From Dictyophora rubrovolvata (taxonomy: Eukaryota; Basidiomycota; Agaricomycetes; Phallales; Phallaceae): a stretch of 64,000 bases of DNA. The notes beneath the pieces are model-generated. The model saw nothing but the letters and a program-made list of their open reading frames with translations. It was not told the origin of the DNA and did no database searches. Location of the stretch: positions 2,728,001 through 2,792,000 of the forward strand of contig CP114119.1 of the NCBI GenBank assembly GCA_029959195.1, read 5' to 3'. The position numbers and the translations under genes are program-made. Positions 1 to 64,000 of the stretch are shown here, piece by piece (positions within the stretch are counted from its first letter, which is position 1; every line of letters starts with the position of its first letter).

Positions 1-8
1 CTGTAAAA

Positions 9-590
9 TCATGATGAGATGATCCGACGAACGGGGTGAATAAAGAGACATACAGGCTGGAGATACGGATCAATAGATACAGTGAGTGTCATGCGTGTAT
101 TGTAAACACAAGTGTTCTTGCGTGTCCAAGCAGGTTGAACGGCTGGACTCCTGGGGTCAGCCGTCGAGTCCGATGCTAAAGGAATGAACTTCCCCTCTGC
201 ACTCGCAGGCAGCGTATCCCGCCTCATCAGAGGATAGACCGAGATCTTAACCCCTTCCCTCCCCTTCCTCACGACAACACCCCTCTCGATTGATACAACA
301 ATGGCCGGTCTGTACTCAGTCTCCCAATCCCGTCCGTCCAGAGACGGGGGCTGCCAGTAGCTAGGATCCATTTGGACACTATTCCGTGGCTCACCGAACT
401 GAAGGCTTGGCACCAGGAGGACTTTCAGTTTGATAAAGTCGCCAGGTCTGAGTGATGAAACGAAATTGGTGGTCGCTTTTGGAACATCTGAAAACTTTGG
501 TCGCTTGATGGCTAAAGGAGGGACATAATCTGTACTAATGAAAACGATGAGTACTGATGGACAATCTATAGGATAAATGTAATACGTCAC
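9..590 (-). CDS. Uncharacterised ORF downstream of the CK1 kinase
   Basis: This is an open frame of about 190 codons ending at position 9. Its first triplet is GTG, so it has no convincing start of its own. The translation looks like real protein rather than chance, with stretches such as RPGDFIKLKVLLVPSLQF and GREGVKISVYPLMRR, but I do not recognise the family. The frame stays open upstream into the last kinase exon in a shifted frame. It could therefore be an alternative 3' exon of the kinase, reached by a roughly 51-nt intron skipping the kinase stop, or the last exon of a separate gene. Which is true cannot be decided from the sequence. Confidence 0.35.
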   Translation of the reverse strand: MTYYIYPIDCPSVLIVFISTDYVPPLAIKRPKFSDVPKATTNFVSSLRPGDFIKLKVLLVPSLQFGEPRNSVQMDPSYWQPPSLDGRDWETEYRPAIVVSIERGVVVRKGREGVKISVYPLMRRDTLPASAEGKFIPLASDSTADPRSPAVQPAWTRKNTCVYNTRMTLTVSIDPYLQPVCLFIHPVRRIISS

Positions 591-612
591 CTTTTGCGCC
601 CCCGTCTTCAGG

Positions 613-1645
613 TCATTCGACTGGCAAGCATTTGACGTAACCTCCGCTCTCGATGTCCCTGTTAAAAGCCTCCAAAACCATCTTATAATCGGGCTCTTCG
701 TCGAACTTTAGCCCGAGCGCATGAGCAAGCAAGGTCTGAAAAGACCCAGGAAGACCGGCGCATAGTCGTTCAGGCGTCCATGAACGTTTCTTCTCCCTGA
801 CTCTGTCTTCAAACTGCTTGTGGGTCCCACCCGTGATACGCCCCCATGGTAGGTCCCGAAGGCAATCAATGAGTGTGTACGCGAGACATTCGATATCATC
901 GCGACGCGTCTGAGCTGGAACAAGAGGGGGTTAGAGAGCTACAAGCCAAGCGACATCTGTCGTACTCACCAAATCCAAGATGGGTATTGAGACTCGCATA
1001 ACGAACCGTCCCAATAACGGGCTTCCCTTCAATAACAGGCATGTGGACCTTAGTGATGGGATCCCTGTATCGCCTGGCTAGACCAAAGTCGACCAGAAAG
1101 ACTCTTTGCTCGTCGCCTTTGCAGCCTTGCAGGATATTACCCGGTTTAATATCCCTATGAACGAAATCTTTGGAGTGGATGTGTTGAATAACGGGGACCT
1201 AAACGAAAGGATGAGCGAGGATTTGTTAGAGTAGTAGATAGTGTGAGCTACGCACGATGAGAATTGCCAGAGTCAATACCGTTCTGATGGTGAATCTATC
1301 TCCACCTTTCCTGCGAAGCGTTTGGAAGTCATAGCCCAAGAGGTCAAGGACTAATGCTTCGGATGATGCTTGTCTGTCGTAGCCGTAGTCGATCACGTTG
1401 GGTACACCAGGAGTCGGTGTAAGGATACGTAGGACGTTGGCTTCATGCTCCGAAGGATGCCTCAGACGCTTCTTCAGAACTCTCCCGAGCTTGAGTGCGT
1501 ATTCATTCTCGTCGTCCTTTACTCGATAAACCAGGCCTGTTGCCCCCCCTTTCAGTCATTTTATTGACTCTCATTGGATGAATTCCATTCCTGCGCCAAG
1601 ACGATCTAAGATTTCGTATTTACCCAGAATTGGTTCACGCACCAT
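613..1645 (-). CDS. Casein kinase 1-type serine/threonine protein kinase
   Basis: Four exons (1645-1591, 1548-1256, 1198-970, 914-613) give a protein of about 292 residues, a bare kinase domain. The glycine loop lies around GAGGGATG, the catalytic loop reads HRDIKPGN and the Mg-binding DFG is followed by LARRYRD, the arrangement typical of casein kinase 1. GTVRYASLNTHLG follows as the CK1 version of the activation segment, and the C-terminal lobe ends with FDEEPDYKM, another CK1 hallmark. Introns 2 and 3 have GT-AG ends. The first intron (1549-1590) must begin with GA where GT is expected, because no other join keeps the glycine loop in frame. The role is inferred from family: phosphorylation of acidic or primed serines. 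An unidentified ORF overlaps the end in another frame and continues past the stop. Confidence 0.8.
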
Positions 1646-2937
1646 ATGTAGCAAGTGCTTGAACAGCAAGTCGGGTAAGTCTCAGCGCAATCTCAGCGCC
1701 GTTTCAATTGGTGCTGCTCAGTGTCACACGGCATGTGACAAACTGACGCCTTCAAGAGATTCTTCCAGACGTAGCGGATATGTATTCAGATACGCACTGG
1801 GTGTATTTATATGTAAGGTAAGTATACCTTCTCGTTTGTATGTGAACGAATGTAGGCGATACTAAGATTATCGCACTCACTGCTTAATAACTGATTATGG
1901 ATTGTTCCGAGAGTTGCATTGTACACGCTTCCGCCGAACCTGATAAATGAAGACGCTATTTCCGTTGTCAAGAAGAAATGATTTGACTGATGGGAGAGGA
2001 TTCATGGGTTTTTTTCGAGCGATGCATGGTTACGGCGCTTCTTGAAGCAGCTGCACCACGGGGCTTTCCGTCAAATCCCAATTTCCGGTTTCGGAATGCC
2101 ATGGCTGACGAATGTATCATCAAGATGTGCTCTAGTGTTCTGTACCCGTCTCCGTCTTTGTCTTAGCACGTCGCTAGCTCGCCATAATTGACAGCCTCGA
2201 GCAGCGGTGTCGGCTGAGTGGATATCCGACATCCGCCAGCGTGCCTTTTTCTTTCTCGACCGTGAGTTAGTGCAGTGCCTCTGTCTGAGCGCAAGTGTGT
2301 GCGTTCATGGGGAAACGCGCCACCGCAATGACGGCAACCGCGATCTCAGGCTTGGCTTGAGCTGCTTCTTGCCAAAGAGCTGGTCGCGGTTTTGCAATCA
2401 GTATTTGTTTTTCGTTATCGATCGGTGATCAACCGTTAGGCATTTTTAATTGTTGTCTCGGATTGAAGACTCGGAGCTCGCGGAAAGCTGCTATTTCGAC
2501 GGGAATTGCCAGTGTCGTCTCTGTTGAGATCTCGGAATAAGGTTTGGTTCCGCCCAGCTCGAATTCACTTTCACTTGCAATTGGGCTTGGTAGTAACGGG
2601 TTTGTAAGAAAAACTCAAAAATCTATAGTACTGGTTTCATCGACGGGGCCTTAGGAGAGAATGGGACGTCTAAATAGCTCAAATTCCCGGTGCCTGCCAC
2701 TGCAGTGGGATATTGAATCATTGAATGATGCCCGGCTCACGAACAAGTCTTTAACAATCCATTCCATTTCAGCCGAATAGCGAATAGAATCTGTCCCGCT
2801 TGGCTTGAGAGGACATATGAAGCTATGACGCTGAAAGAAAAAAAACACCAGTTTTTAAACGCGACCACTCTCTCTTCACGCTCATCACGTCATATTGCTA
2901 CTAGAACGACGTTTTCCCATTCCCTCTTTAATTCAGT
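1646..2937. other. Intergenic region, divergent promoters
   Basis: No gene is recognised here. The stretch lies between the minus-strand kinase and the plus-strand membrane protein and should hold both promoters. The open frames at 1578-1865, 2207-2428 and 2651-2848 have no family-like sequence. A few bases of CT-rich sequence precede the 2938 start. Confidence 0.5.
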
Positions 2938-4756
2938 ATGCCTGGTATCAGATTAGACGTTTCAGTTCTTGTTGGAATCATCACGCAAGCTGTCCTCTTC
3001 GGAATTTATCAAGTATGTAAACAAAAATACCTTGGTCGCTCATGATAGTCTTCTTACTACTCGGACTTTTTAGGTTTTATTTTTTGCGTGCATTTATGTC
3101 TTGCTCTACAAGTTAAACCTCACTCGTACTACACATACTCAGATTCTGATTTTTGAACAGGAGGAGCGGATATATCAACTGGCCTTTTCTTACTACAGCT
3201 ATTGTTATGGTAAAGACGATTGCACTCTTTTATTCCTTCCAAGGCTTACATCTTCCTGCAGTGGATTCTTATAGGCATGAATTTTGGCTTGAGTTGGAGT
3301 AGGATCATGGGTGTGTCTTTCTTGTTGCGTTTTTTGTCCTTCGAATTCGCCGAGAACATACTTTACACCTGGTAGATGCATTTATCGATTTACAGTCCTC
3401 GCTTGGAGAAAACCCGAATGCCATCTCTCAATATTTCGAGAACACGTCTCACTGGTAAGTAAAGTGTGTAACTCACTCGAACCGAAGGCTGAGATTTTCA
3501 TCAGGAAAGAAGTAATGACTCTTCACTTGTGGAAGTTTAACTCTAAGTTGATCAACCTCTCTTGACAGGTATTTCGTTCCGCAGTTTATCAGCTTTTGAC
3601 AGCTGTTGCCGATTCACTATTTGTGAGCAAGGAATAAATATTGCTTTATTGGAAATTTTTTAAACATAGAAAAACAGATATACAGGTTATATGTAGTTTG
3701 GGGTAAGTAACCTATGTATTTCTTCGGTGTTCCCATCTGTAAACGATTTCTTTCAGATCACAACCGGTATATCGTCATTCTACCTATTTTAATGCTTTGT
3801 GCAACCATTAGTATGCTCGACCTTCCTTCTGCTTCAAAGCTTGTGTCTCATTCGTACGCAGCCTCGGGCACAGTAATAGTGATCTTAATCTCTCCTGCGT
3901 CTTCGCGTGTGAGTCTTCTGTCTTTCTGTACTTCTACTCTTCCTCATACACGATGTAGCTCTTCGAACCGACTTTGACAAAGTGGATAAGAGCCTTTTTC
4001 GCGCTCTCGCTTGTTCAGAATGTTTCGACAACTTTTTTAATTATGTCAGTAAACAATTTTTTGTCAGACTATACATCATTTGTTACTGATTGCTATTCGT
4101 TCCTGTGTTATGTAGCCTCCGTATTTGGTGGGCTAGCAAGGGCGTTCCTGGTTTAAAAAGTAACTCCCTATGGCCGGTGGTGGCTGTTCTTCTCGAAAGT
4201 GGCACCATTTATTCAAGCACCTTGTTGGTGTTATTGGGGATGTATGCCTCCAGAAGCTATGCTCAGTATATAGGTACATATGGTTCTACGGTACTTTGTT
4301 TTTTTTTTCGTTCGACTGAGCTGATTATGGCTTGTTTCAGCGATTGATATGCTCGTTCCTATCATTGTAGCTCAATTTTCTGGAATTCTTTAAAATTGAG
4401 ACTAACACTTGTCTTTAATAGGGAATTACATTCAACCTTATCATTGTCCGGGTACACTTGAATGTCTATTATGCCATTATATAACTTAACTGAAGATGGT
4501 TTTTTTTCTGTAGGTCGGATTAGGTCTCTCCCACGTTCCAACAATGAATAGCAGTCTCATGGTCACTACACGTCCGGCCTTTAATAAGATACCACTTCCG
4601 AGGTTCACTTTTGACATTACACAGCACATCCATACGTCCCAAGAGACAAACCAGACGAGAACGAACGTGCAGGCGGCGGCGAGTGGTGAAGACGATGCTT
4701 CTTCAAATGCAGGAGGGGAATGGAAAACATCAACGATTAGTGAATATAAGTGTTAG
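2938..4756 (+). CDS. Seven-helix integral membrane protein, basidiomycete DUF6534-like family
   Basis: I join about eleven exons from ATG 2938 to TAG 4756. The product starts MPGIRLDVSVLVGIITQA and then shows successive hydrophobic helices with family landmarks. YINWPFLTTAIVM marks an early helix, DAFIDLQ an early loop, RSAVYQLLTAVADSLFIYR a middle helix, LIILRIWWASKG the end of the fifth helix, LWPVVAVLLESGTIY the sixth and GITFNLIIVRVGLG the seventh. A polar tail rich in Ser, Asn and Gln follows. This layout is common in Agaricomycetes and usually annotated as a DUF6533/DUF6534 or GPCR-like membrane protein without known ligand. Reading it requires a 7-nt microexon at 3505-3511 and a GTCAGT donor near 4045. 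Function beyond a plasma-membrane location is inference. Confidence 0.75.
3505..3511 (+). other. 7-nt microexon of the 7TM gene
   Basis: GAAAGAA lies between ...TTTTCATCAG and GTAATGAC. Adding it joins a phase-2 donor (CAC TG) to the next exon as W-K-E-V-F-R-S. Skipping it breaks the frame into the following conserved helix. Confidence 0.6.
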
Positions 4757-5201
4757 GAACCGGGGTGCTCCTTTAAGCGTGCTTGGCTTACATAGATATC
4801 AATCCGCCGTTGGACTAGAAGCCCTATCATCGTCAGCCAATTTTTTGAATTATGTATGCATCATCCTGTGATATCTACAGTTTCCGAATGAAAAAAATTT
4901 TAAATTCCCTTTTTATTCGGATTCAATAGGAGTTGGGTACAAGCCTCCACTGGCAGCCCGGTAATCAATTCAAGTGAGAAGTTTGCCGTCGGTGTTTTTG
5001 TGCTACAGTTCGGTAAAATGACCTTTGTATGTCTCACGGATTCAAGGATATTTGAATAGAAATATAACGTAAAATTTACTCGATATGTATAGAAGTCAAA
5101 TCACAAAATAGTACAAAAAAGCTCACAAACGTTACATAATTGCAATTAAAGTAAATGTCAATTGTGCAGATCCTCTACCATATGTTCTCGCCTTTTCCTA
5201 A
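4757..5201. other. AT-rich convergent 3' region
   Basis: This lies between two convergent genes. It is AT-rich, with no gene seen; it presumably contains both 3' ends. Confidence 0.5.
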
Positions 5202-5717
5202 TTACACACCATAAGATCCAAACTGCTGAACACCCTCATGTTCACGCTTGCGATGCTGCTGTTGATTCGCGGTATGCATCTGACGAGACGACATGCCTTG
5301 TGCAGGTGCGCCGATGCCTCGATTCACATCTTTCGAAGTTGCACCAGTCATCGTGTCTTCAGCCGTAGTTAAAACGTGCTCTCCCGGCTCAGGAGAGAGT
5401 TTTTCGATGGGATCGTCGAGTTTGTTTGTTGTTGCGTTGAGCATTGGATTCCCTGTTGTTGGATTTTTAGGAACATGTGCTGTATTACGTTTGTGTAAGG
5501 AGTTAACCTAATGCAATGGATTATGGATTATGGATTCATGGAACGCACAAGCACCATAAATTTCATAGTCTTTTCCTCCTTTGTGAAAACGCTCGACATC
5601 TTCGGGCATTTGAGGGGCTTCATTCTGGACGGGATTCTTGTTGTTCGTTCCTGCGCGCCCAAAATTATTCAACTCGTGGGGTTTGAAGTCGTGTAGAGGA
5701 TTAGAGAGTCCGGACAT
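5202..5717 (-). CDS. Small hydrophilic protein of unknown function
   Basis: Two exons, starting at 5717 with MSGLSNPLHDFKPHELNNFG and ending QFGSYGV at 5202. A single intron of roughly 80 nt (donor GTGCGT after GGTGCTT, acceptor ATACAG) removes an in-frame stop and joins YGAS to HVPKNPTTGNP. The product is about 145 residues, strongly polar, and rich in Asn, Pro, Thr, Gln and Glu, with no signal peptide or membrane segment. The run QMHTANQQQHRKREHEG suggests a disordered or RNA/protein-binding tail. I do not recognise the family. It sits just outside the left edge of the inverted duplication and has no copy beyond the right arm. Confidence 0.6.
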
Positions 5718-5965
5718 GATTGGCTGTTTGGGGAGAAGTTCTTAAGCTTTCTCGAGATCTGCTGCCTATATCTTTTTCTTTTTCCTCGTCTCGGAGCTCG
5801 ACGTCATAGCACCGAACGCAACTACGAGGTTGTGTCACGCATGACACATACGGATTTTCCCGAGCTCCCCGTCCATCAGCACTCTCGTTCATCTCCACGG
5901 ATACAGGATTTGGATCTTGTACAGAACAATATTCTTTCCTTTTTTATATCTATTTACTATTCACG

Positions 5966-6771
5966 ATGCACACTGAAGATGATGGTCTTGACCGACGCTT
6001 GAAGCAAAACTCTGAAACTGTGATCTCCGCCCTGAGAGACCTGGATAAACCTAAAAGCAATAGAAAGACCGGTAAAAGCACCCCAGATATTCTAGAAGTC
6101 GAAGATAACGAACAGCGGTTAGCGAGACTTCGTAGGTTTTTGACTCATGGATTAAGAAACACACTGATGATGGCTTTAATGGTCTATGAAAACAGAAAAT
6201 TTACTTGAAAATGTGGATTCAAAATTACATTCGTCTTCAACATCGTCACAGTCAATTCCTATTCAATTTCCTCTGCCGCAATCTTCTTCGCGACCGCATT
6301 TTGTGCCCAAAAGCGAAGGCATGAATTTGTTCTTTCCGTCATCATACATCTAAAATTCTTCATAATTATCTAGTTTTCTCGAGAATTGAAGCCTTTCTTC
6401 CACAAATAGCTCAATCTAATGCAGAACTTCTAAAACAAGCACAGGATGATCCAACAAGCGTTGACATCGAAAACATCGCTAAGGATCAAAAAACTTATAT
6501 CGAAATGGTAGATACATTTACTCGTTCTGAATGTCATGTTTCTCCCTTTAGTTTACAATTCTCATATTAGAACCTGGGCTTGGGCGTTTTTGAAAAGAAA
6601 AGAAGACGAAAAGCTAATGATGGTACGGCCTCGGACTCGGACTCGGCCTCGGACTCTCATTCATCGCATTCTTCGGCCTCACATTCCAAGTCGAATTCAA
6701 GTTCCGGATCGGACACTGACTCTTATGATTCTGGTAAAACGTCGAATGTTACCTCGTCGTCAAGTAGATAG
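5966..6771 (+). CDS. NOPCHAP1-like snoRNP assembly cofactor, left copy
   Basis: Four exons (5966-6131, 6196-6318, 6374-6507, 6571-6771) encode about 207 residues. The centre, RIEAFLPQIAQSNAELLKQ then DIENIAKDQKTYIEMNLGLGVFE, matches the core of human NOPCHAP1 (C12orf45, DUF4598), which delivers NOP58 to the R2TP chaperone for box C/D snoRNP assembly. A basic KKRRRK stretch and an acidic Ser/Asp tail follow. Compared with the right-arm copy, it starts five codons later (ATGCACACTGAAG) and its tail ends early at SSSSR. The second intron has a GC donor (6319-6320) where the right copy has GT. It still reads as an open gene, but may be the degenerating member of the pair. Confidence 0.65.
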
Positions 6772-7765
6772 CGGACCCCTGGTGCCACCAAAGAAGACAG
6801 AGAAGAGACACACTTTTTTTTTGAAACTTGATCACCTTGACCTGGAAACGGCTCTCAACGAATAGATGAACCCGTGATGCGAGGAAACAATCATCCACTC
6901 CGCCAAAGAATCTATGGAGATTGACGCTTTTGGTAACTCACAGTCCGACTGAACTAATGGCGAGAAACCTTGACACTAAGTCGCTTTTCTATCTATGAAA
7001 ATAGTTTGCGAAGATTTTATGAGTCAAAAAAAGATCAATATTAGGGTGTCAGATTGCGAGCGAAATCTCGACATTATTGTCCAAAACATTAGGCATGTGA
7101 TCCCCAAACAGATGTTATGGAACCCAATGGCGTCCTTCAACAGTGCAACTCGAACTAGCAAAGTCTAATCAGAACTAGACAAAAAAATATTTGAAGAAAG
7201 AGAATGGGCTCGGATAAACGCCCATTCGTCACGACGCGTGTGCCACGGAATCAATTACCGTTTGGTCCCGTACATCACGTGATTAGATGCGCACAGTTCA
7301 GACTGTTTGGACCTGTTTGGCTGTTCTATTAATTCTCTGACTGAATACTTACAGAATCTACTGGTACAGTCGTATATGTACGTACAGTCTGTGTCGGTCT
7401 GTGTCCGAGGTTAAAAGTGTGTTATATCTTTATCAGTCGAGACAAGGAGATTTTCCGAAATGACAGCGCGACACGAGACGAGGAACCGGTGATTGCAAGC
7501 CGTCGGGCAGTTGGGGCAGTTGCTTTTTCCTCTGGATCTATAAACGCAAGCGTAAACATCTGTGGTATGAAATCCTCTGCTTCAATCGTCCCCCATCATT
7601 ACCTAAAATAATCAACTAGGCTTGAAGTTCAGTCAGACCAAGTCAGGCCCGACCCTCATAAAAAAGACGCACGGACAGCTTTAACCTCCTCGGAAAACGT
7701 TTGCCGGAAACGTACCTACCTTACCTACCACATCGTCAGAATATCCTCTCCGTTTTTCGCCCACT
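6772..7765. other. Left-arm intergenic region, partly unique
   Basis: From 6767 to about 7274 the sequence has no counterpart in the right arm and no recognisable gene. From a CACGTG at 7276-7281 to the P450 start it is homologous to 52525-52002 and is the P450 promoter region. Confidence 0.5.
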
Positions 7766-9900
7766 ATGAATCCACTGATCGACGCGAATCTGCAAGCAAT
7801 AGTCGCCGCCGTCCTTGTCTGCGTAATATTATACGTTACGTTCATCAGACGCGATCCATATGTGAAGGCTTTTGAAGTCTGGTTTATCTTCGTTTTGGTT
7901 CTGACTACAGCGTAAATTGCAGGCTGATATTCCTGCCATTGGTAGCACCAACTTTTTCCTGTCATATATTGACACCGTCAGATATATAATTCAAGGACCG
8001 AAGCTGCTTCAGGAGGGATACGACAAGGTAATTATGAATAAAGACGTCGCCACAAGATTGTTTACGCTTTTCCCTTCTTTTCAAAGTTTAGCAAAAACGT
8101 CGGCATCTATCGCGTTCCTACTTTCTCTAGCTGGCATGTTTTCGTATGCGGTGACAAGCTAATAGACGAGCTGAGGTTCATGAAAGGGCAACAAGACTTG
8201 TCTGGTCATGAGGCAGGCAAAATTGTAAGTTTACCCTTCCTTTTATCGCTTTATTTTTCTCTCTCCCTTAAATCACGTTCAACAAGATGGTATCGGGCGA
8301 ATACACGCTAGGACCACAAATTTTCGAAAATCAATATCATATGAAAGTTATGCGTCACCGTATGACTAAAGGTTTGGATGCGTGGTTCGAACCCCTCAAA
8401 TCTGAGATTATGATTGTGCTCGAAGACCTGGTGCCATCAACAAGAGGTATATACGTCTCTTCCTTTTCCAGAAAAACTCTGTACATGTTGCTCATATGTT
8501 GAATTGTTATTTGTAGATTGGACGTCGGTTGGTATATATCACGCGAGTCAACTACTTGTTGCGCGTAGTGTCAATCGTGTTATCGTTTCCGACCCCGCTA
8601 TTTGTATGACGAATCATTCTTCTTATATGTATGACTCACCCTAAAATATACATTTTACAGATCGAGATTCAAATTACTTAAAACTAATGACTGGTTTCAC
8701 TATGGACGCAGCTCTTGGTGCGTTTATTTTAGGGTTCTTCCCCACCCCACTGAAGACGTGAGTATCATTTTCTTCCTGCAGTCATGCAAAGAGTCAGTGT
8801 GATAACCAATTTTCTAGACTTGCGCGAAACGTTTTGACCAATATCCCTCGAGCTCGAGCATTGGCAACGCAAATTTTACACAACACCGTCGCAGAGAGAA
8901 AAGCAAAAGTGGATGAGCATGGTTCGAGTTATCCGGATAAACCAGTCCGTGATGATGTGTTGTTTTTTTAGAGAGCCGGTCAATTAACGATGCCATGTAG
9001 AATGACATACTTTCATTATTGATCGATGAAGCAGACGACGAGGGACGTACAGAGGAAGCGCTAGCACACCGTGTGCTGGTAATGAATTTTGCTGCTGTTC
9101 ATTCGACCTCGATGGTAAAACCAGTAACAAATATCTTCCATCTTATATGTTTATTAACAAGATATTTTGTTAGACGTTGTCACTCTTACTTCGAGATCTA
9201 GCCGCAAGGCCTGAATATTTGAGACCGTTAAGAGAAGAAGCTGAATCCGTGATCTCGAAATATGGATTTACGAGATCGTCGCTAGCGCAGCTGCATAAAT
9301 TGGAGAGCTTCATTATGGAGTCTATGCGCGTGAAAGCACCGCGAGTAGGTGAGTTATGGTCTCGTATATTTTGGAAACGTAGTAGTAATCAAGAAACCCA
9401 ACGGTGTTTTGTTTGTCATGAACAGTCACAGGACACCGATGGAGTATGAAAGACCATGTCTTGTCGAACGGTGTACGCATACCCAAAGACACTATGGTAA
9501 TCATTCCCATGGGTGCACGCCACTCGGACAGTACTCTATTCCCCGACCCGTCCAAATTTGACGGATTCAGGTTCTGTAAGAACGACGACAACGATGCCAG
9601 TCACTACTTTACCACATCAAGTTCATCGTTTATGTTCTTCGGCATGGGAGAAAGTATATGGTACGTTTCCTTGTCGAGTTCAGTATATATCCCCCGAGCC
9701 TTCTATTGATATTTTACAATACATATAGCCCAGGGAGATTTTTCGCTGCTACTTTTCTAAAAATCGTTCTTGTTCACTTTATGTTGAACTATGATGCTCA
9801 ACTCGATCCTGCTTTTCACCCGCGTGACTATTGGTTAGGGCCGGATATTGTTCCCGGTAGCACAGCCACGTTTTTGGTACGGGAGAGAAAGAGGGAATAG
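7766..9900 (+). CDS. Cytochrome P450 monooxygenase, left copy
   Basis: About twelve exons encode a P450 of roughly 500 residues. The N-terminus has a membrane anchor (IVAAVLVCVILYVTF) and then RRDPYADIPAIGSTNFF. The I-helix region is NFAAVHSTSM, with an S-T pair where many P450s have a threonine. The K-helix ExxR is in FIMESMRVK. The heme loop reads FGMGESICPGRFFA, with the cysteine codon split TG|C by the last intron. The overall pattern (KLIDELR, KVMRHRMTKGLD, MGARHSD) resembles fungal ent-kaurene-oxidase-like P450s. The right-arm copy at 49877-52001 has the same introns. The next gene downstream on the same strand is an NmrA-type reductase. The substrate is unknown. Confidence 0.85.
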
Positions 9901-10311
9901 GTGATGATTGCATTGGATGGTTATTGCTTGTGAATGAGGAAATCTTTATTCGCAGTCTTTATTGTTGGGCGTTAATGCTTAGTAAAGACGATTAGTCACG
10001 ACTCGAATGTCTCGCCACTGAGTGTTTTTTTACTCTTATTCACGCATGAGCTTTTTTAACTCAGCAAGACATTTATTTTTGTATATAAGGTTTTATTTCT
10101 TTATTTGTAATACAGCTTCTTTTGCTCCAAACGTTATTTAACAACATTTATGTTGACTCGTTTAACTCGAAGATCGTAAAACTCACTGTCACCTGAGAAC
10201 CAGACTCGGTCTTGAATATGTGGGTTGTAAGCAGGAATATTAGTACAAAGATGTGTACCAACCGCAATAGCGCAATAATGAGCGTATCCGAAATCAATGT
10301 CGAATGATCAC

Positions 10312-10336
10312 AACACGTACATCGAAATTACGTGTT
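10312..10336. promoter_or_regulatory. Conserved palindrome A, left arm
   Basis: Perfect 8-bp arms AACACGTA / TACGTGTT are separated by 9 nt. The same arms and spacer length occur at 49395-49419 in the right arm. Placement upstream of the NmrA gene suggests a dimeric transcription-factor site containing ACGTG cores. Confidence 0.45.
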
Positions 10337-10386
10337 CATGGAGAAAGCTGAACCCACGGGCTACTGAAGATAACAAAACGGCAACG

Positions 10387-10407
10387 TGACGCGTCCGAAA
10401 CGCGTCA
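10387..10407. promoter_or_regulatory. Conserved palindrome B, left arm
   Basis: Perfect 8-bp arms TGACGCGT / ACGCGTCA flank the 5-nt spacer CCGAA. The right-arm copy (49315-49335) keeps the arms with one mismatch. Each arm contains TGACG (bZIP/CRE-like) overlapping ACGCGT (MluI-box-like), so a bZIP or MBF-type factor is possible. Confidence 0.45.
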
Positions 10408-10416
10408 TCTCCCAAA

Positions 10417-10453
10417 TTCGGCTGTATTACCAATTTGTGCCTGACATTACAAA
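10417..10453 (+). promoter_or_regulatory. Shared NmrA upstream element, copy 1
   Basis: The element reads TTCGGCTGTATTACCAAT, then TGTGCCTGACATTACAAA. Closely related sequence lies upstream of NmrA copies 2, 4 and 6, which points to a common promoter ancestor or a functional site with a CCAAT core. Confidence 0.45.
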
Positions 10454-10612
10454 TCTCACTGTTTCGAAACATCTTGTCATTCCATGCTGTTTGTGTAACT
10501 GCACCATGTCCCGATTCGTCAAGGAAGTTTTCAGTTCTCACTGTGTCCACAAAAAAAGCTCCGTGGCTGGCGTACTACGACGACGGCATGGGAGTTTAAG
10601 CGCAAGATAAGG

Positions 10613-10619
10613 TATAAAA
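10613..10619 (+). promoter_or_regulatory. TATA box of NmrA copy 1
   Basis: TATAAAA lies 37 bp before the ATG. The spacing is nearly the same in all six copies. Confidence 0.55.
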
Positions 10620-10656
10620 CTCTCCAGCAATTCATTTTTCATCAACACAAAACATC

Positions 10657-11818
10657 ATGTCTTCAGCCGCTGCCCCCGCAAAATCGACTGTTTTCGTCCT
10701 GGGGGGAAGTGGAAACACTGGATCGTATGTCGTTGAAGGTCTTCTCCAATCAGGTCATTTCGTACGTCAATATTTCAATGATGAGCATCTTTATCTATCA
10801 AAACACTCAGAAACTGCTATTCTCTCATTCAGAATGTCATTGTTCTTACACGACCTGGTTCTGAAGGAAAGGCTAGGATTCAATCTCTGAAACAAAAAGG
10901 CGTGGAAATTCGACTCGGGGATTTTTCTCAAGCCTCCGTTGCCGAGTTGGAGAAACTTCTCGAAGGGGTTAATATCGTTCTCAGTCTCGTTAATGTCATG
11001 GTACTAGATGAACAGAAGAAGGTTTTCCAAGCTGCGAAGAATGTTGGCGTTCAACGCGTTGTACCGTCTGAGTTCGCGTTTCCCTGTCCTCCGGAGAGGG
11101 GACCCTATTTAGTTAATAAGGTACACTCGGTTTATCTCTCTATTTTGGCGAGTCTGGGCTGATTTTTTCCCGCAGAAACGGGCCATAATATCCTTCATAA
11201 AAGAATTGGGCATCGGTTACACTATTATTGACGTAGGCTGGTGGATGGAATTGGTCCTTCCGTTTCCTCCCAGTGACCAAGGTCCTGTCGCTGACATGTC
11301 CCGCACTTTTGTTGGTGCTGGTGATGTCAAAATTGCCTTGACCTCCCGTGTGGACATCGGTCGATTCGTGGCTCGTATTCTTGCCGACCCGCGCACACTC
11401 AATAAACATGTCTTCTGCCATGCCGAGGAACTTACACAAACGGAAGTTTACCGTATCGCCGAGGAAATTAGTGGAGAAAATTTCGACTTGGTTAAGAGCC
11501 AGGTACGTAATATGCTTTCGTTTGGAACTTCCATTCTACTTCTCGAGTTCCGGACAGTTACCTGCGAACGTTCTAACGGAAGAGGTCCCTCAGACGAAGG
11601 AACAGTTCAGGAGCAACCCTTCGGACATGCAACTTCGCTTCAAACTAATTTTCCAGGAATATCTCAGTTCATTATTCGTTTTTGGGGATAATACCCTCGA
11701 AACTGCGAAAAGGCTGGGAGCCTTGGATGCACGAGCGCTTTATCCAGATTTTGAGCCGACCAGGCTTAAAGAATATGCTGTGGAATTCTACAAGAAACGA
11801 CCAGATTTTGAATATTAA
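10657..11818 (+). CDS. NmrA/isoflavone-reductase-like NADPH oxidoreductase, copy 1
   Basis: Four exons encode about 326 residues. The Rossmann start VFVLGGSGNTGSYVVEGLL carries the GxxGxxG NADPH-binding motif. VVPSEF and the following lysine-rich turn (VNK-KRAI) match the position of the catalytic lysine in plant isoflavone/phenylcoumaran benzylic ether reductases. YTIIDVGWWMELVLP and RVDIGRFVARILADPRTLN are typical of the fungal NmrA-like branch. The C-terminus ends EFYKKRPDFEY. Introns follow GHF, VNK and KSQ, as in the other copies. It should be a soluble cytosolic NADPH-dependent reductase; the substrate is unknown. It lies downstream of a P450 on the same strand, and the pair is mirrored in the right arm. 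Confidence 0.85.
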
Positions 11819-12124
11819 AGTCTGTGGGAAGTTATCCCAGTACGACTCAATGTGTATGTATTAGCGACGGCGACGAACGATACTTAATACATGGTGAACT
11901 TGAAGTAGGTTCATGAATTTAAATACCATGAATGGGGTGTAATCATTTTGTATTTCTAAACTTACAGTTGTTTTCAACTTTTTGGTTAATGTCATTTCGC
12001 CACGTGCAGTAATATTCTCTTCAGGACCGAAGATGACCACTGGTGTGGATGAGGCGGTTCCGAAGAAATGAGGGAATGGAGACGATATGTGCGAGTTTTG
12101 CTTACTTTTGATTGGCACAGATTA

Positions 12125-12161
12125 GTTACTGTTACCACCAATCTATGCCTGACGTTACAAA
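12125..12161 (+). promoter_or_regulatory. Shared NmrA upstream element, copy 2
   Basis: It contains GTTACCACCAATCTATGCC followed by TGACGTTACAAA, an evident relative of 10417-10453. It is kept although the gene below it is decayed. Confidence 0.4.
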
Positions 12162-12514
12162 TACCATTATTATTCGAGCCATCTAAGCCCGCCTTTTGTA
12201 AATGTGAAACAAATACCTTGCATTCAATTGGTTCAGCACGGTACGCTATAGCATCTCTCTGACTAACACGATGCCCTTGACAGCATGTTCCATAGATTTA
12301 CCGCCCCAAAAATTAGTCATCATTTTGCAAAAAAACATCTGGAAATGTGGCGCGGATCCACTGAAGTGGTCATGTGCATTGACAAGCTTCTCTCCTGACA
12401 TAAAAATATATGGGGCTATCGAACCCAAAGCTTCGCTGACTGTAGTACTGCATCTGATTCTTCTTCATCTGATTTCAACTCTAATCTTTCAGAACATGTA
12501 AGCGCCAGGTTGGG

Positions 12515-12521
12515 TATAAAA
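12515..12521 (+). promoter_or_regulatory. TATA box of NmrA copy 2
   Basis: TATAAAA lies 33 bp before the copy 2 ATG, at the position seen in the intact copies. Confidence 0.45.
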
Positions 12522-12554
12522 ACCACTGTCTACTCATTCCTAATTAAGTACACC

Positions 12555-14085
12555 ATGTCCACAGCAGTCACTTCTAATACTAAATCTACCGTTTTCATCT
12601 TGGGCATCGTTTCGGGGGTGGCAATACTGGACTATTCGTTGTTGACGGTCTCCTTCAATCAGGGAATTTCGTAAGTTGATGATCTATCCCCATTGATAGA
12701 ATGCTCAAAGAAATTGTTAAGAATGTTATTGTTCTGACACGTCCAGCATCAGAAGGAAAACAAAGCATCCAAGCTCTGAAGCAGAAATGCATAGAAATCT
12801 GACTTGGGGACATTTCTAAAGCTTCCGTCGCTGGACTGGAAGAACTATATTTCTCGTATTTTATCCCATCTCTTGTGTTTCCCTCTCCTTCTGTATTCCC
12901 ATTTTCCCTTCAATGGGCGCTGAGTGCCCGTTCTCATCAGAGCCATGGCCTAGGCCCTGGCTAAAAGTCCGGGACCGGCGCGTATCCGCACCCAGTCCAT
13001 GAACTGAAGGCCGCATGTGGCCTTCGCCGTTTTTCATAGTATATAGTTAGTAGCCCTAGAGGAGGGATCCCTAAGTTTGTTCTCTTAGGATCCCCTCCCT
13101 CTAGGTGAGTTAGTATTATTCCTAGAATATATTTTGCTTAGGATCCCCTCCCTCTAGTCTGAGTGAGTAGCCCTGACAACTGGAAGAACTTCTGAAGAGA
13201 GGTGAATATCGTTTTGAGTTTGATCAATGTCACTGCGTTAGAGGAGCAAAAAAAAAATTTTCCAAGCTGCGAAGAACGTAGGTGTAGAGCGTGTTGTACC
13301 ATCCGAGTTCGCAATTCCTTGTCCTCCGGGAAGAAAAGTTCACTTAATTGACAAGGTATTACCTTCTTTCTGCATCTCTACTTTGACTGCAACAGGTGAA
13401 CTGATTTCCCACAGAAACTGGCCATAAGACCCTTTATAAAGGAGTTTAATTGGACATGGGTTACACTATTATTGATGTTGGCTGGTGGATGGAATTGGTC
13501 CTTCCGTATCCGTCTAGCGAGAAAGGCATTACTGCTGATTTGACACACATTTGTCGGTGCTGGTGATGTTAAAACATGTCATAACTCGCACGGATATCGG
13601 TCGGTTTGTGGCTCGTATTCTCACGGACCCGCGTACACTCAATAGCTATAGTATGTCTTTTGTCATGCCGAAGAAGTTACACAGACAGGGGTTTATCGCG
13701 TTGCTGAGGAAGTCAGTGGAGAAAATTTCAACTCTGTGAAGAACCAGGTGAGTTACAGTCGTTTGTGTAATATCAACATGCTTTCAGAATCTCTCTATTT
13801 AACTATCTAATCACGAATAGTTCAAGCTATCTGCGAATGATTTGGCAGAATTGATTTCACAGGAGAGGAACTTCAACACTTCGGGGACACAAATTAATTT
13901 CAAATTAATCCCACTGGAATATTTCAATTCGCTATTCGTCTTCGGGGACAACATGTGCACCCTTAAAGGTGCAAAAAGGCTTGGAGCTTTGGATGCACGA
14001 ACCCTCTACCCAGATTTCAAACCGATAACATTGAAGGAATACGCCGTAGAATTCTACCAAAAATCGAATATGCAATCCCGTAGAA
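12555..14085 (+). pseudogene. NmrA/isoflavone-reductase-like pseudogene, copy 2
   Basis: The start MSTAVTSNTKSTVFILG and later stretches of all four exons are recognisable, in the order of copy 1. The gene is broken several ways. Extra bases disrupt the glycine-rich NADPH loop. A TGA replaces the Arg codon in the EIRLGD motif. A 332-bp insertion splits exon 2 inside GLEELLK. Small indels disrupt the EEQKKVFQ region, the start of exon 3 (TTTAATTGGACATGG), the THTFVGAGDVK stretch and the C-terminus after EFYQK. Long pieces such as VGWWMELVLPYPSS and GRFVARILTDPRTLN remain. It is no longer able to give a full protein. Confidence 0.85.
12835..13190. mobile_element. 332-bp unclassified insertion with 12-bp target duplication
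   Basis: The sequence ACTGGAAGAACT occurs at 12835-12846 and again at 13179-13190. In intact paralogues the corresponding codons (L-E-E-L) occur once, so this is a true target-site duplication and the insert is 12847-13178. The insert has no coding capacity. It carries the motif GGATCC(C)CTCCCTCTAG twice in direct order and once inverted nearby (around 13057-13157), giving hairpin potential, plus a GC-richer segment (about 12930-13030). A 12-bp duplication suits a SINE-like or other non-autonomous element. No poly-A tail or tRNA-like box was seen, so the family stays open. Confidence 0.7.
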
Positions 14086-15843
14086 TCCAGCACTGCGGCT
14101 GTTGAGAGTCGGTAGCTGCGCAATTCAAAGTCCAGACGTCTGTACTCGTTCTTGGCATACAGCTGGCTGAAGCAGTTCATTTAGTTTATAGTATGTTTAA
14201 TACAAGTAATTGTGCAGTAATATATTCAATAGTCTACTTGGGGACAGTGCGAAGGTCAGAATAAAGCTTTCACTACTGGTAGCACTCTAAAAAATACCCA
14301 TGAAATTTATTGCAATGTTGGGATCGCTCTGTTTATCTCGGAAGCCAAATCTAATAATTCTTTGGAAATCATTTGGACGGTGTTATAAGGAGTCTGGAGG
14401 GGAGCGGCGAGCCAGACACGCCATCAAGGCCATCAACAGCTTGGCTCAGCAGGATCAGCGCCCGTATTCGATACCTCTGGGCTTGTAAGTAATTCAATAC
14501 CCTCTGTATGGACAGACACTGGTGATATTTAGTAGGGACTAACCTCAACGCCATATTCGACGCGTCACAGATTGGGTACTACGTGGATCTATCCATCATG
14601 TGCTACGCAGACTGGAGGTTGCAGACGTAAGTTTTCTTTATATCTCAAAAAAATTTGTTGTTAACGATACATATAATATCTGAGGGCATCTATCTGCCAA
14701 CTCCCAGAGACACCTGCCAGCATATCACCTGGACCGTTTCTCCAGTTGATGTGAGGCAAATCTTCAGGGAGTCAGGCTTCAAGTTTGCCCACACTTCCCA
14801 GTCATGAGTCCGCTCAATCTTCTGAGCCGTACTTGGGAGTTGATCGCGATCCGATAGCCTACACTTTGCAATTGTCAGAGGCTACGACAACCACGACGAA
14901 TATACCCCACTGCGCATCATATGTTTCTTGTACCCCTTCATTCCATTCCTCCACTCAAGCTCTATTCTCTCAACCAAGCAAACATAACCGCTCGCTACTC
15001 TCCCGTCGACGCCCGATCCACACCAATTCCAACACACCAATTCCAACACAACTCGGCGTCCAACGTTCAGTCTGAAACGTCATTAGTGCACATGCGCTTG
15101 AAGCGCCCGTTCATCTACAGCTCTATGACACGCTCTGGTGCTCACTGCTGAACACAAGAAGACATCAATGGTATAGTTACCAGGACGAGTTCTTATATAG
15201 CTTTCCTGGCGGATGTCCTCAGTATTTAGCCTTTATATCATAACATTATTGCCATCTTGACGACAACATTTAGTTTGTGCACAAAGGGCGAGAACGATCG
15301 ATAAATAAAAAAAACACCAACATCACCGGGAGCATATATAAGCACTTTTCTTATTGTATCCATTTTTGGTCGTTGTCAGATCTCATCAAATTGAGTAAAT
15401 TTACGTCACAGATTGACTGATAATTTTTTTCCATTGTGCTCCGTAAACGGGAACCGAGTTGGACCCTTTGGACATCATGATATGCCGATACGTCTTCACC
15501 CTGAAATTTATAGCTAGGGAATAGAACCTGGTTAACTCAACTTCCTTTGTTTCTTTGGATGGGAAGGTTCGGGTCTTTTCAGGCTGAAACCATTTCTGGG
15601 ATCATTTATCGAAGAGCCTGATGAGAGAAGTATATGTTAGAAATTTATAGAGAAATTTTTTGAAACAAAATTCTAGTTTGAAGACCTTGCTTACTTTTGA
15701 GCGCTTGAGTTTTTGTCTAGTGGCTATACGACGCGCAGTAATACTTGACCCTTTCAAACTCCGCCGACTCGACTCATACTCATTTCCGTCTTCAACGCCA
15801 CACGGAACAACGGCATTGGTGATTCGAATCCGCTCTGTCAATC
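14086..15843. other. Gene-poor stretch with coding-like debris
   Basis: At 14370-14830 short stretches look exonic: a plus-strand run reading ARHAIKAINSLAQQDQRPYS, then TNLNAIFDASQIGYYVDLS with a GT-rich break after it, then a tail ending in TGA near 14807. No family is recognised and no full gene can be joined. I see nothing in the rest, which is AT-rich. Confidence 0.3.
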
Positions 15844-16721
15844 ATGAAACGTTTACCTTTCGAGATACTGCTTATCATCAGTGAATACATCCTGGACGAT
15901 CCTACACTGGATTGGTTCAGTGACCTGATGCTCTGACTCCCTTGCATTAACAAGCAACTACGATGGGTTTATTTGTTTAAGACATCGCTGGATGTCTGTA
16001 TTACCTTCAAGAGGCTTCTACCAATACTGGGTATCCGAGTTGGAGAGTCTTCCACGGGATCATGTTCTAAATACACGGTGTCGCTCCTTGAACTTTCGCT
16101 TGGAATATTGTTCTCGTGAAATCTGGTTTCACAAGCAATACTTGCTCAGAGTCAAGTCGGGAAATGAAGACCCGGTGCCCTACTTTATGGGTAACATTTT
16201 TAACTTAAAAGGGTCTGTTTCCCAATTTCTCCACCGGCATCCACATGCATTTTGGTGTATATGCTGGCATAAGTTTCGACCCTTACAATTTTCTATTCCC
16301 GGCATGCCTACCGAAATCAGTCAGTGCGCTTTATCTACATTATTATGTTCCTAAGGAATTGAGGAATGTGCCCTATTTCGGAGAACAACCCGCTTTGACG
16401 ACAAACACCGATACGCTTTTCAAGTCGTAAACACCGATCAGAAGTACTGGACATTTAGGTAACGGGAGATGAAGTGCAAGACGAAATAGGAACACATTAC
16501 ACAGATGGGCGGTGCCCATATTTCGTGAAATTGCAAGGCTCTGGGGCTCACTTTTCGATGTAACGCCGCGTCTTTTCGTACGGGGGATCCCCAGGCCTAT
16601 CGAGAAAGCTTCAAAGAATATTATTTCTATGAATATGAAGGAAGCGTTTGAGTACTATTCTAAACGTCAGCGCCTTGAAGAAATTGGATGGGATTGGCGT
16701 TCCCGAGCACACCCGCTGTGA
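15844..16721 (+). pseudogene. F-box-like gene remnant
   Basis: ATG 15844 opens MKRLPFEILLIISEYILDD, the usual start of a fungal F-box domain, followed after one in-frame TGA by LPCINKQLRWVYLFKTSLD. Coding-like sequence then continues in other frames (REIWFHKQYLLRVKSGNED; PYNFLFPACLPKSVSALYL) and ends with RQRLEEIGWDWRSRAHPL at 16721. Several frame breaks with no splice sites to explain them suggest a decayed F-box/LRR-type gene, a family that expands and decays rapidly in Agaricomycetes. It could instead be an intact gene with introns I did not place. Confidence 0.4.
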
Positions 16722-17742
16722 CAGTCAGGTAGTCAGAAGAAAAAAAGGGTTCTACGCCTCATACAAAAGTTTTCGGCGTTAAAGTCATCCTTAAGAAGGG
16801 TTCGAGACTGTAGGTTATTCAAAAATTAGGAAGAATTTAATTTGTAGCGCATTTTGAAACACTGTAATCCAAGGGGGGATAGATAACTGGCTGTATTAGC
16901 TGTTTTCGTATTTCAATACAAGCTTCATAAAAGGTCCTTATCGATAAAACATAGCAACCCAAACAAAATTAACGTACAGTAAATAGATACAACACTTCAA
17001 GTTGTACAGTTGTACTGTTATTCCAGCTGTGATGCCTTGTGGACCTAAACCTGCTATGGCCACAGGGAACATAACCTCCCCGCCCACAGAGCAGGCTACG
17101 AGACGGGTCCTTATGCTGTAGCGACTAACTGACAGCAGCTACCCCTTGAGTACTAGGATGATGCCCTGCTGGAGAGCCTGCCGTGAGAAATGACGTAAAA
17201 TGAATAATGCCAATGGAGAACGTCTCATCGCTCAATTGCTCTAGCGCGACGATGGTAAGAGCAATGAGCATCGGGTATAATGAGCAAGGGCGCCCGCGAC
17301 GTTGGCGCGCCGCCGTGCCGAGGCCTGCCTATTTATACATGCTGGAACATGTGACCTTTTCTCGAACCAAGCTCAAGTTCCTCTGTCATGGCACGCACCG
17401 TCCGCCTTATCTCAATCTTTATAATGGGCCCGTGAAAGAAAGTCCGGTTGATCACACGAAATCCTCATTTATCGATGGGGCTATCGGGCTGCTCTATGGC
17501 ACGGTTGGCATCCTTAAACTATTTTTATTATATATAAGTTAGCCAAGTTCGTCATGGTGTGTTACACACGAAAGGTGAGCACATACGGCTACTATTTCTT
17601 CAGCAACCAGTGCTCATTTGTTTGTAAACACGGGCGTGCTGTTCAGTGTTGACCTAATAGCGCCTACGCTGGACGCCACTGCCGCTACGGTTTACAGAAA
17701 CCGCATGCGAAGGGACGCAGTACGCGATTCTTTGACTCGCTA
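16722..17742. other. Intergenic region
   Basis: No recognisable gene. A GC-rich patch at 17280-17330 lies in an open frame (17207-17542) that shows no family-like sequence. Confidence 0.35.
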
Positions 17743-18090
17743 TTGCTTAAAATTCACTTCCATAAGATTATCGCTTCGCGCGTCAATCCTCTCCTTCAAG
17801 TTGTCGATCAGCGTCAACCCATCATAGATAATCTTGTAGATGCAGCAGATGCAGCAAAGAAGAAGACGAATAGTTGGAAGGTGGCGCGAAAATACAAGGA
17901 GTATGTTTTTGTTCCTTCTTCCCTCGGCGGTCTCATAATGTCTGATCAGGGTTATGACTAAGTGTCGGGTGGCCCTTGACGAGCTGAAAGATCAAAGGGC
18001 GACAAAGACCCCAAAAGAGTTGCACAAGTCAATTGACAGTGGACACTATTTCAAAAAAAAAGCTCACAGACGCAAGAGAAGGATTTTTTG
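17743..18090 (+). CDS. Possible small hypothetical gene
   Basis: A two-exon model starts MLKIHFHKIIASRVNPLLQV. It joins KYKE to VMTKCRVALDELKDQR across a GTATGT...GATCAG intron and ends in a basic stretch, KKKAHRRKRRIF. It is helical and polar with no family I know. An open frame from 18157 to 18453 (MEKKPKSEKTQNDVSS to SIWGVTRM) may be a further exon, but no join keeps both in frame. This could be a gene fragment. Confidence 0.25.
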
Positions 18091-18156
18091 TGAGTAACTA
18101 TATTTTTGCTCTACCACTAGTTTTCATCCCACCACAGGCAGTTAAATGAGATAGGA

Positions 18157-18453
18157 ATGGAGAAAAAACCTAAGTCTGAAAAGACTCAGAATGACGTCTC
18201 TTCTTATCCGCGATCGCTCCCAGTTTTAACGTATTATCAAAACATTGGGCGGATCCGACATGAAGGTATAGCTTTCCCCATAACTCTCGATAGTGAACGT
18301 CACCCAAGCCCGTCGGAAGAGGAAGATCTTTTTGGAGCAGCCGCTCTTCGCAACAGCACACCTGTAATTCCGACGAACGTCCTCTTTAATTTGGATATTG
18401 TGAAAGTCAGGAGCAGGAAGGGACTATCTATATGGGGTGTGACACGCATGTAA
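18157..18453 (+). CDS. Hypothetical ORF, 98 residues
   Basis: The ORF is polar at its start (MEKKPKSEKTQ) and acidic in the middle (HPSPSEEEDLFG), with no recognised domain. The frame is open upstream to an acceptor-like CCACAG at about 18138 (QLNEIGMEKK), so it may be a last exon of an otherwise unrecognised gene. Confidence 0.25.
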   Translation: MEKKPKSEKTQNDVSSYPRSLPVLTYYQNIGRIRHEGIAFPITLDSERHPSPSEEEDLFGAAALRNSTPVIPTNVLFNLDIVKVRSRKGLSIWGVTRM

Positions 18454-18963
18454 CTGACATGATGAGTAATGTACGATGGACTTCTACAATATGCATTGCT
18501 AGATTCCAATATTTATTTTCTGTATGCATTACTCCACTCTTTGAGACACACCCTCATTATCATGCGCCCCTAGAATATTGTAACTTGTAAAAAAAAAGCA
18601 CAAACACGAATGTAGAATCTTCATTTAGTTATAAATAACTACGCCCGACTACAACAACAACGAACGAAAAAACCTTTGAGAATTCACGAGTTACGCCTCT
18701 CCAGCTCGCACCGCACCCGTAACTTTGAAAATAGAATGTCATACACAACTACACTGTAGCGTGAACAAGAAAAACTGGGGTATGTTAAGCATACGCAAGC
18801 ACATCACAAAAGAAAAAAAAAAGAAAACCGAAACATGAAACGAAAGACCTTTGTCGTTTCGATGCTACTGGGAAAGAAGAACGCGTACGATCAAAAAAAG
18901 GCGGAAGAATGATAGAAAAAGTCCGAAAGAAGAAGGGATTACAAAAATGGTTGCTCTCTCGTT
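18454..18963. other. Purine-rich intergenic and 3' region
   Basis: A-rich sequence with no gene. It lies directly beyond the chitin synthase stop and probably holds its 3' untranslated region. Confidence 0.5.
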
Positions 18964-21900
18964 CTAGTGCCCGAACAATCGGAATATCAAATAGAGCGAT
19001 GAGCCGACAAAGCGAACAGCGGAAAGGACAGCAAGCGAGTAAAAGAGTAAAGCTAGGTATGGATTGAACGTGGCATTTTGTGTAGGTGCGACGTGATTTC
19101 TAACCCAATTGTCGAATGCCGTGGACTATATTCACATAAAAAAAAAAAAAGGTCAGCCACCTATCAGCGACCAAAAAAAAAAGAAACCGCTTGCGCACAG
19201 TAAAAACAACGATCATGAGCATGTTAGTCCCAACCCACGCCAACACAACATTAGTCCTTGAATTCCGATCATGATCCGCCTGCTTCGTAGCCGCATCCCG
19301 GTGTTCTCTCTCCTTGGGAGGAGGAACACGCAACGCCGAACGAGAAGCAGCCCACATGCTATCCACATCTTCACGGACCGTTGGAATTTCAACTTCTATA
19401 ACCTCTTTTCCGTCGGCCGCTTTGACTTTTTTGGCACTGCCTAGATCTTTTGCGGCTCCGTTGTCGCCTTTGGTACCCCACGTTACGTCGTGGAGGTTGC
19501 ACATTGCGTACATCACTGTATATTATATATATGTGTGTGGGTTAGTGTTTTGTGTGTTGGGAATGAGGAAAGGGGGTGTACTCAGGATGTTAACGTCTGT
19601 GTGGATGGTGGTGGTGGTTAGATGATTATGTACCTTGACTTTCTTTGTGAGAAGGAGACTTACAAGTCGGCAAAAGGAACATGTACTGCAAGAAACTTGT
19701 AAACATGTGCCATCTTTGGTAAACCAGCGACGTTAGCGCCAAGTCAATGATATAAAGATCAAGAGATAAAACATACGGCTCGAGATGAATGATAGACGAG
19801 AACAGATACAATCCATACGTAGCCGCAAGCGAAATAACCTGGAAAACCATCTTAGCAATCAATCCAACGTACTTGGTATCCAAGATCTTACAATTTCACG
19901 GAACGTCCCATTAACTTCAATAACACTACGAAAAAGAAAAAGAAAATAAAGGCAACCCTCGGTTTGATAGAAATGACGCACTGTCCAATGTTTTTCCAAT
20001 CAGCAGCAGTCTTGGGGACGGCGAGATACACTGTCCATCCTGCACACCACAATGTAACGCAGTTTACAAAGCCAAAGAGGACGATAGCGAGAGTGTATAT
20101 CCATTTGGATCCTTGAGGTCGGTTACCGAGTGAGCAGACAACGATTACGAATAACAAGGCGATATAAAGCTAGGGACACGTAAGAAAGATAAAAAACATT
20201 TATACGGCTTGCTTATTCCACCTTAAGGATAATCTCAAACACATCCTGCCCAGCACCTTTCGCCAAAAAGTTAAAAGCATCAGTTTGCGAATTCTGAGTA
20301 GCAGCCGAAACCAAAAAGAAAAACGCGAGGTAAAAATTAGCCAAAGAAGTCCACGTGAAAAAAAGCTGGACGGCGTTATATATGAACTCGAGTTGCAATA
20401 TTATTTTGCGGAAGAAGTTTTGGCCGGATGTCCAGATGCGGAAGAAGAATAAGGTGGCGTGGATGGCTGCGAATAAGGAGCCGTTGAGCCACCGACGACG
20501 TTGGCTTATTAGTTCGGGGACTGTTGTGGGTACGTCTGTTGCTGCTTTTGCGCTTTTGACGTAGCGGAGTCTGGTGGGATAGGTTAGGGTGGGAAGTTAA
20601 GAGGAGAGTGTCGGGAAGGGAAAGACGTACACCCAGCCTTCGCGTTTCTTGGTTACTATTTCGAAGCAGAGGATACGATCTGGTGAAAGAAAGAAAGAAA
20701 TGTCGGTGGTTGAGTAGAAGCGGATTTGAATGCACGAAACGAACCTTCAGCCAGATACATGTTACGTTCTATGTGGTTAAGGGTTAGCGCCTCGGGAATG
20801 ACACCATGAACATTCAAAACAACTAAGAACGAACCGAAAAGACCGGCACTTGCTGCGCCAGAGTGCATCTCTTCTCCTTTAAAGTAACTTGCGAGGGGAC
20901 CTGTTCCGTCGGGGTTATTGAGGAGTGCTTTGTAGCGGTAGGCACTGAATGCTCCGGGGAGTACGCTAATGTATCCAAAGACACTCTACACACGGTGCGT
21001 TAAAACGAGATGGAGATCAGAGAACGTTGTGTTTTTTCTTACCTCGAGAGGTTTGTCGAGGATGTTGGACATTTTGTACTGGATGAGGAAAGTGTTGGGA
21101 GCGAGAGTAGAGTTGGTAGATATAGACGTACCTCAAAGTTCTGCGATGCGGCTAGAGGACTCGTGAGTAGCAATGAACATCCACGTCCAGTATCGACACA
21201 AATTCTGCGAACAACGCTCAACAAAGGCTTAAACAGGGCATGGGGGGGTACTAACTCTCCACAAGCACCACCAACGTTAGAATGCTTATCGAAACACTTC
21301 CATAATTCGTAAATAGAAGTACCCGTCGGTTTCGTTCCGACATCAAGAAGAATACAGACGTTCGGTTTAAGTAAGGGACAGAAAGCGTTGAAGAACCAAC
21401 GATGGCTGTTGAGTTTCTTTTTGTTCTGTTCTTTGAGACAGAAGATGATTTGCACGGGACATGCACCGGAGCTTACTTCGCCATTGGCTGAGACCACAAC
21501 TTGGGATGTGTATCTTGAAAGTGGGAAATGAGAAATAGCGCAATAAGGAAAAAGAAAAACGGTGGAAGGACGTACTCGTAAATATGGGCAGTGACGTCTT
21601 TGGATCCGACAGAGTCTTTGGCGATACCTTCTTGGTAGCATCCCATGAGGTTAAGGACTTGGAGAGTGCGCTTGTTGACTTTGTTTCGGCCGTCAGAGAC
21701 GACGCAGACTACTACTTTTTTCCAGCCTTCTGGGCCCCACGTCTTTGATTTGTGTCTGGAACAAAGGAAATTGACGTTCTTGATGACACTGGGAGATGAT
21801 AAGATGATGAGTGGTGAAAAAGGGAAACGACACGACTTACGCGTTCATTGTCTTGCAGAAGAGAACTTCATCTTCGTTGTACATTGTCATGACGATGAAG

Positions 21901-22386
21901 AGTTCCGTTTTGCGTCCGTAGAGAAAAGGTCTGAGGGAGTACTTTTGTCTGGCGAAATCGTCGGGATCGCATGTGGCTGCCGTATATCGCATGTGTGACA
22001 TTTCTTCGCTCTTGTCCTGGCCGACGATGATGTGACTCGGGACTTGAACATCGAGAACAAGATTTCCTTCTTGAAGCTCTACTTGACGTTTAGACTGGTA
22101 AAAAAAAAAAAAAAGCAAATTAGGGAGGGTGGAAACGGTTGTTAGGACGGTGTTCTGGACTCACGCGACGCCTCATGAGTTTTTCACGAGCATCCTGCCA
22201 ACCGGCATATGTTTCTGTTGCGGGATATGAACCTGGAACGAGACCGTTAAAGGGTGCTTGTGGGGGTGGATAAGCTTGATAAGGCTGGGGAGGAAGGTTG
22301 GGAGTGTGGTGAACATTGACTTCTGGGAGAAGATGCGCTTGAGAGTGAGCATAATCACTGTGATAAGACTTGGAGTCCCAGTTGTT

Positions 22387-22419
<33 letters not shown>

Positions 22420-22653
22420 GGCGGCGTCGCTGTAGTAGTAGTCTGCGATGGGGAGATTTGAGGTGGGATATTGGGAGCCTTGGTAGGATGGTTGTTGGGA
22501 AAGAGGCGGGGCGGGGGGGATTTGTGGGGGTGCGCCAGCGCGTTGGGCAATTGGAGAGGTTGGCTGTCGCTGTCGATAAGGATCACTCGCAGGTGCGGTA
22601 AAGTACGAATCTTGTTGTTGTTGCTGCTGGTTGCGGGGGAGATGATAAGCCAT
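18964..22653 (-). CDS. Chitin synthase (division 1)
   Basis: This multi-exon gene runs from ATG 22653 to TAG 18964. The N-terminal 180 residues are low-complexity: a poly-Gln run, Pro-rich stretches and about 13 consecutive Asn from a GTT repeat near 22384-22420. The chitin synthase N-domain follows (ILD/RRRVS region, [14 protein letters not shown]). The GT2 core has [35 protein letters not shown] and [13 protein letters not shown] has its Asp codon split by an intron near 20745, and the catalytic QRRRW lies in [15 protein letters not shown]. At least six membrane helices end the protein ([32 protein letters not shown] and others), and the last residues are LIFRLFGH. It polymerises GlcNAc from UDP-GlcNAc at the plasma membrane. 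It is divergently paired with NTE1. Confidence 0.9.
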
Positions 22654-23295
22654 GGGAAAGGGGAAAAGAAGTGGTTTAGAGGAAAGGAAAGGAAAGAAGA
22701 GAAAAGAGAGGACTTTGAAAAAAGGAGTGCGAGGGATATATACTATAAAAAGAGTGTTTGAGTCTCTAACCCTGTTTGTCTGTGATGAGGGCAGCGGTCG
22801 AGGAAAAAACAAAGCCGAGTGTGTGCAGAGACCGGGGATAGCCGATCAATGCCACGGTCACGTGTGGCCGCACTGTGCAGTGTCCAATCAGAATGCACAG
22901 CCAGCGTGCCCAAGCACGAAGCAACCCGTAGGAGGTAGTAGTACTAGTCGAGACCAGTGGGGAGCTGAGAATAGTCGACTAGTCACTAGTTGAGCCTAGG
23001 CAGAGTTGATATCGTCTCCAGAGACTCAGAGTGATAACAACAACATGTACAGGGTCGATGCGATGTACAGCTCTTCCCAGCTCTTCCCAGCTCTTCTTGG
23101 CCCCCTGAGCTGTTCGTGCAGGGAGTCCCGCAAACAGTGTCATGTCCGCCGTGTGTAGATAGAACAGCAATATAATCGAGTATCATCGAGGTGACATGAT
23201 TGTAGAACAAGAGCTGTCGGTACCCGGGCCCGTGCGAAAAACAGTACGTCATCGACTTTCGAGGCAGCGTCTCCCTGCTGCTCTCCATTGTCAAT
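22654..23295. promoter_or_regulatory. Divergent chitin synthase / NTE1 promoter region
   Basis: This 640-bp gap lies between two divergent starts. Its CHS side is a purine-rich 5' leader on the plus strand (pyrimidine-rich on the sense strand). Three tandem copies of a decamer based on AGCTCTTCCC lie at about 23069-23098. No gene is seen. Confidence 0.45.
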
Positions 23296-26200
23296 ATGGA
23301 TACAGCAGAATCACATCCTCTGGTCTCCCTCATCGCAGCATTCTTTTGGGTCATATGTCAGTATTCTTCAATCCATTTCATATTCTCTTCACTAACAAGC
23401 TCCCCTCAATTAGTATGGTTGCTCTCTTGGGGCCGTGCCCTAATCGCTTTCGCCACGATTTCCATTCCACGTTTCATATATACAGCTCTCTCATATTCGC
23501 TAACCTTTACAGTACGTAAACTCTTTCCTATTACTCATCCCTTTTTTTCTACAGTTGACCATGTCTTTCCCCCAGCTCAACTTTTATTCACTCGCTATCA
23601 TCTTTTCCTTGTCTGTAATGATAGGTACATTCCTCATTCGAATACGGTACGCACCAGGCATCTGCATCAGTCTCCACGAATCATGAATCATCTCAACTGA
23701 ATCACTCCCATTTCAGATATCTTAATGATTACCAAGTCCTCCGCGAACCCCCTTTGACAAAACCCGATCCAAAGGAACTCCATCCAGACGTACACTCCGA
23801 AGACGTCCCTCCAACATTATTCCACAACTACCTAGACGAGTTCCTCCAAGCTATCCGCGTGTTTGGTTTCTTGGAAAAGCCCGTAAGTCTCCCATTCGTT
23901 TATCCATCTCAATCTTATCAATCCATCAATCTATCTATCTATCACAAATCTATCTATCCCTAGGTCTTCCACGAACTAGCCCGCCATCTCCAAACACGCC
24001 GTCTCATCGCAGGAGACAGCCTCTATCTAGACCAAGACAAATCCTTCTACTGCGTCATAGACGGCACCGTCCAAGTATACGCCCACACAACCCGTCAAAA
24101 CACCGACATCGACACAGACCCCAACTCCGTACAATGGGACGAAGAAGACATGAATGGCTATCAGCTCCTCAACGAAGTTAAAAGCGGAGGAACGCTCTCC
24201 AGTCTATTCACCATTCTCAGCTTGTTTACCGAAGATATCAAGATTAGCTGGCAAGAAGCCGCCGCGGATATCGACAGAGTCAATCTTCTCAAACGTGCGT
24301 CCACGGTTAGTAGTAGTGGTAATAAGCGCAATTTACAAGTGTCGTTGGATCGGGCGCGTGGGAGAAGTAGGAACGTCACTAGATCGCCTCCAAGCGGGCT
24401 AGGCCCGAGTCGAGATTCGTCTGTAACATCGGCTGATGCAAGTCGCTTTCACGAAATATATTATCCTTTAGCTTATTCTCATTTTCTCACTTCATTCTCT
24501 AGTTCGCACACAAGATAAACGGGAACAAACCCCGTCCAGCGCTGAAACGAACTATAACCGCTCATATACCCGCCTCGGTCGCACGTGCTACCCAAGATAC
24601 AACGCTTGTTGTTATACCCGCAGAAGCATTTAAGCGATTAACCAAAAAGTTTCCTAAAGCATCTGCCCATATCGTTCAAGGTTAGCCGACATTATCCTCC
24701 TTCAATTACTCAACACGAATCTTCTTCTTCTTTTTCTTCTAGTAATTTTAACGCGATTCTCTCGTGTCACATTCAACGCAGCACACCAATATCTCGGTCT
24801 CACGACAGAACTACTCCGTACCGAAAAGCTAATCAACGACATTGCGTTTCACCCACTCCCAAGATCTTTTTACGAAGGCGGCGGTTTACTAACTCTCCGC
24901 GCAAGATTCGGCAGCCATGCCGCGTCAACAGCGATAGACAATGATGCACTCGAAAGTTCCGAGGCGGATACAGTCTCAGATTATATCTCGTATACACCTA
25001 CAAATCGTCTCACGTCGCTTCCTCGAAGTTTGGAGGATCCAGTACTATCCGGGTCCGGGCCGACGGGGGTTGCGCAACAGCACAAGGAAAGAGAAACAGA
25101 AAGAGACGCCACTGTCGTTCCGGATGTTAGAATTCTAGGTCCATCGCCTTTGTCGTCTTCTCCTGTTCAAGAAAGACCTGGTGAAGAAAGTTTGGGTCAG
25201 GCTCTTACGCCCGAACCAGATCCGCCGCGATCCTCGCGTATTCCTCGAAGCCGAAGCAGAGACAACAGTCGTGGATCAACAGATATCACCACCACCACCA
25301 CCCAAACTCAAAAACGGTCCCGCTCAATATCACCTTACACTCCAACTCTAGACCGTTCAGTTTCAGCTTCAATCTCGTCGGCGACGGAATTCGATTTACG
25401 AGCGGAAGTAATGTCGTGCATGGCGAAATCTATCGGGCTGATTCAACCACCTGCTGGTGGGGATAGCGATAGTCCATCCGAGGGATCTGTATCCGTAGAT
25501 GTTACGAGGCATTTTTCACCTATGTCTTCTTCTCGAAGTGGAACGCCCCCTCGTCGTAGTAACGGCGGCGGTGGTGGTGGTGGTAGAATTTTTACTTCGT
25601 CATTTGGGAGTCTTTCGATGCTCGAGGCTGATATGGGGTTAGATGATATGAGCACGAGTAGTACTTCTCATTCTGCCGATTTTACGATGGGCAATGCGGA
25701 TGCGGATGCTGATGCTGATGCTGATGCGGGACATTCGTCGATTTTGGGGTTAGGATTGGATAATGAAGTTGAGATTAGGTCTTTTGATGCGGGAAGTGTG
25801 CTTGTTATGGCTGGAGAGAAGAATGCCGGTTCGTATCAGTGCCGAGGAAAGGATATATGAAATTCTGATTTTTTTTTTTGAGTTTTTTAGGTTTGTTTTA
25901 TGTTATAGACGGCCTTTTGGACGTTTCGATGCCTTCTCCTGAGGATTCGTCTTCTTCTGCGTCTAAAGGCAAAGGAGTCGGTGATCGGGATAGAGATCGA
26001 GATAAGGAGAAGGAGAAAGAAAGAGGAAGAAATCGTGCGACAAGACAGGAACGGACATCTGGTCAATCTCGATATAGCGGATATTTTCCAAGTACATCAT
26101 CGTCTGTCCAGGATCAGAGTTTCAGAGGGCCTGTAGATGGAGAGTCAACGTCGAAGAAGCAGAAGCATCTTTTTACGGTTAAACCTGGTGGGATTGCTGG

Positions 26201-29200
26201 ATATTTAGGTAAATGAACCAACCAAACAAACAAATAAAAAATTCTTTCTTTCTTTCTTTCTTGCGAAGGCGCTGAACGAAGTTTCATTTTAATTTTAATT
26301 TTTTTTAATTTTAGCTTCGTTAACTGGCACACCTTCTTACGTCGATATTACTGCTAAAACGGATGTATACGTCGGGTTTCTTCCTTCGCATGCGTTAGAG
26401 AGATTATTGGAGAAGCGTCCTATCGTGCTTCTCACACTCGCGAAGCGGCTTATTTCACTGTTATCACCACTAGGTGCGTAACATTCAATTCATATCTAAC
26501 CGAATGCTTATCTCTGACAACAACAACAAACAAAAAAAAAAAAAAACAACGTTTTTTATTTTATTTTATTTACCACTTCTACCTTCTCCTTCTCAAGTTC
26601 TGCACATCGATTCATCACTCGACTGGATGCAAGTTAGCGCAGGCCAGGTTCTATGGAGACCAGGTGACCCAAGCGATAGTTTCTATATCGTTTTGAACGG
26701 TCGGCTTAGAGCGTTTTCTTCGGAAAAGGAAAGAGTTGAAGGAGGTGGAGGCGGGGTTGATATTGTTGGTGAATATGGTCAGGGTGATACCATTGGAGAG
26801 TTGGATGTTATTACGAATTCGGAGAGGAGTACGACGTTGCATGCTATTAGGGACACGGAGCTTGCTAGGATGCCGTTGACGTTGTTCAATGCGATTTCTA
26901 TGAGGTATGTGCGGTATAATATGAATATCTGTTGGTTTAGGTGTATGTATTTATTACTATTGTGTTTTTTTAGGAATCCGCAGACTACTGTACAGTGAGT
27001 AGTGCGAGCGTTACAAATTTTGGATTGTTTTTGATATCCCATCCTTAGGCTACTCCGCAAAATAGCTTCGGGTGTACGCACAAACATGCGCGACACATCC
27101 TCAGCAGCATCTGATATAGTCCGACCAGGTCACGGCAGCACCACCAGACGGAACAACAACTTCAACCTCAAAACCGTCGCGATTCTTCCTTCAACGCGGG
27201 ACATACCTATAATGGATTTTGCTAAAAAACTGCATGCTGCATTGGAGGGAATCGGTGCTCCGACGTCCTCTTTGAATCAAGCTTCTGTGACGCAGCATTT
27301 GGGGAGACATGCGTTTACGAGGATGGGGAAGCTGAAGGTTGCGGGGTGGCTTGCGGATTTGGAGCAGAGGTTTAGGATCGTGCTTTATGTTGCTGATTCG
27401 CCGGTTAATTCGCCTTGGACGCAGACTTGTATTCGACAGGTGGGTGGTTGTTGTTGTTGTTGTTGTCACGGAGGTAAAAAAGGTGAAGAGTTGATACGCC
27501 TTGTTTTTTTTTTTTTTCAGGCGGATTATGTTATGGTTGTTGGGATGGGTGATGATTCTAGTCTGGGCGAATATGAGAGACTTTTGTTGTCTATGAAGTC
27601 GACGGCTAGGAAGGAGTTAGTTTTGTTGCACACTGATCGGTCAACTTCACCCGGTTCAACTAGAGAGTGGTTGAAGGTGTGTGTGTGTGAAAAAGAAAGA
27701 GAATGTTCAACTCGATTTTGAAGATTTTAATTTGCTTTTTTTTTACAGATTAGACCGTGGGTTCATGCTCATATGCATGTCGAGTTGCCGGTACGTTCAA
27801 ATTACCCGGGGGAGGAAGTAACTATGCCTTCTTTTTTTTTTCTCAAACATTCCGACGCCTTAGATTCCCAAGATGACAACAAGACTACAGTCGACAAATT
27901 CAGTCTCTGCGACGTCAACGTCGTCGCATCATGATCCAGCAGCAGTAACAGCACTCAAAAGTCTGAAATCGAGAGTTGAGATCAGACTGCGGAAGTACCG
28001 GGGACTGAACAATACGGCAACTCGTAGGAGAGAAGAGTATGCAAGTGATTTTGCGAGGTTGGCTCGGAGACTTTGTGGGAAGAGTGTTGGAGTTGTGTTA
28101 GGAGGTGGGGGGGCGAGGGGTTTAGCTCATTTGGTTGGTCAACTTTCTCTTTCTTGTGCCCGGTTTAGCACGGGATTTAGGGCTAATTCTGTGTATCTTT
28201 TGATTTTGTTCAGGGTGCTCTTCGGGCTTTGGAGGAGTATCATATCCCTATTGATTATATAGGAGGTTCATTTTTTTCAACTGTTATCTTTTTTTTATAT
28301 ATCTGATTGTTTTTGTGGTTAAAGGCACGAGTATCGGAGCCTTTGTTGGAGCGCTTTATGCTCGGGATGTTGATATTATAGCCAGTGCTGGTCGGGCGAA
28401 ACAGTTCAGTTCGCGGGTATCAAATATATGGAGAATGCTTTCCGATGTGACATGGCCTGTTGTGGCGTATACTACCGTAAGTTAGCCGTTAGCTCTTTAA
28501 GCGGATTCGTGTATTTTGTCGGTCCGAGAATGATAATTGGTATTCTTCCTAGGGTCACGAGTTTAATCGGAGTGTGTACAAGGTATATACATGACTTCTT
28601 TTGGGTATTTGTTTCCTCTCTTTTATTTACATAAAACACTTGCCCGTGTGCAATGTGCGATGAACGCTAATAGACGTTCTATGACCTACACATTGAGGAC
28701 ATGTGGTTGCCGTACTTTTGTAATACATCGAATATTCTAACGTCGCGGATGGAAATACACGAAACGGGGTATGCCTGGCGGTATATTCGTAAGTGGCCAG
28801 TGATTTCTCGATGAAGGGCTCTTGTCGTGATCAATGGATTGGATATTTTTTTAGGAGCGTCGATGACATTGGCTGGTATTATTCCTCCATTGTGCGATAA
28901 CGGTTCCATGTTAATGGATGGCGGGTATAGTAAGTAGTAATATACACCATTTATGGATAGGACATCGCTGATTGTGTGGTGTTTTTTCAAAGTTGATAAT
29001 TTGCCTGTATGTGATTTCACAGCTTTTCTGGGGACTCGTTGGGCTAAAAATACGGTCTGTTTGGGGCAAAATTTGAAAAAAAAAATAGGTTTCGACCATG
29101 TTTTCTGTGGGTGCCAGTGCGGTGATCGCAGTGGATGTCGGATCTGTGAGTCGGAGAAATGTTTATATGGGGATTTTTTTGTCATGGTGCTGAGTGCGAC

Positions 29201-29737
29201 ATGACTCGCGTAGCTCGATGATAATTCTCCCAGAAACTTTGGCGATACGGTGTCGGGATGGTGGATTCTTCTTAATCGTTGGAATCCATTCTCGTCGACA
29301 CGAAGTATCCCGGCCATCACCGAGATACAGAGCCGGCTAGCATAGTAAGTGTGAAGTGTATCGTGATGAAGTACAAAAATGATTTTTGAATTTTCTGCTT
29401 TTAGCGTCTCAAGCGTCAAAACACTCGAGGAGGCCAAAAACTACAAGGGATGTCTATATTTGGCAATGCCAGTTCAAGAGGTTCGTTACGAGTGCCGCGA
29501 TTCCTTTATCCGATATTTGATCCTTTTTTATGAACTGTGATGCAGTATGGGACCATGCAGTTCGGAAAATTCGAAGAAATCCAAGAGAAGGGATATCTTG
29601 CGATGAAGAAGCAGCTGGAGAAATGGGACGAGGAAGGGAGATTACCTGTTGTATATGAGGATGATAGCAATCAGTTGAGAGAGATGCAGTCTTCCTGGAG
29701 AAAAAGAGGGAGAACTCTGAGAAGAAATTCCGTATAG
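23296..29737 (+). CDS. NTE1: NTE1 lysophospholipase (neuropathy target esterase family)
   Basis: This large multi-exon gene encodes about 1,500 residues. The N-terminus is hydrophobic ([25 protein letters not shown]) and would anchor it in the ER. A first cyclic-nucleotide-binding-like domain follows ([20 protein letters not shown]). After a long disordered Ser-rich insert come a second ([20 protein letters not shown]) and a third ([31 protein letters not shown]). The patatin domain has the oxyanion loop [14 protein letters not shown] near 28092, the nucleophile in GTSIGAF near 28325 and the catalytic Asp in MDGGYIDNLPV near 28917. NTE1 deacylates lysophosphatidylcholine and phosphatidylcholine at the ER, adjusting membrane lipid balance. 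The domain order and catalytic dyad look intact. The insert includes a GATGCN repeat coding Ala-Asp repeats (25696-25727). Confidence 0.92.
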
Positions 29738-32700
29738 GTGTGTGTAGCTAGTGTCTTTTTTTTTAATGTGACAGATCAACAAGAAGATATTGGGTGCCAC
29801 CGTACGTCAAAAGCTATTGTGTGATTGCATGTCTGGCGGTTCAGTCTGAGCTCAACCGACCAGTCACAGACGCACCACAGATCAAATATATCTCATCTAA
29901 TCTGAGATCTCTCCTCTGATCACATAGTGGGCTGTGTATTAAAGAATTCTCCGGATTCAATGTCGAACTATATATACACACACACATATATATTTATAAT
30001 GTAATTCACCTCGGATGTCCCTTGCGCGCGTTGTATCACATTAATCAATGGGAGTCCCGCGGTTTTTACTTACCGTGCTATGGATTTGAAGGGTCCACCA
30101 TATATGTTACTACTGGTTAAATGAAGGAGCACTCCAAAGTTATTTGTGATTTGGGTCCAGCTGACTCTTGGCTAATACGAGCGCTTGTTGTATGTATTCT
30201 TTCTTGACACCACGTCTCTCGTCGGGCCCAGTACTTATTCTGCCAACCCCTACCCGGACGTATTCTACCAAATCAATCATAATTTCCTTTTGGATGAACG
30301 TGGTGTACGCCACAGAAGACCAGCTATCTCGTACCGCAACGTTCGGGGTCAGGTACGGTCATCCGGAGCTTTAGTAGTTGGAAGAGCTCGGGTTGGATAA
30401 AGTTGGAAGCTTAAATCCACCTTTGCTGTACGGTAGCGCAGGGTTAACCGTATCTATCATATATATTCATAACTGCGCCTTTTTTTAAGTAACGATGCTT
30501 TGTTAGGTATTGAAGTCCTATGCTTTTTATTACTCCGTTTCTTCTGCGATATGGAATCCTTTCGGATCGAGCTGGGGTCTTCCACTGAAGCTGAAGAAAC
30601 ACACCGCCCGCCAGCCGTCACTCCATTATTTCACCATTAACGGAATCAAGAATCGCTTTACAAACATATATGAGATGCAGACGTAAAATGATCACATCAA
30701 CATTCGTTATCTTCGATATTGCAGCTGGGCTTGCGTCCGAAAGTCTGCTCCCGTCCAAACTGAAGCGCCAAGAACCAACTTGAAGGTTGCCAGCGGAAGC
30801 TTTGGGCAAAGCAATCGTACGTTTCGACATATCCACAACATCGCCATCATCATAGATTTTCTTCCGTGTCGTCTTCTTTTGCGATTCCAATTTCCGAGTG
30901 TGGATCTTCTTCTCTCGGCTTTCCGGAACTCCTAGAGGGGTTTTGGTGATACTAACGCAGAACAGGAAGGTCTAACATTATTGCTTTGTCATAATATATT
31001 TCTATTGCCATCGGAAAACCTGATTTCTCGATTTACCGGGGAGTCCTTGCCAAACTCCACTGGCGCCGTTTATGTTGGTTACCCCGTGAACCTTTTCTGC
31101 TGGCTAAAATTTTCTAGTACTCATTGCATTCTCTTTAATATGTATATCCGAGTCGCAAGTTGAGGAATGATTGCGACTGGGAATTCTCCGACCCCGCAGC
31201 TCGATTTATTTTTCCGGCACGAAACGGGGTGCCAATTATTTGAGCATGCGCATTCTACAGAAGCACCGTTCACATCGTAACAGCCCGAACCCGACACGAG
31301 ATGCCTTGACAAAGACGATACCAAAACAGCACATCCTATTATATCAGGACAGATCTGCTCGTGGATTTGGATTATGTGTCACCGTTGTTGTGGGGGGCTG
31401 GCAGCACAAATACAGCATAACAAAACATCGGGTTCAGAATCAGGAATCTGTACGATCAGTAGATCAGTACTCAGTACTGTTCCTTAACGGAATTTTTCTC
31501 AGCTCTGCGTAAAATACCCTCTTCGACGGCCTAGACTTGGGGTTTCGCTTCGAGACACAGGGAAATGCAGCTAATGATCTTGTCTGTCTGGCCCCCTTTT
31601 TTTTTGGTTTCTTAACTGCTTCAAACTGCCGCTGCGGGGTATTGATGGTTGATCTGGACAGGACAGCTATCGCCACTAAGCATTTACCCGTCTCGTGTTA
31701 TCAGCCTCGTATGTAACACATGCATCAGGTTGAAGCATATCGATCTCGCGTCTATGATAAACCCTGCGGTCTGGATTACGGAATGTAACGTGTATCACAC
31801 ATCACTTGCAAAGCCCGAGTCCGAGTCCGACGACGAGGCACTGAGACAACGACACACGCTACACATGTTTCTTGTTGACTTGGAATTAGGATCATTTCAG
31901 CCATCGCTTGTGAAAAGACCTCTAACAATTATATAAGATAACCATGAATCCCCATCGAAATTTATATCCGGACCCCGATAGTTTTTCAGATCCTGTATCC
32001 CAAGTTTGTGCGTGCCCATTCTGCCGAATCATGGGGATCCCATGCCCAGACAGGCGTAAGAAGAGCAGCCACAAAGTCACATTCAAATGAGGGCCTTTGA
32101 GAATTCGAAGTTTGTATTCGAGATATCGGATATGAGTCTTAGGATAATGATACTGTTATGGGTGGAAAAAAAAACTCAAACGCTCACGGTATCCTTCCTA
32201 TTGAATGATTAACTCTTTTTTTAATGAAAATTCTTCTCTCCTTAGAGCCGAAATCAGGAATCGTGAACAAAGCTACAGATTAGATCCCTTTATTTTGTTT
32301 CCAGAAGTGGAATTTTCATATCTTGTTTCTGGGAGCCGAATTCAACTCGGGAGGAGATAACGAGAACAAAGAGGCCGTCGATACTGTGTAAGTAAGAGCA
32401 ATTATATTCCTGAGTGTATTGATATATTTAGGTTTCCAAAGGATCATACAGGAAATGTCCAATGTCCTGGTTACGCTCGGGTGAGTCGGCTTCACTGAAA
32501 AAAAAGTCGAAAGACAATCTCCTTTCAAAAAAAACAACCCTAAAAGCTCCCCGTAGTTACATTATATTCCAGAATCAAGGGGAATGATGGAATGCGGGAG
32601 GAATGGAAGCCCCCCCCTTCGAGCTCCAGTGCTAATTGTTGATGTTGAGTGTTTCATGAAGGAGTAGCGCACCTCATTGACTACTGCAGGATCACGATCC

Positions 32701-34960
32701 AGTCCATTGACTCCAATGACATATGTGTACTAATGCGCATCCACGTCGAATTTATCGATTCGTGGAAAGTGGGACAGTTAGAGCGCCGAGTCTGACGTGG
32801 ACGTGGTGAACACGAGGCTACCAAGTAAATATGCTTACGGTTAGTTGTCACGGTGTCTTTCTCTCTCGCTTTCTCGACTCAGGCTAGTTAGAAGGACCAG
32901 AAACAGTTTAATTGACGTGCTTAAAAAGAAGGAAGACGTGCTAGTTTGACAGGTGAATACAATAAATTATAATGTGATATACATTTTATTGTAATAGGTA
33001 TTTAATAGTCTCTGAAGCGATGTTCACTACTATGGGTGGGTGCAGATGAATGAACATATAACCACTGGGTGAGTTCTCTACAAAAAGGAAATCACAAAGT
33101 ACTCGACTAATATGAGCGAATAACAAGAAGAAAGAGCGGAATATATACAGACAGACTCTCACCCATGTCATTCATTAGGCGTACCACCCCCGTGGACTCC
33201 TGTTTTCCAATTGTTATTGTTCGCTTCCCGCTAGTGCCTGGGCCGAGCGCCCAGATTTTTTGTTCTATATTTGAGCTTGAAGGGTCAAGTGGGTTTAAAG
33301 TTCTTTTGTAATAAGATTGTTCTACGCTTATTAACCCATTTCTTAAAAGATCTGCTCACGAGATCCAATAGAATGATCGACGCGGTAAGAAAAACTTTTG
33401 GGATAGCATAATTAATTTTTTGAGTCCGAGGTTGGCCGTGAAAGGTTTTCTTTTCTTCTGCGATTCAGTGTAGGTAAAACGGTCTCTTATGTCACGAAAT
33501 TTGGTCGTTCTTGCTTCTTGTGATATCTTAAAAGGTTGAGCTGCATTGGGATATGGAATAACAGAACTAACTAGACTCCTTTTAGAAATTTGCAACGCAA
33601 ACTTTAAATATCGAAAGGAAGTTCTCAGTGCCATCTTTTCATATACTGTTCGTGGCGTACTGAAGTATCATAATTGTCTGGTTTGCCATTTCAAATAGTA
33701 GATCTATGCAGGACGGGAGTCTTTTGCCGCGGTTGCATTTTTGGACCAATCGAGACGGCAATTCTCACCGGCCTTTTTCAAGATCGCTGGATCTCACCAG
33801 CGCGAATCTAATTGAGGTTTTGTCTCTGCGTCCGCCTGTTCCAATAGCCAATAGGTTTTCAACAACAATGAAGAAACATATTGCCTGCATTTCGGTTAGC
33901 GATGCTACTGTCAATGGTCTCCGTTGAATCCCCAGTAATTCAAATGTTCTAGTGTGAATGAATTCCAAGACATCTTTGAGAAGTTCTGGTATGATGATGT
34001 GCTAATGCCACAAAGGTCTTGAGATCGTCGGGTATCCGGAGCCCGAGGCCGGATGAATTGGAAAACAATTCATGCCAGTGAAACCTAAAAGCTTTTCGGA
34101 TTTCCAGCTGACACGACATGACATGAAAAGCTTGCATCTGGCGTCTATCACTTCGCTTGCTCTACTGTCAGTGGGCTTCGACTTTCGCTGTTGTTCACAA
34201 TCATCCGAGAAAACTTCTATTTGCGGATCATCATCACATGTACAGGAGACCTCCCTAATTGTATTCCCAGCTGGTGACAAGGGGTCCTCGAGTCCTTGGT
34301 CCTCAAAGGTTGGCTCGCTTATCGGAAAGGGGTTTTAGAGTTTAACCTCAGCTCTGTTGCCGTCAGACTCCCCGTGCACCAGTAGCAAAGTAAATCATAA
34401 GTGAGCAGATATTTCACTCAAAGGAGTAAACACCGTCTTTGCCTCGAGGCGGAATGGACCCTGCCGGATGTATTTCATTTACAGGGAGGGTGTTGGGATA
34501 CTTGTCTCGTTATCATTTCTAGATGAATCCTTGGTATCCGCCTCGTGGCGTGGTTGAATTTCCGGTCCGTATAACCAGCTTTCCTATATTAGCTGGAGGT
34601 CTTTCTCATTGTCCCGCTATCCTCACTTGGCCTTGTTTCCTTTTCCCCTCTTCCTTCCCATCGTCCCGTGTTTCTTGTTCTGGCTCTGTTCTGTACTACC
34701 TTTCCTCTTCCCTTACTCTAAGTTTTATTAGCCTTTTCTTTCTCTATACTGCTACTGCACCAACGTACACACACACTTTGAGTAAAACACTTTGCGGACT
34801 ACCCTCCGCAAACACAACGTTGCCCACCACGACCCAAACAATTTCCCCGGCAGATTTGTTCCTTCCCCGTCTGACCCCCGACTCACCTACTCTGTCGTCC
34901 TCGCAAGATCACCTGGATTCTCCCTTCTTCTCAAGCACATCGCTTCCATTCCCGATAACA
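29738..34960. other. Long gene-poor region
   Basis: About 5 kb without a confident gene. A TA/CA dinucleotide run lies at 29970-29998. A possible minus-strand exon is listed separately at 30618-30947. The open frames at 30168-30400, 31171-31512, 33706-33927 and 34072-34338 have no recognisable family sequence. The last 450 bp are pyrimidine-rich and form the leader of the bHLH gene. Confidence 0.4.
30618..30947 (-). CDS. Possible exon of an unrecognised gene
   Basis: A minus-strand open frame runs from an acceptor-like GCGTTAG at about 30950 and reads TPLGVPESREKKIHTRKLES. It then has a basic stretch (KKTTRKKIYDDGD) and GSWRFSLDGSRLSDASPAA before a hydrophobic end. The composition looks coding for about 75 residues, but no upstream exon or start was found and no family is recognised. 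Confidence 0.25.
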   Translation of the reverse strand, partial: TKTPLGVPESREKKIHTRKLESQKKTTRKKIYDDGDVVDMSKRTIALPKASAGNLQVGSWRFSLDGSRLSDASPAAISKITNVDVIILRLHLIYVCKAILDSVNGEIME

Positions 34961-36141
34961 ATGGACTCTACACAACGCAAATCCCCAGAGTTCCCACTCG
35001 ACCCTTCCTCTCCCAACTTCTCGTATGATTTCTCAGCTGATGGTACCTCAACTTTCGACTTCGCAAACAACTACACAGTCTACCCGCATTCTCCACGCAT
35101 GGATTTTGCGGGTCTAGCGTTGAGCAGTCCCCATCCACCAGCTCCTCACCCGGGCTCGTTCTTCAACACCCATTTTACAAGCAGCAGCAGCGCTTCGCTC
35201 AACCCCGGAGGTTCCCCTAACAGCCTTACCAGCGTATCAAGCCATCGCCCTCTGACTCCACTGGAAGGTGCGACAATCTCACCCCCTCTCACTTACCCCG
35301 CGCCAGTCTCGGGGAGTGAAATGGATCCCATGGATGATACGCCTAGAACTGGTGCGAACTCGCCCACCGGCGGTCGGGCCGCCCAGCATCATTTGGCTCG
35401 GGGTGCAGCGAGATACAGTCCAGTTGCCACCCGGCCCGCTCGTCCTGCTGCTCGTAAAAGTACTGCTGCTACCCGGAGAAATCTGAGAAGAGAGGAAGAC
35501 GATGTAAGCGATGAAGAAGGTGACGTTATGGCTGATGACGTGGCCCTGGGTATGGACATCGGTGCGGCAAGCTCGGAGTAAGTTCTCTTTTTCAATCTGC
35601 GCGAAATCAAGTTTCTGAAGGGATGAAATTAGAATTATCACTCGTCGACGCGAGGAGATTCGCAGGCAGCGAATTGAATCTGAACAGCGTCGTCGGGATG
35701 AACTTCGTGAGGGTTATGCCAAGCTCAAACACACCCTCCCTGTGAGCAACCAGAAGAGCAGCAAGGTCAGCTTGCTCGACCGAGGTATGGATTCTACCGA
35801 TAATTCTCAATAAAAAACATATTACTTACATACCTTTTTGTCCCTTGTTAGCTGTCACGTACATTCGACAACTCGAGGCCAACCAGAGCACTCTCCAAAC
35901 GCGGTTGAACAATGCTGAGGAAGAACTGAAGAGACAAAGAGAGTGAGCGCACTTGGGTTTCTTTTAATACTCTCGAAGTGACTTAGGCATTCATAGTGTC
36001 AACGAGGGCTTGATGCGCACCTTGACCGAACAACATCGCGCGGTAACGCTCCCAGCTTTGGCAGCCGCCCACGCCGCCGCCAACGTTAACGACCCTCCCA
36101 GTCCCCAGGGTCAAAAAAAGACAAAAAAGCCGGGGTTTTAA
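34961..36141 (+). CDS. bHLH transcription factor
   Basis: Four exons (first 34961-35579) encode about 320 residues. The first 200 are Ser/Pro-rich and disordered (SPHPPAPHPGS; acidic DDVSDEEGDVMADD). The basic region and helix 1 read RRQRIESEQRRRDELREGYA, with the His/Glu-Arg pattern (E at position 9, RRR) expected for E-box binding. The loop has SNQKSSKVS and helix 2 LLDRAVTYIRQLE, continuing into a leucine-zipper-like coiled coil (TRLNNAEEELKRQRDVNEGL). It should bind E-boxes (CANNTG) as a dimer in the nucleus. I chose the ATG at 34961 because the in-frame upstream sequence (from 34523) is pyrimidine-rich leader with hydrophobic, unlikely translation. Confidence 0.85.
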
Positions 36142-39100
36142 ACGGTTTCTCTTTTCACGTCCTCTAATGGACTCGGAAAAAAGGACACTTTTAGAACATG
36201 GCAAACCCTATTCTGTTAAATTGCATTTAACTTTATAATCCGGCTTATTTTTTCTTTCGGTCTTAATCATCCCTCGCATCTCCAGTTAAGCTTATTGTCT
36301 CTTTGCATTCATCTCCTCTTCGTATTCTTCCTGGCATTGTTTTCTTTTTTCACCATCGCATTTGACTCTCTCCTTCGCGCATCCCTTTCCCATGTATTCC
36401 TCAAATCCCGCTTTTAAAACTTTTCCTTGTGCAGACAGAACGGACTTTCTACATGAAGACGATGGGACTGGACCTTCCATCGTTTCCGCTTATTCCTTAT
36501 GACTTTCCTAATTTACGACGACTCCGCACCCCCATTTCCACAGGCCTTTCGTGACGATACTTCCCTTCCACTTTTTTTGCTCTCCGACCTCATCTCTTTT
36601 CTTCTCCTGGAACTGCCGCTCCTTTCACAGGATCGGCACTATTTTTTTATGCAACGACGTTTACGCTTCGGACGTCACGTCCTCATCTTACGGTTTTACG
36701 ACGCTTTCACGTTGGAAGAAAAACGCTGTCTGTTTCCTTGATGGATACTCGGACTCGTACAAGACCGGGAAGAGGAATCTCTGTTCAGAACGGCAGGTAG
36801 TTGCATATTTTCGTGCGTCACAATTGCATTTCAGAGCCCTGGAATGCATTCTGCTGTGCTGTTGACTTGCACACGCCGTTTTGTTCTGAACGAACTCTTC
36901 CCTGGTTCCTACTATTCCATGCCACGGCATGACTTTACACTCTATAATCCCGACTATTATTAGTCTTATTTCTCCCACTCGCCCGGATGCGACAGTGTTG
37001 GACTATTCTACGAGACGATTTGATACGATTTTCCCCCAATTCTGATACGGGTGGCGCGATAATCAACAGAAACAGGGTTCGTTCCGTTCTCGACGTCTCC
37101 CTTTCCCTCTTTCCATTCGTCCACCCTTTAACGCGCACGAGTTCTCCGTACTCAACACATCTGCGCAATCAATAAAAAAAAACTACTAACATTGATTGTT
37201 GTTTGATAGGGCATCCCAGCATTAGTCGTACCGCTTTGCCTTTCCAGTGCTTTGCTTTTTTTCTCGGGTAGACTTTCAAATAATTCCATAGCGTCCCTTC
37301 TCCTTGAGCTAGTACTCGGGTTGTATTAGGTGATTGTAATGGGGTTATGGCGCCGTCTTGCCTGGTCTAAGCGAGCAATTCTGTTGTGGTGCGGTGCTGC
37401 GTTGGTGTCGGTGCCGAAGTGTCGTTTCACTGCCTTAGATCTTGCACCCTTATTGTTTCCTTCTCTGGCTCGTTGCTCCGATTTCGTGTTTCATTGCTTT
37501 TTTTCTCGCAATGCGGAAAAATCGAAAGTTTTATGACGTGACGTCGTGAGCACGTTAGGAAGGGCTTGGGGTCTTGTTTTATTTCTTTGGCAGCCCCGGT
37601 GACCATCGTGTAATCGCAGAGGTTGGATCTTGGAGAGGTATGTTTTCATGTTCCATTGTTTTGGATACTCCGATCAGTTGCTAAGCGAGATCTCCTTTGG
37701 TTACGTATAGCCTCCACCTACGATGCCCTTGTTTTACTCGTTCACTCCCTACCAGCCGTACAATGTTCGTAGTACGGCATGGCTACAGTCATATCATCGT
37801 CCCGTCTCGAATAATGATCCTCACAACAACTATGCTACTCCTTTCCAGAGCTTCCTGTGGCGCGCTAGCGTGTCCAGATCAAGACATTCTCCATCATCCT
37901 TCCCCCTCTAAACCCAAATCGATGAAAAAAGATTCGTTCATCCATTCATCGCCTATTCATCCGTTGCAACACGTGAATTGTGCCGAATTGATTTCATCCG
38001 ACTGATGGATCTGATTTGTTCGTAGAGTGCGGGAAAAGAAATATGGCAGATTGTACAGGAATCCATGGTGACGTTCCTTTCAGTTACAGATGTTTAGATA
38101 ACCCCCAAAAAACACCAATATATTACTACATATGCTTCAGACGACGTGACTGTCTTATAACTTTATCGTTATCCGATCGATTTCCTCAGAAGTAAGACAG
38201 TACTTGTAAGACACTTCCGACATGAACTCCAGTACGGCCCCTCAGGCTTGGGCATTAATTAACCATCAACACTTTGACACAGCAGCTACAGTATCCCGAA
38301 TCGCAAATGAAAATGATATCGTTGTTAAATTTGATACCAAGTATGTAATGGACTATAGTCAATCGTAATTTAGGGGTTATGGGGCAAATTTTAAATCTGA
38401 TTCTGTGATGGCCACGGACTGCTCTTTCCTCTGCGTATGATATACGCAGCCAGGGATGAGCTCTCTTAGCAGCACTCTCAGGATCAACGCTAAGATTCTG
38501 TTCAGGAGGCATCAGTATCTTGAGGGTTTTTCAGAGATTGCTAATGATTAAGGAACAGTTCAAAGCGGTGCTTATGTCGACACTTCAATTCGTAATGATG
38601 ACTGACCGATGCACGTGGACTGATAAGTATAATTTTACTGATGTTTATATTTATAAGGGTTTTGGGGGGGATTGTTCGCTAGTTCACGGGAGAAAAAGGT
38701 TGAGGGTATATCCTGGCGAATCACGTCACGGATGGTCAGCGTAATAGCTTCTTCAAACTCTTTTGAGAAGTTCCTTCTTCATGAAACAATTTTACTTAGC
38801 GTAGAGACAAAATAAAAATAAATTAAGGCTTTTTTGGCGAAAGGTCGCTCCGAGTATATGCAGATAGCTGGCACTGGCACCTTATTGTGTCACCACTGAT
38901 TCAGATACATGAGTACGTTACTTGCCAAGCAGAACTCATCATGACGAATTAAATAAAAACTGTTTGTTCCTTCAGCAATTTGAATCTGCCTCTAGCCTTT
39001 CTAATTTAATAGTGTTTTGAAACAAGTAGCAACTTGTAATACCGATACACAACACATTCAGATTTACGCACTAAAAGAGACCACATGCGCATGTTATGAT

Positions 39101-40779
39101 CAATGCATTGAACTCATGTGCCTGTAATCCCTCGTGCTCTTGCAGACCCGGAGATCTATGTATTCAAAACATTTATTAGTATGACGATATGATCATTGGT
39201 TATTAGCACACGTGAATTCGAATTTTCTGATAGAACCAGGAATGAATTGGATTTCGATCAATATCATTACAGCTGAAGGGACCACATAATAATTACTACC
39301 GAGCAATACTGAAAAGCAAAAACACTTCATGGTGCCTACACGCACACGCACCCTTTTTGCTGCGGGGGCTTCTTGATGGACTCAAATGTAGTGATGTATC
39401 GTGTACTATGGCCTCCCTTTCCCAGCCTTGCGCTGATGCTGTCACTTGCGTCTCCGTTGTCCAGGGTTGGTTGATTTTCGTGTGCTTCGCGAAGTGAGAA
39501 ATGGAATGGCTCCGCATAGATAGATGGCCAATGAGTGGTGGAGAAGCATCCATTTTACGCAATGATACATATAGAAATACTCGGGTATATCGGTTTGCCG
39601 AGAGGTCTTTTCCCCCAGTGCCAATCATGAGCCTATTGTAAAGCAGAACGTACGAAAACCCCTTCTCATGATGCTAAAGAAAGTGCCCAGTCATTAACCA
39701 ATCTTGCAAGAGACTTAAGAAGCTAATAAAGCTAACAGAATCACCTTATCATGACTTTAATTATCCTAGAGTTGCTAAGCGAGTGATACAAAGACACGCG
39801 GTTCCCGAGTTTCACACTCAATAGAATCGAAGAAAGGTCCCCATCCGTGCTTGGAACGTGGCTATGGGACTCTGAGGAAACTCTGTAGCCGATTAAATTT
39901 AAAGAGATTGGCATGTGGAAAGTAGGAGGGGCAAAGCTTGCGATTTTTAAGACAGATGTTCTACAACGTTTACTTTACGAAAAAGGTTAGTCTGCTTCTC
40001 AGTTTCAATTTGATAAAGCACATGTTTAAATGGCCAATCTGCTGGCTACTACCGGTTTCGGCTTTTTGCTAAGCGAGCCAGGAGCGCCTGACTTGCCCAA
40101 CCGTGTTATGGAAAATTGGGTCAGATGAGATATATATAACTACAAATTGCAATCAAATCCTACCTTGGATTCGGGCTAAACAATCTTAGCAATCGATTAA
40201 AGAGAAGAAGGTTCAAAGAAGATTCGAACGAAAAAGGAATTTGAAGACAATACTATATATAGTAAATAACCAAAGTATCCTGCGATTCTTATTCTTTGAA
40301 CCGAGACCGCTCCTGATCTTATAAAGGTGTTCGTATCAAGTCTTGAGGAATCCTTAATTCGATATTTGACAATCTTGATCCGACGAATCGCAGAGGAACA
40401 AAGGCGCTAGGAGGCTTGAAAATTTCACATAGAGGACATATTCTAACGTGGTATTCTAACGTGGTTGGACGACGGTTGGACTGAATGATCTTACATGCGA
40501 ATAATTTGATATCGCGATATATGCATTTTCTCAGAGCTCAATACTTCCGTGGCGGGAGGTGAATATTTATGGCCCTGAAAGCTTTCCATCACAGAAACGC
40601 ACATCACTGCGAAGCATATATTGAATCAGCTTTTATGAAAAGGGAAAAAAGACACTAGAAACCCATGGCATTAGAAATAAAAATCACATCATTATGAGAC
40701 TACATACACGAACGTATTCAACCGGTGTACGTGCTAGATGCACGCCAGGACATTGAATAATTTATCATCTCCTGGTCTT
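36142..40779. other. Long gene-poor region
   Basis: No confident gene in about 4.6 kb. The first 1.5 kb is CT-rich and probably includes the bHLH 3' untranslated region. A short start at 38222 (MNSSTAPQAWALINHQHFDT) is followed by a GTATGT donor-like site, but no second exon could be joined. The rest is AT-rich with nothing recognised. Confidence 0.4.
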
Positions 40780-41945
40780 CTAGAAAAAGTCATACTCAAT
40801 CTTTGGTCGTTTCTTGGAAAATTCCACAGCAAACTCCTTCAGTTTCGTCGGCTTGAAATCTGGGTAGAGCGTTAATGCATCTAAAGCTCCCAACCTTTTC
40901 GCAGTCTCAAGGATATTATCTCCATAGACGAATGCCGAAATGAGATATTCCTGCCCAACCAATGCGAGGTTAAAATCCAAAGGATTGTCCCTCTGTTTTT
41001 CTTTCTCATGAGCAATGCCGTCTTCCAAGTTTTTCGTGGTCAACTGTTGAAAGTTAAGTTGTAAGCGAAATTAGGATCTTTGGGAGAGAATTTATATCAC
41101 TCACGTGAGTTTTCAACGACTCAAAGCTCTCCCCGTTAACTTCTTCAGCAATGCGATAGGTTTCTTTCTTTGTGACTTCCTCTGTATAATAAAAGACATA
41201 GTTATTCAGAGTCCGTGGATCGGCGAGAATACGAGCCACGAAATGTCCTAAGTCGGCACGAGATGTTACAGCCGTCTTGACATCACCAGTGTCGACAAAT
41301 ATGCGGGACATATCAGCGACAGGGCCCTGGCAGTCAGACGGATGTGGAAGGATCATTTCCATCCACCAGCCTACATCAATGAAAGTGTAACCAATATCCA
41401 GCTCTTTGATGAAAGATTTTATGCTCAGTTTCTGTATGGTAGTAAAAAGTTAGTTTTCATCGGTCAAATTAAGTAAAATAGGACATGTGTACCTTGCTGG
41501 CTAACTGGTGTCCTCTTTCGGGAGGGCAAACAAGCGTGAAATCGGATGGCACAACACGTTTGACACCAACGTTCTTCGCGGCTTGAAAAAACCTTCTTTT
41601 GTTCCTCTAACGCGTTGACACCAACAATGCTTAAAACAATATCAACTCCCCGGAGGAGTTCTTCCAGTTCAAAGACTGAGAGTTCGAAAAGGTCCCCGAG
41701 TCGAATTTCCACGCCTTTCTGCTTCAGAGCTTGAATCCTAGGCTTTCCTTCAGACTTGGGACGCGTGAGAACAACGACACGCTAGTACGAAATTAACTCA
41801 AATCTGCCATTGATGGGTATACTAATCGTCAGCCTACGAAATGTCCAGATTGAAGGAGACCATCGACAACAAATTTTCCACTATTGCCGCCTCCGCCTGC
41901 GACGAAAACTGTAGGTTTGGAAGAAGGGACTGTTGCAGACGTCAT
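40780..41945 (-). pseudogene. NmrA/isoflavone-reductase-like gene with frameshift, copy 3
   Basis: The four-exon layout of the family is kept: start MTSATVPSSKPTVFVAGGGG, then EIRLGDLFELSVFELEELL, VGWWMEMILPHPS and the end EFSKKRPKIEYDFF. In exon 2 the motif EEQKKVFQAAKNVG is broken at about 41586-41591, where a run of six T on the coding strand has one base more than in the paralogues (GTTTTTTCAAGCC against GTTTTCCAAGCC). This shifts the frame for the rest of the exon. Everything else, including splice sites, the TATA box and the active-site region in the shifted frame, is preserved. It is either a young pseudogene or a sequence error in a homopolymer. Confidence 0.75.
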
Positions 41946-43067
41946 GTTGGTGAGGGTAAATTAGACTTTATGTCTCATTTTTTATACCAGACCCTATGCT
42001 CCTCGGCGGCGGATGCTGCTGTGCCGGCGAAGGGAGTCCGCAAACCAGCAGAAAGTCGAGAGTTCGTAAAAGAGGCATGATTGAAAAAGAATGTTTGTGA
42101 TCCGTCCGAGGGCGTGGGATGATGATAGACCCTGAGTTGTTTATGTTTTTCAGAGGTGTATGTAGTAAAGAGTGATGAAATTGATGAGATATGCAGCACC
42201 TCCAGAATCAGAAAAGAAGCTGAAAGAAGTTAAGCCAGGTTAGGCCTTGAGTGTATTTACGGTCAAGGAAGCCCGTTTGCTGACTCACAGGCACCGCTCG
42301 AAGGGTTAAATCGATCGTACTTTATTACGCGTGATCAAGTGCGAGGCTTGTTGATACTTTCAACAGTTGCAGACTTCCCGCCGAGATAGGTGAATGACTA
42401 AAGCGCGCGGATGTCTGGTGTCGTCACCAGTAAGACACACGAAGGATTTCAAGAGCGTCCTGTGTGTTTATTTAGGAACGTCGAAGTTGCCATGAAAGAC
42501 ATGCCGATATGATCCCTTGAACGTTGCTGATCACGGTCCCATGAACGATCTCGTCATTTTACCCACAATTTCTTTCAAGAACCGAGGGAGAGATAATTAT
42601 CACTCCAGGTTGACTTTAGGGGAAACTTAAAGTTTCTTGAAGGTTCGGGTGGTTTTCATCTGTAAAGTGATCGAAGCCGAAGTAAATTAAATGATGAGGC
42701 TGCGTAACTGTACGGGTATGGTGGGTGACCAAGAGGGGGAAGAGTCGGATTATCAGTGTGGTGGGGAAGTGTCATAGTCAGTGTCCAGCTCGATATCTTC
42801 GGACCGCATGCCAACCAGGGATTGAATCTTAATCGACCATGCTGTGAGTCTTATAAATGAGTAATTTGTTAGGTTCACGCGTTCACTATTAGTTTCGTCA
42901 GGCTCGGATGCTGATTAATCGGATCCGGAGCAGAGTTATGGGATGGCTCATCATAGGCTGTTGTAGCCTTGAATCTATTATGTATCAAACAACATGGGAA
43001 ATAGAACAACGCGAATGTGTCAGAAAAAAACTTGTGTACATACTATACTGTTCATACATTGTTAGCG
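41946..43067. other. Intergenic region between NmrA copies 3 and 4
   Basis: It holds the copy 3 promoter (TATA at 41980-41986) and the copy 4 3' flank. No gene is seen. Confidence 0.45.
41980..41986 (-). promoter_or_regulatory. TATA box of NmrA copy 3
   Basis: TATAAAA on the minus strand, 34 bp before the ATG. Confidence 0.5.
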
Positions 43068-44217
43068 CTATATTTCAAATTCAATTTCTGGTCGTTTCCT
43101 GTAGAACTCCACAGCATATTCCTTCAACGTTGTCGGCTTGAAATCCGGGTAGAGTGTTCGTGCATCCAAGGCTCCCAACTTTTTCGCAGTTTCTAGGGTA
43201 TTATCTCCGTGAACGAACAATGAGTTGAGATACTCTTGCATGATCAAATTAAGGTTAAGTTGCGTTTTCGAAGGACTGATCTTGGCTTGCTCCTTTGCCT
43301 GAGAAATTGCTTCCACTATGACGTTCACAGGTAACTGTTCGTAATTCGAGAGTAAAGATAAAGGCTCTGAGCGAAAGTTTATTACGCACATGATTCTTAG
43401 CTGAGTCAAAGTTTGTTCCACTAACGCTCTCAGCGATGCGGTATATTTCTGTCTGAGTAACTTCGTCGGCATGACAGAAGACATAGCTGTTGAGCGTACG
43501 GGGGTCGGCAAGAATGCGAGCCACAAAGCGACCAATGTCCACACGACAGGTTACAGCAGTCTTAACATCACCAGCACCGACAAATGTGTGGGATAAATCA
43601 GCGATAGGACCCTGGTCGCCAGGCGGGTACGGAAGGATCATTTCCATCCACCAGCCTACATCAATGATAGTGTAAGCAATGCCCAGTTCTTCTATGAAAG
43701 TCCTTATGCTCATTTTCTTTGAAAGAATAAACTTAGACAAATCGATCAAAATTGCTAGAACAGGATCAACACACTTGGTTTACCAGTTGAAGTTCTCTTT
43801 CGGGAGGGGAGGGAATTGCGAACTCGGATGGTATAACGCGTTGGACGCCTACATTCTTCGCAGCTTGGAAAACTTTCTTCTGTTCCTCTAACACGGTAAC
43901 ATTGATAAGGCTAAGGACAATGTCAACTCCTTTGAGGAGCTTTTCTAGTTCAGCGATGGTAGCTTTAGAAAGGTTCCCGAGTCGGATTTCAACGCCCTTT
44001 TGCTTCAAGGCTTGAATCCTACGCTTTCCTTCCGATTCGGGACGTGAAAGAACGATGACATTCTGGGAATTTTTCATTCAATTAGCATTGATAAGAACGT
44101 GCATCATCGACCTACAAAGTTCCCCGACTGGAGGAGACCATCGACAACAAACGATCCAGTGTTCCCGCCGCCGCCGAGGACAAAAACAGTGGTTTTAGTG
44201 GAAGCGACTGCAGACAT
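43068..44217 (-). CDS. NmrA/isoflavone-reductase-like NADPH oxidoreductase, copy 4
   Basis: An intact four-exon member. The start is MSAVASTKTTVFVLGGGGNT, with GGGGNTG as the NADPH loop. LVNQ-KMSIRTFIEELGIAY follows the PSEF motif and replaces the usual VNK with VNQ before the intron, so the lysine at the active-site position comes from the next exon. VGWWMEMILPYPPGDQGP, RVDIGRFVARILADPRTLN and the end EFYRKRPEIEFEI are as in the other copies. All splice sites are GT-AG. Cytosolic NADPH-dependent reductase is inferred from family. It is the middle of three intact minus-strand copies, each with its own promoter, so they are tandem duplicates and not an operon. Confidence 0.85.
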
Positions 44218-44244
44218 AATGTGAAAAACAAATCGATAAAGGGA

Positions 44245-44251
44245 TTTTATA
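44245..44251 (-). promoter_or_regulatory. TATA box of NmrA copy 4
   Basis: TATAAAA on the minus strand, 27 bp before the ATG. Confidence 0.5.
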
Positions 44252-44607
44252 TCTTACTTTCGGACTTCTGAAGGATCAATGTTGGGGTTAGATGACGAAG
44301 ATACGATGCGGCTATGTCCCTAGTCCTTAAGGAGCTTCGACATACGTTTGTTTGCAATGAGGTTCCATTTAGATTTGAAGACGCTTCTTTGACGACAAAA
44401 AGTCAACAGGACATGCAAAGAACGTCACGCAGTTGCGTCGAAACGCGGAAGAAGCTGAAGTCCTGAGTTGGGGCTTGGTTGGGGCAACGTACGATCATAT
44501 GCTCAACCAATCAAAACTGAAACATTCAATGAATATCCCCAAACGAAGCCATTTATTTTCGCGGCATGAGGGAGGGTGTTGAAGTTGAATTGGAGCTTGC
44601 TAAGCAC

Positions 44608-44647
44608 TTTGTATCTCCAGGCACAGATTGGTAACATGACAGCCGAA
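44608..44647 (-). promoter_or_regulatory. Shared NmrA upstream element, copy 4
   Basis: On the minus strand it reads TTCGGCTGTCATGTTACC, then AATCTGTGCCTGGAGATACA, clearly related to the elements of copies 1, 2 and 6. It lies about 390 bp before the ATG. Confidence 0.4.
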
Positions 44648-45667
44648 ACTGAAGTCACGCAGCACGCTCCGCTTTTGCTTTGTTAAATGTTTTAGCAAAT
44701 TTTCAGAACCATGCGCAGCGAGGATGATCATAGATCTGGTTCGACAAGTTTACAAGGAATTCCGAAGCAAATTTTGTGAGTTGTGAGTCTTCAAACCTTC
44801 AACAATAGCGGTTTAAATTATAATTTATTTCACTGCGCAGATTTTTATATTACTTGAGATATTCCCGGGCCAGCATTCTAGCATATCTATAAGTTCTCAA
44901 CCAAAGCCGTGCTTCCCGTTAGTCAAATTGCTGCAATATACCCCTTCCCCGAGACCGTACACGCAGCACCACTTGAAATACTGATGATCAATAAATACGA
45001 AAGTTATCGCAGCATTTTCACTGCTGTACGAAGATTCAAGTTCCTTTCAGAAAATTTGGGGCTAATTTCCGACGGTCGCCGCAGGGAAGGTGAGCCTGCT
45101 ACTTCCCAGTTCAGTGCTGTTAATTTTCAATGAGTCAGGCCGGCTGCGGAGCTTTACATAACGATGCGGTTATTGCGTCTGTTTTACGTACTCAGGTAAA
45201 GGAGCAGAAGCTTTTTGATTTGAAAGGAAGCCAACTTCAATGTTTCACCGTTAAGGGGTCAATATTTCAATATTGATGGTGCAGATGACCGCGGAGAAGA
45301 GCGAGTCTTTGTCGCGCCGGGTGTTCAAATGCTTACTCATTCCCCACACAATAGTGGAATCAAGAAGGGGTCTGTCTTTTTTTATCGAAAGCAAGATGGT
45401 GGCGAATAGACGATGTTCTTGCGCGTGGAACGATCGTGTAGGTCTTCCAACTAGAACTTTGTCCTCAAGTTTGCTCTCGTCTTGTCCATATATTTAACGC
45501 ATACTTTTTTTATAAAAGTCCAGGGTCAACCGACTACTGCTTTGCTTGCATTCGAACCCGAAAATGGTTCTAGCCTCGAGAGATCTCATAATCCAAAAAG
45601 ACGAAGGACGTTGAAAGGCTAACCAAGTTCTATTACTTTGCGGGGAGACGCGAGAAACATACAAGAA

Positions 45668-46820
45668 CTAATAATCGTAAACAAGCTCTGGTCGTTTCTT
45701 GTAGAATTCCACGGCATAGTCCTTCAATTTTGTCGGCTTGAAGTCTGGGTAAAGCGACAACGCATCCAAAGCCCCCAATTTTTTCGCATTCTCCATGGTA
45801 TTATCCCCATGTACGAATAAAGAGTCGTAAAACTGATACATGATTAATTTCAAGTTCGAGTTCATACTCGAAGGATCGTTCTTGTGTTTTTCTTTTTCCT
45901 GAGCGATTCCTTCTGTTAAATCTTTGGCAGATAACTATGATATTTATAAGTTAAACATGAACCTGTTCTTCAGTGGTACTTACATGAAGCTTCACCGAGT
46001 CAAAGTTCTCTCCGCTTACTCCCTCGGCGATCCGAAAGACTTCTTTTAGCGTAACTTCCTCTGCGTGGCAGAAGACATATTGATTGAGCGTCCGCGGGTC
46101 AGCGAGAATACGAGCCACGAAACGACCGATGTCCACACGACACGTTACAGACGTCTTGACATCACCAGGATCAATAAATGAACGCGAAGCATCAGCCAGA
46201 GGGCCTTGGTCGCCGGGCGGGCAAGGAAGAATCACTTCCATCCACCAGCCTACGTCGATGAAGGTGTAGCCGATACCCAACCCTTTTACGAAAGATCTTA
46301 TAGCAAGTTTCTGCACAACGAAAAATAGCTAATTCGTGGAAGTTAAAGTAGGGATGAAGGGTCAATATACCTTGTCCACCAAGTGATGCTGTCTTTCCGG
46401 AGGGCAAGCAGTGGCAAGATCAGATGGCACAACGCGCTTGACACCAACATTCTTCGCAGCTTGGAAAACCTTCTTTTGGTCCTCCAACACGTTAACACTC
46501 GCGATGCTTAGAACAATATCAACTCCTTTAAGGAGTTCTTCCACCTCAGAAATTGTGGCTTTTGAAACATCCCCAAGTCGGATTCCCACGCCTTTCTGCT
46601 TGAGAGCCTGAATTCTAGGCTTTCCTTCAGATTCAGGACGTGTGAGAACAGTAACATGCTAGATGTAGTTTTAATTTAGCAATCAGATAAAAATCTTAAG
46701 CCATCGACCTACGAAATTTCCGGATTGGAGGAGACCGTCAACCACAAATGCTCCAGTATTGCCGCTTCCACCCAAGACAAAAACGGTAGGTTTAGATGAG
46801 GAGAAGGCTGTTGCAGACAT
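45668..46820 (-). CDS. NmrA/isoflavone-reductase-like NADPH oxidoreductase, copy 5
   Basis: An intact four-exon member. The start is MSATAFSSSKPTVFVLGGSG. The NADPH loop is GGSGNTG and the second exon carries GIRLGDVSKATISEVEELL and VVPSDLATACPPER; PSDL replaces the PSEF seen in other copies. The third exon has YTFIDVGWWMEVILPCPPG and RVDIGRFVARILADPRTLN. The end reads EFYKKRPELVYDY. It is the most divergent of the intact copies in the C-terminal exon (KLIMYQFYDSLFVHGDN). Promoter TATA is present; the 37-bp upstream element was not found before this copy. Confidence 0.85.
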
Positions 46821-47885
46821 TGCGAATTTTGGTTAAAAGATGGATATGCAGAGCTTTTATACCTCACGTTGCGCGTACAAATGGGGTGATCGTGATAAGC
46901 AGATATCGAATATTTGGTGCAGCTTACGCTATTCCCGATTTCCATGGGCTCCTTGTCATATCTTCGTACGTCAGACGACAAGGCTAGGCTTTCAGCCCAT
47001 TTGTGGCTAAAAGAAGTTCCTTATATTCGACATGCAGTCATACAAAAATGCCAAACTCCGACGGAATGACAAATACATCATTGAAAAGCACAATCAAAAA
47101 CGTTCTTAAGCCGAGACTGTGCAGGGTTTCGCAGAATAGGTCGATGCTTAATAATCGCGAAACTACTGAGACCTGAGATTGAGAAGGACTTGATTACGCG
47201 TTGTCGTTGACCAAAATGCGCGCCGGATTATTATGGCGATCGAGATGTAAAGTTTAACTTGAATGGTCTAGCTGCAGGATTAATAACTCACGCTTTACAT
47301 CTAGGCACCAACAAACTACGGCAGAAGGGTTTTTGAAGAAAGGGGGGATATAAAGAGCCTTTCGATAGATCTTGAAGGCGAAGGACGACAATTGACTATT
47401 GGGTTCGTGCAGTGCAGCTGAAGAAAGAAAAGCCTTCTAGGCTTAAGTCAAGAGGTTCAAAAGTTTGGTAGGTAATTGACATGACATCAGCATCACGTGC
47501 TAGCCTCGCGTGCTGGCTCGAGAGCAGTGAGTCGGAAGTCCTGGCTCCTTATAACGATGGTCATAGAACTATTGAAGAAACTGTTGGAATTATATATCGT
47601 ATCCATTCATATAAACTTTATTTCTTCCGGAATCGCCTCATCCACACCCAGTCGCTATTTTTGTTCTGAAGATAATCTGCGCAGTGCAAATGCGGTGAAA
47701 TGATATAAACTAGGAAGTTCAAAACAACTATATGTTTAATAAAAAAATAATTACATCCCATTCTTTTGCCATTCTTGATCTCTACTTCACCATGTAAGTA
47801 TCTTTCGTCGCCGTCGTTACATGCATACTCTCGCACTGTTTCCTCCATAGCTCAACAGTCGCATTGGGATCATCTTTCACAGACT
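46821..47885. other. Intergenic region between NmrA copies 5 and 6
   Basis: No gene is seen. The last 220 bp (about 47665-47885) match the 3' flank of copy 1 and form the inner end of the right arm. Confidence 0.45.
46855..46861 (-). promoter_or_regulatory. TATA box of NmrA copy 5
   Basis: TATAAAA on the minus strand, 34 bp before the ATG. Confidence 0.5.
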
Positions 47886-49038
47886 TTAAAATTCAAATTC
47901 TGGTCGGTTCTTGTAGAATTCCACAGCATATTCTTTAAGTTTGATCGGCTCAAAATCTGGATAGAGCGCTCGTGCATCCAAAATCCCCAGCTTTTTCGCA
48001 GTTTCGAGGGTATTATCCCCAAGAACGAACAACGAACTGAGATATTCCTGTGAGATTAGTTTGAAGCGAAGTTGCATGTCCGAAGGGTTGTTCCTGAATT
48101 GTTCCCTTGTCTGAGAGACTCCTTCCGTTAAAACGTTCGCAGGTAACTGTTCATAATTCGAGAGTCAAATGGATGCTCTAAACGAAAACTTATTACGCGC
48201 CTGGTTCTTAACTGAGTCTAAGTTTTCTCCGCTAGCTTCCTCAGCGATACGGTAAACTTCTGTTTGTGTAACTTCCTCGGCATGGCAAAAGACATGTCTA
48301 TTGAGTGTGCGCGGGTCGGCAAGAACGCGAGCCACAAATCGACCGATATCCACGCGAGAGGTCACAGCAGTTTTGACATCACCAGCACCGACAAATGTGT
48401 GGGACAAGTCAGCGACAGGGCCTTGGTCACTGGAAGGAAACGGAAGTACCAACTCCATCCACCAGCCTATGTCAATAATAGTATAGCCGATGCCCAGTTC
48501 TTTTATGAAAGATCTTATGGCTCGTTTCTGTGAAAAAAGAATAAACCCGACTTGCCAAATTGGAGATACAGATCGGGCGTACCTTATCAACTATATGGAG
48601 TTTTCTCTCCGGAGGGCAGGGAATCGCGAACTCAGACGGTACAACGCGTTGAACGCCAACATTCTTTGCAGCTTGGAAAACCTTCTTCTGTTCATCTAGT
48701 ACCACGACATTAACGAGACTGAGAACAATATCAACCCCTTTGAGAAGTTTTTCCAAGTCGGAAACTGAGGCCTGAGCAAAGTCCACGAGTCGAATTTCTA
48801 CGCCTTTCTGTTTCAGAGATTGAATCCTAGCCTTTCCTTCAGAACCAGGTCGTGTAAGAACAATGACATTCTGAACAAGAGAATAAAAGTTTCTGAGTGT
48901 TTTATAATATTAAGATGCCCATCATCAATCTACGAAATGTCCTGATTGGAGAAGACCTTCAACAACAAACGATCCAGTGTTTCCACTTCCCCCCAGGACG
49001 AAAACAGTCGATTTTGCGGGGCCAGCAGCTGAAGACAT
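47886..49038 (-). CDS. NmrA/isoflavone-reductase-like NADPH oxidoreductase, copy 6
   Basis: The right-arm counterpart of copy 1, intact with four exons. The start MSSAAGPAKSTVFVLGGSGN is almost identical to copy 1. VVPSEFAIPCPPER, YTIIDIGWWMELVLPFPSS and RVDIGRFVARVLADPRTLN follow, and the end is EFYKNRPEFEF. The promoter shares the two palindromes, the 37-bp element and the TATA box with copy 1, so both should respond to the same signals. It precedes the right-arm P450 in mirror order (P450 upstream, reductase downstream, same strand). Confidence 0.87.
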
Positions 49039-49075
49039 GATGATTTATGTTGATGAAAAACGAATTACTGGAAAG

Positions 49076-49082
49076 TTTTATA
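49076..49082 (-). promoter_or_regulatory. TATA box of NmrA copy 6
   Basis: TATAAAA on the minus strand, 37 bp before the ATG, the same spacing as copy 1. Confidence 0.55.
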
Positions 49083-49268
49083 CCCTAGCTTGCGCTTAGG
49101 ATTTGGAAACGAGTCTTGACGAAAATGTGATCGTGCCGGCGCCGTCGTAGTACATATGTCAGACACGGAGCTTCCTTTCAGAGCTGAAAACGGTTCTTTG
49201 ACAAATCGGGACATGGTGCAGTTGCACAAACAGCACAAGAGATGACAAGATGGTTCGAAACAGTGGGA

Positions 49269-49305
49269 TTTGTAACGTCAGGTACTAATTGGTAATACAG
49301 CCGAA
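49269..49305 (-). promoter_or_regulatory. Shared NmrA upstream element, copy 6
   Basis: On the minus strand it reads TTCGGCTGTATTACCAAT, then TAGTACCTGACGTTACAAA, nearly identical to 10417-10453. Confidence 0.45.
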
Positions 49306-49314
49306 CTTTGGAGA

Positions 49315-49335
49315 TGACGCGGTTCGGACGCGTCA
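49315..49335. promoter_or_regulatory. Conserved palindrome B, right arm
   Basis: Arms TGACGCGG and ACGCGTCA with a 5-nt spacer (one mismatch). The left-arm counterpart at 10387-10407 is perfect. Confidence 0.4.
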
Positions 49336-49394
49336 CTCCGCCGTTTTGTTTTGTCGTTAGGCTTCAGCAGCCCGCGGGTTCAGCTTTTTCCATG

Positions 49395-49419
49395 AACACG
49401 TAATTTCGATGTACGTGTT
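49395..49419. promoter_or_regulatory. Conserved palindrome A, right arm
   Basis: Perfect arms AACACGTA / TACGTGTT with a 9-nt spacer, as at 10312-10336. Confidence 0.45.
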
Positions 49420-49876
49420 GTGATCATATAAAGCGTGCTTTGTCGACATTTATTTCGGATACGCTCATCATTGCGCTGTCATCACGGCTGGTATACATCT
49501 TTGTACTAATACTTATTTCAGTACGCCCCAGCCGCACGTACGTTGACAGAACTACGGCTATGCTTTACATCTGAATTAAAGATTCTTGTGACAAGAAGCC
49601 CGTCGCCTGTTTCATATTCGTCATGTGTGTTCAAGACTGAGTCTGATTCTCATGAGAATGAGTTTTATAGTGCTTCTGTCGATTAATTCGACGATCTTCG
49701 GGCTCAAGACTAATGAGGCTAGATGTGATCCTACATATCAGCAAAAAAACAACTACAAAATATAAATATTAAATAGGACAAGTCAACATAAAGACTTCAG
49801 ATGAAAACTTTATTTAAATAGAGAGATCCGCATTCACAAGCAATGATTACCCACTTCCGTTGAATCCGGTCATCAG

Positions 49877-52001
49877 CTATTCCCTCTTTCTTTCCCGTAC
49901 CAAAAATGTGGCTGTGCTACCAGGAACAATATCCGGTCCAAACCAATGATCACGCGGGTGTTGGGTAGGATTGAGTTGAACATCATAGTTCAACATGAAG
50001 TGAACAAGAACGATTTTTAAAAAAGTAGCGGTGAAAAATCTCCCTGGACTATATCGTAAAATATCAATAGAAGGCTCGGGGTATATACTGAATTCGACAA
50101 GAAAACATACCATATATTTTCTCCCATGCCAAAGATTAAAAACGATGAATTTGATGTGGTAAAGTAGGGAGTCTGGCTGGCATTGTTGTCGTCGTTTTTG
50201 CAGAACCTGAATCCGTCAAATTTGGACGGGTCGGGAAATAGAGTACTGTCAAAGTGGCGTGCACCCAAGGGAATGATTACCGTAGTGTCTTTGGGTATGC
50301 GTATACCGTTCGATAAGACATAATCTTTCATGCTCCATCGGTGTGCTGTGACTTTTCAGAACAAAACATGGTTGAAGTTTTTTGATTCCTGCGTTTTTGG
50401 AAATACAAGATTACAACTCACCCACTCGTGGTGATTTCATGCGCAGGGACTCCATAATGAAGCTCTCCAGTTTATGTAGCTGCGCTAGCGACGATCTCGT
50501 AAATCCGTATTTTGAGATCACGAATTCAGCCTCTTCTCTTAACGGTTTTAAATATTCAGGTCTGTCGGCTAGATCTCGAAGTAGTAATGATAACGTCTAA
50601 AAAACATTTCGTTAATGAACATGAGATGGAATATATATGTTCCTGGTTTTACCATCGAGGTCGCATGAATAGCAGCGAAATTCATTACCAGCACACGGTG
50701 TGCTAGCTCTTCCTCTGCACGTCCTTCGTCGTTTGCTTCATCGATCAATAATGAAAGTATGTCGTTCTACATTGAGTATCACTAATTGTCCCTCTCTGAA
50801 AAGAAAAGAAAAGTCACGGACTGGTTTATCCGGATAACTCGAACCATGCTCATCAACTTTTGCTTTTCTCTCTGCAATGTTGTTGCGTAAAACTTGCGTT
50901 GCCGATGCTCGAGCTTGGGGGATGTTGGTTAGGAAGTTTCGTGCAAGGCTAGAATATTGATTATGACACTGACTCTATGCATGATTGGGGAAAGAAAACG
51001 ATACTTACGTCTTCAATGAAGTGGGGAAGAAAGCTAAAATAAACGCACCCAGAACTGCGTCCATAGTGAAACCAGTCATTAGTTTTAGGTAATTTGGGTC
51101 TCGATCTGTAAAATATATCTAAGGGTGAACCGTACATATAAACAGAGCGATTCGTCATACAGATAGCGGGGTCGGAAACGACAACACAATTGACACTACG
51201 AGCAACAAGTAGTTGACTCGCTTGATATATACCAACCGACGTCCAATCTACAAATAACAATTCAACATATGAGCAACATGCACAGAACATTTTTGGAAAA
51301 GGAAGAGACGGATATACATACCTCTTGCTGATGGCACCAGTTCTTCAAGCACAGTCATAATCTCAGCTTTGAAAGGTTCAAACCACGCATCCAACCCTTT
51401 AGTCATACGGTGACGCATAACTTTCATGTGGTATTGATTCTCGAAGATCTGTGGTCCTAGCGTGTATTCACCCGATGCCATCTGGTTGAACGTGAATAGA
51501 GAGGAAAAAAATGAACCGATGAAAGGAAGGGTAAGCTTACGATTTTGCCTGCCTCAGGAGCAGACAGGTCTTGGTGCCCTTTTATGAACCTCAGCTCGTC
51601 TATTAGTTTATCACCGCACACGAAAACATGCCAGCTCGCAAAAGTAGGTACACGGTAGATACCGACGTTTTTGTTAAACTAAGAAAGTGTAAACCGTGTT
51701 GCGGCAGCGATGTCTTTATTCATAGAGGCCTCAGTTACCTTGTCGTATCCTTCCTGAAGCAGCTCCGGTCCTTGAATCATATACCTAACAAGGTCAATAT
51801 ATGATAGGAAAAAGTTGGTGCTTCCAATGGCTGGAATGTCAGCCTAGAGTTTACGCTGTAGTAAGAAAAAAAACGAAGACAACCCAGACTTAAGAAAGCC
51901 CTCACACATGGATCACGTCTGATGAACGCAAAATATAATATTACGCAGACAAGGACAGCGACGGCTACCGCTGGAGGATTCGCGTCGATCAGTGTTTTCA
52001 T
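49877..52001 (-). CDS. Cytochrome P450 monooxygenase, right copy
   Basis: The mirror copy of the 7766-9900 gene with the same intron positions. The start MKTLIDANPPAVAVAVLV includes a membrane anchor, followed by RRDPCADIPAIGSTNFF. KVMRHRMTKGLDAWFEP is kept. ExxR lies in FIMESLRMKSPR and the heme loop reads FGMGENICPGRFFA, its cysteine codon split by the last intron. The sequence NNASQTPYFTT before the heme loop has two residues more than the left copy. All splice sites I checked are GT-AG and no stop interrupts it, so both copies appear functional. An ER-bound monooxygenase using a P450 reductase is inferred from family; the substrate is unknown. Confidence 0.85.
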
Positions 52002-52566
52002 GGTGGTGAAAATGAAGAGGATATTCGAACGATGGGGCACGAATGTTTTAATTAGGCGCGTTTCCGGCGAACTGTATCTGAATTACGGTTTCCGAGGAGG
52101 TTAAAGCCGTCCGTCTCCTTTATCAGGATCAGGCCTGACTTTGACTGATACCTCAACCGACTTCAAGCCTAATTGGTTTGTTTTTTGAACGATAGAGAAC
52201 AATTGAAATAGAAATTTTCCTACCGCAGATGTTTCCGTTTACGTTTAGAGATCCAGAGGAACTTACAACGAATGTGTCCCCAGTCCATTTTTCCTGAGCC
52301 GGGGAAGCAACTATCCCGACGGCTTGCAATTACCGGTGCCTCGCCTCGTGTCGCGCTGTCAGATCTGTTAGTCTCGTGATAAATTATAAGTAACATAAAT
52401 TTTACCTCGGACTGACACAGTCTACGTACAATGTACCAGTAGAGTCTGTAACCATTACAGCAGAAGGTTGGTGGAACAGCCAAATAGGCCCAAAGTTTGG
52501 TGTCACGCTCTAGGTCATCACGTGGCATATGAGTAATACTTGCAAACATACAGCCCGATCTGCAAT
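52002..52566. other. P450 promoter region, right arm, up to the breakpoint
   Basis: Homologous to 7275-7765 as far as a CACGTG at 52519-52524. Beyond it the sequence is unique and the tRNA gene starts 43 bp later. Confidence 0.5.
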
Positions 52567-52662
52567 GGTGAGGTGGCCGAGTTGGTCTAAGGCGTGAGAC
52601 TAAGGTCTTAATTACCTAATCTCATCTCTTCGGAGGCGCGAGTTCGAATCTCGCCCTCATCA
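52567..52662 (+). tRNA. tRNA-Leu(AAG) with intron
   Basis: Acceptor stem GGTGAGG pairs with CCTCATC (one G-U). The D arm is GCCGAGTTGGTCTAAGGC. The anticodon stem TGAGA/TCTCA encloses a loop CTAAGG..A with anticodon AAG. A 13-nt intron (TCTTAATTACCTA) sits one base 3' of the anticodon, the canonical place. A long variable arm typical of Leu follows, then the T arm GCGAG-TTCGAAT-CTCGC and discriminator A. A run of five T at 52665-52669 is a good Pol III terminator. Confidence 0.93.
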
Positions 52663-55600
52663 CTTTTTCGTGTCCTCCAGCACGCAACCAACCCTAGCGA
52701 CTCCCTTCATTGAAAAGCTTTTGTACAGTATTTCAAAGTCACTGGAGACAAATAGCTGTTCACATAACCTTTTGGGGAAGAGGTATACCAGTGCATTTTT
52801 ACATCTCGAAATTGTCTCGAAAGTTCTGGTACCAACCCGGTGCTCTTTCCGAATTTTGCAGCAGGGCCATATCAAAAGTACGCCACATTACAGCTGTCAT
52901 GGATTACTGGGTATCAAGAATGTTTCCTTTTACGTTGTGTCGTCCTATGTGTTTGGCCACATAAGTATCCAAAATTAACTTTCTCAATTCATTATTAATA
53001 GGAAATCATTAAAAGGCATGGTTTAATTCACATATCACAGCGTTCATGAGAAATTAAGGTTAAGTCTTAAGTACTTAAGTTCCTAAAGCATGACTTGCTC
53101 TGAATCGCATATGGTTAAGATTTATCGACTATCGACTATCGTATTGAAGCCCTTAATTAATTCTCCTCAGAATGTTTCTTAATACAAAACTAAGCACCCT
53201 AGCTTCATGTGCCCCAATCAAAAGAAGATTCCCTTTGAACATTTGCAATACGAGCACAGCTGCAGCTGCCTTTGGCACCTACATCAGACTCGAGTAGAAG
53301 TGGCGATTTGATCAACAGCAGCCTTAGGCTTCTTTACTCCCCCCAATTATGGCTTCCTAGGAACTGCAACTGCTTCATACATTCAAACGAAAAATTAATG
53401 TGCGGGCGTACGAGGCCCTTCCGGAGTAATCCGGCGTACGTCGTGTGCACGAGTTCAAGCTGCAGTTGACTCGGACGGCAGGTCCGTTTTTCAAGTGACA
53501 GCTGCCTTTCTAATTTATCGCCTACGAGGACATGGGCTTGTGAATTTATTAGGCGAAAAATGGCTGCATGGTGATGAATTTTCTCGCTCCCTTTGTAGCT
53601 GATATAACTCACCTCGGTGGAGTTAATCGAAAGTAGCGCTTGTAGGGTTAAGGAAACTACAAGGGTTTACCATTTGGAAATAGAATGACCAGGACCCTTG
53701 ACTCAGGTTTGTTGAACGTTGGACAATCGCGAGTCATACATGCTTCGCGCTAGTTGTATGATTAACGACTCGGAGGTAATTCCATATTTTACCGATTCAA
53801 GATTTTTAGCAGAATGCAAAGTTTGATTAATTGAGAAAATTAGGGTCTCCACAAACGAAGTATCGAATGGCATGCAAACTGAAGTTGGAGCATGTCTGCT
53901 AAACGTGGCGACGGTGGCGTGCAGCAAGTTCGGTTATTGGTAACCATTGGGTCAACAGCTTTCGTTTTCAGAAATAATTGTTACTTATCGAAATCGACCG
54001 AGCTTTCCGATTTAGAAATCCGGTAAGAGATTGACTCTAAAGCGACTAAACCTCCAGGTATCCACAACTGAGTTAATTACCACCTGGGGCCTTAGTACCT
54101 ACCTCGATTGCAGACTTAACTAGTTACAGATCGATCGATCTACGACTTATAAATCCGATGGGACAGCCAACTGGGACATCACAGCGAAATCCCGGCGTAA
54201 TCTTATAATAACCTAAATCTAGTTGTAAAAGAACAAAGTTAATACGCCCCCCTCCTCGATGGAGGGGAAGATGCCTTGAGCACATTATTTAATGATACGT
54301 CCCGGTGATGGTGATCTACGTTTTTAATCCAAAATGGAACAATATAGAACCTTACGAAACGCACCTTGTACCACGTACAAATACAAGGCACTTATTTGAG
54401 TTCGTTTAGCGAAGCAGATAATTAGCTGATTATGAACCCGTGCTTTCTCTCTACTTTAGGCAACGTCTTGCCTAGCGTTGGGAAAACCGTTTAAAAAAGC
54501 AGTTATCAAGCCCCTATCGTAAGGAACCACCAGTAGTTACCAAAATTCAGCAGTTGTGACGGCAGCGCGGGAAGAGCCTTAAAAATAGCAGTTATTATCC
54601 ATAGCCATCGCCGCTTTAAGAACTGTGAGCTGTAACCTCTTGTGGTTAGGCTTGTCACCGTCCTATCATGTGCCAGTACTTGCTAAACAATTGGAATTTA
54701 CCTAGTCTGCTCAAGAGCGACGTTGTCGTATATGGAAAGGCCATCAACGCAGTGTTTCATTAACCTGTCAAACATAGTTCCTTACTTTTGTGGAGGACGA
54801 ATTTCGGTTGAACAACTTCTAAACCCACGCAATGTACCTGATTAGTCTCTAGTAATCCACGTTTCAATAAAGCTCATTTAAGGTCACGAAATATACGCAT
54901 TTGAGGTCGCTCCGGCTCGTGCCATCATTATTGGTTAATCACAAAGCAACACTCAAACCACGATGATGATAAATGTCAATGTGTACTTTTCAATCACTCA
55001 CATTGCAGATACTCCATCATCGGGTTTCAAAGTGGCTCCCTTCACATTTAGACAGGCCGATTCATCTTGTCGCTCAAATTGCGCATGTGGTGCACGCACC
55101 GACATCGAACACGTTCTCACCAGCATTTAAACTCCCTTTCCTCATTGGGAAATGAAGGGTAGGTAAAGCATTGCTTCGTCGTGCTGGGAACCTTGAAGGA
55201 GGTGAATAACTGCTGATTGTTTTAAAATTAAACAAAAAGATCGGGCACTCGGACTGCTTGAATGATAACCCCATATTTGGAATAACGTAAACGACGAAAT
55301 GCAGTGTCTGCGATAGGAACTTCCCGCGCTGGTATAAGTATATATTTAGTGCTAAGGACTAGAATTATTATGCGCGTTCACTGACACACCAAGATACAAA
55401 GAAAACTCTGCTTAATCATTGAAGCTTCTCATCCACATGGTATACTGCAGTGGCAGATAAGTTATTATCCTTCTTTCGTGCATCTATAAGTTAGACGCCT
55501 AATTTCTGCGATGCCCGCAGAAGTCGAAGCTGTCGAAGGTCGAAGGGCGAAGGGCGAAGCCACTTTAACGGCTAATTCCATGGCATGGACAGCGTTAGCA

Positions 55601-56776
55601 AAAAGGAGGTGCCAGTAGGTGCCAGTGGGGGAGATTGTCTACCTTTTAAATTCATTGCCCACTCATTCTTCCATAGCTTTGTAAATCTGTCAACGCCACA
55701 GGATGTGTGCAATAGATATCATCAAAGACTTTTTCTTTTGAGACGGGATAAGCAAAATTTACAGAGAAGCTGTCTTTTTTGATGCTCGTATATGTCATCA
55801 TCCAGACTGGTTGTCGGATCGGTTCAACTTCGATAAATTAGGGAGCGTTATCAGAGTTCAGGGACGTACGTCGAATCAGAACGAATAACGCCTATCGGAA
55901 ATGCAGATCATGGTATGCATCATCACCGCTTTTCCCACCCTTGGTAGCTGAAAAAGGAAACGCTGAACAGACGAAAAGGTGCATAAACAAGCAATTTAGA
56001 CAGCCAATTGGAAAGACGAAGATAACAAGGTAACCGCTATTCCCTGATATCAAGCACAAGAGGCTGTCAGGTGAACTTGAGGTATTTTTACATCATTTGA
56101 AAGGTTCTTCGAGATTGTTGAGTCAAATACGTTCATAACTCTTGACAAGAATTCACATTTGATCCACGCTGCATATGACATACAGCTCGTGCGCAAAACA
56201 ACGACACAATGGCATAACCGACACTTTAATAATGATACATCATTTTTCATGGAACTGTCACAAATGTAAAAGAACATACATTGCATGTGTCGCTGACGCC
56301 ATACACAGCTAAGTGAACTCCAAAAGAGAATCAATGACAGCAAGTTACATATCTTGGCTTTCCAATAGCCTATACACATTGTATGCAAATGATATGTCAA
56401 GTGCGATACGCCGAAGCTGATAAGGAATAACCATAAAATTTTGACCGTTTTAGACGGCTGGGATAGCATTGTTAAACACCAGTTGTGGCGAGAAAAGTTC
56501 GCGATAGATAAGCCATTTGAAGTATACCTATTCAAGAATCCGATTAGGCGCGGCTCGACGATCTAAGAAAAGCAAACCGTCGGTCGTCTCAAAGCGTTTC
56601 AAGCTAGCTTTATATCAAATCCGGCAGAGCGCTCACATGCAGCAAGAATGAGTGATGATAACAAGAATACCCATGGACAGAGCCGAAGAATATTTACGAA
56701 GCTGTCCCAGTTGGTCGAATAAAGGAGTAAATGTTTACTGTATATAGTTTTAAATCAGCGATTGGAGTTTTTTAGT
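52663..56776. other. Right-arm-specific block without a recognised gene
   Basis: About 4.1 kb absent from the left arm. It is AT-rich, with no long family-like ORF. The longest open frame (161 codons, minus, 56050-56535) is Cys/Ser/Leu-rich and unrecognised. A small hairpin CCCCTCC/GGAGGGG lies at 54249-54267. No terminal repeats were found by eye. It is either a large insertion or ancestral sequence lost from the left arm. Confidence 0.4.
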
Positions 56777-57678
56777 TTATGACGGAGGCGATGATGACGA
56801 AGAAGACGAAGAAGAGGACGATGATGCTTCTTCGGAACTTGACGACGAAGTAACATTTGACGTTTTACCAGAATCATAAGACTCAGCGTCCGATCTGGAA
56901 CTTGAATCTGACTTGGAATGTGAGGCCGAAGAATCCGATGAATGTGTTTCGTCGTTCTCGTTTGAGTCAGAATGAGAGTCCGGGGCCGAGTCCGAGTCCG
57001 AGGCCGTAACATCATTAGCTTTTCGTCTTCTTTTCTTTTCAAAAACGCCCAAGCCCAGGTTCTAATATGAGAATTGTAAACTAAAGGGAGAAACATGACA
57101 TTCAGAACGAGTAAATGTATCTACCATTTCGATATAAGTTTTTTGATCCTTAGCGATGTTTTCGATGTCAACGCTTGTTGGATCATCCTGTGCTTGTTTT
57201 AGAAGTTCTGCATTAGATTGAGCTATTTGTGGAAGAAAGGCTTCAATTCTCGAGAAAACTAGATAATTATGAAGAATTTTAGATGTATGATGACGGAAAG
57301 AACAAATTCATACCTTCGCTTTTGGGCACAAAATGCGGTCGCGAAGAAGATTGAGGCAGAGGAAATTGAATAGGAATCGACTGTGACGATGTTGAAGACG
57401 AATGTAATTTTGAATCCACATTTTCAAGTAAATTTTCTGTTTTCATAGACCATTAAAGACATCATCAGTTTGTTTCTTAATCCATGAGTCAAAAACCTAC
57501 GAAGTCTCGCTAACCGCTGTTCGTTATCTTCGACTTCTAGAATATCTGGGGTGCTTTTACCAGTCTTTCTATTGCTTTTAGGTTTATCCAGGTCTCTCAG
57601 GGCGGAGATTACAGTTTCAGAATTTTGCTTCGAGCATCGGTCAAGACCATCATCTTCAGTGTGTATTCCGGAATCCAT
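56777..57678 (-). CDS. NOPCHAP1-like snoRNP assembly cofactor, right copy
   Basis: Four exons on the minus strand, with the same intron positions as the left copy, all GT-AG. The start is MDSGIHTEDDGLDRCSKQNS. The DUF4598 core reads FSRIEAFLPQIAQSNAELLK then DIENIAKDQKTYIEMNLGLG, aligning with human NOPCHAP1. It is followed by KKRRRK, which could act as a nuclear localisation signal, and a Ser/Asp/Glu tail ending in a long serine run and PPS. It should act in the nucleus as a cofactor bringing NOP58 to the R2TP/HSP90 machinery for box C/D snoRNP assembly. The longer tail and canonical donors suggest it is the ancestral, functional copy. Confidence 0.75.
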
Positions 57679-58724
57679 CCGTGAATATTAAATATGGATA
57701 TAAAAACGGAAAGCAGATTGTTCTGTACAAGATCCAAATCCTGTATCCGTGGAGATGAACGAGTGCTGATGGATGGGAGCTCGGGAAAATCCGAATGTGT
57801 CATGCGTGACGCGCGATGCAACACATTCTCGCCATGAACTGGAGGTGCATGGTTTGCGCCGAACCTACATCTCCATATAGCGGTAGTCTTAAAAGAGGCG
57901 AGAAACTGCATTCTCGTTACTTTTTACTTTTACACCTGCAACTGCATCTATGATCTTACCACTCAAATTTTGCATAGATCATGTTTTGCGCGGAGCAACC
58001 CGTCGTGGACTCGTGGTGAGTGATTTATACTAGTTCGTGTCATTTCAATTATTTCAAACTATCCAAATTACAATTAGGAAAAATCCATATCTCATTTAGC
58101 ATTTGCATTGAGGCCTTGAAGCTTGACGTCTTCGTAGGACCTGTGACGCCGCGGTCCTGCGTGTTCAACGCTGACAAGTTCATTCCTTGGTGGTAAGGTC
58201 ATCATTTAGTATAAGGAACGCAGCAATATAATACGCCGCTCGGTAGATGCGAAGCCTGTTCTATAACGGCCCTATTGGCGAAACGACGTCAACGAGTCGC
58301 AAGTCTTATCCCGAGGAATTTTGTCTATGTTTGTTTGCACACCCTTCCCCGCTTACCCTATCTGTCTCAATAGGATGGAAGGGAAGAACCTGATGCATGT
58401 ACGAAGCACGAATGCTACAGTCTTTCGCGCGAATTTTGTTCTTCCTTGCTGTTGAACCTCCAACTAGGGTGCGTGTCGCCAGGGTCTAATCGTAAAAAGC
58501 TAACGATCTCAAAGTATTGAAGTCCTCATTCAAGGAAACAAACCCTGTTTTTTCGATTCAATAGTCACGTTCATCATGATTCTGATGGGGACACATAAAA
58601 TAATCACGGCCAAATATATACTAATGGTACATATTTGAATCACTCATTGTTTTACAAAAAGGTAGCCGCACTGAGATAATTTCCAAATTCTTGAAGTTGA
58701 AATCAACCAAGCCAGGAGTTCAAC
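57679..58724. other. Intergenic region outside the right arm
   Basis: The first 130 bp match the left-arm NOPCHAP1 promoter (to about 57805). The rest is unique; no gene is seen. Confidence 0.45.
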
Positions 58725-60016
58725 TTATGGAAATTCCATGGGGTACTTCACGGAGCCAGCCATCACATCGACTTCCTTCTCCATCAATGCCATTTCTGTT
58801 TCGCCAGGCCCTGACGTCAAGAGAATACCCTTGGAGCTCGACTCGTTGGTGCTGGCTACTTCGAAGGGCTCGCTATGATAGCCAATTTGAGTATCCTGAG
58901 TCCCCGTGCTCGTTGTAACAGCAAATCGAGGTTGAGATAAGGAGAAAGTCGTGTCCGTCCGATGCCGCGAGGTGTATTTCTCGCTTGTCCATTTTGTGCC
59001 TGCTGACCAAACTGTAGCCAGGAGTACACCGATGATTTGGACGTACATATTGACGAAAAGGACATAGGCCCCATGTAAATAAATCGTATCTTTGAATGCA
59101 AAGATGAGCTCGGCTATAGCGAGAATTACTGGGAAAACGAAGTTTGACACCGCAATCCAAAAGAGATCGTTGACGAGTGAGGTGTAGGACGCTGAGAATA
59201 TCCATCAACAACTTCTTTGAGCAGGATAACTACGATGTTCGAGATCTTACTCTTTGACTTCTGGCTAGTGACACGACCGGTAACATTTCGAGCTTTATTC
59301 AGTGGGAACAGGAACAATGCTGATGCATATCTGCGTTTTACTTGTCACTTTGACGTCGAAATGACGGTTATCATATAGCACCTACCCATTATCGAAAACT
59401 TGAATGGTCCACTCTATCTTCTGGTAGGGTTTATTCCATGCTTGCTGGGACAGTATCGTAGGGTTACCTCCAGCACCTAACTTGCCAAACCAAGCATGCC
59501 AGAATAAGCACATGTTAATTATTCGTGCTGTTTTCATTAGTACGATTGGTAGATAAATAGCCACTGATTTACGGGTGCCTAGCCTCTTTGGAGGATATAC
59601 TGCATAAACACGGAGAAGGAGGATAGACTCGGTAAAAAGAGGAAGCAGTCCCGTGAAGACCGCGAAAGCAATGAAACACGAATTGCTAACAGTTATAGAG
59701 GGTGACAAAATTGCGGTGACCTTGTAGAAGGTAAGCTTATCTCAAAGTCAGTCTGTGCAGACCCACTTACTTCGATATAATAGTTCAGTATACCTAAAGC
59801 GAGTCCCATGAGTATAGCTATAAGGTTCAAGTTGAACACCGCGGTTTTGCGCAGTTCTTTGGTGGAGAATACAAGTAGAACGATTAATAAAGGAACGAGC
59901 GCTGACGACCATGCTGTACCGATAATGAGCATGTTAAGTGAAGGTCGTATTGCGGCTAGGTAATTGAGCCCAGGAGGAGGAGAAGGAAAACTGATTGAAG
60001 TCGGGTTGCTAGACAT
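58725..60016 (-). CDS. Seven-transmembrane receptor-like protein
   Basis: Four exons encode about 370 residues. Seven hydrophobic segments appear in order: LNMLIIGTAWSSALVPLLIV, AVFNLNLIAILMGLALGIL, FIAFAVFTGLLPLFTESILL, AIYLPIVLMKTARIINMCLF, a weaker fifth around YASALFLFPL, WIAVSNFVFPVILAIAELIF and YVLFVNMYVQIIGVLLATVW. The tail is a Ser/Thr/Glu-rich cytosolic stretch (FEVASTNESSSKGILLTSG). The third segment ends with LLRVYAVYPPKR, resembling the charged motif after helix 3 of basidiomycete GPCR-like proteins. It is unrelated in sequence to the 7TM gene at 2938-4756. Ligand and coupling are unknown. It is transcribed divergently from the P450 at 60947. Confidence 0.75.
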
Positions 60017-60946
60017 GGCGTACGGTAAGTTTCGAATGCTGGAACTGACTGACTCAGAAAATCGAACTGTTTAAATTGGCATCTTAGTATTAATGCAGCG
60101 CTTGAGGAATTAAGAATCTCGGCAAAAGAAAACATTGATGTGGATCCGAGCGCGCAACATGCCACTGATGTAAGTTCAAAATGAAGTATCCACATGGACA
60201 TAATACCTATTCACGGTCATGTCACTGGTGAATGAAATCCAGATAAAAAGGTAATGTCATGATGGGCGCGATATGAAAACAACTTCTCCCCTTCCATCAG
60301 CTTCCTCAACTGAGACGAACCGAGGGAAAGTGAGTGCACTGTGCAAGTTAGAACAGAAATACAAAATACCCGAGGACGTAGCGAAATATATTGAACTTTC
60401 TGTCGGGCTCTGCTGGCACCAGAAACGCCAAGAAGCGGCACGCAAAAACTAATAATTCAACATGTGGACGGTCTCTTTATGTAACATGGACCACTACAGG
60501 TGCTCCTCCTTCAGACAATTCAAAGTGACGTCTTGGATCAAACACCATTCAACCCCTACGAGGAAACAAACCGGAACAGAAACGCTGATAGACACCATTG
60601 CGCAGACATGAGAAACCTATGCAAATATCACGGATGATACATCACAACCTGGCAATTCAGAGGAGTAGCTGAGAGACTTCATTTCATCAGGAATATCAAA
60701 GTTACCTTTGTATGGGATGAACTGAGATGGGCTGGGGGAAACGAAAACAATGAACATCAGAGAATGCACATTTCGATGGTAAAAATACGCCGAGTTTTCC
60801 GCTGATCAACGCAAGTTCGCCCCGGGGACTAACAACATGCGCGTCTTTTTTTCCGAACTGTAGTTGCTGTTTGCTCAGGTATGTTTATTTAGTAAGACCC
60901 CTTTCAAGTGCAACTAATTTCATCCCTACACTTCAGTCTCTCGAGC
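60017..60946. promoter_or_regulatory. Divergent 7TM / P450 promoter region
   Basis: This 0.93-kb gap lies between divergent starts; no gene is seen. An alternative in-frame P450 start lies at 60908. Confidence 0.45.
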
Positions 60947-63074
60947 ATGTTGCGCGCTGATACTATCATCCCCTTGCAAATCAAATATGCTCACTGGCAT
61001 TTCCCTTCGTTTCTACTTGCGCTTGCCTTACTAGTACTTGCAGTTTTAGGACGCAACATCATACGACGACACACTACAAAACTTGTGAGTATGATCGCAA
61101 ACGATTGCAACTTGAAGCTCTTATCGCAGAGATGCATATAGGTGGGGATACCGACACCATACACCGATCATCCAGTTATAGCAGTTTTTAAGTTCATTAT
61201 CAAAACTCAAGAGTACCTCCGTCAGGGATATTATCAAGTAAGGCCACCTCAGTTGGAAAAGTAGACGCAGTTTTAAGAAGCCTTAGACGAAATATAAAGA
61301 GGGTCTGTTCAAACTTCCCGGTCCAAATAGATGGATAGTTGTAGTCAGCTGCCCAGAAAAAATACGGGACATGTACCGGGCTCATACCGACCAAATATCA
61401 TCGTTTGAAGCAATCGACGAGGTAGGATTTTCAATCACCCAAATGTCATCGTTAGAAGCTCAAAGGTTTTGTCAAGATATTACAGTTCACTTACACCCTC
61501 AGTCCTGCAATCTTGGGAGATCCCTATCATTTACCATTTCTACACATCTGGCTAACCAAAAGACTCAATGAGTTCTTTCCGGATATTTTTGATGAGATTC
61601 AATACTCTTTCGAGAAATGGCTGGAGCAAAACAAAGACTCTCAGGAAACCTGTACTATAATAACACTCATTTCACTTATGTCTCTAAACAATAACTGACT
61701 AGAATATTCTAGCTGTTATTTTGAAAGTAGGAACATTTGCCGAGGAATGCGTCAATCGGGTGAGCAACCGGATTTTTGTGGGAAAGCCACTTTGTATGTA
61801 AATTCAAAATGATTCTGAGCTCATGCTAACTTGCGACCTGTAGGTCGCAATGAATTATATCTTTATCTAGTAGCAAAATACACCTTCAGCATGACAATCA
61901 TTGGTTTTATATTGAGTGGCACGCCAAAAAACATACGAAGGTGGGTCTGAACTCTCCGAACAGTCTGTCACTCTTTTCGAGGTGTTGAAATACTCTATTC
62001 CAGATTTCTCGCATTTTTCATATCTCCGAGCTGGTTGCTCTATTTCATATCACTCATTACAGCGCCTATCATCAAATCTCGACATGAACAAGCTATACCA
62101 CCGACGGGCGATCAAGACGAAGAGCCAGTATGTCCTTTCTCTGGCACGATATATGCACAATGGGAGAATATAATGCAATATCATAGCTTTCTGATATATT
62201 ATCAGCTCTCATTTCGATAGCAAAAGGAAAGGAGAGATCATACCTGGCTCTCACGAGGCGCATAGTACACCTGAACTTTGCAGCTGTATCATCAACTTCT
62301 ACGGTAAGGTTCATCAGGTTCCAGAAGCAGTTGTAACTTAATTAAATTTAAATTGCATTCCCAAATAGGTTCTTACTCTTGTTTTAAATCACATTGCGGC
62401 ACGACAAGACTGGCAACAAGAAATATATACCGAGATACAGGACACGGTCGAGCGCATGGGTTTTACCTACGAAGCTCTCGCTCACATGGACAAACTCGAT
62501 TCCTTGATCAAAGAAGTGATGAGATATCATCACTTCTCCTCAAGTACGTCATTTATTCATCGCTTCATTTATTTACTCTAACCTTTTCAATCACAAGCCA
62601 CTATTGGACGCGTTGTCATGAACAAGCCCTTCGTCTTCTCAGACGGAACATCTGTCCCACCTGGCACCTTGTTATGCGCTGCTTCGCGTGAAGTCGCTTT
62701 GGAACATTTTGGCTCTGAATTCAAACCGTTCAGATTTGCTAGAGATAAAGGCCGCGATAGACATCCAACAGACAGCTGTACTACCTCGACTAAGGAATTT
62801 ATGGCTTGGGGTCATGGTCGACATGCTTGGTGGGTAGACGACTGCCGGCTACATATCCTATTACTCACAAAGAATTTATTATAATAGTCCTGGTCGGTAT
62901 TTTGCTGTCTGTCAGATCAAAGCTATCGCAGCCTATGCAATCTTGAACTACAAACTTTCCATTTCCGACGGCCGTACACCCAAGATTGAGTGGCAATTCG
63001 TCATGTCAGCTCCTGAAAAAAATCTTAATTTTGTCTTTGAGCCGAGAGCCCAAGTTTCAGGGGGCCAGTACTGA
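60947..63074 (+). CDS. Cytochrome P450 monooxygenase, third gene
   Basis: About eleven exons encode a P450 of roughly 500 residues, distant from the arm P450s. The N-terminal anchor is FPSFLLALALLVLAVLG. VGIPTPYTDHPVIAVF follows, and LFKLPGPNRWIVVVSCPEKI is the beta-1 region. The I-helix is HLNFAAVSSTST, ExxR lies in LIKEVMRYHH and the heme loop reads WGHGRHACPGRYFA, with the cysteine codon split TG|T by an intron. The end reads FEPRAQVSGGQY. Its type resembles fungal ent-kaurene-oxidase-like P450s. The start at 60947 is chosen over the in-frame 60908 ATG because the membrane anchor follows it at normal distance. A GMC oxidoreductase follows on the same strand. Confidence 0.82.
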
Positions 63075-63787
63075 GGCATTGGCTTCGATGTCATTTCTCG
63101 TTGTATAATTAAATCAAGAACACAACATGTAGGACGAATGGTAGTCGTGTGATATTGATTTTCTCAATTCCAACAAAGTTATTACTGTTTTGACCTGGGA
63201 ATGGTGGCAAAAGCATGTTGCCAGGTTGCCTGAAAACAAGGTCCAGTGATTCAGAGTGAAACATCATCGGTTCATCATTGACAGTGCATCAGCTTCACAC
63301 TCATTCATGAATGTTTACGAAAATGAATCTTTCCTTGATTGCCAAATTGGCCGGACTTGAAAATTTTGTTTCGAAAACTGTTGCTCTCAGCTTGAAGATT
63401 TAAGTTCGGGAGCCGGGGATTTCGCAGAGCGGACGCTACAAACGGCCTTCTCAGAAGAAATCAACGATTAAAGAATCGATCTATGATTTCACTCCCGTGT
63501 AACGGAGGGCAATCGCCGCTCAGTCCTACACAAAACTTCAACTGAGGTAGTACAGTACAAGACACCACGACAAGAGATCAGCCGCTCACCTACTTCTTTG
63601 TTGAATCACAGTCGGAAATTTCCCCCTTTTCCTTTCATCAGCTTCTCAGGTCAGATGTGCATGAGGCGTGCGCCACGTTTGCGCACACCGTGACGGCCAT
63701 TCTATTTATGTAATATATGTAATTAAGGCAGCGCCCCCCCAGCCCTGCAAGCCGTTCTGCTCGTCGAGACTGCACCTCATCTACTAC
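63075..63787. other. Intergenic region before the GMC gene
   Basis: It contains the P450 3' flank and the GMC promoter. A CT-rich stretch lies near 63595-63645. No gene is seen. Confidence 0.45.
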
Positions 63788-64000
63788 ATGTGGCCTTTTT
63801 CTAGTAATACCTACCCAGAGCTTTCCCCAGAAGATGTTGGTGTGGAGTACCCTCTCAACGACAATGTCGCCCAACCTGAGCTGTCTGGGCATACATATGA
63901 TTATATCATTGTAGGAGGTAGATACATTCTGCGTCATTTTACAGTTTAAAAGTCATAGAGCGTGTGTTGAACCCAAATATAGGTGGAACTGCGGGTTGTG
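63788..64000 (+). CDS. GMC oxidoreductase, N-terminal part (runs off the window)
   Basis: The start MWPFSSNTYPELSPEDVGVE is followed by GHTYDYIIVGG. An intron then joins GGTAG at the window end (GTGGAACTGCGGG), giving the FAD-binding motif YDYIIVGGGTAG that opens GMC oxidoreductases (alcohol and aryl-alcohol oxidases, glucose-type dehydrogenases). The lack of a clear signal peptide would suggest an intracellular member, but the N-terminus is short and the rest is not visible. It follows the P450 on the same strand and could act in the same pathway. Confidence 0.8.

Follow-up and report, generated by a model that had tools for sequence, protein, structure and literature searches.

Segments of genomes that invert recurrently typically have inverted arms that are kilobase-long and near-identical. 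In the emerin case, filamin and emerin are reportedly enclosed by long near-identical repeats. Human inversions mediated by inverted repeats have been described (PMC3961182, citing Small et al. 1997 on the emerin region), and Drosophila inversion breakpoints carry inverted duplications, as noted for O7 of D. subobscura (PMC7584159). Among the literature matches listed, there was no fungal report on a locus of this kind.

In the window, which is the whole 64-kb stretch of DNA analysed here, self-blastn gave three collinear minus-strand blocks in mirror order around an enclosed core:

5834-6765 (+) and 57810-56837 (-): outer block, NOPCHAP1; blastn 92.3%, 977 columns, E 0
7306-9950 (+) and 52494-49817 (-): P450 block; blastn 81.4%, 2746 columns, E 0
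10238-12088 (+) and 49511-47594 (-): NmrA block; blastn 81.4%, 1954 columns, E 0
12089..47593 (no strand): enclosed core with chitin synthase, NTE1, a bHLH-like stretch and NmrA copies B-E

The sequence-only reading had postulated that three genes occur twice here in mirror order, and this was borne out by the minus-strand self-comparison that it had proposed as a check, with blocks close to where it had placed them. The identities that it gave to the three genes were also right (PF15370, PF00067 and PF05368, respectively). The gene pairs are as follows:

5966..6771 (+): NOPCHAP1 copy 1, 4 exons, 207 aa; PF15370 70 bits
56777..57678 (-): NOPCHAP1 copy 2, 4 exons, 239 aa; PF15370 54.8 bits
7766..9900 (+): P450 copy 1, 11 exons, 501 aa; PF00067 E 2.5e-43
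49877..52001 (-): P450 copy 2, 11 exons, 503 aa; gene model
10657..11818 (+): NmrA-like reductase copy A, 4 exons, 326 aa; PF05368 E 9.5e-30
47886..49038 (-): NmrA copy F, 4 exons, 326 aa, GC donor in intron 3; nearest to A

P450 copy 2 and NmrA F were identified by full-length alignment to the Pfam-matched P450 copy 1 and NmrA A. The opposite-strand homology includes noncoding DNA, as introns and some intergenic DNA align, and the locus is an inverted segmental duplication. It is best read as a layered one, with an old P450-NmrA copy and a later NOPCHAP1 copy. A layered inverted duplication is a structure of a known kind, and it is the pattern of divergence that is unusual. Further duplications were found on both outer sides of the locus, including a direct tandem duplication of 7.6 kb immediately to its right.

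The core of about 35 kb is enclosed as had been claimed, but it is not free of the duplicated family, as four NmrA copies lie inside it. Two of the core genes named beforehand were confirmed by Pfam, namely chitin synthase (PF01644) and NTE1 (NTE_Ploop PF24179 and cNMP_binding PF00027). The third, a bHLH gene, was recognised by eye only, as a bHLH-like stretch in translation near 35.6-36.0 kb, and a Pfam scan of two nearby ORFs (34523-35578 and, on the other strand, 35282-35713) gave no match. A query with positions 18500-38000 of the core gave one 340-bp match, on C1, among the matches listed, which did not include the core itself.

The locus has six NmrA copies, four on one strand and two on the other, of which one is a pseudogene. 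In addition to A and F, these are:

12555..14075 (+): NmrA copy B, pseudogene with frameshifting indels, stops and a 333-bp insert
40785..41945 (-): NmrA copy C, from self-blastn and alignment
43060..44217 (-): NmrA copy D, from self-blastn and alignment
45670..46820 (-): NmrA copy E, from self-blastn and alignment

Copies C-F are arranged head to tail on one strand. The difference between A and F is 0.094, and that of the remaining 14 pairs among the six copies is 0.23-0.30. Copy B was rejected as the mirror counterpart of E, since the B-E difference is 0.296 and B differs from any other copy by at least 0.256; the tree placement of B is weakly supported (63%).

The arms had been described as one inverted duplication with an identity of about 90%. 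The inverted duplication around the core held, but the uniform event did not. Coding identity between the arms is 601/621 nucleotides for NOPCHAP1, 1342/1503 for P450 and 886/978 for NmrA. A single event predicts even divergence along the arm, whereas noncoding mismatches in the NOPCHAP1 block (9/311) were about 7 times below those in the P450 and NmrA blocks (386/1912; Fisher p 1e-17). The same was seen for introns alone (3/182 vs 148/766, p 1e-11), and the contrast at fourfold sites was weak (7/92 vs 53/338, p 0.06). A single uniform duplication is disfavoured by the noncoding contrast, and the sequence comparison suggests that the NOPCHAP1 block is either far younger than the other two or homogenised. 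One possible source of the mirror is an inversion scar, in which staggered breaks or template switching left inverted P450-NmrA copies flanking an inverted 35-kb core. The sharpness of the tested edges speaks for it, but the younger NOPCHAP1 block is left unexplained, and the other NmrA copies, which occur on either side of the core, separated earlier than A and F, so that the array is not simplified. We regard such a scar as improbable.

The P450 and NmrA blocks are alike in noncoding mismatches (223/1076 and 163/836, p 0.53). They also agree at fourfold sites (30/189 and 23/149), and one event therefore fits both blocks. The frames are open in the P450 pair and in NmrA A and F, with dN/dS (NG86) of 0.21 for P450 and 0.27 for NmrA. 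The longest perfect match outside the NOPCHAP1 block is 67 bp. A P450 paralogue on C7 was rejected as the source of the block. Its DNA identity is about 66%, and in the surrounding 10 kb blastn (E 1e-3) matched neither NmrA nor NOPCHAP1. This paralogue served as an outgroup. Relative changes in P450 numbered 67 in arm 1 vs 66 in arm 2 for exons, and 45 vs 24 for introns (raw counts). For NmrA, there were 69 relative changes in A vs 45 in F (p 0.03), which suggests that arm 1 may evolve slightly faster.

The claim that the intergenic DNA is repeated was correct in part. The NOPCHAP1-P450 spacers (6772-7305 in arm 1, about 0.54 kb, and 4.3 kb in arm 2) showed no detected homology, and the P450-NmrA spacer differs between the arms over most of its middle. 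Of four hidden-homology tests on spacers and flanks, three were at shuffle level. The exception was the P450-NmrA gap, whose local score (49; shuffle mean 20.1) points to a remnant common to both arms. The features of these regions, together with the insert in NmrA B, are:

52495..56776 (no strand): arm-2-only spacer; local score 23 vs shuffle mean 23.7
9963..10146 (no strand): dispersed element of about 184 bp, in the arm 1 gap between the P450 and NmrA blocks
12847..13179 (no strand): abundant dispersed element of 333 bp within NmrA B, bordered on each side by the 12 bp ACTGGAAGAACT
52567..52663 (+): tRNA-Leu (AAG), by ARAGORN and Rfam RF00005, lying 73 bp beyond the edge of the P450 block

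The 184-bp element starts 13 bp past the inner boundary of the P450 block in arm 1, and no counterpart was found in arm 2. Copies of it are present on C8 (3), C9 and C10 at 89-92%, with weaker pieces on C4, C6 and C9. A transposon-borne duplication is not favoured, because neither element lies at the outer or innermost mirror edge and no copy of either was found in arm 2.

Whether two haplotypes were joined mirror-wise in the assembly, which had been named as a possible refutation, was also considered. Nothing more than the mirror order itself speaks for such an artefact. Against it, noncoding divergence is about 20% in the two inner blocks, the spacers differ, and past the edges, outer and inner, the NmrA family itself gave the only homology detected. 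Moreover, over the 60 kb taken on either flank, the 3.1-Mb contig continues with no mirror homology. A misjoin is very unlikely.

The NOPCHAP1 block has 27 mismatches in 929 aligned bases, and NOPCHAP1 was found at these two loci only in a genome search. No homology was found further out at either edge of the block (local scores 23 and 22; shuffle means 23.7 and 22.7). It contains perfect matches of 302, 91 and 80 bp, the longest of which is:

6321..6622 (+) to 57311-57010 (-): 302-bp perfect match within the NOPCHAP1 block

Under uniform rates, the probability of such a run is 0.0008 for the whole block and 0.003 up to 6630. The serine-rich tail has 10/143 mismatches, so divergence inside the block is uneven. 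Gene conversion, which had been proposed for the arms, is suggestive in this block alone, as judged from the run of identity. It is possible, though we hold it only tentatively, that one inverted duplication carried NOPCHAP1, the spacer, P450 and NmrA together, and that later gene conversion kept only NOPCHAP1 alike while P450 and NmrA drifted. Such an event accounts without further assumptions for how the three genes are ordered and oriented, the identical 302-bp run with more diverged edges resembles a conversion tract, and the weak fourfold contrast and the uneven NOPCHAP1 divergence fit repeated short tracts. However, diverged shoulders are expected beside a converted tract, and none was detected on either side. 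The arm-1 spacer would also need a deletion plus a replacement of about 0.54 kb, and this reading gives no reason why the NOPCHAP1 block alone would have been converted.

On balance, we think it probable, by a modest degree, that the mirror is a composite, built in two or more steps that differ in age. In the older step, the P450-NmrA pair, next to an NmrA array already present at the locus, would have been copied inverted across the core, giving the 81% blocks, and both pairs would then have been kept under purifying selection. The presence of the 184-bp element in arm 1 only is consistent with its insertion after this step. In a much younger step, the 0.93-kb NOPCHAP1 segment would have been copied into the mirror position. 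Insertion in one piece would leave no diverged shoulder beside it, and none was detected. Arm 2 was probably the source and arm 1 the target, as judged from the two gene copies of this genome. Copy 2 looks like the parent, because it has GT donors in all three introns and a longer tail, while copy 1 has a GC donor in intron 2 and a shorter C-terminus in the gene models; the 3' end of the gene would have been lost during copying. The GC donor does not prove that copy 1 is decaying, as NmrA F carries one too. Later, the NOPCHAP1 copies may have exchanged sequence in the middle by gene conversion.

Against the two-step origin, a second, independent copy would have had to land by chance next to the first block with the order and strand that fit the mirror, unless the older arms served as guides, as they may have done. 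The weak fourfold contrast and the uneven divergence within the NOPCHAP1 block also count against it. A rather doubtful extension is that the strata grew outward, each layer giving the homology that guided the next copy, from old inverted NmrA paralogs around the core to P450-NmrA to NOPCHAP1. The divergences of these strata are 26-30% for NmrA B against the others (coding columns), and about 20% for P450-NmrA and about 3% for NOPCHAP1 (both noncoding). Should relatives confirm the layers, the stepwise growth of inverted segmental duplications could be read from this locus, which would also allow a test of whether new inverted copies are drawn to old inverted paralogs.

As in recurrently inverting segments, the core is enclosed by inverted arms, but these arms are not near-identical over kilobases: identity is 81% over two blocks, and the NOPCHAP1 stretch covers about 0.93 kb. 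The sequence-only reading held the arms to be long enough to recombine. From the perfect matches, this would apply mainly to the NOPCHAP1 stretch, and easy recombination is probably limited to this short, recent part of the mirror. The 302-bp perfect inverted match, with its copies about 50 kb apart, is a site to look for inversion of the chitin synthase/NTE1 segment.

Compared with known systems, the locus resembles the human inverted-repeat inversions (PMC3961182) in having a gene-bearing segment between inverted copies, a possible substrate for inversion or conversion. It differs from them in that two of the three blocks are at 81% and have no perfect match above 67 bp, and that one core orientation was observed. 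With D. subobscura O7 (PMC7584159), it shares inverted copies at the segment ends and a local history of earlier duplications, whereas here the layers differ in divergence and the core is known in one orientation. The head-to-tail NmrA C-F copies and the adjoining tandem duplication recall the expansion of tandem gene arrays in the NmrA and P450 families. Unlike in tandem arrays, the A/F, P450 and NOPCHAP1 pairs are inverted and lie at least 35 kb apart.

The window lies at C3:2728001-2792000, on one of the 11 contigs (C1, C3 and so on) of a 28.2 Mb genome. Comparison of the window with itself by blastn gave three minus-strand matches between the left arm (arm 1) and the right arm (arm 2), at the positions where the sequence-only reading had seen three genes repeated in mirror order:

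5834-6765 with 57810-56837, minus-strand match, NOPCHAP1 block (92.3% in blastn, 977 columns including gaps)
7306-9950 with 52494-49817, minus-strand match, P450 block (81.4% in blastn, 2746 columns)
10238-12088 with 49511-47594, minus-strand match, NmrA block (81.4% in blastn, 1954 columns)

The three-block mirror is confirmed and is far beyond chance. When splice sites were set by hand and kept consistent between the arms, all six gene models had stop-free frames (NOPCHAP1, 207 and 239 aa; P450, 501 and 503 aa; the NmrA-like reductases A and F, 326 aa each), and a Pfam scan that covered both NOPCHAP1 copies, P450 copy 1 and NmrA A gave matches for all of them. Unusual splice sites were predicted: the P450 models use AAG acceptors and one GTCCGT donor, and donors of the GC type occur in NOPCHAP1 copy 1 and in NmrA F. 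The introns were short (54-77 bp), with ten in the P450 genes, which agreed with GAGTGTCGTGAA 3' of the 5.8S gene in the 5.8S/ITS stretch, a motif that we take to be basidiomycete-like. A small perfect hairpin (GTGTCA-CGCA-TGACAC) was seen at the outer edge of arm 1 (5815-5850), and its inner part is kept in arm 2. The arm-2 P450 block has a tRNA-Leu gene 73 bp beyond its edge; one such instance is no proof of anything.

The P450 and NmrA pairs showed 102/594 and 46/172 mismatches at aligned intron sites, and their noncoding mismatches over introns, upstream and downstream DNA did not differ (223/1076 versus 163/836, p 0.53). Their dS values were 0.31 and 0.23 by NG86 and 0.23 and 0.18 by YN00. 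The NOPCHAP1 pair had 3/182 mismatches in introns and 9/311 in introns plus upstream DNA, with a dS of 0.06 (NG86) or 0.05 (YN00) and a dN/dS of 0.40. The noncoding contrast with P450 and NmrA together was strong (9/311 versus 386/1912, p 1e-17), and that at fourfold sites was weaker (7/92 versus 53/338, p 0.06). One event can therefore explain the P450 and NmrA duplication, and the NOPCHAP1 pair is either younger or homogenised. The NG86 dN/dS was 0.21 for the P450 pair and 0.27 for the NmrA pair; selection apparently keeps the extra copies of P450, NmrA A and NmrA F.

The block edges were examined by alignment scores against shuffle means (40 shuffles for the spacer test). Homology was not detected between the arm-1 spacer 6772-7305 and the arm-2 spacer (score 23, mean 23.7), between the outer flanks (22, mean 22.7) or between the inner flanks directly past the NmrA block (18, mean 20.6). 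The P450-NmrA gap scored 49 between arms (mean 20.1), so some homology is left there. A haplotype misjoin in the assembly is unlikely, because no homology was detected past the inner and outer edges (the NmrA family apart), the spacers differ between arms, and the noncoding DNA of two blocks differs by about 20%.

The NOPCHAP1 segment has sharp ends. An old NOPCHAP1 duplicate that was merely converted would predict diverged shoulders beside the tract, but none was detected, which speaks for the segment having been inserted later, as one unit. Searches of the genome found no NOPCHAP1 locus besides these two. The arm-1 copy stops after SSSSR, and the arm-2 copy runs on into a longer serine-rich tail; the intron 2 donor is GC in arm 1 versus GT in arm 2. 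In human cells, NOPCHAP1 helps in bringing NOP58 to RUVBL1/2 (PMC9406135).

Mismatches in the NOPCHAP1 block were uneven, with 17 before position 6321, 0 in 6321-6622 and 10 after. This 302-bp identical run spans one entire intron and most of another (uniform-rate p 0.0008 for the whole block, 0.003 with positions after 6630 omitted), which suggests a conversion tract if a uniform rate is assumed. Outside this block, perfect matches between the arms reached 67 bp at most; we take the NOPCHAP1 stretch as the sole good recombination substrate.

The window holds six NmrA copies:

left side, plus strand, NmrA A (arm 1) and B
right side, minus strand, NmrA C, D, E and F (F in arm 2)

The coding-column difference was 0.094 between A and F against 0.23-0.30 in the other 14 pairs; therefore, the NmrA relatives flanking the core (the DNA between the arms) on both sides separated earlier than A and F. 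Taking these relatives and the outer blocks together, mirror divergence falls from inside to outside, the basis of a less likely reading in which the mirror grew outward in strata. Certainty is lowest for the innermost layer, because support for the place of B in the tree is weak (63%) and pseudogenes may evolve more quickly. NmrA B is a pseudogene containing a 333-bp dispersed element (12847-13179), flanked on both sides by the 12 bp ACTGGAAGAACT; at least 40 other long copies occur in the genome at 93-96% (40 of 426 candidates scored), and a simple pattern search found no A-box or B-box in the element. C5 carries two more NmrA-like loci and C7 one, all three of lower identity. In copy C (40785-41945), a T run is one T longer than in the other copies, so that its frame may be shifted.

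When the window and its surroundings, 184 kb in all, were compared with themselves, repeat pairs spanning at least 200 columns were confined to 5.8-74.1 kb (window coordinates), except one 223-column pair leftward (76%). To the right of arm 2, and close to it, starts a direct tandem duplication with units of about 7.6 kb (58611-66231 with 66464-74104; three pieces, 77-84%), its second unit lying beyond the window. On the left, 1757-4951 is part of a repeated unit whose end lies 0.9 kb short of arm 1; further copies are at C3:784-790 kb and at C8:1632-1646 kb, with long matches of 79-89%. With repeats close by on both outer sides, the mirror appears to sit in a locally duplication-prone stretch. 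Open frames in the tandem duplication, named by eye, resemble a membrane protein, a P450 and a GMC-type oxidoreductase. A dispersed element of about 184 bp (9963-10146) has copies on C8 (three), C9 and C10 at 89-92%, with weaker pieces on C4, C6 and C9. The NTE1 region (25291-25630) gave a 340-bp match of 94% to C1:166327-166666 in a search that omitted the window itself and was of doubtful coverage.

Taken together, the structure is most likely a layered inverted duplication that took at least two rounds of copying, with the earlier arms perhaps guiding the later round. A short inverted match could mediate inversion or conversion; inversion of the core, and its direction, are hypothetical. 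Of 16 analysable inverted-repeat-mediated inversions in a human survey, 11 had signs of recurrence (PMC3961182), and a Drosophila study described inverted duplications at inversion breakpoints (PMC7584159).
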